A stretch of DNA of 64,000 nucleotides from Natrarchaeobius chitinivorans (GTDB lineage: Archaea; Halobacteriota; Halobacteria; Halobacteriales; Natrialbaceae), in the NCBI RefSeq assembly GCF_003841505.1, contig NZ_REGA01000010.1, forward strand, positions 1 to 64,000, written 5' to 3'. Shown piece after piece: positions 1 through 64,000 of the stretch. The notes below the pieces were generated by a model that saw only the letters and a list, made by a program, of their open reading frames with translations, was not told the DNA's origin and did no database searches. The first letter of the stretch is position 1. Every line of letters starts with the position of its first letter. The translations under genes were made by a program, and so were the position numbers.

Positions 1-513
1 CACAACGACCTCGCGCGGAAAGAGGGGGCGGAGGTGCTGGTCGACCGATTCGAACTCGAGAACGAGGAAATCCCGGACGACCACGAGGAGGGCCACTGGG
101 TCGGTCCGTTCGTCTACGAGATCGCGTACGACACCGACCTGCGCTGCCTGAAAGAGGAGTGTTTCGGCCCCCACGTCGCCTTGCTCGAGTACGACGGCGA
201 CGTCGAACGCGCCCTCGAGATCCACAACGACACCCCCTACGGACTCGCGGGTGCGATCATCTCCGAGAACTACCGCCAGATCAACCAGTTCCGTGATCAC
301 GCCGAACTGGGGCTGGCGTACGCGAACCTGCCGTGTATCGGCGCGGAGGTCCAGTTACCGTTCGGCGGGGTCAAGAAATCGGGCAACGGCTACCCGAGCG
401 CTCGAGAGGCGATCGAAGCCGTCACCGAGCGAACCGCCTGGACGATGAACAACTCCACAGAGATCGAGATGGCCCAGGGACTGTCCGCCGACATCGTCAC
501 TCGAGAGGAGTAG
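1..513 (+). CDS. Aldehyde dehydrogenase family protein, C-terminal part (5' end outside window)
   Basis: Open from the first base in frame 1 to the stop at 511-513, so 170 residues of the C-terminal part are visible and no start is in the window. The segment has the ALDH C-terminal signatures: a Glu-Cys-Phe-Gly-Pro stretch (residues ~58-62, the EIFGPV-type motif that contacts the cofactor), the N(D)TPYGLAG segment typical of the family, and a PFGG-x-K-x-SGNG motif near the end that forms the oligomer interface. The catalytic Cys and general-base Glu lie upstream of the window. NAD(P)+-dependent oxidation of an aldehyde to the acid is expected; the substrate cannot be read from this part. It is convergent with the ABC ATPase gene that follows. 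Confidence 0.9.
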   Translation, partial: HNDLARKEGAEVLVDRFELENEEIPDDHEEGHWVGPFVYEIAYDTDLRCLKEECFGPHVALLEYDGDVERALEIHNDTPYGLAGAIISENYRQINQFRDHAELGLAYANLPCIGAEVQLPFGGVKKSGNGYPSAREAIEAVTERTAWTMNNSTEIEMAQGLSADIVTREE

Positions 514-912
514 GACGGACTCCATTCCGATTTGCCGGCCCGGCCGGTCTTCGGTCGCTCCGAAGCTGCCTGACGGCAGACGTCCGAACCGAACCTCACG
601 GCTCCGAACCTCATACAGCCGATCACCGGTTCTCCCGATCGATTACTCACGTGACGCCGAGCCACGACTGGCGACGTCGTCACCAGTTGTCGCGTTCTTT
701 TCGTCGACCGTCGTGGCTGTTCGATAGCTCGCGCTGTTTCGGTATCGAAAGCTACGCCGGAGGGTGGTGGTTCACGTCTGCGAACTGCGAGAAACTGACG
801 ACGCGGCGTCCGGTGGTACGACCCTCGACCGCGTGTCGGGAAAGCCCGTACCGATCTACCGGTTCAACCGCAAGCCGTCTGCGGTCGGTCCGGCAGTGCA
901 GAAAAGTCCGTA
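514..912. other. Intergenic region between convergent genes
   Basis: About 400 bases between the ALDH stop and the stop of the ABC ATPase gene on the other strand. I see no convincing gene. It contains a GC-rich self-complementary patch near 531-545 and a short direct repeat (CCGAACCTCA twice near 592-615). Transcription from both sides should end here. Confidence 0.5.
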
Positions 913-3150
913 TCAGTCGTCGGACTCGATTTCGGCGGCGTCGCTGCCGTCGGCGAACAGATCCGTACTCTCTCCGTCGTCGATCGGTTCGCTCTCCCAG
1001 TACTCGTGGCTCTGGTCGTACTCGCGGAAACAGGCGACCCTGTGTTCGTCGTCGCTTGCGTGTTCGTCGAGCGACGGCTGCTGGCGTGCGCAGGCTTCGC
1101 GCGCTTCGGGACACCGGGTGTGGAACCGACACCCGCTCGGCGGATCGACGGGATCCGGAATGTCGATGCTACTGATCGGTGGTTCCTCGACGTCCTGGTC
1201 GACCTCGAGGTCGGCCGTCGACCACTTCAACACCTTCGTGTACGGGTGTTTCGGGTTCGCGATGATCTCCTCTGCTGGCCCGATCTCGACGATTTCGCCG
1301 AGATACATCACGCCGATTCGACCGCCGGCGTTCCCCGCGAAGTACCGTGCGTTCGAGAGGTTGTGGGAGATAAACAGGTACGACGTGTCGAAGACGTCCT
1401 GAAGCTCGAGCATCAGGTCCATCACTTCGACGCGCAGGGAGACGTCGAGCGCGCTGACAGCTTCATCGGCCAGGATGAGATCGGGGTTCATCAACAGTGC
1501 GCGAATCAACGCGACGCGCTGTTGTTCGCCGCCCGAGAGCTGATGGGGGTATCGACCGGCGTAATCTTCCGGTGGCGACATTCCCACGTACTCGAGCATA
1601 CTGAACACCCGTTCTTTACGGTCTTCGGCGTCCATTCCCGTGTTCCAGTGTTTGAGTGGAGCCTCGAGACTCGCCTGCACCTTGCGGTTCGGGTTCAGCG
1701 AACCGCCGGGATCCTGGTGGACCATCTGGAGCGATCGGCGAATCGCTTCGAACGGCGTCTCGACGTCACCGACGCCGTCTTTTGCGTCCCAGACGTCCTG
1801 CTCTCGATACGTCACGGAGCCGCCGGTGGGACGCTGAGCCGCGATCGAGGTTTTCCCGAGCGTCGTCTTCCCACAGCCGCTCTCGCCGACGAGCGCGACG
1901 ACGTCGTTTTCGTAGACGTCGAGGGACACGTCGTCGACGGCGTGGACGAGGTCGGGGTCGTCGAAGATCGAGAGCAATCCGCCGTCGGCTTCCTGTTCGA
2001 AGTGGACGTCGACGTCTGTAAGCGAGACGACCGGATCGGCGGACTGTTTCCCGACGATCTCTGCGTGTTCTGTCTCTCCATCGGTCGTCAGCGAGAGGAC
2101 GTCGCTGGCTTGCTCCCAGTGGAAACACGCGGCGACGTGGTCGTCGCTGTCGTCGACCGCGTGATAGGCCGGGTTAGACGCGCGACAGACGTCGTCGGCG
2201 AGCGGACAGCGCGGGTGGTACGAACAGCCCTCCGGAACGTCGACCGGATCCGGGGCCATCCCCTCGATCGGTTGCATCTCCTGTAGCGGTGTATCCAGAT
2301 TTGGAACCGCTTTCAGCAGCGACCGCGTGTACGGATGGGTCGGGTTCCGAATAATCTCGTCGGCAGGTCCGACCTCCGCGAACTCGAATGCGTACATCAC
2401 GGCGAGTCTGTCCGCGAGCCCGGCGACCAGCGGCAGGTCGTGGGTGATGAAGACGACCGTCAGATCGTACTTCTCCTGGAGGTCGTTCAACAGGCTGAGA
2501 ATCGACCGCTGCATCAACAGGTCCAGCGCGGCCGTCGGCTCGTCCATTACCAACACGTTCGGCTCGAGTACCAGCGACAGCGCGATCAGCGCGCGCTGTT
2601 GCATGCCGCCGGAGAGTTCGTGGGGGTAGGCGTCGAGGACCCGGTCGGGCTCGAGGTACAGGTCCTCCAGCAACTCGCGGGCGTGTGCCATCCCCTGGGC
2701 CATGTCGTAGTTGTGTGCTTCGATGGTCTCCTCGAAGTGATCCCGGATCGTCGTCGTCGGGTTGAACGAACTCTGGGCCCCCTGGAACACCATCGAGATC
2801 TCTTCCCATCGCAGTTCGCGCAGCTGTTCGGGCGAGAGATCGAGGACGTCGACCGATCGGTCCGGATCGGGGTGGTAGGTGATATCTCCCGAAAGCGTCC
2901 CCGGATCGACGACGGCGTCGAGCAGCGCCGAGGCGAACATCGATTTCCCGCTTCCCGATTCGCCGACGACGCCGAGAATTTCGTTTCGCTGTACGTCGAG
3001 ATTCACCTGATCGAGGACGCGCGATTCGCCCCGATCCATGTCGAACGTGACGGACGCGTCGCGCATCTCGAGGATGGGGTCGTCGACCTGGATCGCCGAT
3101 ACGTCTGCTTTCGTTGCCTCCGACCTGCCCGTGAAACTGTTATCAGACAT
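913..3150 (-). CDS. Fused dipeptide/oligopeptide ABC transporter ATPase (DppD-DppF type, two nucleotide-binding domains)
   Basis: A 745-residue protein with two complete ABC ATPase halves. Half one has Walker A GESGSGKS at residues 63-70, the signature LSGGMQQR near 180 and Walker B VLVMDEPT. Half two has Walker A GESGCGKTT near 417-425, signature LSGGEQQR near 540 and an ILADEAVSALD Walker B region (DEA in place of the usual DEP). Each half ends with the oligopeptide-transporter tail (NPxHPYT followed by a Cys-containing HPRCP or HTRCP motif), which in this family often ligates an iron-sulfur cluster. DppD and DppF are usually separate proteins, so this is a natural fusion. It is the last gene of a minus-strand operon (binding protein, DppB, DppC, ATPase), starting 3 bases after the DppC stop. 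It powers peptide or related solute import. Confidence 0.95.
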   Translation of the reverse strand: MSDNSFTGRSEATKADVSAIQVDDPILEMRDASVTFDMDRGESRVLDQVNLDVQRNEILGVVGESGSGKSMFASALLDAVVDPGTLSGDITYHPDPDRSVDVLDLSPEQLRELRWEEISMVFQGAQSSFNPTTTIRDHFEETIEAHNYDMAQGMAHARELLEDLYLEPDRVLDAYPHELSGGMQQRALIALSLVLEPNVLVMDEPTAALDLLMQRSILSLLNDLQEKYDLTVVFITHDLPLVAGLADRLAVMYAFEFAEVGPADEIIRNPTHPYTRSLLKAVPNLDTPLQEMQPIEGMAPDPVDVPEGCSYHPRCPLADDVCRASNPAYHAVDDSDDHVAACFHWEQASDVLSLTTDGETEHAEIVGKQSADPVVSLTDVDVHFEQEADGGLLSIFDDPDLVHAVDDVSLDVYENDVVALVGESGCGKTTLGKTSIAAQRPTGGSVTYREQDVWDAKDGVGDVETPFEAIRRSLQMVHQDPGGSLNPNRKVQASLEAPLKHWNTGMDAEDRKERVFSMLEYVGMSPPEDYAGRYPHQLSGGEQQRVALIRALLMNPDLILADEAVSALDVSLRVEVMDLMLELQDVFDTSYLFISHNLSNARYFAGNAGGRIGVMYLGEIVEIGPAEEIIANPKHPYTKVLKWSTADLEVDQDVEEPPISSIDIPDPVDPPSGCRFHTRCPEAREACARQQPSLDEHASDDEHRVACFREYDQSHEYWESEPIDDGESTDLFADGSDAAEIESDD

Positions 3151-3153
3151 AAT

Positions 3154-4191
3154 TTACCCCTGAATGTGTGTCGAGACCTTTCCGCTGTTTTCGTCGGCGT
3201 CGTCGCTCGAGTTCGCTCCGGCGTTGTTCTCGTGGCGAGCCCGAACGCGTGGGTTGAACAACCGGTCCGTCCCCTGTGCGAACAGGATGAACCCGAACGA
3301 GAGGAGGACGATCGCCGCCATCGGGACGAGCAGCCAGTGGGCGGCTCTGAGCGTATACAGCGCGCCCCCGGTCGTGTACGCGAGGTTCATCATCACGCCC
3401 CAGTTGTGGTTCGTAAACGGCAGAATACCGAGGAAGTAAAGCCCCACGGAGGTGAACACGACCGTCCGGGCCGAGTTCACGAAGTTGACGAGGATGTACG
3501 GCATCAACCCGGGAACGATGTCTTTGACCAGAATCGTCCGGGTCGGCAGCCCCATCAGGCGCGAGGCTTCGACGAACGATTCCTCTCGCATCGTCAGCAC
3601 CTGCGACCGGATCGCTCGAGCGAGTCCCGCCCACGCGTTGAGTGTGAGGATGATTCCGATAACCCACGGCTCCCGTGGCTCGAGAATCACGGCGATGACG
3701 ATCACCAGCGGGAGTCCGGGGATCGTCAGCAGGATGTCGGTAAACATCATCAACAGCTTGTCGGTTCGTCCTCCTTTGTAGCCGGAGAACGTGCCGACGA
3801 TGGTCGCCATCACGGTCGTAAACAACGCCCCTGCGACGATCATCTCGAGCATCGGCGGCGTCGCGTGAACGACCTGAGCGAAGAGGTCGTTGCCCATACT
3901 GTCGGTTCCGAGCGGATACGACGGGTCGGTAAACGGGGGGATGAGCCGTTCGCCCTCTCCGATTTGGGGGGCGTCGACCAGCCACACGCCGACGGTCCCC
4001 ATCAGGACGTACAGGAGCATGATGAGCGTGCCGACGCGAGCGCGCCAGTCGCTCCACAGGATCCGTGCGGGGACGAGGATCCACTCGTCGATAGTCGCCC
4101 GGATCCGTTCACCTCTGGTTACCTCGCTCGAGGAGACGGTTTCGAACGGAACGTCGTCGGGCGTTCTATCGTCGGCTGTCATCGTCTCCAC
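3154..4191 (-). CDS. Dipeptide-type ABC transporter permease, DppC-like
   Basis: 345 residues, with a long hydrophilic N-terminus, a first membrane segment near residues 55-75, then several hydrophobic spans. The permease EAA loop is visible as the stretch with EASRLMGLPTRTILVKDIVPG, which docks on the ATPase. An N-terminal region followed by a YPLGTDSMGNDLFA motif is typical of DppC/OppC proteins (the GTD-x-x-GRD motif). The GTG at 4191 is taken as start; an ATG at 4182 is an equally good alternative. It lies 30 bases downstream of the DppB gene and nearly abuts the fused ATPase gene, so the three membrane/ATPase genes are very likely co-transcribed. Confidence 0.93.
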   Translation of the reverse strand: METMTADDRTPDDVPFETVSSSEVTRGERIRATIDEWILVPARILWSDWRARVGTLIMLLYVLMGTVGVWLVDAPQIGEGERLIPPFTDPSYPLGTDSMGNDLFAQVVHATPPMLEMIVAGALFTTVMATIVGTFSGYKGGRTDKLLMMFTDILLTIPGLPLVIVIAVILEPREPWVIGIILTLNAWAGLARAIRSQVLTMREESFVEASRLMGLPTRTILVKDIVPGLMPYILVNFVNSARTVVFTSVGLYFLGILPFTNHNWGVMMNLAYTTGGALYTLRAAHWLLVPMAAIVLLSFGFILFAQGTDRLFNPRVRARHENNAGANSSDDADENSGKVSTHIQG

Positions 4192-4221
4192 CTCGTCGCT
4201 GATCCGTCGCCAGCAGCGATC

Positions 4222-5235
4222 TCAGTACGACTCACGATTACCTCCTTGTCCAGCACGTGGATCGATCTTTCCATATGTGAGGTCGGCGACGAAGATTCCG
4301 AGGACGACCGCGATAGTGATGATGAGAAACGCACCCATCATCAGCGGATAGTCCGACGCGGAGATAGCGCGGAACATGTAGTAGCCGACGCCGGGGTACG
4401 CGAAAATCTCTTCCATGATGATCGAGCCGCCGAACATGAAGCCGATGGAGATCATCATTCCGGTGTACATCGGCAAGATCGCGTTCCGTCCGACGTACTG
4501 CAGCGCGATTTCACTCGGCGGGATTCCGCGAAGTCGGGCGACGCGAATGTAGTCCTCGCCGAGGACGCGGATACTGTTCCCTCGCATCGTAAGCGCCTGA
4601 ATTCCGAACCCGGTTACGACGAACGACGCGATCGGTAACGCGGCGTGATAGATCGCACTCGCGATGAACCCGAGGTTGAGCCCGACCGTGACGTCGCCAC
4701 CGACGAGCCCGCCGATGGGGAACCAGTCTAGCTGGTAGCCGAGTGCGTACACGAGTATAATCGCCAGCACGTAGTACGGGATGGAATTCAGGAATATCGA
4801 AATCAGTGTCAGGCCGACGTCGAATCGACTTCCTTCGACGTACGCGGTGAGCGCACCGAGGGAGATGCCGATACCGAAAGTCAGGACGAGCGAGACCGAC
4901 ATGACGAACACCGTCCACGGAACCGCCGCCGCCATGATTTCGGAGACGGGGGTGCTGTAGTACATCGAGGTACCCAGATCACCCTGGGCGACCGAGGTGA
5001 TGTAGTTGAAGTACTGAACGTACAGCGGTTCGTCCGGTCTGACGTTCGTGTACGCCTCGACCAGCGTGTTTATCTGTTCCATATCGACGGAGCCGCTTTG
5101 CTGGGCGAGTTGCGAACGGACGTAGGAGGTCGGTCCGCCGGGAATTTGTCTGATGAGGACGAACGTGATCGTAATGACTGCGAAGACGGTAAAGATGGCC
5201 TGCGCAGTTCGTTGGACGTAGTAGCTATTTATCAT
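4222..5235 (-). CDS. Dipeptide-type ABC transporter permease, DppB-like
   Basis: 337 residues from the ATG at 5235. The frame extends 10 codons upstream but the start at 5235 places the first hydrophobic span (residues ~10-30) immediately at the N-terminus, as in DppB/OppB proteins. The characteristic IRQIPGGP segment follows the first span, and the EAA loop reads VARLRGIPPSEIALQYVGRN near residue 215-235. The C-terminal part has the YPGVGYYMFRAI motif conserved in DppB. About six membrane spans are expected. It sits between the binding-protein gene and DppC in the same orientation. Confidence 0.93.
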   Translation of the reverse strand: MINSYYVQRTAQAIFTVFAVITITFVLIRQIPGGPTSYVRSQLAQQSGSVDMEQINTLVEAYTNVRPDEPLYVQYFNYITSVAQGDLGTSMYYSTPVSEIMAAAVPWTVFVMSVSLVLTFGIGISLGALTAYVEGSRFDVGLTLISIFLNSIPYYVLAIILVYALGYQLDWFPIGGLVGGDVTVGLNLGFIASAIYHAALPIASFVVTGFGIQALTMRGNSIRVLGEDYIRVARLRGIPPSEIALQYVGRNAILPMYTGMMISIGFMFGGSIIMEEIFAYPGVGYYMFRAISASDYPLMMGAFLIITIAVVLGIFVADLTYGKIDPRAGQGGNRESY

Positions 5236-5288
5236 ATATTTCCCATCTGTCTTCTGTGACCACACGAAAACGCCGGATCATGTGTCCC

Positions 5289-7154
5289 TCAGAGACGACC
5301 GCGTGGCCAGCCGCGCAGGAACAGCTCTTCGTGAGCCGTCTCCATTTTCTGGTCGTACGCCTCGAGGTCGAGCCACTCCCAGTCGGACGTGTTGATGAAC
5401 GCCTGGCCGTATCGGGACCAGATCGGGATCTGTGGCACCGTCTGGTTGTACACCCACGCGAGCTCTCTGGTTATCTCCTGGACTCGCTCGTCGTCACCCG
5501 CCGTCGAGAGTTCGTCGAGACGGTCGATGACGTCGATCGATTCGACGTCGCCGCTCGTCTCTCCGACCGGCATCGGCACGTCGACGGTGTCGGGATGGTT
5601 CGTCGTCTGGAAGTCCCGGGGTGCGTCGTAGAAGGGCTTTTGATACATGACGTACGGCGTCATCCCGCCGCCCCAGTAGCCGGTGCCGACGTCGTAGTCG
5701 CCGTCCCAGAGGTCGTCGAAGAACGTCGTCGACTCCTGGGTGATGACCTCCACGTCGATCCCGAAGTCGGTGAGTTGCTCCTCGATCGACTGTCCGGCTC
5801 GCACGAACTCCGAAAAGCTGCTGATGACCTTGAAGTCCATCGAGAGCGGTTCGCCGGAACTGTCGACCCACATGTCGTTCGAATCGCGTTCGTAGCCTGC
5901 TGACTCGAGCTCCGCTGCGGCTTCGTCCGTGCGCTGCTCGTCGTAGCCGTAGTCGGTCAGCGTTCCGATGAACTCGTCGTCGAGGAACGCCTCGACACCG
6001 ATGTTGATGCCGTGGAGGTCCTGCTGTGGCTCGCGGAGCCGGCCCCACTCCCCTTCGACGTACCCACCGGCCTGCGTCGCGGCGTCCCGATCGAGTGCGT
6101 ACGCAATCGCACGGCGGACGGGCGGATCTCGCCACACCTCGTGGTCGTAGTTGAACGTCACTGCCAGGTGGATGAGGAAGATGTTCTGGAACATCTTGTC
6201 GAACGTGTCCGTCTCCAGGATCTCCTCTGCCGTTTCCTGGGGCGTCCCGCCGGCCATCATGTCAACTCGCTCGCTGAGTGCCGACTGCCACGAGGCACCT
6301 TGATCCGCGTGCGGGAGGACCTGGAGACCGTCGATGTCGATCTCGTCGGCGAGTGGATGTCCGTCGTGTGGTCGGTAGATAAACTCCTGCTGGCTACGCT
6401 CTTCGAGCGCATACGGTGAGGTCCCGACGGGCTCCTCGAGGTTCCAGCCGGCGAGATCGCCGACGATCTCGTTGATTTCGTCCTCGGTCGTCGCGTCTTC
6501 GACCTGCTCGAGCCACTCCGCGTAGATGTCCCGTTTGGTATCGAGGTTGATCGCCGTGAGTTCGTGGGTGAAAACCGAGGGGTTGACGTCCTGGCTGAGC
6601 GTGAACTCGACTGCATCACCCGTATCTTCGATCGAGTCGATGTACTGATCGATCGCGTTCCCGAACGCCATGTCGAGCCGAAGCTTGGTGTAGATGTCCT
6701 CCGACGTGATGGCATCGCCGTCGTGCCATGTCCGATCGGTCGGCGGCGTCACCGTCACTGTTGCGCCTTCGACCGGCTCGTCGATGGTCCAGTCGCCGAT
6801 CGCTCTTGGCATCCACGATTCCACGCCGTCGTCGATGAACCGTCTCGTTTCGAAAGCGGCGAAGTCCTCGAATATACCAAGCCCGTGGAACGTCTCGATG
6901 TTGTACGGGTTAAACTGCAGGTTCATGGGATCCGCTGTCCCGACCCAGCCGGAGATTCCGAACAGGTCTTCGTCATCGCCTCCACCGTTCCCTCCCTGAT
7001 CTGGCGCTCCAGCTTCCCCGTTTTCGTCGAAGTCCGAACACCCGGCGATTCCCACAGCACCTGCGACACCCGTAGCCTGAACGAAGCGGCGACGCGAGAT
7101 CGCTTTCGCTCGCTTCTCGTTCCGATTGCTGCCTGTTGACCTAGTAAACCGCAT
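5289..7154 (-). CDS. ABC transporter substrate-binding protein, family 5 (peptide type), Tat lipoprotein
   Basis: 621 residues from the ATG at 7154. The N-terminus carries a twin-arginine motif (SRRRFVQ, residues 20-26), a hydrophobic stretch and a lipobox AGC with Cys at residue 39, so the precursor should leave through Tat and be lipid-anchored on the outside. The mature protein is acidic with a Gly/Asp-rich linker, then a solute-binding family 5 fold (RTWHDGDAITSEDIY segment, GTSPY segment). An in-frame upstream ATG at 7178 exists, but a TATA box at 7178-7187 fits a leaderless transcript beginning at 7154. First gene of the dpp-like operon. The substrate is unknown; the divergent neighbours degrade threonine, which makes a peptide or amino-acid derivative possible. 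Confidence 0.92.
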   Translation of the reverse strand: MRFTRSTGSNRNEKRAKAISRRRFVQATGVAGAVGIAGCSDFDENGEAGAPDQGGNGGGDDEDLFGISGWVGTADPMNLQFNPYNIETFHGLGIFEDFAAFETRRFIDDGVESWMPRAIGDWTIDEPVEGATVTVTPPTDRTWHDGDAITSEDIYTKLRLDMAFGNAIDQYIDSIEDTGDAVEFTLSQDVNPSVFTHELTAINLDTKRDIYAEWLEQVEDATTEDEINEIVGDLAGWNLEEPVGTSPYALEERSQQEFIYRPHDGHPLADEIDIDGLQVLPHADQGASWQSALSERVDMMAGGTPQETAEEILETDTFDKMFQNIFLIHLAVTFNYDHEVWRDPPVRRAIAYALDRDAATQAGGYVEGEWGRLREPQQDLHGINIGVEAFLDDEFIGTLTDYGYDEQRTDEAAAELESAGYERDSNDMWVDSSGEPLSMDFKVISSFSEFVRAGQSIEEQLTDFGIDVEVITQESTTFFDDLWDGDYDVGTGYWGGGMTPYVMYQKPFYDAPRDFQTTNHPDTVDVPMPVGETSGDVESIDVIDRLDELSTAGDDERVQEITRELAWVYNQTVPQIPIWSRYGQAFINTSDWEWLDLEAYDQKMETAHEELFLRGWPRGRL

Positions 7155-7498
7155 GGCTCCTGATTGATAATACACCATTATAAATATAGGGGGTACCAGA
7201 AATATCCGACTCGAGTCCCCGTCGCAAGGGGAAACGTTCGTTCGAACCGCGAGCGACCGTTTGCGCGATCAAATCACTCCCCGATACTACATCGCTTCCA
7301 CGAATGGCACGGCTCACTGCCGGTTTCGTTCTCTTTTGCAGTCGATCTGCGGTTACCGTCTTCGCAGTTTCCGTCTTCGACTCTCGCTTCGTTGCGTCTG
7401 CACGGGCGAATCAACTAGATCACATCAAATTACCGTCAACAATTGGTGGTTACTAAATGTATAAGCGTCCAGGTAGGCGTAGTGATCGACGTGTGTCT
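7155..7498. other. Divergent intergenic region, dpp operon / threonine dehydrogenase
   Basis: 344 bases holding both divergent promoters. No gene is convincing. A second A/T-rich box (AAATGTATAAGC, 7455-7466) lies 33-44 bases upstream of the dehydrogenase start at 7499 and is a candidate TATA element for it. Confidence 0.5.
7178..7187 (-). promoter_or_regulatory. TATA box for the binding-protein/dpp operon
   Basis: On the minus strand the sequence reads ATATTTATAA, centred about 28 bases upstream of the ATG at 7154. That spacing is what haloarchaeal leaderless promoters show. Confidence 0.55.
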
Positions 7499-8419
7499 AT
7501 GGAGACTGTACTAGTCACTGGAGCCTGCGGCCAGATCGGTTCCGAACTGACCGCGACGCTGCGCGAACGATATCCCGGGGTGACCGTCGTGTCGAGCGAC
7601 GTCAGGTCCGATTCGACTCTCGCCCAGCCGTACGAACGTCTCGACGTAACCGACCAATCTCGTCTCGAGTCGGTTATCCGCGAGTACGACGTCGACACGG
7701 TGTTTCACCTGGCGGCGATCCTCTCGGCGACCGGAGAAGACGATCCTCAGACCGCCTTCGACGTCAACGCCGGCGGTCTGTACGCCGTCCTCGAGGCCGG
7801 ACGCAGGGAGAACGTCGACCAGGTAATCGTTCCGAGTTCGATCGCCGTCTTTGGCCCACAGACACCTGCCAACCCGGGGGAGAAGACGGTCCTGTCGCCA
7901 TCGACGATGTACGGCATCACGAAAGTGTTGACCGAGCGGCTAGGTGAGTACTACGCCAGTCGGTACGGCCTCGACGTCCGGGGGCTTCGCCTTCCCGGAT
8001 TGATCAGCTACGAAACGCCGCCAGGCGGCGGGACGACCGACTACGCGGTCGACGCGTTTTACGCCGCAGCGGCCGGGGAGGAATACACCTGTTTCGTCCG
8101 CCCGGACACCAGACTGCCGATGATGTACATGCCCGACGCCATTTCGGCGCTGATCGACCTCGCGACGGCCGACGAGGCGGACCTCCGATATCGGTGTGAG
8201 TACAACGTCTCCGCGCTGAGCTTTACCGCCCGCGAACTCGTCGATCGCATCGAAGACCGGGTTCCCGAGTTCGAGGCGTACTTCGACCCGGACGACCGCC
8301 AGCGAATCGCGGACTCCTGGCCCGACGCCGTCGACGACTCCGCAGCCCGGGCCGACTGGGGATGGGAGCCCGAGTATGGCCTCGAGGCCGTCGTCGACGA
8401 CATGCTCGCGAACCTTTGA
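7499..8419 (+). CDS. NAD-dependent epimerase/dehydratase family protein, probable SDR-type L-threonine 3-dehydrogenase
   Basis: 306 residues from ATG 7499. The N-terminal Rossmann motif is GACGQIG (residues 8-14) and the extended-SDR catalytic pair is in YGITK near residue 140-144. The family includes UDP-sugar epimerases and the SDR-type L-threonine 3-dehydrogenases, which oxidise threonine to 2-amino-3-ketobutyrate. The threonine assignment rests mainly on the next gene, a 2-amino-3-ketobutyrate CoA ligase, which uses exactly that product; the two-gene order is the classic Tdh-Kbl pair. The lack of obvious nucleotide-sugar genes nearby also argues against a sugar epimerase. An in-frame upstream start at 7457 would overlap the candidate TATA box and is not preferred. 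Confidence 0.82.
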   Translation: METVLVTGACGQIGSELTATLRERYPGVTVVSSDVRSDSTLAQPYERLDVTDQSRLESVIREYDVDTVFHLAAILSATGEDDPQTAFDVNAGGLYAVLEAGRRENVDQVIVPSSIAVFGPQTPANPGEKTVLSPSTMYGITKVLTERLGEYYASRYGLDVRGLRLPGLISYETPPGGGTTDYAVDAFYAAAAGEEYTCFVRPDTRLPMMYMPDAISALIDLATADEADLRYRCEYNVSALSFTARELVDRIEDRVPEFEAYFDPDDRQRIADSWPDAVDDSAARADWGWEPEYGLEAVVDDMLANL

Positions 8420-8435
8420 TGATGAGCGAGCCGGA

Positions 8436-8454
8436 CCGAAACCTCCTGTTTCGG
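8436..8454. terminator. Hairpin between dehydrogenase and Kbl genes
   Basis: A perfect inverted repeat, CCGAAAC (8436-8442) and GTTTCGG (8448-8454), separated by 5 bases, starts 16 bases after the dehydrogenase stop. It could weaken read-through into the kbl-like gene 100 bases further on, or simply stabilise the mRNA end. No T-run follows. Confidence 0.35.
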
Positions 8455-8555
8455 CAACCCAGATCGATCCGCCGACCCGGGGATTCATGTCGGTACGGCG
8501 AGAGCCCTCGACTAACGCACCGAACTGAGACCGGACGAACATTCCCACCAGACAG

Positions 8556-9734
8556 ATGACCCAGAACACAGACTACCTCCGTGAGAAGTACAGAGAGATG
8601 GACGACCGCGGCGAGACGTGGCCGCTCAATCAGCTGGAGACGGCGACGCAGGCCCGACCGACCGTCGAGGGACGGGAGGTGATCATGCTGGCCTCGAACA
8701 ACTACCTCGACCTCGCGAACGATCCGCGACTGCAGGAAGCCGCGATCGATGCGATCGAGCGCTTCGGCGTGGGTGCCGGTTCGGACTGGTCGATCGCGGG
8801 CTACACCATCCTGCAAGACGAGTTACACGAGACGATCGCGTCGTTCAAAGGCACCGAAGCCGGCCTCTCGTATCAGACCGGATTCGCCGTCAACGCGGGG
8901 CTGTTACCGCAGCTTCTCGAGGCCGGTGACGTCTACGTCTCGGACGAACTCAACCACGGCAGTATCATCGACGGAATCAGACTCTCGCCGGCGGACTCGC
9001 TGGTCTACGACCACTCCGATATGGCCGACCTCGAGGACACGCTGCGGACCGCCCGGGAGGAGTACGAGCGGATCATCGTCGTCACCGACGGCGTGTTCTC
9101 CATGGACGGCGACGTGGCGAAACTCGACGAGATTCAGACGCTGGCCGAGGAGTACGACGCGATGACCTACGTCGACGACTGCCACGGCGAAGGCGTCCTC
9201 GGCGAGGGACACGGCATCACCGCCGAGTTCGGCCTCGAGGACGACGTGGACTTCCAGATGGGGAGTTTCTCGAAGGCCTGTGGCGGGTTCGGCGGGATGT
9301 TGGCCGGCGACCAGCACGTGATCGACTTCGCGTACAACACCTCGCGGACCTGGCTGTTGAGCGCGGGCTACCCACCAGCGATCGCCGCGGCGAACAAACG
9401 CGCCCTCGAGATCGTCGACGACGAACCCAGCCGGGTGCGGGAACTGTGGGAGAAACGCGACTACTTCGCCTCGGAACTCGAGTCGATCGGGTTCGATACC
9501 GGGAACAGCGAGACGCCGATCGTGCCGGCGATGGTCGGGGAGAGTACGGCGGCACAGAAACTGGCCGAGCGGCTGTTCGAGGAAGGGGTGTTCGCACTGG
9601 CGATCGTCTATCCGATGGTGGCGCGGGGCAAAGCGCGGATTCGCAATCAGATCAACGTCGGGCTGACCGACGAGGATCTGAACGAGGCGCTTCGGGTGTA
9701 CGAGGACGTTGGCCGAGAACTCGACCTCGTCTAA
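8556..9734 (+). CDS. kbl: Glycine C-acetyltransferase (2-amino-3-ketobutyrate CoA ligase)
   Basis: 392 residues, the usual length for the alpha-oxoamine synthase family. PLP-binding Lys is K240 in SFSKACGG, preceded by the family segments SNNYLDLAN, GAGSDWSIAGYT and DDCHGEGVLG (the Asp that contacts the PLP pyridine nitrogen). The enzyme converts 2-amino-3-ketobutyrate plus CoA to glycine and acetyl-CoA. Related enzymes (8-amino-7-oxononanoate synthase, serine palmitoyltransferase) share the fold, but the upstream SDR dehydrogenase supports Kbl. The ATG at 8556 is preceded by a 136-base spacer containing a hairpin. Confidence 0.87.
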   Translation: MTQNTDYLREKYREMDDRGETWPLNQLETATQARPTVEGREVIMLASNNYLDLANDPRLQEAAIDAIERFGVGAGSDWSIAGYTILQDELHETIASFKGTEAGLSYQTGFAVNAGLLPQLLEAGDVYVSDELNHGSIIDGIRLSPADSLVYDHSDMADLEDTLRTAREEYERIIVVTDGVFSMDGDVAKLDEIQTLAEEYDAMTYVDDCHGEGVLGEGHGITAEFGLEDDVDFQMGSFSKACGGFGGMLAGDQHVIDFAYNTSRTWLLSAGYPPAIAAANKRALEIVDDEPSRVRELWEKRDYFASELESIGFDTGNSETPIVPAMVGESTAAQKLAERLFEEGVFALAIVYPMVARGKARIRNQINVGLTDEDLNEALRVYEDVGRELDLV

Positions 9735-9908
9735 CGCCGTCCCATCACTGTCACGATTGCAGCGATAGTAGCCGCCTGGTGGCGCACAATAGGCAATACG
9801 CTCGCTCTTTCTCGCGAACGCACTCTTATCGGCCGTAGGCGCCTCGACGGCGGCGACCGAAAATCGACTCGAGTCGTCGCCCGTCACGCAGCGCAGTCGC
9901 TCGTCGTT

Positions 9909-9926
9909 CCGACCGCGTTCGGTCGG
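9909..9926. terminator. GC hairpin between convergent genes
   Basis: Perfect 7-base stem CCGACCG / CGGTCGG with loop CGTT lies midway between the convergent kbl-like and Gfo/Idh genes (9735-10019 is otherwise empty). It could act for both strands. Confidence 0.35.
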
Positions 9927-10019
9927 TCGCGGGGTCGTCTCATACGGATTGCCGTCACTGTGTACCGGCGCAACCGGGCACAGTCTCGCGGTCGCTCCGG
10001 TAACGACTGCCAGTCCGTA

Positions 10020-11213
10020 TCAGTTCCAGTCGTCGTCGATCGCTGCGGGACGTTCGAAGTCGTAGTTGTCGTCGATGTGGATGACCTCGCTCGTCTCGAC
10101 GGCGGCTTCTGCGGCCAGCGAGATTGCATCTGCACATTTCGCGTCCTCGACCGTTGCCGGCGGTTCTGCTTTCCCCTGGAGACATCTGAGGAATCGTTTC
10201 GCCTGGATCAGATCGGCCCCGCCGTGTCCGCCGCCGGGGCTCTCGACGTTGATCCGGCTCCGTGAATCCTGGCGATACAGGTCGATCGTCGCCTGTTGGC
10301 TTGTCACGCTGTTGCTGTCCGTCGTTCCGTCGGGCGACCGAAGGATCCCTTCGGACCCTTTGAACTCGTACAGCCGCGTCCGCTGTCGGAACGGCGTGTA
10401 CATACAGAGATCGAGGATCGCTTTCGTTCCGTCATCGTACTCGACGAGGACGTTCCCGTGGTCGAGCACGTCGCTGTCCTCGTCGAAGACGTGTTGTCCG
10501 CCGAACGCGGCGACCCGGCGCGGATCGGACTCCGCGAACCAGTTGAACAGATCGAAGTCGTGACAGTTCTTATCGAGCAGCGTGCCGCCGCTTACCTCCT
10601 TCGAGAAGGAGTACTTCGCGTGGAAGTGGCCGCGACTCTCGATGCAGGTGATCGTTCCGAGGTCGCCGATCGACCCCTCGGACACCATCTCTTTGAGCTT
10701 CATGTAAAACGGCGCGGAGCGAAGGTTAAACGCGACGTAGTAGAGTGCGTCCGACGATTCGACCGCCTCGATGATCCGATCGTGTTCCTCGAGCGTGATC
10801 GCGATCGGCTTCTCACAGAGGACGTTGACGTCCGCTTCCAGCAGCCTGATGCTTTGCTCTGCGTGGACGTCGTTCGGACTCGAGACGACGACGCCGTCGT
10901 ACTCGCCCTCGAGGAACGAGTCGAAGTCGTTGTACGTCTCCGGTTCGTCACCGTGTTCACGACAGCGCTCGACGGCGTCGGCTCGAGCGTCCGAGTCAGG
11001 ATCGAAAACTCCCGTTATCGACACGTCGAGATCCGAGACGTCCTCGACCCACGACGGATTCGATTCGGCGTGGTCGTCGTACGTCCACTGTGGGTACTCG
11101 ATCGCGTTATCGCAGTCGAAGTAGTTCCACTCCGAGACCGTATACAGGCTCGAGAGGTGCGATGCAGCGCGAAACCCGGCACCGACTAGTCCGATGCTGA
11201 ACGTTTCTGGCAC
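10020..11213 (-). CDS. Gfo/Idh/MocA family oxidoreductase
   Basis: 397 residues from a GTG start at 11213. The N-terminal Rossmann fold shows GLVGAGFRAASH (residues 8-19), and the family's NAD(P)-site/catalytic motif CEKPIA is near residue 133-138 (Glu-Lys-Pro). A second family landmark is the region with DKNCHDFDLFNW (residues ~215-226), where the His/Asp pair usually serves catalysis. The C-terminal alpha/beta domain follows with a GGGHGGADLIQAK segment. Members oxidise or reduce sugars, inositols and related polyols; the substrate cannot be assigned here. It is monocistronic, convergent to kbl, and preceded by an A/T-rich TATA-like stretch near 11231-11245. Confidence 0.88.
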   Translation of the reverse strand: MPETFSIGLVGAGFRAASHLSSLYTVSEWNYFDCDNAIEYPQWTYDDHAESNPSWVEDVSDLDVSITGVFDPDSDARADAVERCREHGDEPETYNDFDSFLEGEYDGVVVSSPNDVHAEQSIRLLEADVNVLCEKPIAITLEEHDRIIEAVESSDALYYVAFNLRSAPFYMKLKEMVSEGSIGDLGTITCIESRGHFHAKYSFSKEVSGGTLLDKNCHDFDLFNWFAESDPRRVAAFGGQHVFDEDSDVLDHGNVLVEYDDGTKAILDLCMYTPFRQRTRLYEFKGSEGILRSPDGTTDSNSVTSQQATIDLYRQDSRSRINVESPGGGHGGADLIQAKRFLRCLQGKAEPPATVEDAKCADAISLAAEAAVETSEVIHIDDNYDFERPAAIDDDWN

Positions 11214-12607
11214 GAATGAGGGTAGACAGTCCTGGTATTAATATATTCCTCCCGCGACAATATGGCCACGGTCGACCGGTGGGCCTCTCCTGAAGTCCGA
11301 CTCGAACGCCGCCTTTGGGTTAGGGCCGCTCGTCGTCTCTCGTCAGTCGAACCTTTGAGCGTCCCAAAGGACAGGGGTAGACCCCTTTTTGACACACGAG
11401 CGACGGTTGGACGGCCGCGTACGGCGGTTCGAACCCCTACCCGGCCGTGACAGTACGATGGTTCGTCGTTCGAACGCCCGTCGAGCGTGCCCGAACCCAG
11501 GTACGTGAGCCGTATCGGCTGGTTCGCTCGATCGATTGCCGGCCCGGACGCATTGCGTCTCGATGGGGTGGTCAGACCGCCAGGGATACCGATTACTATC
11601 CTGAATTATCGGCAGAAATTGAATTTGAAGAGCTCAAATCTATCTTGGCTGGTGAAAAAGGACCGGTCGATCGGGTCGTGGGCCCCGCTGGAGTGCGCTG
11701 CCGACTGTTTCACACCATCGAAACGTGTGATCCCCTCTCGAGGAACGCGCCCTCGAGATATCGAGGACAGGTCGACTGGGGGAGTCGCCGAATGTACTGG
11801 ACACCCAATCGGCTGATTGTGGTGGAATTCGCCTCGTTGGAGCCTGTACGCCTCTGGTACTGCCGGACGGCCGTGTGGTAGGGGTTGGCGTAACCGGTAT
11901 CGTGGATCGGCAGAATCCGGTCGCAGATCGGCGGTCGGTGACTCCAACAGTCCCCCTGAGTGGGACCGAGTCGACTCCGTGAGGGCGTCGTCGAACCGAT
12001 CGCTCGTCGCGTCACACGAGCGGTCGACGGGCCGAAGTGGATCGGGACGGTTCGATACTGGCGATCGGTCTCGAGCGATCTATCCCTGATCGCCGCCCAC
12101 CTCGACGCGAGGGGGTCGTGGGTCCGGTGCATCTGTCCCCCTGCTTTCGTTTTGGAACGCCGCTTCGGCCACGACGAGGCGGACGAAGCGGAATCACCTG
12201 GGGAAACAGTTACAAATGAAAACCAGTGGAATTTGACTGTTTCAAATTGTGGCGAGAACTCGAATCTACGCGGCTGATACCGTCGATAGGAACGGCGTGT
12301 CGAAGTCTGTGACCTGCCGATACCTGGTCGTGTGTCGCCTGTTGCGTGTCGCCCGCTCGGTCCGTGCCTCACACGGTTTGCTATAAATCATTACCGGCGC
12401 ACCCGCGATCCGGGCGACGGGTGCGCCGGTACACAGTTACAGTAACCCGTATCAGTCACCGTGCCGGCGGCGTTCGTGGACGAGTGCAACTGGAAGTGCG
12501 CCGCCTGTGTGCCAGCCAGCACGCCACACAATTACGCCGGTACGAGTGTAAAAGGATGCTTACTCGTGCCTTCCCAGCGACTGACCGGGATTCGAGCATT
12601 ACGAACG
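11214..12607. other. 1.4-kb region without a convincing gene
   Basis: Lies between the Gfo/Idh start and the IclR stop. Short open frames on both strands lack family motifs, and their composition is unlike the acidic proteome, so I call none. A locally A/T-rich patch (about 11590-11660) and two inverted repeats stand out: GAAACAGT at 12203-12210 with ACTGTTTC at 12236-12243, and a much stronger one at 12392-12431. The stretch may be a decayed gene or mobile element, but no transposase motif is readable. Confidence 0.5.
12392..12431. repeat. 14-base perfect inverted repeat (hairpin)
   Basis: TACCGGCGCACCCG (12392-12405) is the exact reverse complement of 12418-12431, with a 12-base loop. It lies 177 bases beyond the IclR stop. 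It could be a terminator stem, an operator or a structured RNA; no T-run follows on either strand. Confidence 0.6.
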
Positions 12608-13402
12608 TTACTCGAGGGGATACTCGTCCTGTCCGCCGGCGTACTCCATGTTGATCTCGATTTCGTTTACCGTCTCGATCAGGAGTTCGGCGATGTCGGA
12701 CTCCATCTCTTCCGGTTGCAGCCGTGCGACAGGGGCTGAGATGCTGATCGCCCCCAGTGCGTACCCCGACTGATCGGTGATCGCTGCCCCGACCGCGTTG
12801 AGACCGACTACCGACTCCTCTTCGTTAAATGCAACCCCTCGCCGGCGTGTTTTTTCGAGCTCTTCGAACAGTTCGTCCGGGTCGGTTATCGTCTGATCGG
12901 TGATCTCGGGGAGTCCGTGGACCTCGATTATTCGTTCGACCTCTTCTCGAGGCCGGTTGGCGAGGATGGACTTTCCAGCGGCGTGCTGGTGCAGATACGT
13001 CAACTGCCCCGGTCGAGCGTACGTCTGGACCGGACTGGTGCCGGACTCGCCGTACAGGTGGACGCCACGGCCGTTCTGTTCGACGATACACCACGCTTTC
13101 TCGCCGGTTTTCTCGGCCAGATCGGCGACTCGATCGCAGGTGTAGCGGTATATCGGGTTGGCGTTTCGCGTCGCGATTCCAACGTCCAGAAACCTGAGCC
13201 CGACGCGATACTGAGCGCCGTCGCGGACGACCCACCCCTGTTCCGTGAGCGTCATCAGGTGGCGGTGGACGGTGCTCTTCGCCAGGTCGAGTTCCGAGGC
13301 GAGCTCCGTGACGGTCGCTTCTGTCAGATCGCGGAGCGTGAGAACGATCTCGAACGCGGTCTGGACCGTCTTTACCGGCCGGGTTGGCGCGTCGTGATCC
13401 AT
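12608..13402 (-). CDS. IclR family transcriptional regulator
   Basis: 264 residues from the ATG at 13402. The open frame continues far upstream, but there it runs antisense to the thiamine-diphosphate enzyme gene, so the IclR N-terminus fixes the start. An N-terminal winged helix-turn-helix (residues ~8-70, VTELASELDLAKSTVHRHLM) is followed by the IclR effector-binding domain (~80-255) with the typical HQHAAGKSILA and NEEESVVGLNAVGAAI segments. It is divergent from the thiamine-diphosphate enzyme, with 162 bases between starts, and probably controls that gene and possibly the TRAP transporter genes. The ligand is unknown. Confidence 0.93.
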   Translation of the reverse strand: MDHDAPTRPVKTVQTAFEIVLTLRDLTEATVTELASELDLAKSTVHRHLMTLTEQGWVVRDGAQYRVGLRFLDVGIATRNANPIYRYTCDRVADLAEKTGEKAWCIVEQNGRGVHLYGESGTSPVQTYARPGQLTYLHQHAAGKSILANRPREEVERIIEVHGLPEITDQTITDPDELFEELEKTRRRGVAFNEEESVVGLNAVGAAITDQSGYALGAISISAPVARLQPEEMESDIAELLIETVNEIEINMEYAGGQDEYPLE

Positions 13403-13564
13403 ACCCCTGCTCGTGGCTCCACCGACAAAAGGTTGTTCGAAGCGCTCGAACGACACTCGACGACCGACGACCTGGACTCCGACGAGTTCGATCGACAGAA
13501 CAATTACGGATCGGAGTGACAGTAGTATCTGCCCACTTACGACAGGTGAGGGGCGCTGATCAGT

Positions 13565-15271
13565 ATGAAAACCGCCGAGAAAATCGTCTCCGAACTGGAG
13601 GAGTTGAACGTATCTCACGTCTTTGGCTATCCGGGTGGTCGGGCAATCGAGCTGTTTACCCACCTGTCCGACAGCGACATTACGGTCGTTCGCCCGAGAG
13701 ACGAACGAGAAGCCAGCGTCATGGCCGAGATGTACGGCCGGTTGCGCCGGGAACCGGGCGTACTCACCGGACAGGGGCCGTGGATCGGGAGCCTGGGAGC
13801 GATCGGACAGATGGAAGCCCGACTGGGGTCTTCGCCCATGGTCGTCCTCACCGAGGCGAGCGAACGCGGCGAGTACTCGACGCTCGCACCGTACCAGCAG
13901 GCCCGGGGCGACTACGGTGGACTCGAGTTGCCGAAGATCCTCGATGCGATCACGAAAGAACACTGGTTCCCTCGAACGCCGACGGAAACCGTACGGAGCT
14001 TGCAACTGGCGTTCAAACACGCGACAGCCACCAGGTCCGGACCGACGGCGGTCATCTTCGACGGGGACGCGATCACCGACGAGTTCGACGACGACTCGAT
14101 TCCGGGGGTCTGGGACTCTGATCGGCAGGTCAGAAACTGGACCGCACAGCCGAGCGAGACGGACGTCGACCGAGCGGCGGATCGACTCGCCGACGCGGAC
14201 CGCCCGGTCATCGTCGCCGGAAACGGCGTCCACAGCGCTCGAGCGTACGACGAACTCGAGGTGGTCGCTGACGAGTACGGCTGCGTCGTCACGACGTCGT
14301 ATCTGGGTAAGTCGACGATTCCGGAGATCCACGAGCGGGCGGCCGGAGTGATCGGATCGTTCGGTCACGAGGGCGCAAACCGGGCGGTGTCGGAGGCGGA
14401 CGTGTTGCTCGTCGTCGGCTGTCGACTCAATCCGATGGACACCAACTGGCAGGCGGAGTCGTTCATTCGGCCGGACGAGCAGACGATCATCCACGCGGAT
14501 ATCAAATCCGAGAACGCCGGCTGGGTGTATCCGGCCGATGTCGGCCTGATCGGCGACGCGGCCGAGTCGCTTTCGGCTCTCTCCCGCCGGGCACCGGACG
14601 GGGACGGTTCGTCTCACGAGTGGAGTCTGTCCCGTGCGGCGGACGCACGCGAGTGCTTCCACTCGTCGGTCGGATCGGAGACCGACAGCCCGATCCCGCC
14701 ACAGCGGGCCGTCGAGGCGATCGAGGCGCACATGGACGCGGAGACGATCGTGACCGCCGACTCCGGAAACAACCGGTTCTGGCTGTTGAACTACGCCCAG
14801 ACGACCGCGACCGGGACGTACTTCGGGAGCGGCGGCGTCGGCGCGATGGGCTGGTCGGTCCCCGCGGCCGTCTCCGCCTCGCTGATCACCGACGACCGCG
14901 TGATCGGCGTCACCGGCGACGGCGGGTTCGCGATGACGATGACCGCCCTCGAGACGGCCGTCGATCACGGCGTCAGTCCGGCTATCGTCGTTCTCAACGA
15001 TCGGAGTCTCGGAATGGTTCGCCAGATGCAGTCGGAGGGATCACCGATCGACGGGGTCGAGTTCCGGGATACCGACTTCGTCACCGTCGCAGAGGGACTC
15101 GGCGCGAACGCGACGCGGGTCGAAACGGCGGCGGCGCTGCAGACGGCGATCGGCGACGCCTTCGAGGCGGACCGTCCCACCGTGATCGATGCGCGTATCG
15201 ACCGCGACGAGGAGATGGAGGAGACGCTTCAGTCGTCGTTCTACGCGTCGGTTGGCGGTCTACACGAGTGA
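13565..15271 (+). CDS. Thiamine-diphosphate-dependent enzyme of the acetolactate synthase/decarboxylase family
   Basis: 568 residues. The N-terminal pyrimidine-binding domain has GYPGGRAIELF (residues 21-31) and the conserved activating Glu at residue 47 in PRDEREAS. The C-terminal pyrophosphate-binding domain has the GDGGFAMTM motif followed by LNDRSLGM, the Mg/ThDP signature. The central FAD/DHAP-like domain is present (IVAGNGVHSARAYDELE). No small regulatory ilvH-like gene is adjacent, and the context (IclR regulator, TAXI transporter, HD protein) points to a catabolic 2-oxoacid or aldehyde lyase/ligase and not branched-chain biosynthesis. Candidates are a 2-oxoacid decarboxylase, a sulfoacetaldehyde acetyltransferase-like enzyme or a catabolic acetolactate synthase; none can be chosen. 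Its stop directly abuts the stop of the HD gene on the other strand. Confidence 0.85.
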   Translation: MKTAEKIVSELEELNVSHVFGYPGGRAIELFTHLSDSDITVVRPRDEREASVMAEMYGRLRREPGVLTGQGPWIGSLGAIGQMEARLGSSPMVVLTEASERGEYSTLAPYQQARGDYGGLELPKILDAITKEHWFPRTPTETVRSLQLAFKHATATRSGPTAVIFDGDAITDEFDDDSIPGVWDSDRQVRNWTAQPSETDVDRAADRLADADRPVIVAGNGVHSARAYDELEVVADEYGCVVTTSYLGKSTIPEIHERAAGVIGSFGHEGANRAVSEADVLLVVGCRLNPMDTNWQAESFIRPDEQTIIHADIKSENAGWVYPADVGLIGDAAESLSALSRRAPDGDGSSHEWSLSRAADARECFHSSVGSETDSPIPPQRAVEAIEAHMDAETIVTADSGNNRFWLLNYAQTTATGTYFGSGGVGAMGWSVPAAVSASLITDDRVIGVTGDGGFAMTMTALETAVDHGVSPAIVVLNDRSLGMVRQMQSEGSPIDGVEFRDTDFVTVAEGLGANATRVETAAALQTAIGDAFEADRPTVIDARIDRDEEMEETLQSSFYASVGGLHE

Positions 15272-15865
15272 CTACGCGACCTGAGAGTATTCGTCGATCC
15301 ACTCCTTCAGGGTCAGCCCCATCGCGGCCTCGGTGATCGCGTTGGAACTGGCGCTGTTTGCGCTTTTGACCAGTTCGGCCTCGAGCGTTCGGACCGGTAC
15401 TTCGCCGTGGTAGTGTGGAATCGCCCGCTGGACGGCGAGCGGACAGCCCACCTCGTGTGCGAGCGCGTAGCCGCTTATCGAGTGTGGGACGTCCGAGGAG
15501 ACGTACGTGGGATCTGGCTCCTCGAGGAGGTCGTCGTCGACGTGGGTGGGGTACTCGTAGCATTTGCCCACGTCGTGAAGCAACGCCGCGGCGACGATCA
15601 CGTCTCGATCGGGCTCCGCCCCGTGGAACCCCTGTTGGACGTCGGCGGCGTCGAGTGCGATCTGGGTAACTCCTCTGACGTGCTCGACGTTCGATACCTC
15701 GTGGATATTCCAGGCGTAGGGAATGTCCTCGATGTCGTGCCACCCTCCACGCTCGAGGCCGAGCGACCAGGCCTCGATCACCTGTTCGCGCAGTTCGACA
15801 TCCGAAATCTCCTCGAGTTCGGGCAACGCGTCGCGAATCTGTGTCACGTATTCAGTCTCAGTCAT
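15272..15865 (-). CDS. HD-domain protein (putative metal-dependent phosphohydrolase)
   Basis: 197 residues from the internal ATG (MTETEY) at 15865; a longer frame from 15949 has a basic, non-haloarchaeal leader and is not preferred. Metal ligands of the HD superfamily are visible: His in VEHVRGV, the HD pair in ALLHDVGK, and later His/Asp positions in PHSISGYAL and AIPHYHGE. Such proteins hydrolyse phosphomonoesters or phosphodiesters of nucleotides or other small molecules. The gene is convergent with the thiamine-diphosphate enzyme with zero spacing and divergent from the TAXI gene, so it may belong functionally with this locus. No substrate can be assigned. Confidence 0.82.
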   Translation of the reverse strand: MTETEYVTQIRDALPELEEISDVELREQVIEAWSLGLERGGWHDIEDIPYAWNIHEVSNVEHVRGVTQIALDAADVQQGFHGAEPDRDVIVAAALLHDVGKCYEYPTHVDDDLLEEPDPTYVSSDVPHSISGYALAHEVGCPLAVQRAIPHYHGEVPVRTLEAELVKSANSASSNAITEAAMGLTLKEWIDEYSQVA

Positions 15866-16000
15866 CGTCGGATCAGCTCCCTCGTTCGATTCCGAACGAT
15901 TCCGGGCGCTGGTTCGATGGATGGGGACGAGCGTCAAATACGTTCTCATCTCGCTGACGCTGATCCGTCACCGTGTTCCCAGCTGACTCTCGGAAATAGT

Positions 16001-16012
16001 TAATTATTAATA
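16001..16012 (+). promoter_or_regulatory. TATA-like element for the TAXI-TRAP genes
   Basis: TAATTATTAATA is centred about 34 bases upstream of the ATG at 16041 in otherwise GC-rich DNA. It may serve the plus-strand TRAP genes. Confidence 0.45.
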
Positions 16013-16040
16013 CCCGAATCTACAATAGTCGCGAGAGGAT

Positions 16041-17063
16041 ATGAGTCGAAAGAGCACGATTTCTCGGCGGGAAGCAGTGCAGGGGATGGCTGGCCTCGGA
16101 TTGCTCGGACTGGCAGGATGTCTCGGAGACGACGACGAGACTGACGTCCGGGTCGGAATGGGGACCGGTGGCACCTCAGAAGAGATGACCCAGGCGCTCC
16201 AGCGCGTCGTCGACTCCGAGTCGGAGTCCGCCCGGATCATCACCCAGGGTACCTCCGGCGATCCGGAGAACGTCAGACTCTACAACGACGGCGATATCGA
16301 CGCACACACCGGCAACAACTCGAGTATCATCGCCGCGATGAACGACGAGGAACCGTTCGCAGAGGAGCCGGTCGACGAGGTCGCACCTCAGGGCTTTCTC
16401 CTCCACACGTTCCACTTCCACTGGCTCGCAGTCGAAGGAAGCGGAATCGAAACGACGGACGACCTCGCCGGCCGAGACGTCTGGCCGTTGCAACCCGACT
16501 GGGGGATCCGACAACTCGCCCAGGACGTCCACGAGAACGCCGGCATGTGGGAGGACCTGGAGGGATCGACGGTCGACATCGACGCAGGTGACGTCGCCGG
16601 CGCGATCGAAGAGGGACGCGTCGAGGCGTTTATCGGATACGGCGCGAACTTCACCGGGCTCCCGGGCTGGCTGACCGAGGTCGACGCTCGAGCGGACGTC
16701 TACGCCGTGGAGACGACCGACACGCTCCGTGATGGCATCGACGCGACCGAGGGAATGTCCGCGAACGAAATCGACGTCTACGGCTACGACCAGGACGTCG
16801 GTACCGATACGCTCGTGACCTGGGACGAACCCGGTCAGCTGTGGATCAGCGAGGACGTCGACGACGACGTCGCGTACGAACTGGCGCGGGTCAGTCACGA
16901 ATACGTCGACGAGATCAGGGAGGGACAGGCCGATTATCCGGACCACTCCGATATCGACATCATGACCTCGGGGTACATGTCGGACGTGCCGGTTCACGCC
17001 GGTGTGGCCGACTTCCTCGAGGACAACGACGCTTGGGACGACAGCTGGGACCGGTCGTCGTAA
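16041..17063 (+). CDS. TAXI family TRAP transporter solute-binding subunit, Tat lipoprotein
   Basis: 340 residues. The N-terminus has a twin-arginine motif (SRREAV, residues 8-13), a hydrophobic stretch and a lipobox LAGC with Cys at residue 27, so it is expected outside the cell, lipid-anchored. The mature part matches TAXI solute receptors: a GMGTGGTSEEMTQALQ start (the usual G-x-GG-x-Y/S motif), a repeated QGTSGDPENVRL segment and a later EEGRVEAFIGYG segment. The next gene encodes the fused membrane component, 67 bases downstream. TAXI systems bring in organic acids such as 2-oxoglutarate or other dicarboxylates; here the substrate may feed the thiamine-diphosphate enzyme. Confidence 0.9.
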   Translation: MSRKSTISRREAVQGMAGLGLLGLAGCLGDDDETDVRVGMGTGGTSEEMTQALQRVVDSESESARIITQGTSGDPENVRLYNDGDIDAHTGNNSSIIAAMNDEEPFAEEPVDEVAPQGFLLHTFHFHWLAVEGSGIETTDDLAGRDVWPLQPDWGIRQLAQDVHENAGMWEDLEGSTVDIDAGDVAGAIEEGRVEAFIGYGANFTGLPGWLTEVDARADVYAVETTDTLRDGIDATEGMSANEIDVYGYDQDVGTDTLVTWDEPGQLWISEDVDDDVAYELARVSHEYVDEIREGQADYPDHSDIDIMTSGYMSDVPVHAGVADFLEDNDAWDDSWDRSS

Positions 17064-17130
17064 CCCCTAGCGATTCGGACGGGACAGCGCCGAATCAGAA
17101 CGTATTTCGGATATCACACCAACTCCGCGT

Positions 17131-19107
17131 ATGAGCACTCACCGACCCACGTTTCCCGACTCGCTGCCGGACGTAGCGTACACGCTCTTTGCCGTCCTGT
17201 TCTGGGTGTTCGTGATCGTCTTTGCATACACGCTGTTTCTCCCTCGCAGACAGTTCGGCGTCGTGTTTCTCGGGGCGATGATCTGTCTGTACGTCCTCTC
17301 GGAACTCAGGACCGCAGTCGAAGACGGGCCGACGTACGACGTCGCGTTGCTGATCTTTTCGGCCGTTTCGACCGTCGCCGCGACCGTCTACGTGACCTAT
17401 CAGTTCGAGTTGCTCATCACCGTCCGGTCCGGATACGCGTACACGCACGAGTACGCGATCGCGGCAGCGTTCGTCGTCTCGGTCCTGTATCTCACCTACC
17501 GCGAGTTCGGCGTCTCGTTTCTGATGGTCGTCCTCGCGGCGATCGGCTACGGCTACCTCGGGCCGTACTTCCCCGGGTTGCTCGCACACGGCGGATACAC
17601 CACGACGCGGCTGCTCAACATGCTCGTCCTCGACGTGAGGGGGTTCTACGGGGAACTGAACGAGATCGTCGCAGCGTGGGTCGCGCTCTTTCTCCTGCTG
17701 GCGGGACAGCTGAAAGCCTACGGCGCGTTCGACCTCATCCTCCGGCTGGCGTTCCGGGCGGGGACGTATCTCAGATCGGGGGTCGCCCAGTCGGCGGTCG
17801 TCGCGAGTACGATCATCGGGTCGGTAAACGGATCCGCGGCCGCGAACGCCGCGATGACCGGTTCGTTCACCATCCCGCTGATGAAAAAGAGCGGTCTTCG
17901 GTCGGAAACGGCCGGCGGAATCGAATCCGTGGCGTCCTCCGGCGGGCAGTTGCTGCCGCCGGTGATGGGCGCTGCCGCGTTCGTGATGGCGTCGCTTCTG
18001 GGGATTCAGTACGTCGACGTTCTCGTCGCCGGCCTCTTCCCGGCGGTTATCTTTCTGGCGTCGGTCGCCGTCGCGGTCCACTACACCTGTATCCTCCAGA
18101 TGGACTCCTTCGAGTTCGACGTCTCGAACCACCTCGACGAGGAGCGAACGACGGGCGAACTGCTGACCGAGGGAGTTCGGTTCGCGATCCCGTTCGTCAC
18201 GCTCATCTACTTCCTCGGAATCGCACAGTGGACGATTACGAGCGCCGCGCTGGTCACGTGTGTGATCATGTTCGGGACCGGAATCGGCGTCCCGCTCCTT
18301 CGCAACGCGTACACTGGCGAAAGTGGATGGAGCGCACTGCTGTGGCAACTCGGCGGGGAAACGGTCGACGGAGCGCGATACGGCGTGACGACGCTCGCCC
18401 CAATCGCGATCATCGTCGCCTCGATCAACGGCGTCGTCGACATCTTCGTCTCGACCGGCGTCCCCGGGTTGATCTCGCTCGCACTTATCGACCTCTCCGG
18501 CGGCGTCATGGCCGTCGCCATCCTGCTCGCGTTCGCCGTCTGTATCCTCCTCGGACTGGGGATGCCCACCGTCGCGGCGTACACGATCGTCGCGCTGTTG
18601 ATCGCGCCGAGTCTCACGACCGACTTCCTGCTCCCCGATCTGGCCGCCCACTACTTCGTCTTCTACACCGCGATACTCTCCGGACTCACGCCGCCGATCG
18701 CGGTGAGCGTCGTCGTCGCCGCTGGCGTCGCCCAGTCGAACTTCTGGTATACCTGTAAGGAAGCGCTGAAGATCGCGGCCCCTCTCTACGCGTTGCCAGT
18801 CGCGTTCATCTACAACCCCGAGATCGTCACCGGGGGGATAACCGTCGCCACGCTCGTCTCCTCGCTGGTCGCACTCGGCGGGGCGATCACCATCGTTCAC
18901 TCGCTGAACTATCCGATCCTGGCGGCGAAATCGCGGGGGCTACAGTACCTGGCTCGAGCCGTCCTGCTCACCGTCGGCTTCCTCGCGATGGCGTACCCGA
19001 TGGGCCCCGTTCGACTGGCCTTTTTCGTCGCCGGCGTCGCGTTCATCGCCGTCCACGTCAACGGCGCGTTCGATGCGATACCGGGTCGATCGTCGCTCTC
19101 GAGATAA
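17131..19107 (+). CDS. TRAP transporter permease, fused 4TM/12TM (DctQM-type) for TAXI receptors
   Basis: 658 residues, almost wholly hydrophobic, with an N-terminal block of about four to five spans and a long C-terminal DctM-like block. Diagnostic DctM-like segments include GSVNGSAAANAAMTGSFTIP, a SSGGQLLPPVMGAAAF loop, and the GLGMPTVAAYTIVA and GLTPPIAVSV motifs near residues 470-530. TAXI-type TRAP systems usually have the small and large membrane subunits fused, exactly as here. It moves the receptor-delivered solute across the membrane with an ion gradient, probably sodium. It follows the receptor gene in the same orientation. Confidence 0.94.
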   Translation: MSTHRPTFPDSLPDVAYTLFAVLFWVFVIVFAYTLFLPRRQFGVVFLGAMICLYVLSELRTAVEDGPTYDVALLIFSAVSTVAATVYVTYQFELLITVRSGYAYTHEYAIAAAFVVSVLYLTYREFGVSFLMVVLAAIGYGYLGPYFPGLLAHGGYTTTRLLNMLVLDVRGFYGELNEIVAAWVALFLLLAGQLKAYGAFDLILRLAFRAGTYLRSGVAQSAVVASTIIGSVNGSAAANAAMTGSFTIPLMKKSGLRSETAGGIESVASSGGQLLPPVMGAAAFVMASLLGIQYVDVLVAGLFPAVIFLASVAVAVHYTCILQMDSFEFDVSNHLDEERTTGELLTEGVRFAIPFVTLIYFLGIAQWTITSAALVTCVIMFGTGIGVPLLRNAYTGESGWSALLWQLGGETVDGARYGVTTLAPIAIIVASINGVVDIFVSTGVPGLISLALIDLSGGVMAVAILLAFAVCILLGLGMPTVAAYTIVALLIAPSLTTDFLLPDLAAHYFVFYTAILSGLTPPIAVSVVVAAGVAQSNFWYTCKEALKIAAPLYALPVAFIYNPEIVTGGITVATLVSSLVALGGAITIVHSLNYPILAAKSRGLQYLARAVLLTVGFLAMAYPMGPVRLAFFVAGVAFIAVHVNGAFDAIPGRSSLSR

Positions 19108-19194
19108 CGTCTTCCGCTGATTCGGCTCTCCGACACTCTTAGAAACGACGGCAGGAAGTAGGCACCCGCTCCGACCAGCGCTTTCTCTCCGCAG

Positions 19195-21234
19195 TTACGA
19201 CGCCTCTTCGAGTTTCTCGATGGCGTCGGGGTTTTCGATGCTCGAGAGGTCGCCGAGTTCGTCGCCGGTGTATGCGGCTTCGACGATCCGGCGGACGATC
19301 TTCCCCGACTGAGTCTTGGGGAACTCGTCGACGAACAGCAACTCGCGCGGCCGGAACGGCTTGCCGAGTTCCTCGCCGACCTGCTCACGCAACGCCTCGC
19401 GGAGGTCGTCGCTTTCTTCGTAATCGTGCTCGAGGACGACGTAGGCGACGACGGCGGTACCGGTGGTTTCGTCGGGTGCGCCGACGGCGGCGGCCTGGTT
19501 GACCGCCTCGTGGTCGATGAGCGCACCTTCGACTTCGGCGGGGCCGACCTTGCGGCCGGCGACGTTGAGCGCGTCGTCGGCCCGCCCGTGGAGGAACCAG
19601 AAGCCGTCGGCGTCCTTCTGAGCCCAGTCGCCGTGGTCCCACACGTTCTCCCAGGTCGACCAGTACTCCGCTCTGTAGCGTTCGTCGCCCGACCACAGCG
19701 ATTTCGTCATCGAGGGACAGGAGTCGCGGGCGACGAGATATCCGCGCTCGTTGGCGTCGGCGACGGAGTCCCCGGAGGCGTCGACGATATCGATATCCAT
19801 GCCGAGTCCGGGGCCGCCGAGCGTACAGGGTTTCATCGGCTGGTTGGGCATCGGCATGAGGAAACAGCCACAGATTTCGGTGCCGCCGGAGATGTTGATG
19901 ATCGGGCACTCGCCGCCGCCGACGTTCTCGTAGAACCACCGCCAGGATTCGGGATCCCAGGGCTCGCCGGTCGATCCCAGAATCCGCAATGAGGAGAGGT
20001 CGTGTCCCTCGAGCCACTCGTCACCGTGTTTGCGGAGCGCGCGGATAGCCGTTGGGGAGATACCGAACTGCGTCAGCGAGTGCCGATCGATCATTTCCCA
20101 AAACCGGTCGGGGTCGGGATAGTCGGGCGCACCTTCGTACATGAAGACGGTGCCGCCGAACGTGTGGACCCCGATCAGGGTCCAGGGCCCCATCATCCAG
20201 CCGATGTCCGACACCCAGAAGAAGCGATCCGCGGGTTTCAGATCCATCCCGAAGTACAGTTCCTTGGCACACTGAACCTGGACGCCCGCGTGGGTGTGGA
20301 CGATTCCCTTCGGTTTGCCCGTCGTGCCCGACGAGTACAGCAGCATCGACTCCTGGCTCGAGGGCAGCGATTTCGTCTCGTAGGCGTCGGATTGGGACTC
20401 GACGGCGTCGGTCCACCACTCGTCGCGGTCGTCGGTCCAGGGGATCTCGTGATCGCCGTTTCCATCTCCGCGGGAACCCAACCGGTCGAAGACGATCGTG
20501 TGCTCGACGTGTCCCGCCTGGTCGATAGCCTCGTCGGCCGACGACTTGAGATAGATGGGATCTCCCCTGCGATAGAAGCCGTCGCCGGTGAACAGTACGG
20601 AGCACTCGGCGTCGGCGAGGCGGGTGGCGACGGCGTCGACGCCGAACCCGGAGAAGATCGGAACCGCGATCGCGCCGACCTCGAAGCAGCCGTAGAGGAT
20701 CGAGACGACTTCCGGCACCATCGGCATGTAGAGACCGACCGTGTCGCCGGTCTCGATCCCGCGCTCCTCGAGTGCGTTCGCCACCCGGTTCGACTGGCGC
20801 TCGAGTTCGTGGTAGGTGAGTTCCCGAACCTCGCCGTTTTCGCCCTCCCAGATGGTCGCGACGGCGTTGCGGCGTGGCTCGTCGACGGCGGCGTGGCGAT
20901 CGACGACGTTGTGAGCGATGTTGAGTTTTCCGCCGGGATACCAGTCGGTGAACTGGGGCCCCTCGGTGTCGTCCCGGACGGCGTCGTAGGGCTCGTCGAA
21001 CTCGATGTCGAGGTAGTCGACGACCTCGTCCCAGAACCACTCGAGGCCCGACTCCTCGATCACTTCGCGGTCGGTGGTCGTCCGCTCGATCAACGCGTCG
21101 TAGTCGTCGATGCCGTACTCGCGTGCGAACGCGGCGACGTTGGTCGACTCGGCGAACCGGTCGTCCGGCTCGTGGACGATCTCGTCGATCTCCTCGAGGC
21201 TCGAGTCGGTACCGTCGCTGGCTTGCTCGCTCAT
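19195..21234 (-). CDS. AMP-forming acyl-CoA synthetase (acetyl-CoA synthetase family)
   Basis: 679 residues. ATP-binding P-loop motif SSGTTGKPKG (residues ~295-305), a GGTEICG adenylation motif, and the C-terminal motif PKTQSGKIVRR with Lys645, the residue that is catalytic and the usual target of acylation control. Length and the WYPGGKLNIAHN segment fit the acetyl-/propionyl-CoA synthetase group; the residues that set acyl size were not resolved by reading, so acetate, propionate or another short acid are all possible. It is monocistronic and convergent with the TRAP permease gene. An A/T-rich patch upstream of its ATG may hold its promoter. Confidence 0.9.
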   Translation of the reverse strand: MSEQASDGTDSSLEEIDEIVHEPDDRFAESTNVAAFAREYGIDDYDALIERTTTDREVIEESGLEWFWDEVVDYLDIEFDEPYDAVRDDTEGPQFTDWYPGGKLNIAHNVVDRHAAVDEPRRNAVATIWEGENGEVRELTYHELERQSNRVANALEERGIETGDTVGLYMPMVPEVVSILYGCFEVGAIAVPIFSGFGVDAVATRLADAECSVLFTGDGFYRRGDPIYLKSSADEAIDQAGHVEHTIVFDRLGSRGDGNGDHEIPWTDDRDEWWTDAVESQSDAYETKSLPSSQESMLLYSSGTTGKPKGIVHTHAGVQVQCAKELYFGMDLKPADRFFWVSDIGWMMGPWTLIGVHTFGGTVFMYEGAPDYPDPDRFWEMIDRHSLTQFGISPTAIRALRKHGDEWLEGHDLSSLRILGSTGEPWDPESWRWFYENVGGGECPIINISGGTEICGCFLMPMPNQPMKPCTLGGPGLGMDIDIVDASGDSVADANERGYLVARDSCPSMTKSLWSGDERYRAEYWSTWENVWDHGDWAQKDADGFWFLHGRADDALNVAGRKVGPAEVEGALIDHEAVNQAAAVGAPDETTGTAVVAYVVLEHDYEESDDLREALREQVGEELGKPFRPRELLFVDEFPKTQSGKIVRRIVEAAYTGDELGDLSSIENPDAIEKLEEAS

Positions 21235-21676
21235 TAGGATAGATCACGGACCGCGAATATATTCACTGTTACGAAACCTCGAATATCGGAGCGGATCGGT
21301 TCCGTCCAGGTTGGTACCTCCTGGAATATCATAAGCAAATAGTCATTATAGGAAAATTGCGGAATTAAATTGTATAGTTCAATCAATACTATGTCTGACA
21401 GTGGTCGACTCCCGTCCAACGAGTCGTGAACGCGGCCAGTCCATATCTCGAGTGTATGAACTCACCTGTCGAACACCGTTCGACCGGTGTCGCTACGCCG
21501 TCATCAACCCTAATCGGTAGGCTGGTGGAGAACTGCCGGTTTTATCGACGAGAAGCCGTCTTGGAGGGATCGTGTTTACCGATCGGTCGGTGGAGGAACA
21601 CAGCAACTGGATCACCGTTTTGTCGTCCAGCGCCGCGATATCGACAGTGCAGAAAACTAAATAAAATGCATATTTC

Positions 21677-21690
21677 TCACAATATTGTGA
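21677..21690. repeat. Perfect 14-base palindrome
   Basis: TCACAATATTGTGA reads the same on both strands and sits in an A/T-rich patch (21655-21720). It looks like a binding site for a dimeric regulator, but no adjacent promoter or gene is evident. Confidence 0.5.
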
Positions 21691-21793
21691 AGCATCAAAA
21701 ACAGCAATTATATTACCCTTCTGTCTCCACAGGGGCTTTGTGTTCTCGGCGAGTCCGGAATGCTGTCAGACAACCGATGAACTAATTCACACA

Positions 21794-21826
21794 TCGATAT
21801 CTGAGGCCGTGAAACACAGATATCGA
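21794..21826. terminator. Hairpin with 10-base perfect arms
   Basis: TCGATATCTG (21794-21803) pairs exactly with 21817-21826, loop 13 bases. It precedes the vapBC pair by about 150 bases. Possible transcription terminator or structured element; function not shown. Confidence 0.4.
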
Positions 21827-21938
21827 CTTTCTCCGGGGGCGTGGTAACGAAGTTTCGAAAGAGGTGGTGGCCCAGCTGAGTCGGACTCCGATATATGTGG
21901 GTGGTGATTAGAGAGGAGAGTGGCCCCACCGACAATCA

Positions 21939-21983
21939 GTAGTACGAAGCTTCCGTAGTACAACTCAATATACTGGGTAGTAC
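21939..21983 (+). promoter_or_regulatory. Three GTAGTAC direct repeats, candidate VapBC autoregulatory operator
   Basis: GTAGTAC occurs at 21939-21945, 21955-21961 and 21977-21983, directly before and at the start of the antitoxin frame. Antitoxins of this class bind repeated or palindromic sites in their own promoters, so this is a reasonable operator; the assignment is inference. Confidence 0.45.
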
Positions 21984-22275
21984 CAGAGATCCGGAAGTCG
22001 TACGCGTCTCACAGAAGGGACAGACGACGATCCCGAAGGCGCTTCGAGAGAAGTACGGGATCGACACCCCTGGTGGGGTGTTCATTTACGAGGAAGACGA
22101 GCGAATCGTCGTCGAACCGATTCCGTCACTCGAGGAGTTAGGCGGGATTCACGCTGACACTGATCGCGACCGTGGCGACGTGCTCGAGCGCGTTCGCGAG
22201 TTGAAACGCGAGCAACGCCGGCGTGAGGATAGCCGTGCCGACCGACTCCGACCGACTGATTCGGAGGACGAGTGA
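21973..22275 (+). CDS. AbrB/SpoVT-fold antitoxin (VapB-like), non-canonical start
   Basis: The frame carries a clear swapped-hairpin AbrB DNA-binding domain (VVRVSQKGQTTIPKALREKY), then a hydrophilic charged tail that would wrap the toxin. The domain begins about eight codons before the first GTG that could start translation inside it (22078), so that GTG would cut the domain in half. Reading upstream in frame there is no ATG, GTG or TTG before the stop at 21940-21942; the only options are ATA 21970 or CTG 21973. I place the start at CTG 21973 with low confidence (100 residues). Either translation uses a rare start codon or an ATG has mutated and the antitoxin is weakened. The stop overlaps the toxin start by 4 bases (GTGA). 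Confidence 0.72.
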   Translation: MGSTRDPEVVRVSQKGQTTIPKALREKYGIDTPGGVFIYEEDERIVVEPIPSLEELGGIHADTDRDRGDVLERVRELKREQRRREDSRADRLRPTDSEDE

Positions 22276-22709
22276 GCGACCGGTACGTCTTCGACATTGA
22301 AGCGATCATCGCCTACCTCTACGACGAGCCGGGTCGGGACGTCGTCGAAGCGTATCTCGAAGACGTTCGTGACGGTGTCGTCGACGGGCTGTTGGCAGAA
22401 ACCAACGCTGGTGAAGTACTGTCTCTCGTTGCCCGCTTCGAAGGTATCGACGACCAGCCAACGACGGACTCACTTCGAACTGCCGATCGCGATCTCCGTG
22501 CACTCGAGCGGTGGGGGATTCAGATCGAACGTGCTGACTGGCGGCTTGCTGGTGAGGTGAAAGCGGACGGATACATTTCGTTTGCGGACGCTCACGGCGT
22601 TGCGCTCGCCTACGAGACGGATGCGACACTGATCGCCGGTGGTGACGACGACTTCGAGACGCTCCCGATCGATGTCGATGTCGTTCGATTTCGGAACGAG
22701 AGTGTATAA
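22272..22709 (+). CDS. PIN-domain toxin (VapC-like ribonuclease)
   Basis: 145 residues with the PIN-domain acidic set: Asp8 in YVFDIEAI, Glu in LLAETNAGEV (about residue 43), an Asp in FADAHGVALA (about residue 103), and Asp residues in GGDDDFETL (about 118-120). These acids hold the metal ions for RNA cleavage. VapC toxins cut tRNA or rRNA and are held inactive by the upstream antitoxin. The GTG start overlaps the antitoxin stop by 4 bases, so the pair is translated together. The gene is convergent with the giant-protein operon, with only 15 bases between stops. Confidence 0.88.
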   Translation: MSDRYVFDIEAIIAYLYDEPGRDVVEAYLEDVRDGVVDGLLAETNAGEVLSLVARFEGIDDQPTTDSLRTADRDLRALERWGIQIERADWRLAGEVKADGYISFADAHGVALAYETDATLIAGGDDDFETLPIDVDVVRFRNESV

Positions 22710-22724
22710 TGGCTGGGGCGCCAC

Positions 22725-25250
22725 TTAGTAGGACTCACGGAGGACGAGTTTACCGTCCTCGTCGTAGAGCGAAATCGTATCGCCATCGTTGTTCCAGACG
22801 GGGCGTCCGTAGCCCCAGTACACGGTCGAATCGGTGTCGGTCCCGGATCCTGTCCGGAGCGTGATCGTCTCGCCCGGTGCCAGTTCGGTCCCGTCCGGGA
22901 ACTGGTAGGCGTGGTTGGCATCGTCCTCGACGCGCCAGCCCGCTAGATCGACGGTTTCTGGCCCCTCGTTCTCGAGGGCCACGTACTCCTCGGTGAGGTT
23001 CTCCCAGTCGTTTCCTGGCGCGTCCGGCTGGAATTCGGCGATTCTAACCGGCCCGTTCTGGACGTCTGTGGGTGGGGTGGGATAAGCGTGTTCCAGGACG
23101 AGTTCCCCGTCGGCGTTGGAAACGGTCACGACGTCGCCGGTTTTGTTCCAGATCGGGCGACGATACCCCCAGTAAAAGTCCCCGTCACCGTCCTCGCCGA
23201 CTCCGGTACGAAGCGTTATCGTCCCTCCTGGCGAGACCTCAACACCATCGGGGAACTCGTAGGCGTGGTTCGCGTCGTCCTCGACACACCACCGCGAGAG
23301 GTCGAGCCAGCCGCCGCCGGCGTTCTCGAATCGGACGTACTCGCCGTCGAGATGCTCGAAAGGCCCACCCGGTGACTCCGGCTCGACGTCCGTGAGGACG
23401 AGTCGCCCCGTCGGGGGAATCGCCTCACCGTCGGGCATGGAGTCAGTATCGTCGACGGGTGGATCTCCGTCCCCGACACGGGGGTCGACGAGCTGGTCGA
23501 ACGCCAGTCCGCTGTCTGTCCGACCGCGGTCAACGTTCGTGTGCCGGCCACTCCAGAGGTGGACGGTGCCGTCGGTCCACCGCGTGTACTGGTAGGTCCG
23601 CGAGATGGTCTTGCCCCGGCGCGGGACCTCCCGTTTGGGGATCGAGAGCTCTCCCGAGAGCAGTCGACCGATCGGTGCGGGTGGCTCCTCGCCGTCCGTG
23701 AAGACGCGTCCCCTGTCGAGGGTGACCTCTCCGAGGTCGACTCGCCGGGGCAAGAGCGGGAACCAGTTCTCGGGAACGGCAGACGAGAGCTGGTAGGCGA
23801 CGTCGGCCTCCTCGCTCGTTGCCACCGGTTCCGTGGACTCGTCGTCGACCGCAGTCTCGGTCCGCCGATCACGGGCCTGGCCGACCGTGCCCTCGACCGA
23901 GCGCTCGATCGCCCACCCGACGTTCGCCAGCTCGTCGCGGCCGAAGGCGATCTCCTCGACCGTGTCGCTCTCGATGGTCGATCCGAGTACGGGCGGGAGG
24001 AACAACCCGCGATCGTCGCCGTCCGGTGACAGCGGGAACGAGTAGACGTTCCAGTTCGTCGTCGGGTCGTCGTCGACGTCGACCGCGTCCTCGACCTCGA
24101 TCGTCTCGTTGAAGGTCGTCTCGAGGGTGAGGTCGGTAACCTCGGCGATCGAACCGACGTGCTGGTCGATCGGGAGGGTGAACCAGTCGTTCCCGTAGAC
24201 CAGGCCGAACTCCAGGAGCAGGAGCCGCGAGAGGTCCTCAGGGGCGGCTTCGACGGCCGAGAAGTCCACCCCGTCGTCTTCGATTTCCCACCACCGGTAG
24301 GCGGGCATGCCCTTGAACCGAGAGGGCGTCGGAATCCGGTCGTGTGTGTCCGTATCGCTTGCCGGTCCACTCTCGTCGCTCGGTTCCAGGCCGGCATCGT
24401 GCTCGACCGAAAAGTCATCCCAGTCGAGGCGTCCACCCTCGTAGGAGCCGGAAGCGAGGACGGTCTCCCGGTCGCCGCTGCCGGTCGAGACGTCGAATGC
24501 GTACTCGAGGCGCTCGTCGTCCCACGTGCGTTCGCCGTCTTCGGGCTCCTGGTAGGCGTCGTCGTACCAGTCTCGGTACTCATCGAGTCGGTCCCAGAAG
24601 GCGTGAAGATCGTCGTCGCCGTCGACCTCCTCGGGGTCGAAGGTTTCCGGAACCACCGTGTCCGGGAGCGCAACCTCGAGGTCCTCCGCTGTCACGGCCG
24701 CTCGGAAGTCCCGCTCGTCGTCGTAGCCCCAGGCCGACCGAATCTCGTCCCCGTCGACCGTCCTGCCGGCCATGACCGAGGCGTACCGACGGCCGTCGTC
24801 GGCGTCGGTCTCGTCGACGAGCAGGGCCGGCGGGAAGTCCTCGGCCACCAAGCCGAAGCGATCGGAGAGGAGTCGGAGGAAGTGCGACCCAGCCTCGGCT
24901 GCCAGCCGGAGGTCTTTCTCCGGCTCGTCGGGCTCGGTTGGCCGAACGCGCTCGCGCTCGACCAGCGTCTCGAGTGGTGGCTGCGTCGATTCATCACCGT
25001 CGAAGACGGTATCGACGACGGAATCGTCGCTGTTGTCGGGGCTGAACCTGGCCATCGGGTCCTCGGTGATCTCGATTGACGCGTCGACGAGCGACCCGGC
25101 GTCCTGGCCGGTCAGTTCGCCGGTTTGCCACTGGCGACCGAGCAACCAGAGGGGGTCGTGAACGGGGGCCTGCAACCCGTCGACGAGATCTCGGTCTCGC
25201 GTTCTGGGCTCGAGACGCGACCAGGTCGTCACGGACCGTGGATCCATCAC
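22725..25250 (-). CDS. Large uncharacterised protein with two C-terminal lamin-tail-like domains
   Basis: 841 residues from a GTG at 25250 whose first bases (GTGA) overlap the stop of the 2199-residue gene. The N-terminus has a distinctive segment LLGRQWQTGELTGQDAGSL (about residues 36-54), and a middle block contains LLLLEFGLVYGNDWFTLP (about 350-367); I know of no function for either. The C-terminus has two lamin-tail-like beta-sandwich repeats at about 615-723 and 731-841, each with a WLDLSRW/VDLAGW core, a DDANHAY-x-FPDG segment, an ITLRTG strand and a WNNDGD or WNKTGD turn. Lamin-tail domains in prokaryotes are usually found in secreted or surface proteins, but no signal peptide or membrane span is visible. 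Last gene of the giant-protein operon; probably a structural or adhesive terminal component (inference). Confidence 0.85.
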   Translation of the reverse strand: MMDPRSVTTWSRLEPRTRDRDLVDGLQAPVHDPLWLLGRQWQTGELTGQDAGSLVDASIEITEDPMARFSPDNSDDSVVDTVFDGDESTQPPLETLVERERVRPTEPDEPEKDLRLAAEAGSHFLRLLSDRFGLVAEDFPPALLVDETDADDGRRYASVMAGRTVDGDEIRSAWGYDDERDFRAAVTAEDLEVALPDTVVPETFDPEEVDGDDDLHAFWDRLDEYRDWYDDAYQEPEDGERTWDDERLEYAFDVSTGSGDRETVLASGSYEGGRLDWDDFSVEHDAGLEPSDESGPASDTDTHDRIPTPSRFKGMPAYRWWEIEDDGVDFSAVEAAPEDLSRLLLLEFGLVYGNDWFTLPIDQHVGSIAEVTDLTLETTFNETIEVEDAVDVDDDPTTNWNVYSFPLSPDGDDRGLFLPPVLGSTIESDTVEEIAFGRDELANVGWAIERSVEGTVGQARDRRTETAVDDESTEPVATSEEADVAYQLSSAVPENWFPLLPRRVDLGEVTLDRGRVFTDGEEPPAPIGRLLSGELSIPKREVPRRGKTISRTYQYTRWTDGTVHLWSGRHTNVDRGRTDSGLAFDQLVDPRVGDGDPPVDDTDSMPDGEAIPPTGRLVLTDVEPESPGGPFEHLDGEYVRFENAGGGWLDLSRWCVEDDANHAYEFPDGVEVSPGGTITLRTGVGEDGDGDFYWGYRRPIWNKTGDVVTVSNADGELVLEHAYPTPPTDVQNGPVRIAEFQPDAPGNDWENLTEEYVALENEGPETVDLAGWRVEDDANHAYQFPDGTELAPGETITLRTGSGTDTDSTVYWGYGRPVWNNDGDTISLYDEDGKLVLRESY

Positions 25251-28200
25251 TCATCACCCCCGTCGACCCCGACGGACGCCCAGTCGGCCAGGAGGTCGTC
25301 GGGATCGATCGAGGCAGTGTCCGGCCCCGCGGAATCTGCGCTCTCGTTGGTCGCAACGGCCAGACCCGGGAGGACCTGCCCCATCCCATCGATCGCGTGG
25401 CGATCGACCGTTCGGAGCTTCGCCATGTCGACGCTCTCACGGACGACGTCCGCGAGGGTCTCCACGCTCCAGTGGTCGCCGCCCGCGTCGTTTGGCGGGA
25501 CGGCCAGCAGCATCGACTGTGGTGCCTGGTTCGCGGGACGATCGTAGTGGACCGACAGACCTGTCGTTTCGCTCTCTGTCGGAACCGTCTCGACGAGTTC
25601 GTCGACGAACAGCCCGACGCACGTCCCGCTGGTTATCTCGTTTTCGAGCGATCCGTGGACGTACGAGACGACCGACAGCCGACCGGTCGGGTGCTCTCCG
25701 TCCCAGGCGTCGGGGAGGCCGACCCACGTGTCGTCGGCCTCGAACGGGAGCTGTCCAACGGCAAACCGCGATCCGTCCGCCGGCGAGAGTTCGCCGAGTG
25801 CCTCTCCGTAGGCGAGCAGTTTACCGAACCGCCGGGACTCGTCCCGGACGCGCGCGATCCGGTCGAACCAGGTTTCCACGGCCAGCGGGTCCCCCTCCTG
25901 GAGCGCGTCGCTGTGGTCCGACTCGAGGGCGTCGCCCAGCTCGCCGGGATTGGTGGGTTCGAAGGGAACGAGGACGGTGAACGTCTCGCCGAACAGTGCC
26001 TCCAGCCAGTCTACGTAGAAGTCAGGATCTGCCGGAGTCTCGTCGCCGTCCGGGCGCTCGTCGAGCGCGTCGAGTCGATCCACTGCCTCGTCGTAGACGG
26101 AGCCGCTCTGTCTGGCGAGCGTTTCCAGATCTCGGCGGGTGGATCCCGTCGCCGAGAGCGGGACGCTCCCGTGAATGCCGTAATCGGCACACAGTTCGAG
26201 GGCTTCGCGTATCGCCTCGAGTGTGCCCGGGATCAGCATCTGGGTGGGACGACGCCCGGCAGCTTCGACACCCGCGACGACCGTCTCGGCTCCTCCGACG
26301 GTCTCGTCCACGAGGTCGGCGAGATCTGCCGTCGACGGGACGCCTGCTTCGAGGGCTGCCTGTTCGAGGCGCTCGGGATCGAGGTCGTTCTCCGCGACGG
26401 CACGGGCGACGATGGCGATTTGTTCCCAATCCGCGGGCGCGTCGAACCCTGGAAACGAGGCCGACGGTGTCGCACGCACGGCGTCGAGGTCGGCAGCCGC
26501 GTCGTCGGGCCAGTGCTCCTCGTCGAGCTCGCCAGCGGCACCGTCGACCGCGCTTTCGTCCAGCGTTTCGTCTGCGGCCACTACCGGCTCGGCCGATTCC
26601 ACGATGGGTTCGAGCAGGTCGACTACCGCGGCGAACGCCTCGAGTTCGGGCCAGTCGATCGCGTGGGGCGGCCGTTCTCCGTCGACGTACGTCGCGGTGT
26701 ACTCGACTCTCTCTCCGGACTCGTCCTGGACGGTGATGGTGACTTCGTCGCCGGGTTCCAGGCCGCCAGTCTCGAATTCGACCTCGAACTGACCGTCTTC
26801 GTCGGCGGTGGCCGTCCGTATTTGCTGTCCAGGGTTCTGCGGCGAGTTGTTCTGAAGATGTACGCTGACCGTTTCGCCCGGATCGGCCGTTCCCTCGACA
26901 GTCGGGGTCTCCGAGCTGATGACGACCTCTCCAGCGTCGGTTTGTGCGACGAGGACTCCCGACCCGGCGACCGCTGTCGCGACCGTCTCCAGTTCGGTCT
27001 GGAGTGCGTCGATGTCGATCTGACCGAGGGTCGCCTCGATCCCGTCGAGGTCCTCCGTGGGGACCTCGAGCAGGGCTTCGATAAGTTCGGTCAGGTCGTC
27101 GATGGTCCGGTCGTCGGTCTCCTGGTCGGCCGCCAGCAGCGCGACCTGCGGGCCGAGCGTTTCGACTGCGTCGGCGAGCCGTCCGTAGGCCACGTTCGCC
27201 CGTTCGTCGAGGTCGCCGACGACCTGGCCGTCGTCCGTCGCCTCGCCGGGAACCGACAGATCCCGGGCGTCGACCGATCGACTGTGGGTGAGAACCGATC
27301 GAACGCCACGGGCTACCTCGAGGAGTTCACCGAACCCGATACTGTCGTCCGGATCGACGCCGAGGGCCGCGGCATCCGGCCACTCCGCGGGCTGGGCAAA
27401 CGAGAGTCTGATCTCGTGGTCCGGCCCGACGTTGGCGTAGGTTCGCTGGAGGTGATAGCTGACGCGTGACTCGAGCTCCGAGGCCCAGGCGGCCTCGTCA
27501 CCCTCGACGAGCGAAACCACGTCCAGTGACGAGAGCCCGAGTTCGGTCAGCCACACCGCGGTCACCTGCCAGTCGGTCTGTTCGTCCACGTCGTCCCCTC
27601 CGTCTTCCTGGACGTCGTCCGCTTCGCCGTCGTCGTGTTCCTCGCCATCGGCGTCTTCCTCGAGTCTGTACGCGGCCCGACAGGCGACCCTGGTCGGGTC
27701 GCCCATGAGGGTGCCCACCCAGTCCTCGAGGGTGGGTTCGGCTGCCGCCCGGGGAGAGCCCGTCGATTCCCACGGGCTCTTGGCTACGTCTTCTTCGAAC
27801 AGGGAGACGAGCCGGTGGGTGCAACTGGTCCCGGACCGTGGCGTGTCGAGCACTTCGATATCTTCGATGGCCTCGCCCCGCGCGAGGGCGTCGAGTGCCG
27901 CCCCCGCGCGCTCGGGACTGTCCCGGACGAGCTGGTAGACACTCTCTGCGGCGAGAACGTCACGCACCGCGTCGTAGGCCGCTTCGATCGCCGCCAGTTC
28001 GTCCGTGATCGCCTCGTACTCCTCGATTTCGGTCTGGTCGTCCGACTCCGGGTCCGGTAGGTCGAGCTGTTCTGAACCGACTTCCTCGCCCCACGGAATT
28101 CCCTCACCGTCGCCGCCGTCATCTCCTCCACTGCCACCTCCGTCGTCGCCGGTTTGCTCGTCTCGCCACAGCTCGTACAGGGCCACGCCGTCGACGACAT

Positions 28201-31200
28201 CGCGCTCGGCGGCGGCATCCGAGTCCGCCATCTCTTCGCGGTCGATCGACCCCTCGATTAGTGGTGCGAGCGCACGGAAGCCAAAGACGTACTTGTTCAG
28301 TTCGGCGTCGTCGTTCTCGTGGAGGCCACGCTCGAAGCGATACCCCAGCAACTCCCCCAGCGGATAGCCGGCGCGGACGCCCGCAAGCAGATTTCTGGCG
28401 TCTCTGACCCGCTCGGCCGAGAGGTCGACCGTGAACAGGTTGCCGTACTCCTCGGTCTCGGCCTCGTGGGCGCTTCGCATGACCGCGGCGGCCGTCGCCT
28501 GATCGATCGACGGGGCCTGAATGTACCCCTTCGACCGGTCGTCGTCCGATCGCTGGAGGTTCTCGACGTACCCGTAGGCACCGACGTAGAGCCCGTCACC
28601 GGCGGTCTCGCGCATGCCCTCGAGGCGACGGGTCGCAAGCGACGTCGCCCAGGCGTCGTACCGGTGACTGGCCAGGTCGACCGTCTCTCGGACGCGTCGC
28701 TCGACGGCCGTCGGGTCCGCGTCCTCTAGTGCTTCGAAGGCGTCGATCAGTTCGGCGAAAGGCCGATCGATCTCCGGGAACTCCCGGAGCATGTCGCCGA
28801 TCGCCCACTCCGACCGGTAGCCGGGGTGCTCTTGCAGGGAGGCCGGGACGCGCTCGTCGAGTGCGTCCCACATCGTCAGGTCGCCGTCCTCGTGGACCTG
28901 GGGTTCGGGAAGCAACGACCACGCCGAGGACGCCCAACCCGCTTCGTCGCTCGGATCGGGATGGCCGTGTTCGTAGTGGGCAGCGATCCGGATCCGGGCC
29001 AGTCGGTACTCCTGGAGGATGGCGTGGTAGCACAGTGCCTCCGCGACGGACGCGTCGGCTCCACCGAACAGCACCCGAATAATCCAGGTCCCGTCCTCGA
29101 GTTCCTCGGTAGTCGAACCGCCGGTTCCGGGGATCCCCTCGCGGAGCCCACCGTGGGGCGTCGTCCGAAGGGCGCGAAGCGTCGCGTCGAAGTCGTCGCC
29201 CACGACCGACGCGTCGACGACCGGCGCTTGCTGGTCGGCGAAGAGGTCGCCGACGCGCGCGACGGCGTCCTCATCGAGGATCGACTCGAGGTCGTCGGAG
29301 GCGGCAGTCTGGAGCTGGTCGGCCGTCGCGTCGTGGGCCGACTGTCTCTGTGCCTGGAGGGCTGTCCCTGTCATCAGACACGAGATCGCCTCGCCGCCGG
29401 TGAGGTCCCGTAGCCGGTAGCCGTAGCTCGTCCCGGACATCTCGAGTAATTCGGAGCCGACGAGTTCGGGATCGTCCGCCGCGTCGACGCTCGGGACGTC
29501 CGCGCTCGCGTCTTCCCACGTTTCCCAGAGGGCGTCGAGCACTCCAGCGAGTTGTTCGGAGACGTCTTCGTCGGCGTATCGCTCGAGCGGAAGCCCCGAC
29601 GAGGAGGACGGAACGATGTTCTCGGGCGTCGTCTCGAACTCGTCGATGGGTGACCAGTCTTCGTAGGCAGTCGTCGGGACGATCCCGTACGGCTGGGAGC
29701 CAACTCTGATCGGTGGAAGGGGGCCACAGCCACGCACGTACTCGACGAAGTGTCGCCTGACGTTCTCCAGCCAGTACAGGAGTGCTTCCCGCCACTCGAC
29801 TCCCGGCCCCCAGTCGAGTGGAACGAGCAGGTGTGGGACGTAGTACCCCCACGTGGCGGACCACAGGGCGGCGTTGGTCGCCCGGGCGGTCGCGTCCGCC
29901 GTCCCCGTCCCACCGGCCACGCGGTCGAAGACGAACGGTCGGTCGTCACCGATCTGTTGTGGATCGAGCCCGAGGAGCTGGGCCGCCCGAACGGCGTCCG
30001 TGTCCGCTTCGTCCGCCCGGACCGGTGACCGCACGCACTCTCGTTCGTAGACCGACTCGTCGCCGGAGGATGTCGTCGCTGCGGGGTTCTCGCGCGTGTC
30101 GTTGGTCGGCGTTCCGCGCTCGAGGATGGACAGTCCATCGGTGTAGCGATGGGCCTCGACGAGATCTGCGAGCTCGACGGTGGCCTCGTCCTCGTCGAGT
30201 CCCGTCGAAACGCCGAGGACCGTGAGTCTGTCGACGCCCGCAGCTACCTGGTCTTCGGTCAGGTCGAGGCGTAGCGCCATACCGACGTCCTCGGCGACGT
30301 CGAAGTCGAAGACCCACTCGATCTCGCCGGACCTGAAGTCGTCGTACTCGCTTGCGGTCTCGGCTGCACTCTCCATAGATCCCGGGTCCGGACCGATCGA
30401 GAGCGGCGGCTGTACCGGCTCGCTGGTTGCGGTGACCTCCGTGCCGTCCGTCTCGGCGAAGGCGATCCACTGGTCGGGCAGCAACCGTGCTCGCGGCGGT
30501 CGCGTCCACGACCCCGGCCGTCGGTCGACCCCCGAACGGCTGTCTGCCATCTCGTCGACGAAGGCGGCGACGTAGTCCGCCACGTCGGCTTCGTCCTCGG
30601 GGAAGTCGACCTCGTCCGGACCGGCGAGCAACCGGTCGCCGCGTTCGGGTGCCAGCTCGCGTTTGACCCACGACGCCCGTTCCGGGCCGAACCGGTCCGC
30701 CAGTTCGTTCCAGGCTCGTTCTTTCACGGCGGCGTGGCGCTCGTCGGCGTCGTCGGGCAACGCCTCGAGGTCGAGACCGTCGAGCAATCGGTCGGGAATC
30801 GCTTCGACGTGGGAGCGGTCTTCGTCCAGGTGGCACCCCGTCCAGACCCGTTCCCAGAACCGAGCACCGTACTCGACTTCCGCGTCGGTCAACGACTGCT
30901 CGTGAGTGTCGACGTGGAGGTCGTCCGGGTAGACCCGGACTAGCAGCTCGTATTCCGTCGGATCCGAAACCTCCTCGCCGTCCTCGTCGGTCCGTCTGAC
31001 GAATCGCGTCTCGAGTCTCGTCGGTGCGAGCAAGACCGGCGTCTCGTGGTCGAGGTCCGTGTGTGGCGTCGAGTGATCGCTCGGGTACGCATCGGCGAGG
31101 TCCTCCGTCACGCCGTGGAGTGTCTCCCGACGTCGGCCAGCGAAGGTGTCGAGGGCTCTGGCGGTGCGCTCGAAGGGACGCCGCGCGGCAATGTAGCCAC

Positions 31201-31846
31201 CGGGGTCTCCGGCCTCGATGGACTCGACGAGCGCATCGATGGCCGCGGACCGGTAGGCGTCGTCGTCACGGACAGCGAGCAGGTCGTCGCCATACGAGAC
31301 TCCACGTTCGGCCTCCAGCAGATCCTCGAGGTCGGCTTCCGTCCGGACCCCGTCCGCAAAGAGCGCGCCGACGACCGCGGCCGTTCGCTCCTGGTACACG
31401 TCGGCTAAATCGTCTTCGAAGGCCACACCCAGCTCGTCGAGGTGTTCAGCCAGTTCCTCGTCCGGATCGCCACCGGCCGCGTTGACGTCGCGGAGACAGG
31501 CCAGGAGGTCTTCGAACTCCCCCTCGAGCCCATCCCGAAAGACGCGTTCGAGGGCCTCGGCGACGTCTTCGGTCCGCTCGACGCCGAAATCGGCGAAGGT
31601 CGGTCGCGCGGCGAGCAGATCGGCATCTTCGAGGGCTGTCTGTGAATAGCCAAGCTCCTCGACCAGGGCCAGGTGGGATTCGACGGTCGTCGCGACGTCC
31701 TCGACGGAGTCGCCACGACGGGACGCGTCGAACAGCGCCTCGACGTGTGAGAGTTCCGTCAACAGCTTCGATCGGTCGGCTTCGGCCCGGCGAACGTCGT
31801 CGCGGGCCGCGACGTAGTCCGACCGGAGCTGGTCGACGGCGCTCAT
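25247..31846 (-). CDS. Giant uncharacterised protein, 2199 residues, with Ig-like domain
   Basis: One uninterrupted frame of 2199 residues. The N-terminus (about 1-50) is heptad-like and probably coiled coil. A conserved-looking block follows with TRLETRFVRR, LLVRVYPDDLHVDTHEQSLT and a Trp-rich region (about 275-470), then a long central region with PIRVGSQPYGIVPTT (about 705-720). A Gly/Asp-rich linker is near residue 1238. An Ig-like/bacterial Big-type domain lies at about 1630-1720 (TVEGTADPGETVSVHLQNN, then QDESGERVEYTATYVDG). No signal peptide, membrane span or catalytic motif was recognised. The ATG overlaps the stop of a 21-codon micro-ORF, and its own stop overlaps the start of the 841-residue gene. 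By size and position it is the likely scaffold of a multi-protein assembly; that is inference. Confidence 0.88.
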   Translation of the reverse strand: MSAVDQLRSDYVAARDDVRRAEADRSKLLTELSHVEALFDASRRGDSVEDVATTVESHLALVEELGYSQTALEDADLLAARPTFADFGVERTEDVAEALERVFRDGLEGEFEDLLACLRDVNAAGGDPDEELAEHLDELGVAFEDDLADVYQERTAAVVGALFADGVRTEADLEDLLEAERGVSYGDDLLAVRDDDAYRSAAIDALVESIEAGDPGGYIAARRPFERTARALDTFAGRRRETLHGVTEDLADAYPSDHSTPHTDLDHETPVLLAPTRLETRFVRRTDEDGEEVSDPTEYELLVRVYPDDLHVDTHEQSLTDAEVEYGARFWERVWTGCHLDEDRSHVEAIPDRLLDGLDLEALPDDADERHAAVKERAWNELADRFGPERASWVKRELAPERGDRLLAGPDEVDFPEDEADVADYVAAFVDEMADSRSGVDRRPGSWTRPPRARLLPDQWIAFAETDGTEVTATSEPVQPPLSIGPDPGSMESAAETASEYDDFRSGEIEWVFDFDVAEDVGMALRLDLTEDQVAAGVDRLTVLGVSTGLDEDEATVELADLVEAHRYTDGLSILERGTPTNDTRENPAATTSSGDESVYERECVRSPVRADEADTDAVRAAQLLGLDPQQIGDDRPFVFDRVAGGTGTADATARATNAALWSATWGYYVPHLLVPLDWGPGVEWREALLYWLENVRRHFVEYVRGCGPLPPIRVGSQPYGIVPTTAYEDWSPIDEFETTPENIVPSSSSGLPLERYADEDVSEQLAGVLDALWETWEDASADVPSVDAADDPELVGSELLEMSGTSYGYRLRDLTGGEAISCLMTGTALQAQRQSAHDATADQLQTAASDDLESILDEDAVARVGDLFADQQAPVVDASVVGDDFDATLRALRTTPHGGLREGIPGTGGSTTEELEDGTWIIRVLFGGADASVAEALCYHAILQEYRLARIRIAAHYEHGHPDPSDEAGWASSAWSLLPEPQVHEDGDLTMWDALDERVPASLQEHPGYRSEWAIGDMLREFPEIDRPFAELIDAFEALEDADPTAVERRVRETVDLASHRYDAWATSLATRRLEGMRETAGDGLYVGAYGYVENLQRSDDDRSKGYIQAPSIDQATAAAVMRSAHEAETEEYGNLFTVDLSAERVRDARNLLAGVRAGYPLGELLGYRFERGLHENDDAELNKYVFGFRALAPLIEGSIDREEMADSDAAAERDVVDGVALYELWRDEQTGDDGGGSGGDDGGDGEGIPWGEEVGSEQLDLPDPESDDQTEIEEYEAITDELAAIEAAYDAVRDVLAAESVYQLVRDSPERAGAALDALARGEAIEDIEVLDTPRSGTSCTHRLVSLFEEDVAKSPWESTGSPRAAAEPTLEDWVGTLMGDPTRVACRAAYRLEEDADGEEHDDGEADDVQEDGGDDVDEQTDWQVTAVWLTELGLSSLDVVSLVEGDEAAWASELESRVSYHLQRTYANVGPDHEIRLSFAQPAEWPDAAALGVDPDDSIGFGELLEVARGVRSVLTHSRSVDARDLSVPGEATDDGQVVGDLDERANVAYGRLADAVETLGPQVALLAADQETDDRTIDDLTELIEALLEVPTEDLDGIEATLGQIDIDALQTELETVATAVAGSGVLVAQTDAGEVVISSETPTVEGTADPGETVSVHLQNNSPQNPGQQIRTATADEDGQFEVEFETGGLEPGDEVTITVQDESGERVEYTATYVDGERPPHAIDWPELEAFAAVVDLLEPIVESAEPVVAADETLDESAVDGAAGELDEEHWPDDAAADLDAVRATPSASFPGFDAPADWEQIAIVARAVAENDLDPERLEQAALEAGVPSTADLADLVDETVGGAETVVAGVEAAGRRPTQMLIPGTLEAIREALELCADYGIHGSVPLSATGSTRRDLETLARQSGSVYDEAVDRLDALDERPDGDETPADPDFYVDWLEALFGETFTVLVPFEPTNPGELGDALESDHSDALQEGDPLAVETWFDRIARVRDESRRFGKLLAYGEALGELSPADGSRFAVGQLPFEADDTWVGLPDAWDGEHPTGRLSVVSYVHGSLENEITSGTCVGLFVDELVETVPTESETTGLSVHYDRPANQAPQSMLLAVPPNDAGGDHWSVETLADVVRESVDMAKLRTVDRHAIDGMGQVLPGLAVATNESADSAGPDTASIDPDDLLADWASVGVDGGDE

Positions 31847-31908
31847 TGGCCGCCCCTCCGGGTGTCGGTACGCTGGCGATACGACGGTCTCGGCAGATTC
31901 GCGTTCAT
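31843..31908 (-). CDS. 21-codon bridging micro-ORF between the 1206- and 2199-residue genes
   Basis: ATG at 31908 overlaps the stop of the 1206-residue gene (ATGA at 31905-31908), and its own TGA at 31843-31845 overlaps the ATG of the 2199-residue gene (ATGA at 31843-31846). The product would be a basic 21-residue peptide starting MNANLPRPSY. It is unlike the acidic neighbours. Its likely role is to carry terminating ribosomes across the 58-base gap so that translation stays coupled; a functional peptide is possible but unsupported. Confidence 0.45.
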   Translation of the reverse strand: MNANLPRPSYRQRTDTRRGGQ

Positions 31909-34900
31909 GTTGGTTCTCCGTCTTCCGGTATCATGTTGTCGGCGTGAATCGCGGCCCTGAAGGGCCGAATCCACGTGATCGATCCCATATGTGCGCCGTT
32001 TTTCGCCCAGTCGTGGGACTCGGGTAGCTCCTCGGGAACGTCGTTTGAGTCGTCGCTGCTCGGTGTTTCGTCCACCACGGAAACGTAACTCTCGGCGGTC
32101 ACGTCGTTCCAAGTGAGGTTCTGCCAGGTCCACTCTGCGTCCTCGTCGCGGTCTTCGTCGACCTCGAGGCCGAAACTCGGCCCGCTGGGTGGCTCCTCGA
32201 TCACGAAGAACCAGCCGTGGTCGTCCTCGTCCTCGGGGTCCGAGAGGGCTTCGTCCTCATCTATGTCGAACCCGAAGAAGGTGACGTCGGGGTCGAGCGT
32301 GCCCCGGAAGATCGGGTGTTCGACCGTTCCCTCCACGTCGTCGTCGAACGGATCGGGAAGGAGGGGCGTTCGCGTCAGGTGGTCTTCGTCCTCGGCCGAG
32401 TCGCCCTTCGCGGCGTAGACGTGGGTGTTGGGATAGCGGTCGAACAGCGCTCCGCGAACGAGCAAGACGAGCCGACCGCTCGAGCCCTCCTCGTCGTCAC
32501 CCGCGTCATCGGTTCCATCTCCGTCCGTCTCTTCGCCGTCGGCCGCCTTACCTTTGGCGTCCATCTTCTCGGTGTAGTTGTCACCCAGATCGTAGTCGTC
32601 GGCCCACCGGTGGACGTACTCGATGTCCCACTTTTCCTCACCGGTCAGTTCGGGGTCGCGGCCTGCCGGGTCCCAGAACTGTCTGAAGTACGTCCCGCGA
32701 AGGTCAGTCGGGTACTCCCGCCACCGTAACTCACGGGCCATTTCGTGATTGAGGCCGAGCAGGTAGGCTTCGACGAACGCCGGGTTCGTCTCCAGGACGC
32801 CGACGCTGTCCAGGGGAACGTCGCCGACGCCGGGGACGAGGTTCTCCTGGGAGAGATCCCGGAGTGGTGCGTACATCGGCTCGTCGAACTCGGGGTGGGC
32901 CATGATCTGTGCCAGGGGATCCGTGCGATCCCGGATCTCGAGGCCGCCGAGCCGGGCCGCCATGCGTTCGGGGATCGTCTCGGCCGGGTCGGTCGCCTCC
33001 CGGACCGCCTCGGCCGTCCGTTCTAGATCCAGCTTCGGACTCGCATCTGGCGTCGGCCGGGGACACGCACTCCCGGCGAGCGCGTCGGCGACCGGATCGG
33101 TCGGCGCGTCTGCCAGCCGTCGGCGAACCAGGGTGACGTACCACTCGATTTGCTCACAGGTCTCTGACAGCGGTTGGCCGTTACCGTTGGCGTGGTCGGC
33201 TACCACGGCGAGGCGGGCCTCGGCGAGAGCCAGTATCCGCGCCATCCTGGCGACGACCGCACGGATGTCCTCGACGGCCCCGAGGGCAACGGAGTTTCGT
33301 AGCTGCGTGACCGAGCCCGCGGTTCCTTTCTCGTCGCCACACAGTGCGGTACAGAGGTCCTCGAGTTCGGCGACCGCTCGCTTCGCCTCGGAATGATCGA
33401 CGTCGAGGGCCGCGAGTTGCTCGCGGGCGGTTGTGCAGGCGTCTTCGAACAGCACTTCGACGACGATCCGAAGCCGAACGACCGCGAACATCGCCCGAAA
33501 CTCCTCGTATGCAGTTGTGACTCCGGGATCTTCCTCGAGCACGGCGGCGAGTGCCGGATCCGACTGTGACAGCGTCTGGAGCGCCTCGTGGTCGTCAGTC
33601 GCCTCGGACAGCCGTCGTGCGATCTTCCCGAGTGTCACGTCGACCAGCGACCAGTCCTCGGCGGCGACCCCACTCGCGAGCGAACCGAGCAGGCCTCCGC
33701 GGTCTTCATCACAGACCGATTCGAGATGCGAGAGGAACGTTCGGAGCCGATCGAGGGCTGGCCCCTCGTACGCATTCATCGCTGCTTGCGTTCGCTCGCG
33801 TACGACCTGACAGCGGCTACCGAGTGTCTCGACGATCGCCTCGAGTGTGCCCTCGCCAGCCTCGCCGAGGACCTCCCAGTCCGAGTCCTCACCACTGCGC
33901 CCGAGCGCAGTCGAACAGACGTTCTCGGCGAGATCGGCGTCGATGACCTGTGTGCCGTCAGCCGGAGTGCCGTCGTCACCGAGGGTGATCGTCCCGTCGT
34001 TTACCTCCTCGACGATCCGCTCGCGTCGAATCCCACCGATTCGACGCGAAAGCGGTCCGTTCGGGCGGGTGATACGCCGGAAAGCAGGCGACAAGACGGC
34101 CGCAGGAAGTGCGCTGTTCTTGACGGTGGCGGCGACCGTCTGGCCCATCCCTTCGTCGATCGTCCGGCGATGAGCGGGTTCGGTCAGCGACAGGACGGCG
34201 GCGGGATCCAGTTCGTCCAGCCGATCGTGAATCTGCTGGCTTGCCCCCCGGGCGAGGCGGGCCCGTCGCAGGAGCTTGTTGGCCTCGCGGATGTCCCCGA
34301 CCTGTCGCCAGGCCTCGGCCATGAGTTGTTCTTGCTGGTCCTGAACGACGTCGGTCCCGAAGGCGGCCGGTGCCCGGTATCGCGGATCCTCGTTCAGCTC
34401 ACGCAGCCAGGTCGGTTCGTCACCCTCGTCGGGGATTTCGTCGGCCGCGGGGGGCCACTGGCCGTATATCGGCGGTCCGAGGATGCGATCGGTGCCGTCG
34501 GTGTCGGCAACTGCCGTCTCTGGTGCGAGCGCACTCGCCTGGCCGACGAGCTCGACCAGCTCGTCCTGGTAGGTGTAGCTGTCCGTCGAGATATCGAACG
34601 ATTGCATCGCACCCTCGACGGTCACGACCTCTCCGTCGTGATCGAGCGCCTCGGGGCCGAGCGCTTCGGGTCCGGGGTCGCCAGCGTCGACCTGCCGGAC
34701 GCCGACGTCCTCCAGCACCGACGGTTCGAGCCGACGAACGAGTGCCTCGAAGTCGCCCGACTTGCCCGTCGAGAACTCCCAGTGGTAGTACACCGGGAGC
34801 CGAATCCGTTCGGGCGGCTCCTCGAGGTCCCAGGCGTCGCCCGTGACGTCGATTCGGTTGCCCTCGTCGTCGTGCTCGAAGGGATCCTCGCCGATGCCCG

Positions 34901-35525
34901 CGAGTCGTCCCGCCTCGTAGGTCGGGACGACGCAGGCGTAGTAGTCCGTTTCGGCGTCGAGATCCCGCGGCGAGAGGAGCCGCGAGAGGGTAGTATCCGC
35001 GCGATTCGCCTCGAGTGCACCGTCGGTGTCGTCGTCGCCGACCACCTGGGCGTGGGTCCACGCCCAGCTCTCGGTCGGATCCGGCAGGTGGTCTGCCGGG
35101 GACGCCGGATCGTCGATCGCGAGCACGGCACCACCGTCGTCGGGTGCAGTCGACAGCGTGACGCCGTCGGTTTGCTCGACCGTGATCAGACACATCCACG
35201 GCCGGAGCTTCCCGTCGTCGTCTTTGATTTCCGGCGAGAACAGCCAGGGGAGTTCCGGGCGGTCGAACTCCACGATCGGGAAGTGATTCGGCGGGAAGTC
35301 GCTCGTTCCCGGCGTGGGCTCGGTTCGGATCACCTGCCTGCGGTCGATACCCGTCACCTCGCCCGGCCCGTACAGCGAGAGATCCACGCCGACGTCTTTC
35401 GTTTTTGAGTCGCCGTCTCCTCGCCCCTCGACGCTCAACTCGACGCGGATGGTCCCGCCGTCGTCTCTCGGCCGGTACCCGTCACGGACCCAGGGGACGA
35501 AGGTGTACTCTGCGCCCCCAGTCAT
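31905..35525 (-). CDS. Large uncharacterised protein, 1206 residues
   Basis: Single frame of 1206 residues from the ATG at 35525, which overlaps the upstream stop (ATGA). The N-terminal ~130 residues look like a beta-rich domain with LSLYGPGEVTGIDRRQVI and an FPIVEFDRPELPWLF segment. A helical part follows (about 385-440, rich in QQEQLMAEAW, ANKLLRRARLARG). A late domain, about 1020-1190, has LVLLVRGALFDRYPNTHV, DVTFFGFD and GWFFVIEEPPSGPSFGL. A very acidic low-complexity linker precedes that domain. No signal peptide, membrane span or known catalytic motif is visible. These segments give me an impression of conserved uncharacterised bacterial proteins, from memory only. The gene is translationally coupled on both sides, so its product is expected in fixed ratio with the other large proteins. 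Confidence 0.86.
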   Translation of the reverse strand: MTGGAEYTFVPWVRDGYRPRDDGGTIRVELSVEGRGDGDSKTKDVGVDLSLYGPGEVTGIDRRQVIRTEPTPGTSDFPPNHFPIVEFDRPELPWLFSPEIKDDDGKLRPWMCLITVEQTDGVTLSTAPDDGGAVLAIDDPASPADHLPDPTESWAWTHAQVVGDDDTDGALEANRADTTLSRLLSPRDLDAETDYYACVVPTYEAGRLAGIGEDPFEHDDEGNRIDVTGDAWDLEEPPERIRLPVYYHWEFSTGKSGDFEALVRRLEPSVLEDVGVRQVDAGDPGPEALGPEALDHDGEVVTVEGAMQSFDISTDSYTYQDELVELVGQASALAPETAVADTDGTDRILGPPIYGQWPPAADEIPDEGDEPTWLRELNEDPRYRAPAAFGTDVVQDQQEQLMAEAWRQVGDIREANKLLRRARLARGASQQIHDRLDELDPAAVLSLTEPAHRRTIDEGMGQTVAATVKNSALPAAVLSPAFRRITRPNGPLSRRIGGIRRERIVEEVNDGTITLGDDGTPADGTQVIDADLAENVCSTALGRSGEDSDWEVLGEAGEGTLEAIVETLGSRCQVVRERTQAAMNAYEGPALDRLRTFLSHLESVCDEDRGGLLGSLASGVAAEDWSLVDVTLGKIARRLSEATDDHEALQTLSQSDPALAAVLEEDPGVTTAYEEFRAMFAVVRLRIVVEVLFEDACTTAREQLAALDVDHSEAKRAVAELEDLCTALCGDEKGTAGSVTQLRNSVALGAVEDIRAVVARMARILALAEARLAVVADHANGNGQPLSETCEQIEWYVTLVRRRLADAPTDPVADALAGSACPRPTPDASPKLDLERTAEAVREATDPAETIPERMAARLGGLEIRDRTDPLAQIMAHPEFDEPMYAPLRDLSQENLVPGVGDVPLDSVGVLETNPAFVEAYLLGLNHEMARELRWREYPTDLRGTYFRQFWDPAGRDPELTGEEKWDIEYVHRWADDYDLGDNYTEKMDAKGKAADGEETDGDGTDDAGDDEEGSSGRLVLLVRGALFDRYPNTHVYAAKGDSAEDEDHLTRTPLLPDPFDDDVEGTVEHPIFRGTLDPDVTFFGFDIDEDEALSDPEDEDDHGWFFVIEEPPSGPSFGLEVDEDRDEDAEWTWQNLTWNDVTAESYVSVVDETPSSDDSNDVPEELPESHDWAKNGAHMGSITWIRPFRAAIHADNMIPEDGEPT

Positions 35526-38500
35526 GCGTTTACCCCCACTGAAAGCGTCTCGTGAACGCCACAGATCTGATAGTCGTCGGGGTCGCCACCGTTCGAATCG
35601 AGGTAGCCCGAGAGGGCCTCCTCGGCCTCCCGTTTGGTCGTTCCCGCCTCGGGCAGGTCGAGGTCGACTCGAGTCAGGTCGTCAGTCCGCGCGACCACGT
35701 AGTTCGGATCGCCCACGGTGACGCTGGCGTCGACGCCGGTCGGTCCCGTCTCCGTTTCGTCGACCGCGAATCGCTCCTCGCCAGTCGTCCGGAGCGCCCC
35801 GCGAGCCACGGCGCTGACCGATGCGAGACAGGCTGCCGTACTCTGGGGCATTCCGACCGGATCGAGGTGAATCGGGTCGAACCCGTCGGCCTGGTCGTCG
35901 ATCACCGCCGTCTCGTACTCTAAGACGTCGCCCCCGAGCAGATCCTCGTCGTCCTCACCTCCCCAGCCGAACCCGGTGTTCGAGAGGTGTGTTCCTGCTT
36001 CGTAGCGTTCGAACTCCGGTCCTTCCAGCTTTTCGTCGTCGCTCAGATCGAAGTACTCGCCGCGAGCGAACTGTTCTCTGGTCGCCTCGGAGGGATCCTC
36101 GTCGGCGTCGCCGACCGAGGCGTCGACGATCTCGAACCGGTCGTACTCGGCCGGGGACGAGCCCTCGTACTCTTCGATTGTGATGCCGAGTGGTGCCACC
36201 GTCTGTCGGACGCTACACTGGCCGAGCGGGTGGGCGAGGACCTCCCCCTCTCGGGACTCGACCTGTCGAAGCGTCACGACGGAATCGCCGTCTTCGGGCC
36301 GCTGTGCGCTCCAGTTGCGTTCGTCGCCGAGCGCGTCGACGACCTTCCCGAAGACGTCTGCCGGGGGTAACCCGTCGGCGGATTCCGACTCGCCGAACTC
36401 CTCGTCGACGGAGATTTCGAACTCGATCGGCCAGATCTCGAACGTCGCGTCGCCGGTAACGTGCCACGGTCCCGGCCCCGCGAGGGTCCCGTCGACGTCG
36501 ACGGCCATGATCGTCGAACCGCCACGCATCAGGGCGAACCCGGCGTAGAAGTCGGCGATCAGCTCGAAGGGATCGAACCGGAACAGGGTGTCGAATCCCA
36601 TGTCGCCTTCGAAGGAAAATCCGCCCGCGGCGGCGTAGACCTCGACGCTCGCTCCGACCTGGACGGTGTTTGCGGTGACGGCGAAGTACCCTTCCCAGCG
36701 AATCCGCGGGTTGCCGGGCCCGAGCGTCAGCGCGATACGGCGCAACTCCGGGAAGTCTTCCGGCGGATCGTATCGGGGGTTGAAGCCACCGACCGAGAGG
36801 ACGAACTCGGGGTCACCGCCCCAGCCGGTCTTCATCGCCATGTCGCCCGTGAGGGTGTACGCGAGTATCCGGGAGTCGTACAGCGACGCCGCGGCGCTGG
36901 CCTGTTGCTCCCCGATGTCGATGGCCCCGATGACGTCCATGTTGAAGACGACGATACCCACCTCCTCGTGTGGTAGACCGGCGTGGACCCGCCCGAGGAT
37001 GGCGACGCGGATGGGATCGGGCAGTTCCAGCAGGACGCCGAGGCTCGCCGACAGCATCGTCGGCGTTCCCCAGGCAAGCTTGCCCATCGGCCCGAAAACG
37101 TGGTTGCCGGCGGCGACCGGGAACCCGTTCCGGAGGTCGCTGATGATCTGGGGCGCGTTCCGGACCGGGTCGTCCGGGAACATGATCGAGCTGACCGTCC
37201 CGTCGCTGACGCCGGCAACGAGGTAGTCGACGTCCATCGTCCGGTTGATGCCGAGCAAACCGCCGACGCCGTTGAGCGTAAAGCCGAACCCGAGCTGGAC
37301 CGGCGGGAACTCCCCGGAGATGATCAAAAGCAGCGAGAACCCGTCTCGCCCGCCGGGAAGTTGCGTCGTCAGCAGACCGACCGCGCTCAGTGTTAGCTCA
37401 CCGACCTGCAACTGGAGGACGCCGGCGTACCGCTCGTTCTCGTGGTCGAACTCCAGGTAACCACCGCCGACGACGGCACTGGCGTCGACCGAGAGGCCCG
37501 CGCCGTCCGGTGGCTTGAAGCCCAGATCGACGTCGAGAGGGCCGAGGTTGCCGTCGTTGCCTTCCGGGAACGCGATCTCGGCCTCGAGGCCGATACCTTC
37601 GACGGTCGCATCGATCGGGCCGAGCGAGACCTGCGGGTTCGCGGCGACCTGGACCGGAACTGTCACCGTCTCGCCCGACGTGTCCGGTTTCGCAGCGAGG
37701 TGGAGGGTGTCGACGGTGAGGACGTCCGCGACGTTCAGGCCCACCGGGAGGTCAGTGTCCAGGCCCGATCCACCACCCTGGAAGTACAGACCGCGCTCGG
37801 TACTCCAACCCAGTCCGGCATCGAAGTCGATGCCGACGCCGTCTTCGGGAAGGACGTGTTTGATGAAGGAGTCGCCGTCGCCCGGAGCGACGACGAGTGA
37901 TGAATCGCGTGCGTACGCGGTGGTGTCCGATTCGACTGCGGTGGCCGTGGCGGTTGTGGCGCTCTCGATGCCGAGTTGGCCGACTTCGAATCGCGTTCCT
38001 TCGTTGGCACCCACGACGAGCGCCGATTCTGTCCCATCAGTCGACTGTTTCTCCAGTCCCACCGTTGCCGAGAGCGCGGGTTCGTCGTCTGCGTCCAGGG
38101 GTTCGATCCCGTCGGGTGTCAACAGCGATGGCGGCGTCGATCCTCCGAGATCGACCTGAACCACCCAGTTGCCGAACGGGACGTCAGTTCCGGCCTCGCC
38201 ACTCGTCGAGAGCAGCAAGGCGATGCCGTCTTCGGTCAATGTGAACGCGATCTGAACTCGTAGCGTGGTATCCTCGCTGATGGGAACCGACACCAGAAGC
38301 GTCGGCGAGCAGCGTGCGTCTACCCCGTCGTCCGCTTCGTCGAGGTCCGTCGGTTCGGCCCCGACGGAGACGTACAACCCCATCCAGTTTGCAACCGCGG
38401 CGAGCCACTCGATTCCGTAGACGGTGATCGAGTCGAACTCGTTCTCGGAGAGGTCCGCTCCAGTGACGTATTCCTCGCGCAGCGCCTCGACGGGATCCTC

Positions 38501-39043
38501 GAGTAGCGATCCGATCTGCTCGAGGTTTAGTTCGACGTCTCCGTCTCCACCAGCGTCGTACGGATGGGGGTATCGGGGTATCGCGTCCTCGTCCGGCAGA
38601 TCCGGTTGGGAGACGCTGAAGACGCCGAGGAGCGTCGCCACGAAAAACCCACTGGGTCTTTGGCGCTGAACGTAGACGACGGTCAGGTACTCGACGAGGT
38701 GGGGGACGACGTCCTCTGCGTCCACGAATGCGCTGTCGTCTTCGATCTGCTCTATCGTCTCGAAGACGTCACGGGCCGAACCGAGCGCGGTCGCGACCGC
38801 ACCGAGCGAGTCCGATTCGCCCCCGCCGACCGAGTCGTCCAGGGCCTCTATCGCCCCCTCGAGGGGAGAAAGCGAGGATTGTACCGTCCCGATCTGGGAT
38901 TCGGTGACCTCGACGCCGATTGCCTGAAAAATCGATACCAGCTCCTCGCGCCCTGCGGGCGTGTCCTTCGTGGCGAGGACGAGCGGCTGGAAGAACACCT
39001 CGAGTTCGTCCGTCAGTCGGTCCAAAACCGTCGGCGAACTCAT
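35522..39043 (-). CDS. Large DUF6603-like protein, 1173 residues
   Basis: Single frame of 1173 residues; ATG at 39043 overlaps the upstream stop (ATGA) and the stop overlaps the next ATG. The central part, about residues 560-870, resembles the DUF6603 family: GFGFTLNGVGGLLGINRTMD, then FPVAAGNHVFGPMGKLAWG and a LLELPDPIRVAILGRVHA segment. The region is glycine-rich with alternating hydrophobic residues, as in long beta-solenoid or barrel-like proteins. The N-terminal half (about 150-560) also alternates acidic and beta-strand-like segments. No signal peptide is visible (starts MSSPTVLDRLTDEL), and no catalytic motif was recognised. Family recognition is from memory of the motif; a profile search would settle it. 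Confidence 0.84.
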   Translation of the reverse strand: MSSPTVLDRLTDELEVFFQPLVLATKDTPAGREELVSIFQAIGVEVTESQIGTVQSSLSPLEGAIEALDDSVGGGESDSLGAVATALGSARDVFETIEQIEDDSAFVDAEDVVPHLVEYLTVVYVQRQRPSGFFVATLLGVFSVSQPDLPDEDAIPRYPHPYDAGGDGDVELNLEQIGSLLEDPVEALREEYVTGADLSENEFDSITVYGIEWLAAVANWMGLYVSVGAEPTDLDEADDGVDARCSPTLLVSVPISEDTTLRVQIAFTLTEDGIALLLSTSGEAGTDVPFGNWVVQVDLGGSTPPSLLTPDGIEPLDADDEPALSATVGLEKQSTDGTESALVVGANEGTRFEVGQLGIESATTATATAVESDTTAYARDSSLVVAPGDGDSFIKHVLPEDGVGIDFDAGLGWSTERGLYFQGGGSGLDTDLPVGLNVADVLTVDTLHLAAKPDTSGETVTVPVQVAANPQVSLGPIDATVEGIGLEAEIAFPEGNDGNLGPLDVDLGFKPPDGAGLSVDASAVVGGGYLEFDHENERYAGVLQLQVGELTLSAVGLLTTQLPGGRDGFSLLLIISGEFPPVQLGFGFTLNGVGGLLGINRTMDVDYLVAGVSDGTVSSIMFPDDPVRNAPQIISDLRNGFPVAAGNHVFGPMGKLAWGTPTMLSASLGVLLELPDPIRVAILGRVHAGLPHEEVGIVVFNMDVIGAIDIGEQQASAAASLYDSRILAYTLTGDMAMKTGWGGDPEFVLSVGGFNPRYDPPEDFPELRRIALTLGPGNPRIRWEGYFAVTANTVQVGASVEVYAAAGGFSFEGDMGFDTLFRFDPFELIADFYAGFALMRGGSTIMAVDVDGTLAGPGPWHVTGDATFEIWPIEFEISVDEEFGESESADGLPPADVFGKVVDALGDERNWSAQRPEDGDSVVTLRQVESREGEVLAHPLGQCSVRQTVAPLGITIEEYEGSSPAEYDRFEIVDASVGDADEDPSEATREQFARGEYFDLSDDEKLEGPEFERYEAGTHLSNTGFGWGGEDDEDLLGGDVLEYETAVIDDQADGFDPIHLDPVGMPQSTAACLASVSAVARGALRTTGEERFAVDETETGPTGVDASVTVGDPNYVVARTDDLTRVDLDLPEAGTTKREAEEALSGYLDSNGGDPDDYQICGVHETLSVGVNA

Positions 39044-40275
39044 TCTGCGGTCCCCACTAGCGAGAACATATACAGCTCGTTGAGGTGCTCCCAGTATCCC
39101 TCGATGGTGTGGCGCGATCCGTAGCTGTGAGCGTCGAACGTCAGGGCCTCTTCGTCGACCGTGTCTATCGTTTCGACTTCACTCACGAGCGTGATATCGT
39201 GGTCTGCCGTACTCACCACCCGTCCGATGCTCATCCACGTCCCGACGTCATCGGGCGGATCGTGAATGTCGTCGAGATCGAGGATGTCACTCTTCACGGC
39301 GAGGATCGCGAAGCCGCCGTTTTCGACTGCATCGGACGCCTCCATCAGCGTCTGTTGGCTCCCGACCATGCTCTTCCCGACCCAGCTGACGTCCTCCATG
39401 GGGATGAGATCCCCAGTGAAACTGATCGACTGAATCGGGTTGTACCCTCCGAGATCCTCGTCCATCGTCAGTTCGTCGGACGCCGTCGCTTGCCGGAGCG
39501 TGGACAGGAACAGCCAATCCAGGTCGTCCAGGCGTACCAATCCCTCGCCCGGGATTCGTCTCTGTGGTGCGGGTAACGTGTGAAGGGTCTGCTGGCCGCG
39601 ATACACGTCTGACGTGCCGAGGAACCCGTTTGTCTCGTAGATCGACCGACAAATCTCCGCGAACCGGCGAGGGAATTTCGTGGCGATCACGAACCCGATC
39701 GCCGTGATCACACAGTACGGGGTATTCCCCTGGTCGAACTCGAACGCAGGATGGTCTTCGTCTTCCGGATCGAACGACTCGGTCACCATCGATTCGAGAC
39801 GGTCGACGATGTCCGAATGATCCAGGTGCCTCCATCCGCTGAACTCGTCGGAGTCGACGACGGTTTCACCGGCTTCGAATTCCTCGACGGCCGCCTCGAT
39901 GGGATCGACGTCGACGTCACTCTCGACGCTGTACTCGAACCAGACCTTCAAATCTCCGTCGTCGGATTCGTGATTTCCAGCGTAGAATCCGTCGTAAACC
40001 GGACTGTCGATCGTGATCGAGACGCTTTCGGAGTCGTCGAAAAAGAAACTCTCCCCACCGACCTGGAGGGAAATCTCGATCTGGTCGTCGAAGTAGTAGT
40101 TTCGATCGAACGGGTCCGCCAGATCGAACGATATGTCGGTTCCGGTGACTCGAGTTTCGAGCAGGTACGGTTCGCGGACGGATGCACCGTCGATCCAGAC
40201 CGTCGCCTGACAAACCGAGGGCAGATCGACGGCGGTTTGGTTTATTTTGATCGTCGAAAACGAGAACTTGTTCAC
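39040..40275 (-). CDS. Putative papain-like cysteine peptidase with N-terminal beta domain
   Basis: 411 residues from GTG 40275. Residues about 1-130 look like a beta-sandwich (alternating strands, few helices). The second half has a papain-type pattern: Gln182 followed six residues later by Cys188 in DQGNTPYCVITAIGF, the same Gln-to-Cys spacing as the oxyanion Gln and nucleophile of papain, at the start of a hydrophobic helix. A candidate His359 lies in TADHDITLV, and an Asp381 in TFDAHSYG could take the place of the papain Asn. Overall similarity to any named peptidase is low, so this is a fold proposal. It is the first large gene of the operon and could process or assemble the giant proteins. 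The stop overlaps the next ATG. Confidence 0.65.
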   Translation of the reverse strand: MNKFSFSTIKINQTAVDLPSVCQATVWIDGASVREPYLLETRVTGTDISFDLADPFDRNYYFDDQIEISLQVGGESFFFDDSESVSITIDSPVYDGFYAGNHESDDGDLKVWFEYSVESDVDVDPIEAAVEEFEAGETVVDSDEFSGWRHLDHSDIVDRLESMVTESFDPEDEDHPAFEFDQGNTPYCVITAIGFVIATKFPRRFAEICRSIYETNGFLGTSDVYRGQQTLHTLPAPQRRIPGEGLVRLDDLDWLFLSTLRQATASDELTMDEDLGGYNPIQSISFTGDLIPMEDVSWVGKSMVGSQQTLMEASDAVENGGFAILAVKSDILDLDDIHDPPDDVGTWMSIGRVVSTADHDITLVSEVETIDTVDEEALTFDAHSYGSRHTIEGYWEHLNELYMFSLVGTAE

Positions 40276-40382
40276 GGCCGGGACTCACCCTCACACACGT
40301 CGACTGACCCCGAACCTCGGTCGATACCACTGCGAGCAGGATTCCGTGACAGGCTCCAGCCGTCACCCACTTCACCTACCAT
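40272..40382 (-). CDS. 36-codon micro-ORF at the head of the giant-protein operon
   Basis: ATG at 40382 opens 36 codons (MVGEVGDGWSLSRNPARSGI...) ending in a TGA that overlaps the GTG of the papain-like gene (GTGA, 40272-40275), the same overlap used at all later junctions. A TATA box at 40412-40419 lies about 33 bases upstream. It may be a leader peptide that delivers ribosomes to the weak GTG start, or a small protein. Coding status is uncertain because it is short. Confidence 0.4.
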   Translation of the reverse strand: MVGEVGDGWSLSRNPARSGIDRGSGSVDVCEGESRP

Positions 40383-40411
40383 TTGAGATGCGCTCAGTTC
40401 TCAATCCGCTA

Positions 40412-40419
40412 TTATAAAT
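40412..40419 (-). promoter_or_regulatory. TATA box of the giant-protein operon
   Basis: The minus strand reads ATTTATAA, about 33 bases upstream of the micro-ORF ATG at 40382 and 140 bases upstream of the first large gene. It is the best promoter candidate for the whole 17.5-kb operon. A second A/T-rich box (40431-40443) may serve the divergent deoxyhypusine synthase gene. Confidence 0.5.
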
Positions 40420-40564
40420 GTATCGACGATCCAATATTATACCGTCGCTGCAGTATATTTTGCGTTCCTCTGCAAGTAAAAGTCTCTGCAGCTCCGGTAT
40501 CCGGACGTCACGTCGCCGGCCGAGAACTCGAATGATTCAAACCGCCGGGCGACCGCTAGCCGAT

Positions 40565-41539
40565 ATGGACGAGGATTCATCTCGAGACCACGTCGTCCCC
40601 GGCAGCGACGAACAACTGGAGACGGCGGACGTCCGCGGCTGTGACTTCCGCGGCGATGTCGGTCTCTCGGAACTGCTCGCGTCCTACGAGACGACGGGAT
40701 TTCAGGCGACCCACCTCGCGGAGGCGATCGACATCGCAGAGCAAATGAAAGAGGAAGAGGCGACGATCTACCTCACGCTAACGTCGAACATCGTCTCCTC
40801 CGGTCTGCGGGAGGTGGTCGCCTCCCTCGTTCGCGACGGCCACGTCGACGTCATCATCACGACGTCCGGATCGCTCACCGAGGACGTCATCAAGACGGCA
40901 AAACCGTTCAAGATGGGCGAGTGGGACGCCGACGAGGCGGTGCTTCGCGAACGCGGAATCAACAGACTCGGCAACATCTTCGTCCCCTCCGATCGGTACG
41001 TCTGGCTCGAGGAGTACCTGTACGACTTCTTCGACGATTTCTTCGCCGAGGAGTCGATCCGGACGCCGAGCGCGTTCGCCCGGGAACTCGGCGAGACGCT
41101 TTCGGACGAGGATTCGGTGTTGAAACAGGCGGCGGACAACGACGTCCCGGTGTACTGCCCGGCGCTGACGGACGCGGAGGTCGGGAACTTCCTCTACTAC
41201 TGGCGACAGGCGAACGACGGCGACGTCGGAATCGAGATCTTAGACGACTACGAGCGGCTCATCGAAGACGGGATGCTCGCCGATACGACGGGGCTCATCG
41301 CCGTCGGTGGCGGCGTTCCGAAACACCACGCCATCATGACGAATCTCTTTCGCGGCGGTGCGGACTACGCTATCTACATCTCGACGGGCATGGAGGGCGA
41401 CGGCTCGCTGTCGGGTGCCCCGCCGAACGAGGCGGTCTCGTGGGGCAAGATCAAGGCTGAGAACGGCACGAACTACACGCAGATCGAAGCCGAGGCGACG
41501 CTGGTCTTCCCGCTGCTCGTCGCGGAAGCGTTCAACTGA
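40565..41539 (+). CDS. Deoxyhypusine synthase family protein
   Basis: 324 residues from ATG 40565. The frame extends upstream with a basic stretch unlike haloarchaeal proteins, so the later start is preferred. Diagnostic segments are MKEEEATIYLTLTSNIVSSG, the NAD-binding ITTSGSLTEDVIK region, GGGVPKHHAIMTNLFRGGADYAIYI, and EAVSWGKIK with Lys295 in the position of the catalytic lysine that forms the enzyme-spermidine intermediate. The enzyme transfers a 4-aminobutyl group from spermidine to a lysine of translation factor aIF5A, the first step to hypusine; some archaeal lineages use agmatine instead. It is divergent from the giant-protein operon with a 180-base gap to the micro-ORF, and there is no obvious functional link. 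Confidence 0.9.
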   Translation: MDEDSSRDHVVPGSDEQLETADVRGCDFRGDVGLSELLASYETTGFQATHLAEAIDIAEQMKEEEATIYLTLTSNIVSSGLREVVASLVRDGHVDVIITTSGSLTEDVIKTAKPFKMGEWDADEAVLRERGINRLGNIFVPSDRYVWLEEYLYDFFDDFFAEESIRTPSAFARELGETLSDEDSVLKQAADNDVPVYCPALTDAEVGNFLYYWRQANDGDVGIEILDDYERLIEDGMLADTTGLIAVGGGVPKHHAIMTNLFRGGADYAIYISTGMEGDGSLSGAPPNEAVSWGKIKAENGTNYTQIEAEATLVFPLLVAEAFN

Positions 41540-41798
41540 CTTCCGTCCGGTGCAGAATCACCTTTTCGTCTGTGCCGTCCGAGTCGTTGAGTTGGCCGTG
41601 ACTATAACAACTATTAGATTAAACACTCGATTTGATACAGAGAGCGACAAATCCCCGCATTTATCCCGATAGTATGATCTACGAAAGGGTCGGAGAAGCG
41701 GTTTCTAATTACTAATTATTACTGCCCTAAGCACTCTGTGGCAGGATGTGACTGGTGGAAACAGTGGAAATGTTACGAAGACGAGATCGCCACGGACG

Positions 41799-41884
41799 CT
41801 ATAGTAGCCACTGCACGTCATCGCACTCGTGGTCGCCAGACGGATCAGTGACCAGTGTGTCAACCGGGACAGTTGCTACTATAG
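41799..41884. mobile_element. MITE-like 86-base element with 15-base terminal inverted repeats
   Basis: The left end CTATAGTAGCCACTG (41799-41813) matches the reverse complement of the right end (41870-41884) at 14 of 15 positions. The interior has no coding capacity. Size and ends fit a miniature element mobilised by a transposase elsewhere. I could not see a clear target-site duplication. Confidence 0.55.
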
Positions 41885-42248
41885 GTTCGTGGCAGCTCCC
41901 CCCTGAAAATACTCCATTCTATCCGCCACGATAACCAGAATACCTTTGATATATTATCATAATGTGGATATGGTACTATTTGGTTTCCGAGACGATGCAT
42001 CCTTCGAATGATAGGAAAAGTGATCACTGGTTTCGGTAACCGCGCGTAAGATACCCGTCCGCGTCGTTTGCGAAAGTCGGTAAACGATCGTGTGCCCTGT
42101 GGAAACCACCCGGCTCGACTTGAACAGATTTCTTGGTTTGATGGATACAGCCTACTGTGCCGGCTAGAGAACCGACTGAAACGATTCACACACCGGTCCC
42201 ACAGCCATCGTGCGATCAGGTGTATATTAGCGTGCAGTGGCTACTATA
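41800..42248. mobile_element. Degraded insertion sequence bounded by 18-base perfect inverted repeats
   Basis: TATAGTAGCCACTGCACG (41800-41817) is the exact reverse complement of 42231-42248. Between them a plus-strand frame (about 42068-42250) reads through the right repeat with a segment like a transposase C-terminus (WFDGYSLLCRLENRLKRF), but the upstream part has stops and no DDE motif. Interpretation: remnant of an IS whose 5' part is lost, with the MITE-like unit sharing its left end. The family is not assigned. Confidence 0.45.
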
Positions 42249-42742
42249 TTTCACGCTGCTTCGTGAGTTCTTCCCACGGATTCTGACGGCTTGATCTCCC
42301 ACTTCCACAATCATCGGTAGTTCGAGACCGAGTACTTGTCCTCGAGCATTCGAGGTACTACGGCAGGAGCACCGTCACAGCAAACATGACTTCCATTGGC
42401 AACTCGCGGATAACCTCTCAAACCCCTATTATACATATTCATTATCACATGTTGATGATTTCCCCCTCTTAACAGATATACCATATGAAGTGTAGGCCCC
42501 TAGGATCGTTATAGCCGGATTGCCTGGGTCCGCCATAGATTGTGCGTCGCTGGCCGTTCTACCGTCTATAGTATGGCTAATAGACGTTTTTAGACGATCG
42601 CCGTTTCGAACCAATTGACCCCGAGGAGGATCACTGCGTTTAGCAACAGCACTTGAGTGGAACGTCCTGATGGTCATTATAGCACTTCAGGAGTGTCCCC
42701 TGGCGTCGAAATGAACCCACAAACTACAGCAAAGGGTAGCTT

Positions 42743-43744
42743 TCAGCTTCGATTTTCGGCGATGCCGAGGAGATCAAACTCGATGCCGATGTCGGTATTG
42801 CGGGCCGTTTCGTAGACGACGTGGGCGGCGGCGACATCTTGGATGGCCAGTCCGGTCGAGTCGAAAACCGTCACGCCTGATTCCGCATTTCGACCGGGGT
42901 AATCGCCAACAATCAGCATACCAAGTTCGGCGGCAATGTCGGCATCAGTAATCGCACCCCCTGCGTAGGGAACGTTGATCTCTCCGGAGTGGGTACACTG
43001 GTCGTAGTCGTCAATCACCAACGTCGCCTCTTGGAGTAGGCTCGTCTGGAGTTCCTGTTTCCCGACTGCATCAGCTCCCATCGCGTTGATGTGCGTAGTC
43101 TCGCCAACGTCCTCGAGGTCGACAATCGGGTCGATCACTGGCGTAACTGTGGAGAGAACGTCACAGTGGCCAGCTTCGGCGATAGTGCCTGCGTGGACAT
43201 CGAACTCGTCTTCGAATGCATCGATAAACCGGGTGACACGTTCGTCGTCTTTATCAGCGACGACGACCTCTTGGATCGGACGTACTTCGCTGATCGCTTC
43301 GAGTTGTGTGTACGATTGAGCACCGGCCCCGACGAGACCGAGCGACTCGGCGTCCGGCACTGCTAGATGAGCGGTCGCGACTGCCGCTGCCGCACCGGTA
43401 CGCTGACGAGTTAATTCCGTTCCGTCGAGGATTGCACGGGGAAGCGCAGTCTCTGGATCCGAGTAGATCATCGTTCCCATGACCGTTGGCAACCCGTGTT
43501 TCTCGGGGTTGTCTGGATGAACGTTGACCCACTTCAGCCCGGCAGCATCCCATTCGCCGGTGTCGAGATACGCTGGCATTGACCGGAAGTCGCCGTTGTA
43601 CCGTTCGAAGTCGATATATGATTTCGCTGGCATCACTACCGCGTTGCGCTCGTACGCGGCAAACGCTGCCTCAACTGCTCGGACGACTTCCTCCGGTTGA
43701 GCGGCCGATTCGACATCTTCTCGGTTCAGTAATAGCGTGTGCAT
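42743..43744 (-). CDS. Ornithine cyclodeaminase / alanine dehydrogenase family protein
   Basis: 333 residues from ATG 43744; the frame extends further upstream but a TATA box at 43768-43776 sits about 28 bases before this ATG. The NAD-binding motif VGAGAQSYTQLEA is near residue 130-142, and the family's C-terminal motif FDSTGLAIQDVAAA near 300-313. A substrate-lysine position appears in GLKWVNVHPDNP (about 70-80). The family includes ornithine cyclodeaminase, archaeal alanine dehydrogenase, ketimine reductase and the ectoine-degradation protein EutC, so the substrate is open. It stands alone on its strand after a mobile-element region and just before the amidohydrolase island. Confidence 0.88.
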   Translation of the reverse strand: MHTLLLNREDVESAAQPEEVVRAVEAAFAAYERNAVVMPAKSYIDFERYNGDFRSMPAYLDTGEWDAAGLKWVNVHPDNPEKHGLPTVMGTMIYSDPETALPRAILDGTELTRQRTGAAAAVATAHLAVPDAESLGLVGAGAQSYTQLEAISEVRPIQEVVVADKDDERVTRFIDAFEDEFDVHAGTIAEAGHCDVLSTVTPVIDPIVDLEDVGETTHINAMGADAVGKQELQTSLLQEATLVIDDYDQCTHSGEINVPYAGGAITDADIAAELGMLIVGDYPGRNAESGVTVFDSTGLAIQDVAAAHVVYETARNTDIGIEFDLLGIAENRS

Positions 43745-44190
43745 ATTCCCGATTGTTTCGGGGATGGTATAATAAGTTCGACGGCGGCCACTCGTCTTAG
43801 AACCGTTGCGACGGCATCCATCTTTCAGCCTCGTGGTTTCGTGTGTGGAAACTTTATATAGGAGAAACAGATCGATTAGCGGGCTCGTTCCCAGTAGAAC
43901 CAATCGAGACCGGATCAACTCCCCATGTGTTAAGGTACCAATTCACACTTTATTGATGATCAAGCGCCGATCGAGAATTACGTCCGTACTCTTGTAATAT
44001 TGGTTCCGGTCGATTACCGTGATCGGTCGGAATCGGTGACGGTGACGAATATGTTCGCTTACGGCGAACTTTTTATATAATATTCAATCATCTCATCCGG
44101 GGACGGACCTCCCCAAACAATCGATCGGTCTACCTGTGCCGCGACGCATTCGAAGCCGATAGGCCTGACCGAGACGGCCCCTTCGGTTGT
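43745..44190. other. Intergenic region upstream of the cyclodeaminase-like gene
   Basis: 446 bases with no convincing gene. It holds the TATA box (43768-43776) of the minus-strand cyclodeaminase-like gene and a second A/T-rich stretch (44068-44090) with no adjacent plus-strand gene. Confidence 0.5.
43768..43776 (-). promoter_or_regulatory. TATA box for the cyclodeaminase-like gene
   Basis: Minus strand reads CTTATTATA about 28 bases upstream of the ATG at 43744, as expected for a leaderless haloarchaeal transcript. Confidence 0.5.
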
Positions 44191-46494
44191 TTACTCGTTA
44201 CCGGGCAGGGGCTCATCGGCCGCGAACGCCTCTAGGACATTGCCAGTTATCCGAGCAACATCGTTGTCGAAGCCGTTCACCGGCAGGCTGCCAAGCCAGG
44301 CCATCGATCCGGTGGAAAAGACGGCGCCGCCGCCGGTTCGAAAGTACACCATGTCGGCCCGGACGGCAGCCGACGTAGGTCCATCGAGGAACGGTTTTGG
44401 CGACTGGTTTTCGTCGATGAGCCGCCGGGCGTACACCGAATGTCCCTCCGAGGAGGCAAGTACAAACGCGTCCTCAGGGGAGCCGAGCGTCCGGTCGTAC
44501 CGGTCCATCTCTTGCCCTGCGGCAGCACCAGTGATGAACCCGTCTCGGCCGAACGTTTCGGCGTCGACCCCGTCAAAGATGAACTCCACATCCTCGTGGT
44601 AACTGTCCTCGAGCCGACGATAGTAGCCACCACTCGGTTCCCACTGGGCGCTGAATCCGACGCCGGTTAACTTCTGTGGGTGTCGATCTCGTGACCACCA
44701 CATCCCGCCTTTTTCGCCGTTGAAGGCGTGATGTATCTCGCCCGCTTGCCCCGTCCAGATCATGTTTGTCTGCGGGCGACGAACCTCGAGGATCGGTTTT
44801 CCGTCGGGGTGGAACTCGGCGGCATGATAGAAGCCGTTTCCGCCGAGGTAGAGCAAGCGACCACCGGTTTGGGTGTAGTCGGCGATCGAATCCAGCATCC
44901 GTTCAGAGCAGTACTCCGGATGGGAACCGGTGACGACGGCGTTGTACGGTTCCAACAGGTCCTGCCCGTGTTCGTCCAGTTGATCGTCGGTGATAACGTC
45001 GTACTCGAAACCACGATGTTCGAGCCACGCGATGAGATACAGGTCCTGAGCGAACGCCTGGAGATTACTCGGCGGTGCATGTCCCCAGATGAACGAAGGC
45101 GAGACGTTGATCAGCGGTCGGAGTCTCGAGGAGTACATGCAGCCGTGTCCGTCGGTGTGCAGGTCGTACAGCGAGTTTCCGTACTCCGGATGGGCGTCGA
45201 GGAAAACGCTCGATTCGTCTAGGATCGGTGCCATCCCGATCGCGTTCTCGCCGCCCCCGCCGTCGTCGGCAAACCGGTAGTTCGCGTACGCGAGATACGT
45301 CGCTGTTGGTGCCAGGACGGCGATGGGGGCCGTCCCGGTCGCTGGTTCCGGGGTGACAAAAAAGGGCACGTAGTACTCGTCGGTATTCGTCTGGAGTTTT
45401 ACTGCGTACACGCCGCTGTTGAACCCCTCCGGGATGGTCCACTCGAAATCGACGTCCCAGTCGGCGTCGACCAGGTCATCGTCGTGAAAGTGAATCGCGC
45501 CGAACTGGTCCGGATCGCGAGCGAAGTCCTCCGTCTCACCGGTCCACGTAACTCCTGGAACTCCTCGGGTGGGCATCTGTACCGCCTGGCCGTGGTGTCC
45601 ATTCGGCCCGACATCGACAATCAGATCGTACTCGTCAATACCGCCATCGGAGAGCCCCGAAGCAAAGTTCCAGGCGGCGACGAGTCCGTCGGTCGGCCCC
45701 TCCCGGTCCGGCTCCATTCCCGTCCGTATCGTCGATGGCTCAAGGACCCTATCATACACACGCGGACGTTCAATCCTACCGTTGAACCGACCTTCGGCAG
45801 TGTGGTGGCTCGTCGACAGCGACGTGCCGGCAATGCGGACCGGAGTGTCGGTTACGGTCGCGATTGCTGCTCCGTCCAGCTGCCGAGTCTCCGTTTGCTC
45901 TGTCCCCGTGCGGAGCGTCGGGTGTGGTGGTCCGTCGATCGGCACCTGCCAGACTCCCAGCCGCCCGTCTTCACCATCGAAGGTCGCCGCGAGGGCGTAC
46001 CAGTTGTCCGCTTCGAGCGCCGTCCCGGTCGAAACGGCGACGCTTTCGCCATTGTTCTGGAGTCCCACCCGAAACGCCGCCGACCCGTCCGCGTCGATGT
46101 GCAGGTCGTAACCGGTTTGCGTTCGTTCATCCCACTTCGAGAGCAGGCTCTGGTGGCCCGCGTCTGGTGTCGTCGGGTTGATGAACGTAAGGAGCGTACA
46201 ACCGTCGATAAGATCGAACGCGGGGTTGTGGGGTATCTCGACGTACGATCCGGCGTGTATCTCCTGAGTCTGGCCGGGATAGGTCCCCGATATTGATGTC
46301 TCGATGGTATGCTCTTCGGTAGGTGGCGCGTCCGGATTAGGATCGCCGTGAACGAGTCGGACGACCTCAGCGTGGTAGCTTGTGGGCACACAGTTAACCA
46401 TGAACTCGATGGTCTCCCCCGGCCACACGGCCCATCGGTTACAGTAGCCGGTCACGTGCTTCTCGCCGAACGCGCGGTCATCGACGGACGTCAT
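44191..46494 (-). CDS. N,N-dimethylformamidase-like amidohydrolase, large subunit
   Basis: 767 residues. An N-terminal beta domain contains a LamG/concanavalin-like part (about 80-260, with GYDLHIDADGSAAFRVGLQ), followed by the catalytic domain (about 330-760). In N,N-dimethylformamidase the mononuclear iron is held by two Tyr and one Glu; here Tyr400 in ATYLAYAN, Tyr443 in NSLYDLHTDG and Glu527 in GSHPEYCSERM match these in order and spacing. The family cleaves a formamide or related amide C-N bond. The ATG overlaps the stop of the small-subunit gene by 4 bases (46491-46494), as expected for a two-subunit enzyme. The true substrate in this organism is unproven; it could be another N-alkyl amide. 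Confidence 0.85.
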   Translation of the reverse strand: MTSVDDRAFGEKHVTGYCNRWAVWPGETIEFMVNCVPTSYHAEVVRLVHGDPNPDAPPTEEHTIETSISGTYPGQTQEIHAGSYVEIPHNPAFDLIDGCTLLTFINPTTPDAGHQSLLSKWDERTQTGYDLHIDADGSAAFRVGLQNNGESVAVSTGTALEADNWYALAATFDGEDGRLGVWQVPIDGPPHPTLRTGTEQTETRQLDGAAIATVTDTPVRIAGTSLSTSHHTAEGRFNGRIERPRVYDRVLEPSTIRTGMEPDREGPTDGLVAAWNFASGLSDGGIDEYDLIVDVGPNGHHGQAVQMPTRGVPGVTWTGETEDFARDPDQFGAIHFHDDDLVDADWDVDFEWTIPEGFNSGVYAVKLQTNTDEYYVPFFVTPEPATGTAPIAVLAPTATYLAYANYRFADDGGGGENAIGMAPILDESSVFLDAHPEYGNSLYDLHTDGHGCMYSSRLRPLINVSPSFIWGHAPPSNLQAFAQDLYLIAWLEHRGFEYDVITDDQLDEHGQDLLEPYNAVVTGSHPEYCSERMLDSIADYTQTGGRLLYLGGNGFYHAAEFHPDGKPILEVRRPQTNMIWTGQAGEIHHAFNGEKGGMWWSRDRHPQKLTGVGFSAQWEPSGGYYRRLEDSYHEDVEFIFDGVDAETFGRDGFITGAAAGQEMDRYDRTLGSPEDAFVLASSEGHSVYARRLIDENQSPKPFLDGPTSAAVRADMVYFRTGGGAVFSTGSMAWLGSLPVNGFDNDVARITGNVLEAFAADEPLPGNE

Positions 46495-46856
46495 CGGTTA
46501 CCCTCCTTGGAGTAGTCGGCTCCGAATCGTTCTCGGAACGCGTTGATTCGCTTTCGAAAGATGGCGTGTTCGGCCTCCGCCTGGCTATCGTAACGCTCAT
46601 CGAGCAATTCGATCGATCCGTTGGCGTCCCGCTTTGCGAGCGTCCACTCTACGTGGGGATCGGTTGCCACGATGAAATACTCCAAGTCGGTCGTTCGCCG
46701 CAGAAACCACAGTACGCGGTGTAGATCGTCGCTATACCCGTCGAAGGGGCTCTCGCGGTGTTCAGTGATTAACTCCTCGCTGATCAACGGGAGTATTTCC
46801 TCGCTCGCGATCCGTCGTCTGTGGTAGTCGGTCAATGCAGCGTTTGTCATTGGCAT
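46491..46856 (-). CDS. N,N-dimethylformamidase-like amidohydrolase, small subunit
   Basis: 121 residues from ATG 46856 (a second ATG at 46850 is possible). The frame runs further upstream but that part overlaps the divergent IclR promoter. The known small subunit of N,N-dimethylformamidase is about 130 residues, and this gene sits immediately upstream of the large subunit with a 4-base overlap, so it is assigned by size, order and coupling more than by motif. The protein is helical and charged (DYHRRRIASEEILPLISEEL). It probably wraps the large subunit in the assembled enzyme. Confidence 0.75.
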   Translation of the reverse strand: MPMTNAALTDYHRRRIASEEILPLISEELITEHRESPFDGYSDDLHRVLWFLRRTTDLEYFIVATDPHVEWTLAKRDANGSIELLDERYDSQAEAEHAIFRKRINAFRERFGADYSKEGNR

Positions 46857-46980
46857 GGTATCCCACCGAACGAACTGTCGGTACACCCTCCAACGAAGGC
46901 ATTCGGTATAAACCTGATCCGATTTGCCCATCCGTGGTCCAGATTGGCCGACCGCTCTCCCCTGTTTCTCCATAATGAAC

Positions 46981-46988
46981 TTTATATG
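46981..46988 (+). promoter_or_regulatory. TATA box for the IclR regulator gene
   Basis: TTTATATG centred about 26 bases upstream of the ATG at 47011. It is followed by an imperfect inverted repeat TATGGG...CCACATA (46985-47002) that could be an IclR self-binding site. Confidence 0.5.
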
Positions 46989-47010
46989 GGTTAGTCCACA
47001 TAACTCCACT

Positions 47011-47766
47011 ATGCGACGCCAGAGCGACTCACCATCCCTGCAAACCGTCGACAACTGCTTCGATATCATTGAGGCCTTAAAAGAACTGGACGGCGCTCGG
47101 GTTACGGAGGTGGCTGATCACGTGGGTTTATCAAAGAGCTCGGTACACAAGCACCTGATCACGTTGAAACGTCGGGGCTACGTGACGATGGAAAGCGACG
47201 AATATTATGTTTCGTTACGATTTTCGAATCTGGCGGAGTACGCGAAGTACCGGACAGCTTCGCGGCGGAAGCTGTTTCAATTCTCGAAATCACTGCCGGA
47301 GTTCGCCGGATTACAGGTCGGTGTAATCATCGAGGAAAACGGTCGAGGCAGCTACTTGAAGCCCGAATTAGACGAGAACCCCTTTACGGGTCCGCAAGCC
47401 GGTTCTCGAGTATACTTACACGGGACCGCGGCTGGGAAGGCGATACTTGCGACGCTCCCCGAAGAAACCGTCGATAGGATCGTGGACATCTGGGGGCTGC
47501 CGCAGTTGACTTCCCAGACGATCACGGACCGTGAGACACTGCGAGCGGAACTGAAGTCAATACGCTCCAATGAGTTTGCGTTCAACAACGGGGAAAATAA
47601 TGAGGGCATCCGCGCTATCGGCACCGCCATCACCGACTCCAATGACACAACTCTGGGGGCAATTTCGGTAGGCGGTCCCCAGTATCGCATCGACGACACC
47701 TGGTTCGAGGAAGAACTCCCGTATGACCTTCTCGATCGGGTAGAGGAGTTCGAACGGGAGTTATAA
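47011..47766 (+). CDS. IclR family transcriptional regulator, probable controller of the amidase genes
   Basis: 251 residues from ATG 47011. The N-terminal helix-turn-helix (about 10-70) reads VTEVADHVGLSKSSVHKHL, and the effector domain (about 85-245) has the typical HGTAAGKAILATLP and NNGENNEGIRAIGTAI segments. Codon use is somewhat more A/T-rich than in the neighbours (for example TTA and AAA codons), a possible sign of recent arrival. It is divergent from the dimethylformamidase-like operon with 154 bases between starts, so regulation of that operon is likely. Downstream lies the convergent M20 gene. Confidence 0.92.
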   Translation: MRRQSDSPSLQTVDNCFDIIEALKELDGARVTEVADHVGLSKSSVHKHLITLKRRGYVTMESDEYYVSLRFSNLAEYAKYRTASRRKLFQFSKSLPEFAGLQVGVIIEENGRGSYLKPELDENPFTGPQAGSRVYLHGTAAGKAILATLPEETVDRIVDIWGLPQLTSQTITDRETLRAELKSIRSNEFAFNNGENNEGIRAIGTAITDSNDTTLGAISVGGPQYRIDDTWFEEELPYDLLDRVEEFEREL

Positions 47767-47792
47767 CGACCGGGAGCGACTGGGAAACCGAA

Positions 47793-49097
47793 TCAGTCGG
47801 ATACCGTTTCTGCCTCGAGCGGTCCGTCGTCGAACGAGGCGATGGTCCGGGACAAGACGGTCGTTGCGATTGCGATCGATCGTTCATCGACGTCGAACGT
47901 TGGCGTGTGATGGCCGGCAGGGTTGTCGGCACCGACGCCGACGTAGGTAGCCTGACCACCCTGTTTCTGGACGGCCTCAATCAGGTGGGTGACGTCCTCA
48001 CTCCAGAGGGGAGAGTCGATCGTTTCGAACCGATCGACGACGGACGTTCGGGCGGCGGCGGCCCTCACTCGCTGTGCAAGCGGACCGTCACAGGTCGCAC
48101 TTGGCGTTCCGGGACTGAACGAGACGTCGACCGTACAGCCGTGCATCGACGCTGCTGCCTCGAGACGATCGATCACGGCGGTCTCGATAGCATCGGTGCC
48201 GGCGCTGGTTTCGGCGCGGAACTCGCCGGTTATCACCGCCCGTTCGGGAACGACGTTTGAGGCCGTACCGCCGTCGATTGTGCCGACGTTGATGCGGGTG
48301 GCGCCATCGGATCGGCGAGGAATTGACTCGAGTGCGGATGCAGCCGTACTCGCCGCCTGTATCGCGCTCCGTCCGTCCTCGGGTGCGAGTGCCGGGTGTG
48401 CTGACTGTCCACGAAACGTCGCCTCGAAGCTCGTTATCGAGAGAAAGGTGTCGATCCGAGGTACCACGGTGCCGGTTTCTAGCCCGAGACCGACGTGGGT
48501 CCCCAGGAAGTACTCGACGTCGTCGAGACGACCGCCGGACACGAGTGATCTGGCACCGTCACCGCGTTCCTCGGCTGGTTGGAAAAAAACCTTCAGCGTG
48601 CCACCGAACTCGCTCGATACGAGTCGTCGGACGACGCCGACCCCGATGGCCGCGTGTGCGTCGTGCCCGCAGGCGTGCATGTACCCATCGTTCGTCGATC
48701 GAAACCCCTTCGCCGCCGGTCGATGATCCGACGCGGTCGACTCCGACACAGGCAATGCGTCAATGTCGACGCGAAGCCCGACAACCGGCCCGGAACCGCC
48801 CTTGACGGTGGCCATCGCACCTGGTATGTCGTCTACGATCGGTGCTAGGGAATCTGGGTCAACGTCCGTCGCTTCGGCCCGTTTGATCCAGTCCGCTCGT
48901 CGCTCGGGATCAGGATCGGCCGTAATCCGGTCGGTGTCGAAGACCGCGGAACCGGTCGCAACCGAGTCGACCTCAACGGCTCGCAACGCTTCGACGATCC
49001 TTGCCGTCGTGTAGAATTCGCACCAGGCGGGTTCCGGGTGACGATGTAACGCTCGTCGCAATCGACGGAGTCGGTCCGCTACCAACGAATCGCTCAT
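47793..49097 (-). CDS. M20 family amidohydrolase (AbgA/aminoacylase type)
   Basis: 434 residues from ATG 49097; the longer frame has a basic leader and is not preferred. Metal-ligand motifs of M20 are visible: GLRVDIDALPV near residue 105-115, MHACGHDAHAAIG near 140-152 (Cys/His ligand region), and FFQPAEERGDGA near 173-184, plus a late GHHTPTFDVDE motif with a His ligand. Such enzymes remove acyl groups from N-acyl amino acids, or hydrolyse aminobenzoyl-glutamate or indole-acetyl-amino acids. It lies downstream of the class III aminotransferase (87 bases) on the same strand and is probably co-transcribed, consistent with deacylation plus transamination of an amino compound. Confidence 0.9.
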   Translation of the reverse strand: MSDSLVADRLRRLRRALHRHPEPAWCEFYTTARIVEALRAVEVDSVATGSAVFDTDRITADPDPERRADWIKRAEATDVDPDSLAPIVDDIPGAMATVKGGSGPVVGLRVDIDALPVSESTASDHRPAAKGFRSTNDGYMHACGHDAHAAIGVGVVRRLVSSEFGGTLKVFFQPAEERGDGARSLVSGGRLDDVEYFLGTHVGLGLETGTVVPRIDTFLSITSFEATFRGQSAHPALAPEDGRSAIQAASTAASALESIPRRSDGATRINVGTIDGGTASNVVPERAVITGEFRAETSAGTDAIETAVIDRLEAAASMHGCTVDVSFSPGTPSATCDGPLAQRVRAAAARTSVVDRFETIDSPLWSEDVTHLIEAVQKQGGQATYVGVGADNPAGHHTPTFDVDERSIAIATTVLSRTIASFDDGPLEAETVSD

Positions 49098-49183
49098 ATA
49101 CGGTAGTCGGAGCCCGATGTAATATATCGTTCGCCTGTCGCCGGATGGGTACCGTCGAGAAAACTCCTCACGCGACGGGTTGG

Positions 49184-50524
49184 TCAGGACTCGAACTGGC
49201 TCGTGACCGCACTGGAGAAGGCGTCGATGGCCTCGTCGATATCGCTTTCGTCGATGCAAAACGGTGGCGCGACCATGAGCTGAAACGACGGTTTTCCGGG
49301 ACCGAACATGACGTTGTGTTCGGCAGCCGCGGTCCGCAGTACCCCCTTGACCGGATCATCTCCCTCCTCGTACCGGTTATCGAAGAATGGCTCTCCGGTT
49401 TCTGGATCGGTGAACTCGACTGCCCAGTGGAGGCCACGACCCCGAACGTCACCCACGACATCGTGGTCCGTTTCGAGTTCCCGCAGGCGGCGTTCGAGGT
49501 AGGGACTTAACTCTTGTACTCGGTCGAGGTAGTGACGATCGTACTCTTCGACCGCGGCCACGCCGGCCGCGCAGCTGACGGGATGACCGCCCCACGTCTG
49601 GCCGATGTCGATGCCGTCGTCGTCGATTTCGGTCGCGATGTCGTCGTTCACCATCACGCCGGCGAGGGGCGCATACGATCCCGTTACTCCCTTGGCAAAG
49701 GTCAGTATGTCCGGTTCGACACCTTCGGTCTGAATGCCAAACCAGTCACCACACCGGCCAAACCCGGTCATTACCTCGTCGACGATCAGCAGGATGTCGT
49801 AGCGATCACAGATCTCCCGCAGGCGCTCGAAGTATCCCTCCGGGGCGGTAAATGCACCGCTCGATCCGCCGATCGGCTCGGTAAGAATGCCAGCGATCGA
49901 ATCCGGTCCTTCGTTTTTGATAACGTACTCGACGTGGTCGGCAGCTTGCTCCGCGAGTTCGGCCTCCGAGTCGGCGTTGAAGGGCGACCGATAGGAGATC
50001 GGCGGGAGAAAGTGTGCACGTCCGGTCGTATCGGCGTACTGGCTGAGAGCGTTTTTCGTCACCGGATCGGTTGTTAGCGTCCCCGCCCCGTAGGTCGAGC
50101 CGTGATAGCTGCGATAACGGGTGAGGATTTTGTGACTATCGGAGACGGACCGCGCGATATGCGCCGCGGCCTCGTTCGCGTCGCTGCCGGAGATCGAAAA
50201 GAAAACATCAGTCAGTGAATCGGGAGCGATATCGAGCAGACGGTTCGCGAGTTCGTCGCGGGTATCGTTTTGCTGTGCCGAAGCGACGTACGGCACGCGG
50301 TGTAACTGTTCGTTCATCGCCTCGATGACGGCCTGGTTGTCGTGACCCAGGTTCGTACAGATGAGTTGGGAACAGAAATCGAGGTACTCGTTCCCCGACT
50401 CGTCGTACACGCGAGCGCCCTCGGCCTCGGTGATCGTCATCGCCGATCGCTCTGGGGAGTGCCAGTGCGGTATCGCCGGAAACGATGAACTCGCCTCACT
50501 GGAATCAATTGTCTGTTTCGACAT
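49184..50524 (-). CDS. Class III PLP-dependent aminotransferase
   Basis: 446 residues from ATG 50524. The PLP-binding Lys is K278 in LTFAKGVTGSYAPLAG, with the preceding Asp in LIVDEVMTGFGRCG. Other family segments are EYLDFCSQ near 45-52 and the GTP-type stretch at the end (GAGTLT). Class III enzymes move amino groups from omega-amino acids or amines (beta-alanine, 4-aminobutyrate, taurine, putrescine and similar) to pyruvate or 2-oxoglutarate. The gene is upstream of the M20 gene. A TATA box (50547-50557) and an inverted repeat TTATGCCGTAGCATAA (50535-50550) lie between promoter and ATG. Confidence 0.93.
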   Translation of the reverse strand: MSKQTIDSSEASSSFPAIPHWHSPERSAMTITEAEGARVYDESGNEYLDFCSQLICTNLGHDNQAVIEAMNEQLHRVPYVASAQQNDTRDELANRLLDIAPDSLTDVFFSISGSDANEAAAHIARSVSDSHKILTRYRSYHGSTYGAGTLTTDPVTKNALSQYADTTGRAHFLPPISYRSPFNADSEAELAEQAADHVEYVIKNEGPDSIAGILTEPIGGSSGAFTAPEGYFERLREICDRYDILLIVDEVMTGFGRCGDWFGIQTEGVEPDILTFAKGVTGSYAPLAGVMVNDDIATEIDDDGIDIGQTWGGHPVSCAAGVAAVEEYDRHYLDRVQELSPYLERRLRELETDHDVVGDVRGRGLHWAVEFTDPETGEPFFDNRYEEGDDPVKGVLRTAAAEHNVMFGPGKPSFQLMVAPPFCIDESDIDEAIDAFSSAVTSQFES

Positions 50525-50534
50525 ATCTTGAGTG

Positions 50535-50550
50535 TTATGCCGTAGCATAA
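50535..50550. promoter_or_regulatory. Inverted repeat overlapping aminotransferase promoter, candidate operator
   Basis: TTATGC (50535-50540) and GCATAA (50545-50550), 4-base spacer, sit between the minus-strand TATA box (about 50547-50557) and the ATG at 50524. This is the usual place for a repressor site in archaeal promoters. Confidence 0.45.
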
Positions 50551-50762
50551 TATAGATTGTGTTGAATTGTGGTCACATCTTCCCCGATCGTCGTTCGATC
50601 GACTGCCGATTGCGTTCGTTTTCCTTCTTTCGCCGATCATCAAGTGATGTCACGGCACTGGATGTGATGTTCGTCGTATTGAACCTGTATCATCCGTTGA
50701 CCGAGGTGACGAATCACTCGCAAAAGTTTTTATTCCCCCGTTTCACATGTGGGAACGTGGAA

Positions 50763-51935
50763 ATGCCTACACAGGAGCAGCTACCCGACAGTACGGATAT
50801 CGTCATCATCGGGGGTGGAATCATGGGAACTAGCGCCAGTTTCTTTCTCACGCAGCGAACGGACAAGGACGTCCTTCTCCTCGAAAAAGACGCAATAGCG
50901 TCGGGGGCAACCGGTAACTCCTCGGCAATCCTGCGCCACCACTACGACGACTCGGAGGTATACGCGGAAAGTGCCTGGTGGAGCCACGAGTTCTACCGAG
51001 AGTTCGAACAGCGCGTCGCCGAACCGTTATCGATGGCGAGCGCCCCGCTCGTCAAGTTCGCCCGAGAGGACACCGCACGGGCCGAAGCGGTCAGTGCCGG
51101 CTACGACGTGTTATCGAATCTCGACATCCCCGTCACCTGGCACGATCGATCATCGATCGAATCCCGATTCCCCATGTACGATACAGACGACGTAGCTTTC
51201 GGAGTGAGCGACGATACGGCAGGTTACTCGGACGGTACGGACGCTGCGTCCGGGTTCGCCCGGAGCGCCAGGCGAAATGGTGCAACGGTACTGACCGACG
51301 TTGGCGTCACCGACATTCGAGTCGAAGACGGCGCCGTCGTGGGAGTCGAAACCAACAACGGAGCGGTAGCCTGCGAGGACGTTCTCATCGTGGCGGGTGG
51401 CTGGTCACCGGCGATAGCCTCAACGGTCGGCGTCGACGTGCCGCTTACGCGGACTCGTGAGCGGGTGTTCTTGCTCGACCCACCCGAAGAATTCAAAGAA
51501 CACCACCTCGATGACCTGGCGACGGGCAAACCGCCGGGCATGGATGATTGGTACGTCCGCCAGGACTTCGGCGAAGGTGTTCTCGTCGCCACTCACCACT
51601 CCATGGACCACCCGGTCGACGACCCGGATAAGCCACTCGACGATCCCGACGAGGAAGATTTGCTACAATTGATCGACAGCCTCGAAGCTACCATTCCAGG
51701 CCTCGCCGACGCCGGTATCGTCGGGAAGTACAGCGGGATATACTCGAACACCCCGGATCACGACTTCATCATCGATCAAACCGGCCCGTCTGGTTGTTAT
51801 ATCGCGTGTGGGTTTTCCGGGCATGGCTTCAAACACGCCCCTTCAGTCGGACGCATCGTGACAGACCTCATCACCGAGGGATCGACTGACTTCCTCGACA
51901 TCAAACCGTTCTCGATCGATCGGTTCGAAGAATGA
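50763..51935 (+). CDS. FAD-dependent amine/amino-acid oxidoreductase (DAO family, sarcosine-oxidase-like)
   Basis: 390 residues from ATG 50763. The N-terminal Rossmann FAD motif is IVIIGGGIMGTSAS (about residues 13-26), and the second FAD segment is GATGNSSAILRHHY. The C-terminal DAO motif is GCYIACGFSGHGFKHAPSVG (about 345-364), which binds the flavin and substrate carboxylate. The domain order matches sarcosine, dimethylglycine and D-amino-acid oxidases/dehydrogenases. It would oxidise a secondary or primary amine at a glycine-like carboxylate. It is divergent from the class III aminotransferase and next to an isochorismatase-family amidase, consistent with sarcosine as substrate, but this is not proven. 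Candidate operator-like palindrome at 50740-50756. Confidence 0.9.
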   Translation: MPTQEQLPDSTDIVIIGGGIMGTSASFFLTQRTDKDVLLLEKDAIASGATGNSSAILRHHYDDSEVYAESAWWSHEFYREFEQRVAEPLSMASAPLVKFAREDTARAEAVSAGYDVLSNLDIPVTWHDRSSIESRFPMYDTDDVAFGVSDDTAGYSDGTDAASGFARSARRNGATVLTDVGVTDIRVEDGAVVGVETNNGAVACEDVLIVAGGWSPAIASTVGVDVPLTRTRERVFLLDPPEEFKEHHLDDLATGKPPGMDDWYVRQDFGEGVLVATHHSMDHPVDDPDKPLDDPDEEDLLQLIDSLEATIPGLADAGIVGKYSGIYSNTPDHDFIIDQTGPSGCYIACGFSGHGFKHAPSVGRIVTDLITEGSTDFLDIKPFSIDRFEE

Positions 51936-51968
51936 GTCTCGAGGGCGAGACGGTTCTGGTCGATCGGG

Positions 51969-52667
51969 TCACCGTCTAGCCGACGGATCGACGGTTCCAG
52001 TTTCCTTGACGTGTCGAACGATCGCGTTCCCCTCGTACGTTTCGAGCGACCCGATAACGTCTGCGACCGACTGGAGGCTGTCGGGCTGGAGGTACTCGAT
52101 GAACTTCAGACCAGCCTCGTGTAGATACTCCGTCGGTGCAGCGGTACACTCCTCGGGAACGCGGACCGCGTAATCGCGCTGGTGTGCCCCGTGGGCCGTG
52201 TAGTGCACACAGATGTTTGTCATGATGCCAGTGACGATCACCGTATCGATGTCGTACGTCTCGAGAATATACTCGAGGTCCGTCCGGAAAAATAGGTCGT
52301 AGCGTCGTTTGGTTACCTCGTATTCGGCCGGACGGGAGACCGGATCGTCGACGTCCATGGCCGAGGCGAGGGAGACACCCTCCGAGTTTTCGAGTGCGTG
52401 TATCGGTTCGCTGCAGAGGAACTCGGCCCCGTAATCGGCCAGATCTGGTCGGTGTTGTTCTTTCCCCCAGATGATAGGTACGTCCGCGTTTCGTGCCGCT
52501 TCGACCAGGTCGTTCGTGTATTCGGCGACCCGATCCAATCCGCCATCGACGGACGTCGCGGTACAGGCCATCGGGGCGTCGGAATCGGCATTGAACGCCC
52601 CACATTGCATATCCACGACGAGTAACGCCGGATCCGAACCGGCCGGATCGGTCGTATCTGGTATCAT
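51969..52667 (-). CDS. Isochorismatase-family cysteine hydrolase (carbamoyl-amidase-like)
   Basis: 232 residues from ATG 52667; the upstream extension is low-complexity and overlaps the M19 stop. The family triad is visible: Asp19 in LLVVDMQ, Lys120 in EVTKRRYD, Cys153 in IMTNICVHYTA, in the usual order and spacing. Family members include isochorismatase, nicotinamidase, ureidoacrylate hydrolase and N-carbamoylsarcosine amidase. Proximity to hydantoinase and a sarcosine-oxidase-like flavoenzyme favours an N-carbamoyl amino acid substrate. It follows the M19 gene by 70 bases on the same strand, and both probably share a transcript with the threonine-synthase-like gene upstream. Confidence 0.88.
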   Translation of the reverse strand: MIPDTTDPAGSDPALLVVDMQCGAFNADSDAPMACTATSVDGGLDRVAEYTNDLVEAARNADVPIIWGKEQHRPDLADYGAEFLCSEPIHALENSEGVSLASAMDVDDPVSRPAEYEVTKRRYDLFFRTDLEYILETYDIDTVIVTGIMTNICVHYTAHGAHQRDYAVRVPEECTAAPTEYLHEAGLKFIEYLQPDSLQSVADVIGSLETYEGNAIVRHVKETGTVDPSARR

Positions 52668-52737
52668 GCATACAGGTGCGCGTTGGAAACCCATAAAACG
52701 ATTCCGGTACTCTCCACCGTCGACCCGAACCGACGCG

Positions 52738-53868
52738 CTATCCGACGACCCGCTCCCAGAACTCGAGGAAGTTACCGCCGAGGAATCGATCGATCGTCGC
52801 CTCGTCGTATCCACGGTCCGCGAAACTCTCGCGGATAACGGGCCACTCTTCGTAGGATCGAAATTCCTCGAATCCCTCGTCGAATCGGTCGGGCGTCAAC
52901 GGCTCGTAATCCGGCGTCTTCTGTCGCATGTTCGCCGTTTCACGATAGAACGCCGCAATCGCGGACCGAACCGGCCACGGAACGTCCGGCGTCGTCGACC
53001 ACCAGTCGGTTGCGATACCGATCCGGTCGGGACCGACGATCGATTTAGCGTGCTCGAAGTGTTCGAACACCGCATCGAGAGTGGGTTCGTCGTACAGTGT
53101 CGGATAGGCAAGTATCCCGACATAGCCGTCGGCCGCTGCCAGGTGTTCGAGTTCAACGTCGGTTTTCGCCCGTGGCGAGGAGTCAAGCGCTGCACAGTGG
53201 ACATGCGTGAACGCGACCGGATCCTCGCTCACATCGATCGCGTCGATCGTCGTCTCGCGGTTACAGTGTGAGAGATCGACGATGCCGCCGTAGTCGTTCA
53301 ACCGGTCCACGACGGCGTGACCGTGGGTCGACAGCGCCGATCCTGAGTCGTCCGTACACCCTGCCCCGATGCTGTTCTGAGTGTTATACGTCAACTGGAA
53401 TATCCGGATCCCCGCATCGAACAGCGCGTCCACACGATCCAGTTGCCCGTCGGTGAACGATCCGAGGTCCTGAACGTTGAGAATCATCCCGACGTCTCCC
53501 GCGTCGGATACGGATCGGGCGCCAGCCGGCGCGGTCACCTTCTCCATCCACTCGAGGGCACTGAACCGCGCCTCCCATCGGGCGAGATCACGGTAGACTC
53601 CTTCGACGAACGACAGTCGTGGGTCGGTACTCCAGACCGTCGGACTGAGGAGGTCGACCGTAGATCGCTCGTATATCGATCGCACCTCGTCACGATATGC
53701 GTCGTCCGTACGAAGGTGTGAGATCTGTGCGTCGAGCATCGCGTCCCACGCCACAGCGTCGCCGATTCGACCGCTCGTTGCCGTCTCGATCGCTGCCTCG
53801 ATCTCGCTGGTCGTCTGCGGTGGAACACCCGTGGGCACGTAATCGAACGTCGGGGACGATCCCGCCAT
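52738..53868 (-). CDS. Divergent M19 (membrane dipeptidase) family protein
   Basis: 376 residues. The fold is recognisable by the LTYNTQNSIGAGCTD segment (usually LTHNxxN), VDLSHCN and AFTHVHCAALDS (the two histidines that bind zinc), and GIATDWW (the late Asp). However the N-terminal HxD pair that holds the first zinc and the bridging Glu of classical M19 dipeptidases are not visible (the equivalent region reads IYERSTVDLLSP, and the Glu position reads MILNVQDLG). It may use one metal, have different chemistry, or no longer be a peptidase. It lies between the threonine-synthase-like and isochorismatase-family genes on the same strand. Confidence 0.8.
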   Translation of the reverse strand: MAGSSPTFDYVPTGVPPQTTSEIEAAIETATSGRIGDAVAWDAMLDAQISHLRTDDAYRDEVRSIYERSTVDLLSPTVWSTDPRLSFVEGVYRDLARWEARFSALEWMEKVTAPAGARSVSDAGDVGMILNVQDLGSFTDGQLDRVDALFDAGIRIFQLTYNTQNSIGAGCTDDSGSALSTHGHAVVDRLNDYGGIVDLSHCNRETTIDAIDVSEDPVAFTHVHCAALDSSPRAKTDVELEHLAAADGYVGILAYPTLYDEPTLDAVFEHFEHAKSIVGPDRIGIATDWWSTTPDVPWPVRSAIAAFYRETANMRQKTPDYEPLTPDRFDEGFEEFRSYEEWPVIRESFADRGYDEATIDRFLGGNFLEFWERVVG

Positions 53869-53915
53869 GCTCCCGAGGTCACGCCGCTCTCATTTAGGTG
53901 TTTCCCACCGGCTGA

Positions 53916-55100
53916 TTAGTCGAGCGCAGCGGCGAGCTTACGGGGCGTTTTACACCCACCTCCCGTGTTGATTACGACGACATCGTCATCCTCGGTAAAC
54001 TCGCCGTCCTCGGCCAGTGCTATCGTGCCGGCGAGGGCGACAGCCGATTCGATGGACATCTCGACTCCATCGGTACGAGCGACCTCGAGTGCTGCATCGA
54101 GGGCCGCCTCGTCCGGGACGGCGACGCCGTAGCCGCCCGAGCGTCGGACTCGTTCGATGACGAGGGCTGACGACTTGGGATTTGGTATCTCGATTCCTTT
54201 AGCGATCGACTCTGGATTAGACCAGGGCGTGTGTTCGTCGGCCCCGGCCTCGAGGGCACGGACGATAGGTGCTGCCCCGTCGCTCTGGGAGACGGTCATC
54301 GCCGGCGGAGACGAGTCCTCGAGCCATCCGAGCTCGTCCAGTTCCCGGTACCCTTTCCACAGCCCGAGCAATCCAGTGCCACTACCGGTCGGGTACACAA
54401 CGTGGTCCGGCATCGTCCAATCGAGGGCGGAGGCGATTTCGAAGGTCATCGTCTTCATACCGTCGTGTTTATGCGGTGTCTGATACGTGCTAACTGAGTG
54501 CAATCCCTGCTCTTTGGCCTCTTCGAAGGCGGCCGAGGCCTCGCTGATATCTCCCTCGAGGAGGTGCAAGGTCGCACCGTGCAACTTGACCAGATCCTTT
54601 TTCAACTGATCCGCCTGATCGCTCATAAACACTTCACAGTCGATACCAGCCCGTGCGGAGTAGAAACTGGCGGACTGTCCGTCGTTACCTGCCGACGGGA
54701 TGCCGACCGCCCCGACGTCGTGAGCGTTCGCGACGGAGATTGCTGCGGACTGGCCGCGGTCCTTGAAGGTGTTCGTCGGGTTCTGACCCTCGTCTTTGAG
54801 AAATAACCGGCCGACACCGATCCGGTTGGCGAGACGCGGACAATTGACCAGTGGAGTCCCGCCCTCGCCGGCAGAGACGATGTCCGCCGAGTTCTCGACG
54901 CCAAGCAGTTCACCGAACTGCCACATCGATCCACACCGTCGGTTCCAGTCGGACCGATCGACCGCCACGTCGTCGTATCGATACTTCGGGTCGAGAATGC
55001 CGCCACACGACGGACAGGGATACGAGGTCAACGTCGGATCGAACTCACTCTTGCAGGAGAAACACCTGTATCCGTCGAAGACGCTCACGAACGGTTCCAT
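53916..55100 (-). CDS. Threonine-synthase-like PLP enzyme (fold type II)
   Basis: 394 residues. The N-terminus has a zinc-ribbon-like pattern with Cys13, Cys16, Cys29 and Cys32. The PLP-binding Lys is K113 in NTFKDRGQ, followed by the phosphate-binding glycine loop PSAGNDGQ near 139-146 and a GSGTGLLGL segment near 245. The family covers threonine synthase, threonine/serine dehydratase and related beta-elimination or replacement enzymes (including diaminopropionate ammonia-lyase). The setting among amide- and hydantoin-degrading genes suggests a catabolic ammonia-lyase and not threonine synthesis; I cannot choose. It opens a minus-strand gene group with the M19 and isochorismatase-family genes. 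Confidence 0.88.
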   Translation of the reverse strand: MEPFVSVFDGYRCFSCKSEFDPTLTSYPCPSCGGILDPKYRYDDVAVDRSDWNRRCGSMWQFGELLGVENSADIVSAGEGGTPLVNCPRLANRIGVGRLFLKDEGQNPTNTFKDRGQSAAISVANAHDVGAVGIPSAGNDGQSASFYSARAGIDCEVFMSDQADQLKKDLVKLHGATLHLLEGDISEASAAFEEAKEQGLHSVSTYQTPHKHDGMKTMTFEIASALDWTMPDHVVYPTGSGTGLLGLWKGYRELDELGWLEDSSPPAMTVSQSDGAAPIVRALEAGADEHTPWSNPESIAKGIEIPNPKSSALVIERVRRSGGYGVAVPDEAALDAALEVARTDGVEMSIESAVALAGTIALAEDGEFTEDDDVVVINTGGGCKTPRKLAAALD

Positions 55101-55161
55101 AATGCGTATGATTGGCCCGGTGCCCTAATAGTTTCTTCCCGCGGCGTCGGCGCTGTCGAAC

Positions 55162-55509
55162 TTACCGTCGACGGACGTACACAGAGATGTGAGTTATGTT
55201 ATCGTCCGCGAATTCGAATCCGATACAAAAGTTCGCCTCGAACCGACCGGTGTCGGGCAACTGTCCCCACGTGTGCCCCTCGGCGAAGCTTACCTCGTCT
55301 GTGTGGACGTACCGATCGATTTCATGGACGGTGTCGCTGGCGTTGCGCTCGGTCTCGTAGAATCGTTCGACTTCCTCGAGGCCCTCGAAATCGCCGACCA
55401 GTGACGTATACTTCACGTCGTCGGCCAGGTGCGGTCGGAGCAGTTCGAAATCGTCCTCGTCTAACGCGTCCATGTAGCGATCGATCAGTTTCTCTCGGCT
55501 TTCGACCAT
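55162..55509 (-). CDS. SnoaL/NTF2-like small protein
   Basis: 115 residues with the cone-shaped NTF2-like fold pattern: an N-terminal helix (REKLIDRYMDALDEDDFELL), a conserved DDVKYTSL strand start, and paired strands to a HISVYVRRR end. Members are small isomerases, hydratases or ligand-binding proteins, often with an Asp/His pair in the pocket. No specific reaction can be given. A perfect inverted repeat lies 2 bases upstream of the ATG (55512-55526), and an A/T-rich box (about 55537-55546) precedes it. Confidence 0.7.
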   Translation of the reverse strand: MVESREKLIDRYMDALDEDDFELLRPHLADDVKYTSLVGDFEGLEEVERFYETERNASDTVHEIDRYVHTDEVSFAEGHTWGQLPDTGRFEANFCIGFEFADDNITHISVYVRRR

Positions 55510-55511
55510 AG

Positions 55512-55526
55512 ACCATATTCTATGGT
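55512..55526. promoter_or_regulatory. Inverted repeat at the SnoaL-like gene start, candidate operator
   Basis: ACCATA (55512-55517) and TATGGT (55521-55526), 3-base spacer, sit immediately upstream of the ATG at 55509 and downstream of the A/T-rich promoter box. Confidence 0.4.
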
Positions 55527-55569
55527 AGGCCCCTTGGTTTTATAGTATCCGGTGAGATTGCGTGCAAAC

Positions 55570-55579
55570 ATTTAATTAG
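55570..55579 (+). promoter_or_regulatory. TATA box for the cyclase-family gene
   Basis: ATTTAATTAG centred about 26 bases upstream of the ATG at 55601, the spacing of leaderless haloarchaeal promoters. Confidence 0.5.
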
Positions 55580-55600
55580 AATGTGATAGCAGTTCAACCC

Positions 55601-56314
55601 ATGTTGCAGGAAACAGCGGATGCTCGTATCGTCGATTTGAGTACGCCGATCGAGGAGCGAATGGCCGTTTACTCCTCGATACCTGATCCGGAAATCGAGC
55701 GGGTTTTGACGGCCGCGGCTGATGGCGTCACGTCGCATCATTTGACGATTTCGACGCACATCGGGACTCACATCGACGCCCCCGCGCACATCATCCCCGG
55801 TGGCAAGATGATCGACGACTATCCCATATCGAAGTTCATGGGACGAGGGATCGCCCTGGATATGAGCTATCTCGACCCCCTCACAGAGATCACGCGCGAA
55901 GATCTCGAAGCCTTCGATGACGAGATAGAGGATGGCGACGTCGTTATGTGCCACACCGGCTGGAGCAACAAGCGCGATATTACCGACGAATACCTGTTCG
56001 AGTATCCGTACTTCGACGAGAGCGCCGGATTGTACTTCCAGGAGCGAAACGCCAAGGCCGTCGGTATCGATTCACTGTCGGTTGGCGGGTTCGACGAATC
56101 GGTCCCGAATCAGGACGCGACTGCTAAGACCCCGACGGAGGTCAGTCACATGCGATTGCTGGAAGACGACATCATCCCCATCGAGGTCGTCAATAACCTA
56201 GACGATCTGTTGGCTGGGGCCGATTCACAGCGGGCTTTCTTCTTCTATCCGCCGTTGAACGTCGCACACGTCGAGGGGGGTCCGGCCCGAGCGGTCGCTA
56301 TCGTCGAGAACTGA
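55601..56314 (+). CDS. Cyclase-family metal-dependent hydrolase (kynurenine formamidase-like)
   Basis: 237 residues from ATG 55601. The family motif HxGTHxDxPxH is present as STHIGTHIDAPAH with His53, His57, Asp59 and His63, the ligands of the active-site metal. An N-terminal VDLSTPIEE segment and the late GIDSLSVGGF segment (usually D-x-x-S) are also typical. Known members hydrolyse N-formylkynurenine, isatin and cyclic amides, so an amide or lactam ring is the likely target. It is followed on the same strand, after 147 bases, by the hydantoinase genes, suggesting a joint role in ring or amide opening. Confidence 0.9.
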   Translation: MLQETADARIVDLSTPIEERMAVYSSIPDPEIERVLTAAADGVTSHHLTISTHIGTHIDAPAHIIPGGKMIDDYPISKFMGRGIALDMSYLDPLTEITREDLEAFDDEIEDGDVVMCHTGWSNKRDITDEYLFEYPYFDESAGLYFQERNAKAVGIDSLSVGGFDESVPNQDATAKTPTEVSHMRLLEDDIIPIEVVNNLDDLLAGADSQRAFFFYPPLNVAHVEGGPARAVAIVEN

Positions 56315-56461
56315 ACCCGATCACTCGCTGCCCAAACCAGCGCTCTGGACCGTTCGGAGTTGCAGTATTGCTGCACGGAAAATTTAAGTATTTACTGTCT
56401 GTGTGTGACATCATCGGTTTGCAAGCCATGCTCCGGAATCAGCACGAGAGAGGAGAGACGT

Positions 56462-58285
56462 ATGGAGACTGATCGGGAGACGCCGGCTATCGACGAGTAT
56501 CTGTTGACGGTGTTGTCGAAGAAATTCGAGTCGGTTACCAGAGACATGACCCACAGCCTGCTGCGATCGGCACGGTCGGGTGTTATAAGCGTCGCTCGAG
56601 ACTTTTCTTCGGCCATCACGCTGTACGACGGACGGCAGTTCATGATTGACGAGGGCATCCCCGTTCACGTGGGCAACATCGGGCTCGTCCCCGAGCACAC
56701 GATCGACTGTTTCGACGACGTAGCCGAAGGGGACTGTTTCCTGACGAACTCGCCGTTCTACGGCAATTCACACCACGCGGACTTCACCTTACATGCGCCC
56801 GTATTTCACGACGGCGAACCGCTGTTCTGGTCGATAAACCGCGCCCATCAGGCAGACGTGGGTGCACCGGAGCCGTCGACGTACCTCCCCGAGGGCGCCG
56901 AGGTGTACGACGAGGGCTTGCACTTCCCTTCGGTTCGTATTCAGGAAGACTACGAGGACAGAGACGACATCGTCCGAATGTGCAAACAGAACATTCGTCT
57001 GGGTGAACAACAGTGGTACGGTGACTATCGTGCACAGGTCGCGGCAGTTCGGTCCGGAGAGCGAACGATACAGGAGATCATTGACGAGTACGGAATCGAT
57101 GTAATCACGGAGTTTATCGACGCCTGGCTGTCCTACGGGGAAACCATGATGCGGGCCGAAATCAGCGAGTTACCGTCGGCCGAAAGCGAGTACACGTCGT
57201 ATCACGATCCGCTGCCAGGCGCGCCCGACGGAGTGCCGATAACCGTATCGTTCGAGATCGATGCGGATGCGGAACGGATCGACGTCGATATCTCCGACAA
57301 TATAGACACTTTACCCTGCGGATTCAATCTGTGTGAAGCAACCTCAGTAGCCGCGATCTACTCGGGAATTTTCAACAGCATAGACTCCAAAGTGCCGCAC
57401 AATCACGGCAGTTTGGGTCGGATTCACGTCGAGATGGGCGAGGGAAACGTGGTTGGGAAACCAGAGTATCCGACCGGGACCTCGGTCGCGACCACGAATA
57501 TTTGCGATGCGTTGTTCAACGCCGTTCACGGCGCTCTCGGCAAGATAGGAAGCAATATCGGCTGTGCGGAGGGGAACGTCGGGATGGGTGCCTACGGTGC
57601 CAGCATTGCCGGGACAGATTTTCGACGGGACGGTGCCGAGTACGTCAACCAGATACTGTTTACGAGCGGCGGTGGTCCGGGGGTGCCCGGACACGACGGT
57701 TGGCTGACCTACGGCAGTCCCGATGCAGGCGGCGTTCTTCGCCGTGACAGTATCGAAATCGACGAGATGAAACATCCGATTCTGTTCGAGCGAAACGAGG
57801 TACGACAGGATACGGAAGGTCCAGGACAGTGGCGTGGTTCTCCAGGGATCGTCATCGAATACGGCCCGCGCGAGGACCCGATGACGATCACGTATCTCTC
57901 CGGCGGTACCGAATTCCGACCACAGGGAATCCGGGGTGGGAAACCCGGCGCGTTAGAGACGACCGAAAAGCGAACTGAAGCGGGCGACCTGGTCGAACTG
58001 TCCCCGATTGGAACCGAGACGATAGCTCCCGGCGAAACGATTGTCGGACGGAAATCCGGCGGCGGTGGGTACGGTGATCCGTACGACCGGAACCGACATA
58101 GTGTGCTGAAAGACGTCCGTCGTGACATTGTATCCGTAACACGGGCTCGAGAAGAGTACGGGGTCGTCCTCGTCGAAACCGAAGACGGATACGCGATCGA
58201 TTCGGATGCGACGAACGACCGACGAGGACGAACCAACCGACGGGACGCCACCAGCGAAACTGAGGGAGAACCCGATGACAACTAA
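56462..58285 (+). CDS. hyuB: Hydantoinase/oxoprolinase B family protein (HyuB)
   Basis: 607 residues from ATG 56462. The N-terminal region has SGVISVARDFSSAITLYDG, and the core has HHADFTLHAPVF and DNIDTLPCGFN segments typical of HyuB; the C-terminal part has the GGGGYGDP turn common to the family. In the ATP-dependent hydantoinase the B subunit carries the amide-cleavage site and the A subunit the ATP chemistry. The gene ends overlapping the HyuA start by 11 bases (58275-58285), so they are translated together. Substrate may be a hydantoin, N-methylhydantoin, 5-oxoproline or similar cyclic amide. The promoter box (about 56378-56392) lies about 75 bases upstream, leaving a leader. Confidence 0.93.
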   Translation: METDRETPAIDEYLLTVLSKKFESVTRDMTHSLLRSARSGVISVARDFSSAITLYDGRQFMIDEGIPVHVGNIGLVPEHTIDCFDDVAEGDCFLTNSPFYGNSHHADFTLHAPVFHDGEPLFWSINRAHQADVGAPEPSTYLPEGAEVYDEGLHFPSVRIQEDYEDRDDIVRMCKQNIRLGEQQWYGDYRAQVAAVRSGERTIQEIIDEYGIDVITEFIDAWLSYGETMMRAEISELPSAESEYTSYHDPLPGAPDGVPITVSFEIDADAERIDVDISDNIDTLPCGFNLCEATSVAAIYSGIFNSIDSKVPHNHGSLGRIHVEMGEGNVVGKPEYPTGTSVATTNICDALFNAVHGALGKIGSNIGCAEGNVGMGAYGASIAGTDFRRDGAEYVNQILFTSGGGPGVPGHDGWLTYGSPDAGGVLRRDSIEIDEMKHPILFERNEVRQDTEGPGQWRGSPGIVIEYGPREDPMTITYLSGGTEFRPQGIRGGKPGALETTEKRTEAGDLVELSPIGTETIAPGETIVGRKSGGGGYGDPYDRNRHSVLKDVRRDIVSVTRAREEYGVVLVETEDGYAIDSDATNDRRGRTNRRDATSETEGEPDDN

Positions 58286-60329
58286 CGTTTCGATCGACAT
58301 CGGCGGCACGTTCACCGATCTGTATCTGGTTTCGGATGCCGAAACCATCTCGACGAAAGTGCCGACGACTGAAGGCGATCTGAGTACCGGATTGATGAAC
58401 GTAATCGAAAGTGCAGCAGCGGCGAAAGGGATCTCGGTCGAATCACTGCTCGACTCGACCGTACGTATCGTCCACGGGACGACGGTTGCCACGAACGCCA
58501 TCATCGAGGATGATACGGCGACAACGGCCCTTATCTGTACGAATGGGTTCCGTGATATCCTCTGGTTCAGGGAGGGTGGAAAGCAAAATCCGTATGACTG
58601 GGATGTCGACTATCCGGACCCGTACGTTCCCCGATCGCTCACCTTTGGCGTCGATGAACGAATGACCGCGGAGGGAACGGTACGACGAGACCTCGACGAG
58701 GACTCGGTACACGAGGTAGTAGCCGAGATCGAGCGACGCGACGTCTCGGCAGTCGCTGTTTCACTGCTCTGGGCGCAGGTCAATCCAGAACACGAGCGAC
58801 GGATCGGAGAGATACTAGACGAACGACTTCCAGAGGTGGAGTACTCGCTGTCACACCAGGTAAATCCAGTTATCAGGGAATATCGACGAACCTCGTCGAC
58901 GGCGATCGATGCATCGATCCAATCATTGGTAGGCGACTATCTATCGAAATTTCAGTCCATCCTCGAACGACGAGGATACGAACGGTCGCCGTTGATCGTC
59001 ACGGCCAATGGTGGTGTAATGCCCGTTGAGGAGGTGATACAGGTACCGATCTGGACTGTCGACTCGGGACCGACGATGCTCCCGGTCGCTGCGAATGAAT
59101 ACGTACAGTACACGCTCGACCGGGCGAACGTTATCGCCCTGGATATGGGTGGCACCAGTTTCGACGTAAGCGTCGTTTCGGAAGGAAAGGTGTCCCGAAC
59201 GCGGGACGCAACCGTCGGGGAAGACTACGCGCTCGGCATCGAGAAAACGGAGATTACGAGTGTCGGATCCGGTGGCGGAAGCATAGCGACCGTCGACGAC
59301 GGAAACCGAATACACGTCGGACCCGAGAGTGCCGGAGCGGTCCCGGGACCAGCCTGTTATCTCCGTGGTGGCAAGCGACCGACGGTGACCGATGCTGCAC
59401 TCGTGCTGGGGTATCTCAGCGAAGACCATTTCCTCGGAGGTAAGATGGATATCTCGGAGGCTGCCGCACGGGAGGCGATAGACGAACACGTTGCCGCCCC
59501 ACTGGGTACCGATACCGTTGACGCGGCGCAAGTAATCTACAGTACGACGATCCAGGACGTCACCAACAGTATCAAAGACGTCACCATCAGTAACGGAATC
59601 GACCCTCGAGAGTACGTGATCGCCGGCGGTGGCGGTGCACTCGGAATGCACGTAGTGCCGATCGCCGAGGCGATGGGTATCAATGACATCATATTACCAC
59701 CGAACGCAGGTGTCATGAGTGCCGTCGGCGGTATCGTTTCGGACCTCGTGCGGGACTTCTCGATCAGCGCACACACGCGCTCGGACGAGTTCGATTACGA
59801 CCTCGTCACAGACACGCTAGAGGAATTACGGCGCAAGTCACAACGGTTCTTTGAGCGAAATGCCATCCCGGACGAAAAGCGGTCGGTGAACTATTATGGT
59901 GAAGGGCGATACCCCAACCAGGTGTGGGAACTGCACGTCCAGTTACCTGAGGATACGATCACCGAGGATTCGGTCGCGTCGATAGTGGATCGATTTCACG
60001 CCCTTCACGAGGACACCTACGGTTTCAGTACCGATGAGCCGATAGAATTTCTCGCGTGGCGTGCAGAGGCCCGAAGCCGATTGGAGACGTCTAGTATTCG
60101 TTCTCGAAGCGAAAACGACGTACCTGACGAGCCGGTGCCCTACGAAACTAGAACCGCGTACTTCGAAGGCGAACCGTATGAGGTTGACGCGTACGAAGGG
60201 CCCTTGCTCAATGTCGACCACAGCATTTCCGGGCCGGCAATAGTCGATACGAGTACGACGACGATCGTCGTGCCACCCAGTTCCGACCTCGAGCCCACCC
60301 AGACGGGTGCGCTTCACATTTCCAGGTAG
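58275..60329 (+). CDS. hyuA: Hydantoinase/oxoprolinase A family protein (HyuA)
   Basis: 684 residues from ATG 58275. The ATPase phosphate-1-type loop is SIDIGGTFTDLYLV (residues ~6-19), followed by HGTTVATNAIIE near 64-75; a second conserved stretch is ALDMGGTSFDVSVV near 289-302, and a GSGGGSIA turn follows. The C-terminal domain is HyuA_C-like. The protein belongs to the acetate/sugar kinase-like ATPase fold and activates the cyclic amide by phosphorylation for the B subunit. It overlaps hyuB by 11 bases. The A-B pairing supports ATP-dependent hydantoinase or N-methylhydantoinase over a single-chain 5-oxoprolinase. Confidence 0.93.
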   Translation: MTTNVSIDIGGTFTDLYLVSDAETISTKVPTTEGDLSTGLMNVIESAAAAKGISVESLLDSTVRIVHGTTVATNAIIEDDTATTALICTNGFRDILWFREGGKQNPYDWDVDYPDPYVPRSLTFGVDERMTAEGTVRRDLDEDSVHEVVAEIERRDVSAVAVSLLWAQVNPEHERRIGEILDERLPEVEYSLSHQVNPVIREYRRTSSTAIDASIQSLVGDYLSKFQSILERRGYERSPLIVTANGGVMPVEEVIQVPIWTVDSGPTMLPVAANEYVQYTLDRANVIALDMGGTSFDVSVVSEGKVSRTRDATVGEDYALGIEKTEITSVGSGGGSIATVDDGNRIHVGPESAGAVPGPACYLRGGKRPTVTDAALVLGYLSEDHFLGGKMDISEAAAREAIDEHVAAPLGTDTVDAAQVIYSTTIQDVTNSIKDVTISNGIDPREYVIAGGGGALGMHVVPIAEAMGINDIILPPNAGVMSAVGGIVSDLVRDFSISAHTRSDEFDYDLVTDTLEELRRKSQRFFERNAIPDEKRSVNYYGEGRYPNQVWELHVQLPEDTITEDSVASIVDRFHALHEDTYGFSTDEPIEFLAWRAEARSRLETSSIRSRSENDVPDEPVPYETRTAYFEGEPYEVDAYEGPLLNVDHSISGPAIVDTSTTTIVVPPSSDLEPTQTGALHISR

Positions 60330-60541
60330 AGAGACCGCCCGATAAAACGGGTGACATCGCTCCGTATCAGTTCTCTATTTACGGGGAGTTGGCGAATGTA
60401 TAAGCGATCGCCCTTGCGCTGGTTTCGATATTCTCTCTGTTCTATTGTCTCGAGCTCATCTCTCGTTGATGGTTTCCGGTTCGTCGTCACCCTCTCTCGT
60501 TGCGGAGGGGAATAGTATCAGGAGTGTAATAAATAGGGTAT

Positions 60542-60551
60542 GTTTTATTAG
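60542..60551 (+). promoter_or_regulatory. TATA box of the second dpp-like operon
   Basis: GTTTTATTAG-like box about 28 bases upstream of ATG 60574. It is followed by the inverted repeat TGCAT/ATGCA (60560-60574). Confidence 0.5.
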
Positions 60552-60559
60552 GTGTGGTT

Positions 60560-60574
60560 TGCATTAACTATGCA
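60560..60574. promoter_or_regulatory. Inverted repeat spanning the start of the second dpp-like operon
   Basis: TGCAT (60560-60564) and ATGCA (60570-60574), 5-base spacer, lies between the TATA box and the ATG and includes its first base. A repressor bound here would block the transcription start. Confidence 0.4.
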
Positions 60575-62244
60575 TGGTTCGGACTTCAGAAGAATCAGAG
60601 CCGATTCTGACAATGGAGGAAGCGGTGGGTGCAGGGTTGAGCCGGCGTGAGTTTGCCGGCATCGCTAGCTCGCTGGGGCTGGTTACCATGGCGGGATGTA
60701 TGGGGGACGAGGATCCCGACCCGGGCGACGTCGGTGACGACGATGGAGTAGAGCCGACCGAGGGCGGAACCCTGGAGGTTGGTATCGAGGTGTCGCTCGA
60801 TTCGATGGACCAGCACCTCCAGACACAGATCACGACTGTCGCCGTACTCTCCCAGATGGTGGAGAACCTTTTCGTCGTTGAACACGATTACACTGTCGAT
60901 GGGAAACTGGTCGAGAACATCGACCTAGAAGACGACGGACAACGGTGGGTAATGGACATCCGCGAAGGCGTTGAATTCCATCCCCCGTATCAAAAGGAAC
61001 TCACTGCGGAAGACATTATCTACAACCTGGAGCGGGTGGTCGATCCGGACGTGGGATCGTTCAGTCGACGCCCGTGGATAATCGAATCCGAGTTTGAACA
61101 GATAGACGACTACTCGATCGAGATGAGTTGGGACGAGACGCAAACGAGCGTCGACAGTTGGATCGCGGGATTTCACGGGTTCGGTATCATGTCCCCCGAA
61201 TCGATCGAGGAAGGCGATCCGTCCAACCATCCGGTCGGGACGGGTCCGTATGTGTTCGAAGAGTGGATACCGCGTGATCATATCACGATGAGCGCCTTCG
61301 ACGATTACTGGGGCGACGATTACCCGCATTTCGACGAAATCACTATGCGGCCGATCGACGAACCAGCGACGATGATCACCGAGTTACAAGAGGGATCCGT
61401 GGATCTCCTGCGACAGACCCCGCGAGAGAACATACCAGAACTCGAGCAGGACGACGACGTCGTCGTTGACATCAGCGAAGGGTTTGCGTACCAAACCCTG
61501 GATATCAACCCAACAACTGAAACAGAGGAAGGGCGGGTCGAGGAGATGCCGACGGTCGAACGGGAGGTCAGGCAAGCCATTGCCGCGGCAATCGACTTCG
61601 AGGAACTCGTCCAGATTTGTTTGAGCGGATATGGAGTCCCGACGCAGAACTTCTTCCCGGAGGACAGTCCGTGGCACGTCGATTACAACCCACACCCGAT
61701 GGAACAAGATGCCGAGTTAGCAGAACAGTTGATCGACGATGCGGGCTACGATACACCGCTCGAAGTCAACCTCATCTCGACTTCCGAAGACCCGATTTAC
61801 AGGGCCCTAGGCCGGACGGCCCAGGGACAACTCAATCAGGCGGGCTTCGACGTCAATCTCGACGAGTTCGAGTTCGCGGAGTGGGCTGGTAAGTTGTTCG
61901 CGGGCGAGTTCGATATCAGTGTTGATGGCTTCCCAGGCGCTCCCGATCCGGAAGCTCTGAGCGGCTACTTCCACATCGGTCAAGATGATCCGCCGCTGTT
62001 CAACTACGAGTTCGAGGAAGCGGATCGGGTATTCGATCTCTGGGAACAGGGGCGTCGTACGACCGATGAAGACGAACGACAGGACATTTATCGAGAGTTG
62101 CAAGAACTGATCATCGACGATCCGATACGCCTGGTGCTCTGGCATCGAGACATCGTCAATTCGTACACAACGGATGTCGGTGGCTTCGAGGCCCACCCGT
62201 GGGACATGGAGTTCCGTGCGTACGAAGCATACTTTGGAGAGTAA
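60574..62244 (+). CDS. ABC transporter substrate-binding protein, family 5, Tat lipoprotein
   Basis: 556 residues. A twin-arginine motif (SRREFAG, residues 23-29), a hydrophobic stretch and a lipobox MAGC with Cys42 direct it outside the cell by Tat with a lipid anchor. The mature chain is acidic, with family-5 segments FHPPYQKELTAEDIIYN, GTGPYVFEEWIPRDHI and the PDPEALSGYF region. It starts the second dipeptide-type ABC operon and ends 15 bases before the permease start. The position directly after hyuA suggests uptake of an amide- or hydantoin-related solute, or of short peptides. Confidence 0.93.
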   Translation: MVRTSEESEPILTMEEAVGAGLSRREFAGIASSLGLVTMAGCMGDEDPDPGDVGDDDGVEPTEGGTLEVGIEVSLDSMDQHLQTQITTVAVLSQMVENLFVVEHDYTVDGKLVENIDLEDDGQRWVMDIREGVEFHPPYQKELTAEDIIYNLERVVDPDVGSFSRRPWIIESEFEQIDDYSIEMSWDETQTSVDSWIAGFHGFGIMSPESIEEGDPSNHPVGTGPYVFEEWIPRDHITMSAFDDYWGDDYPHFDEITMRPIDEPATMITELQEGSVDLLRQTPRENIPELEQDDDVVVDISEGFAYQTLDINPTTETEEGRVEEMPTVEREVRQAIAAAIDFEELVQICLSGYGVPTQNFFPEDSPWHVDYNPHPMEQDAELAEQLIDDAGYDTPLEVNLISTSEDPIYRALGRTAQGQLNQAGFDVNLDEFEFAEWAGKLFAGEFDISVDGFPGAPDPEALSGYFHIGQDDPPLFNYEFEEADRVFDLWEQGRRTTDEDERQDIYRELQELIIDDPIRLVLWHRDIVNSYTTDVGGFEAHPWDMEFRAYEAYFGE

Positions 62245-62259
62245 TACACGGCTGTTGCT

Positions 62260-63207
62260 ATGGGATGGATCACCTATTCGGTTCGTCGCCTGTTGATCAG
62301 TGTCTTCGTTCTCTTCGTAGCGTCTATACTGATCTTTTCGATCGTCAGATTGATCCCGGGCGACCCGGCCAGGGTCTTTCTCGGCCCCACGGCCGACCAG
62401 GAGGCCGTGGACACCCTTCGGGTACAACTCGATTTACACCTCCCCATATACGAACAGTACCTGAACTGGATCGCCGGCGTCCTTACTGGGAACTGGGGGA
62501 ACAGCCTTATCAACGACATTCCGGTGTTCGACCTGGTCCTCATTCGGTTTCCCAGATCCATCCAGCTGGCCATCTTCTCACTTATAATTGGAGTGATAAT
62601 ATCGTTACCGCTTGGTCTCCTCGCGGCCTTACAGCCGAACAGCGGCCGTGATTACGCCGCGCTGTTTTTCTCCCAGTTCGGAATGTCGGTGCCGAGTTTC
62701 TGGTTAGGGATTATCCTTATGCTGGTATTTGGACGCTACCTAGGTGTCTTGCCGGCGTCAGGATACGTCTCCCCAATGGAAGATCCGGTTGCGGCGGTAT
62801 CGCACATGATCATGCCGGCGTTCGCACTCGGAACGATCAACGCGGCGGTACTCACCCGATTTCTCAGATCGGAGATTCTCGAACAGCGAGGCAAGGAGTA
62901 CGTGCTCACCGCACGCGCGTTCGGCCACTACAAGGGAACCATCCTACGGAAATACGTGCTGAAAAACGCGTTGATCCCCTACATGACGAACCTCGGCATT
63001 CAGTTCGGCTGGGTGCTCGGCGGTGTCGTCATCATCGAAGTGGTCTTTTCGTATCCGGGACTCGGGCGGTTAGTCCTAGACGGGTTGTTGAACCGTGACT
63101 ATCCGGTCATCCAGATGGGACTGCTCGTGTTGATCTCGACGTACGTCCTAGTCAACCTAGTCGTGGACCTGACATACAGCGTTTTGAATCCAAAAATACG
63201 GTACTAA
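62260..63207 (+). CDS. Dipeptide-type ABC transporter permease, DppB-like
   Basis: 315 residues, the usual size of DppB/OppB. First membrane span near residues 9-28, then the conserved IPGDPARVFLGP segment. The EAA loop that contacts the ATPase is ARAFGHYKGTILRKYVLKNA near 220-239. The C-terminal SYPGLGRLVLDGLLNRDYP motif is diagnostic. It starts 15 bases after the binding protein and ends 2 bases before the DppC-like gene, so the three are co-transcribed. Confidence 0.95.
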   Translation: MGWITYSVRRLLISVFVLFVASILIFSIVRLIPGDPARVFLGPTADQEAVDTLRVQLDLHLPIYEQYLNWIAGVLTGNWGNSLINDIPVFDLVLIRFPRSIQLAIFSLIIGVIISLPLGLLAALQPNSGRDYAALFFSQFGMSVPSFWLGIILMLVFGRYLGVLPASGYVSPMEDPVAAVSHMIMPAFALGTINAAVLTRFLRSEILEQRGKEYVLTARAFGHYKGTILRKYVLKNALIPYMTNLGIQFGWVLGGVVIIEVVFSYPGLGRLVLDGLLNRDYPVIQMGLLVLISTYVLVNLVVDLTYSVLNPKIRY

Positions 63208-63209
63208 TT

Positions 63210-64000
63210 ATGGTAGAGCAACACACGACATCACTCAGCGTGCCTCGGCAGGTAGTCAGGATGCTATCTCCAAACTGGACGATGTTAAAAGAGCTTGCCG
63301 CCCATCGTCTTGGACAGATCGGGTTAGCGATCGTCGCGATATACGGAATCCTAGCCGTCTTGGGACCGGTAGTCTTTACCGTGGACCCATCGGCCGTCGC
63401 AGGCGGGGAGCGATATCTCGGTCCGAGTCTCCAGTATCCGTTCGGAACCGACGGCTATGGTAGGGACATCTTCGCACTAACGATACTCGGAGCCCGGGTA
63501 AGCCTTTACGTTGCCGTGGTCGTCGTCGGCATCTCGACGACGCTCGGGATTATTTTCGGGCTCATTTCGGCGTATTTCTCCGATCTGGTCGACGAGGCGA
63601 TTATGCGAGCCGTCGACGTGCTGTTGGCGTTTCCCGGTATCCTGCTGGCGCTCGTCATCATCGCCATACTGGGGCCAGGACTGAATCGGGCTGTGCTCGC
63701 GTTGGCCATCGCCTACACTCCGATAATGACACGTATCGTCCGAGGCAACGCGCTGGCGATTCGCGAGGAGGAGTACGTCCTTGCCGCGAAATCCTACGGG
63801 GAATCCCACTGGCGAATCCTGTTCAGGGAGATGTTACCCAACCTGACCTCGGTCGTGATCGTCCAAATGACGATTACTTTCGCGTTCTCGATACTATCGG
63901 AGGCAAGCCTCTCGTATCTGGGGCTCAGCGCGCAACCGCCGCAGGTGACTTGGGGGGTGTTGATCAGCGAAGGCCAGAGTGTCATCGGCATCGCCCCCTG
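63210..64000 (+). CDS. Dipeptide-type ABC transporter permease, DppC-like (3' end outside window)
   Basis: Starts at ATG 63210 and stays open to the window edge, so 263 residues are visible. Features: first span near residues 35-60, YPFGTDGYGRDIFALTIL (the GTDxxGRD motif of DppC/OppC) near 73-90, the EAA loop AAKSYGESHWRILFREMLPN near 190-209, and a C-terminal SEASLSYLGLSAQPP segment near 228-242. The rest of the protein and the ATPase genes should lie just beyond the edge. Same operon as the two genes before. Confidence 0.94.
   Translation, partial: MVEQHTTSLSVPRQVVRMLSPNWTMLKELAAHRLGQIGLAIVAIYGILAVLGPVVFTVDPSAVAGGERYLGPSLQYPFGTDGYGRDIFALTILGARVSLYVAVVVVGISTTLGIIFGLISAYFSDLVDEAIMRAVDVLLAFPGILLALVIIAILGPGLNRAVLALAIAYTPIMTRIVRGNALAIREEEYVLAAKSYGESHWRILFREMLPNLTSVVIVQMTITFAFSILSEASLSYLGLSAQPPQVTWGVLISEGQSVIGIAP

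What the first reader, a model, noticed from the sequence alone, without database searches (positions are those of the whole stretch)
22725..40382. Operon of five giant or divergent proteins of unknown function
Seen: 17.6 kb on one strand encoding 411, 1173, 1206, 2199 and 841 residues, all acidic, without visible signal peptides, membrane spans or known enzymatic cores except a papain-like pattern. Known: DUF6603-like, Ig-like and lamin-tail-like domains are usually structural or surface modules in prokaryotes. From memory only, several segments (LLGRQWQ-type, LYGPGEVTGID-type, VRVYPDDLHVDTHE-type) recall uncharacterised bacterial proteins, so the set may be an inter-domain, mobile module. 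Inference: a large multi-protein particle, matrix or surface device with a built-in peptidase. No sheath, tube, AAA ATPase or terminase gene is here, so it is not an ordinary phage tail or eCIS.
Basis: partly seen in the sequence, partly recalled or inferred. Interest (0 to 1): 0.93.

Follow-up and report, generated by a model that had tools for sequence, protein, structure and literature searches.

The report
Exchangeable-enzyme operon shared by archaea and bacteria
A salt-loving archaeon carries a five-gene operon that recurs, always in the same order, in at least eleven bacterial phyla: four giant proteins of unknown function stay the same while the enzyme or toxin gene in front of them, and the half of the next protein that probably holds it, are swapped, so this looks like an undescribed device for carrying interchangeable weapons or enzymes.

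Summary
The operon is real: five minus-strand genes (411, 1173, 1206, 2199, 841 aa; three 4-bp overlaps). Genes 2-5 (P2 = DUF6603, P3, P4, P5) form one module. In 98 loci they never occur in another order, 70 are complete, and they span haloarchaea and eleven bacterial phyla. In 293 genomes of the order, exactly the same 9 carry P2 and P5. P4 and P5 are fused in two lineages. Gene 1 is exchangeable: papain-like here; elsewhere PhoD phosphatase, phospholipase D, subtilase, M64 or M14 peptidase, or a protein resembling part of the pore-forming T6SS effector BTH_I2691/Tke5. Between closely related Nitrospira cassettes (P3 84-94% identical) with different gene 1, the first ~500 residues of P2 fall to 17-36% identity while the DUF6603 half stays at 69-98%. 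So the swapped unit is gene 1 plus the N-terminal half of P2; the platform is DUF6603 plus P3-P5. Best reading: an effector-delivery or effector-display complex. The exchange is shown; toxicity, secretion and particle formation are inferred. It is not a contractile injection system here: no tube or sheath gene was found in the genome. P2-P5 have no significant PDB relative by sequence. No paper naming DUF6603 was found.

The parts
39040..40275 (-). P1 (gene 1), 411 aa, exchangeable effector slot; here a papain-like cysteine peptidase candidate (Q182, C188, H359)
   Evidence: conserved in 4 haloarchaeal cassettes; no Pfam/NCBIfam/PDB hit
37724..39043 (-). P2 N-terminal part (about aa 1-440; helices 6-220 then strands), the part that changes with gene 1
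36035..37723 (-). P2 DUF6603 domain (aa 441-1003), long antiparallel beta-meander, conserved whatever the effector
35522..36034 (-). P2 C-terminal tail (aa 1004-1173)
31905..35525 (-). P3, 1206 aa, conserved N- and C-terminal regions with a lineage-specific middle
25247..31846 (-). P4, 2199 aa, platform protein
26696..26932 (-). Ig-like (Big_6) domain inserted in P4 (aa 1639-1717)
23490..25238 (-). P5 core (aa 5-587), the part shared with bacterial P5 proteins
22737..23435 (-). Two lamin-tail domains at the C-terminus of P5 (about aa 606-838), absent from the short bacterial P5 proteins
40411..40419 (-). TATA-box-like ATTTATAAT upstream of the operon (read by eye)

Best explanation
The operon encodes a modular effector-carrying complex. 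Gene 1 is a replaceable effector (here a putative cysteine peptidase). It docks on the N-terminal half of its own P2, whose DUF6603 half joins a fixed platform of P3, P4 and P5. P3-P5 carry lineage-specific recognition modules (Ig-like, lamin-tail, PA14, FG-GAP) that would bind the target or a surface. The beta-meander half of P2 may hold the effector or pass it across a membrane. Shown: strict colinearity, co-occurrence, gene-1 exchange, the effector-linked exchange of the N-terminal half of P2, and P4-P5 fusion. Inferred: physical docking, assembly, release from the cell, and antagonism of other cells as the purpose.
For: Order P2-P3-P4-P5 on one strand in 70 of 98 loci; no other order seen. 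P2 and P5 occur in the identical 9 of 293 genomes of the order, on one contig. P4-P5 fused in 12 proteins. Gene 1 abuts P2, often overlapping 4 bp, and belongs to unrelated families: PhoD, PLD, M64, M14, beta-lactamase2, S8. In haloarchaea 9 first genes match the C-terminal region of NF041559 BTH_I2691, and the family's profile has colicin A as its only, weak, PDB hit (E 0.03); Tke5 of that family is a T6SS pore-forming toxin (PMC12909789). Swap between near-identical cassettes: L035 (PLD) vs L090 (PhoD) P3 84%, P4 77%, P5 82%; gene 1 unrelated. P2 identity per 100 aa there: 21 17 30 17 36 | 77 90 91 94 88 81 69; L041/L047 (S8 vs M64): 27 21 29 27 34 | 71 90 97 95 89 91; with the same effector the N half stays 80-91%. 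The trend is also seen in haloarchaea. Insert modules.
Against: No immunity gene was recognised beside gene 1 (size and hydropathy only). No secretion signal and no recognised lysis gene. Enzymes such as PhoD and carboxypeptidases could equally serve nutrition. BTH_I2691 matches are partial and below the curated cut-off. P2's porin-like matches have rmsd near 10 A and do not show a pore. Most gene-1 classifications are by profile only. The N-half/effector link was tested on 23 P2 copies, many of them related Nitrospira, and its statistics treat related pairs as independent.
Confidence: 0.55

Rival explanations
1. A cell-surface or released enzyme scaffold for feeding: interchangeable hydrolases (phosphatase, phospholipase, peptidases) are displayed on a P2-P5 scaffold, in the way a cellulosome displays enzymes.
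For: Most gene-1 families are hydrolases of the scavenging type; surface-binding type inserts in P4/P5; no immunity gene recognised.
Against: The haloarchaeal gene-1 family resembles a pore-forming toxin rather than a nutrient enzyme; usually one effector per cassette; patchy presence, 9 of 293 genomes.
Confidence: 0.25
2. An accessory of contractile injection systems: the complex loads or decorates CIS particles.
For: 19 of 30 bacterial carriers also have a gp19-type tube gene against 45 of 198 Bacteroidota; in Rhizocola a second cassette lies just upstream of a sheath/tube operon.
Against: No tube or sheath hit in the window's genome; 12 of 16 haloarchaeal carriers lack the tube; 11 of 30 bacterial carriers lack it; the control covers one phylum only; the proteins are far larger than usual tube cargo.
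Confidence: 0.12
3. An intracellular particle, compartment or anti-phage defence complex.
For: No signal peptides; patchy, mobile distribution.
Against: Surface-type inserts (PA14, Ig, FG-GAP); no PADLOC defence match apart from the lamin-tail domain.
Confidence: 0.08

Closest known systems
Contractile injection systems and T6SS (e.g. the haloarchaeal CIS of PMC11566945)
   Same: Exchangeable effectors attached to a conserved multi-protein core; some gene-1 proteins resemble a T6SS effector family; sometimes in the same genomes
   Different: No tube or sheath gene found in the window's genome; core proteins without significant sequence relatives among solved structures
BTH_I2691/VasX effectors (Tke5, PMC12909789)
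   Same: Haloarchaeal gene-1 proteins of sister cassettes match its C-terminal region, around a hydrophobic segment
   Different: Only about 80-180 residues match, far below the curated cut-off; encoded with P2-P5 rather than a T6SS; the window's own gene 1 is not of this type
Tc toxin complexes (from general knowledge)
   Same: Logic of a binding/translocating scaffold plus a protein with a variable cargo-linked part
   Different: No significant sequence match of P2-P5 to solved proteins; the variable part is a separate gene plus an N-terminal half, not a C-terminal region
DUF6603 (PF20248)
   Same: P2 carries the full-length domain
   Different: The family has no assigned function; here it is placed as the constant half of an effector-specific protein

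Membership tests
DUF6603 (PF20248) | Pfam model above curated cut-off over full length | tested here: met
   450 bits vs 27, positions 7-501 of 502
Contractile injection system | gp19-type tube gene in the genome | tested here: not met
   none in G000 (99.9% complete); positive in other genomes of the same search
Contractile injection system | Sheath gene (PF04984) in the genome | tested here: not met
   none in G000
Phage tail | P2-P5 relatives in viral contigs or phage structures | tested here: inconclusive
   Viral-contig scan with P4: none; one unverified 'bacteriophage' record matches P4; PHROG 7043 'tail' matches with best stretch in the lamin-tail region; BFVD no match for P4 C-term/P5
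Papain-like (C1-type) cysteine peptidase, P1 | Gln-Cys-His catalytic set conserved | tested here: met
   Q182, C188, H359 invariant in 4 sequences
Papain-like (C1-type) cysteine peptidase, P1 | Profile or PDB match to the family | tested here: not met
   no Pfam, NCBIfam or PDB hit to a peptidase
T6SS effector BTH_I2691 (gene 1 of sister haloarchaeal cassettes) | Score above the curated cut-off of 150 bits | tested here: not met
   best 39.5 bits, C-terminal region only
Tc toxin complex | Homology of P2-P5 to TcA/TcB/TcC chains | tested here: inconclusive
   no significant profile hits to PDB sequences; P3 and the N-half of P4 not modelled
Outer-membrane beta-barrel (P2) | Closed membrane barrel with export signal | tested here: inconclusive
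   porin/LptD matches: Foldseek E 2.6e-5, VIA Z 14.8 over 267 aligned residues at rmsd 9.1 A; no signal peptide suggested; found in archaea, which lack an outer membrane of this kind

The most novel reading that the evidence does not exclude
A previously undescribed, contraction-free effector-delivery machine shared by archaea and bacteria, in which a cartridge (effector plus the N-terminal half of P2) plugs by recombination into a common platform (DUF6603 half of P2 plus P3-P5) that recognises target cells and moves the effector through the DUF6603 beta-structure.
Probability: 0.35. Interest if true: 0.95.

Novelty: categorically new. Interest (0 to 1): 0.86.

Why it matters
If it delivers effectors, it would be a widespread antagonism system independent of contractile tails, in both domains, and would give DUF6603 and three unnamed giant families a role. 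The exchange breakpoint inside P2 makes the docking hypothesis directly testable with purified fragments.

Tried and rejected
P3, P4 and P5 are not detectably related to one another (hhalign). No shared marker domain among gene-1 families (weak L026/L027 match only). No empty site could be shown: the flank of deoxyhypusine synthase differs in the three congeners. No significant PDB relative by profile for P2-P5 (P2 only weak helical-bundle hits). P4 C-terminus/P5 model: no Foldseek match with E below 0.8, VIA Z at most 4.1, none convincing in BFVD; a missing match does not prove a new fold. DUF6603 in papers: none held; further literature searches found nothing on this operon. The idea that high acidity marks the set was dropped.

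Full report
1. What is there. The window is G000:C10:1-64000 of a haloarchaeal genome. P5's first codon is GTG followed by ATG, so its start may be one codon later. The operon is 66.0% GC against 61.7% to its left and 57.8% to its right, consistent with acquisition. The flanks are ordinary metabolism: an AMP-ligase-like protein at 19195-21234 (by eye), deoxyhypusine synthase, IclR, DctM, DMFase-like. Known domains: DUF6603 in P2, an Ig-like domain in P4, two lamin-tail domains in P5. Acidity is a halophile trait, not a special feature.

2. A conserved module. Relatives on haloarchaeal plasmids (Salinigranum, Halalkalicoccus, Halobellus) and on Streptomyces and Rhizobium plasmids show the same order, mostly at 26-47% identity. 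A scan of one genome per species gave 80 loci. Re-scoring 98 loci with iterated profiles: 70 carry P2-P3-P4-P5 in order on one strand, 28 are partial, and none has another order; most partial ones are cut by the locus end, two (L079 without P2, L102 without P4) are not clearly so. They cover eleven bacterial phyla and Halobacteria. In 293 genomes of the order, nine carry strong DUF6603 matches and the same nine carry P5, on the same contig; two more have only weak DUF6603 matches in other giant ORFs. P4 and P5 are fused in a mainly actinobacterial group that includes Mesorhizobium, and in a Pyrinomonadaceae protein, while P3 and P4 are split in Rhizobium, which suggests that the parts work together. 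In a FastTree of P3 the haloarchaea form one group (SH 100), and the window's nearest rows are Halobaculum and Halosimplex, of other families: one inter-domain connection plus movement among haloarchaea.

3. An exchangeable first gene. The gene next upstream of P2, often overlapping it by 4 bp, is of unrelated families: PhoD-like (a cluster of 14 loci; Pfam match in L023), phospholipase D and M64, M14 and beta-lactamase2, subtilase and WD40 propellers, papain-like (window and three haloarchaea). Two examples (L060, L061) have SHG...GC motifs that recall caspase-like peptidases (by eye). In most haloarchaeal cassettes it matches the C-terminal region of the T6SS effector family BTH_I2691 (nine proteins, E 2.5e-5 to 2.7e-10), with a hydrophobic segment; a profile of eleven of these has colicin A as its only PDB hit (E 0.03). 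Tke5, of the BTH_I2691 family, is a pore-forming toxin (PMC12909789). No common marker domain was found.

4. The swap includes half of P2. Nitrospira cassettes L035 and L090 are 76-84% identical over the aligned parts of P2-P5 but have PLD and PhoD as gene 1. Some Nitrospira loci hold two effector-P2 pairs before P3. Pairwise comparison shows a sharp boundary at about residue 500 of P2 in these proteins (window equivalent about 440, where DUF6603 begins): with different effectors the N half is 17-39% identical and the rest 69-98%, even between two copies in one genome; with the same effector the N half is 80-91%. Among pairs with P3 at least 85% identical, whole-P2 identity is higher with the same effector family (15 pairs, 62-94%) than with different ones (28 pairs, 56-77%); same-family pairs at 62-65% are those whose subtilases are only about 30% identical. 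Over 93 pairs from 23 P2 copies the N half tracks effector identity (rho 0.66) more than the DUF6603 half does (0.28). The pairs are not independent, so p-values are indicative only. For the window and L029, gene 1 is 26% identical, the P2 N half 22-45% in its first 400 residues and residues 500-1000 55-79%.

5. Structure. P2's model (pLDDT 78, pTM 0.47) has a helical N-terminus and a long antiparallel beta-meander; best matches are porins and LptD (Foldseek E 2.6e-5; VIA Z 14.8 over 267 residues but rmsd 9.1 A). This shows a similar strand arrangement, not a pore. The C-terminal part of P4 with P5 (fused Streptomyces protein, pLDDT 72.5) has no convincing match in PDB or BFVD. P3 and most of P4 were not modelled. 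Surface-type modules are inserted in different lineages: Ig (P4), lamin tail (P5), PA14 and a weak F5/8 C (P5 of Caulobacter), FG-GAP (P3 of Streptomyces).

6. Mechanism and rivals. Steps shown: module, exchange, effector-linked half of P2. Steps inferred: the N half of P2 docks gene 1; DUF6603 links to P3-P5; inserts bind targets; the complex leaves the cell and acts on others. The toxin reading rests mainly on the BTH_I2691-like haloarchaeal proteins and the variety of hydrolases; the absence of a recognised immunity gene and of any export signal keeps the enzyme-scaffold rival alive.

7. Against known systems. The window's genome has no gp19 tube and no sheath hit, and 12 of 16 haloarchaeal carriers lack the tube, so the cassette does not need a contractile system. 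In bacteria the two often share a genome (19 of 30; 45 of 198 Bacteroidota in general), and one Rhizocola cassette lies next to lanthipeptide-like genes and a CIS operon. The novelty call rests on no significant PDB sequence relative, no modelled fold match for P4 C-term/P5, no function in Pfam, and no paper found in an open-access library; subscription literature was not searched.

Noticed in passing
L136-L137 (G373, Rhizocola hellebori C1:331875-361259): A second cassette is followed by a small Cys-rich peptide, LanC-like and LanB-like proteins (by eye) and then a contractile sheath/tube operon.
   Followed up: partly
L040, L041, L046, L048, L074 (Nitrospira): Two effector-P2 pairs stand in tandem before P3; in the pair compared (L041) the DUF6603 halves are 90-98% identical within one genome, as if kept alike by recombination.
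   Followed up: yes
window 19195-21234: The AMP-ligase-like protein beside the operon has a 95% identical second copy on contig C14 of the same genome.
   Followed up: no
L028 (MT835531): A GenBank record named 'Bacteriophage sp.' from human faeces carries a P4 homologue; it may be bacterial DNA.
   Followed up: no
L120:18661-19410: An ORF overlapping the effector gene has a start that looks like an LCAT-type lipase (by eye) and may be truncated.
   Followed up: no
window 12608-14968: A 786-aa ORF has IclR domains only in its last third; the start may be called too far upstream.
   Followed up: no
G192:C1:2693563-2694006, G314:C11:304433-305683: Weak DUF6603 matches in other giant ORFs (2318 and 2886 codons) of genomes without P5.
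   Followed up: no
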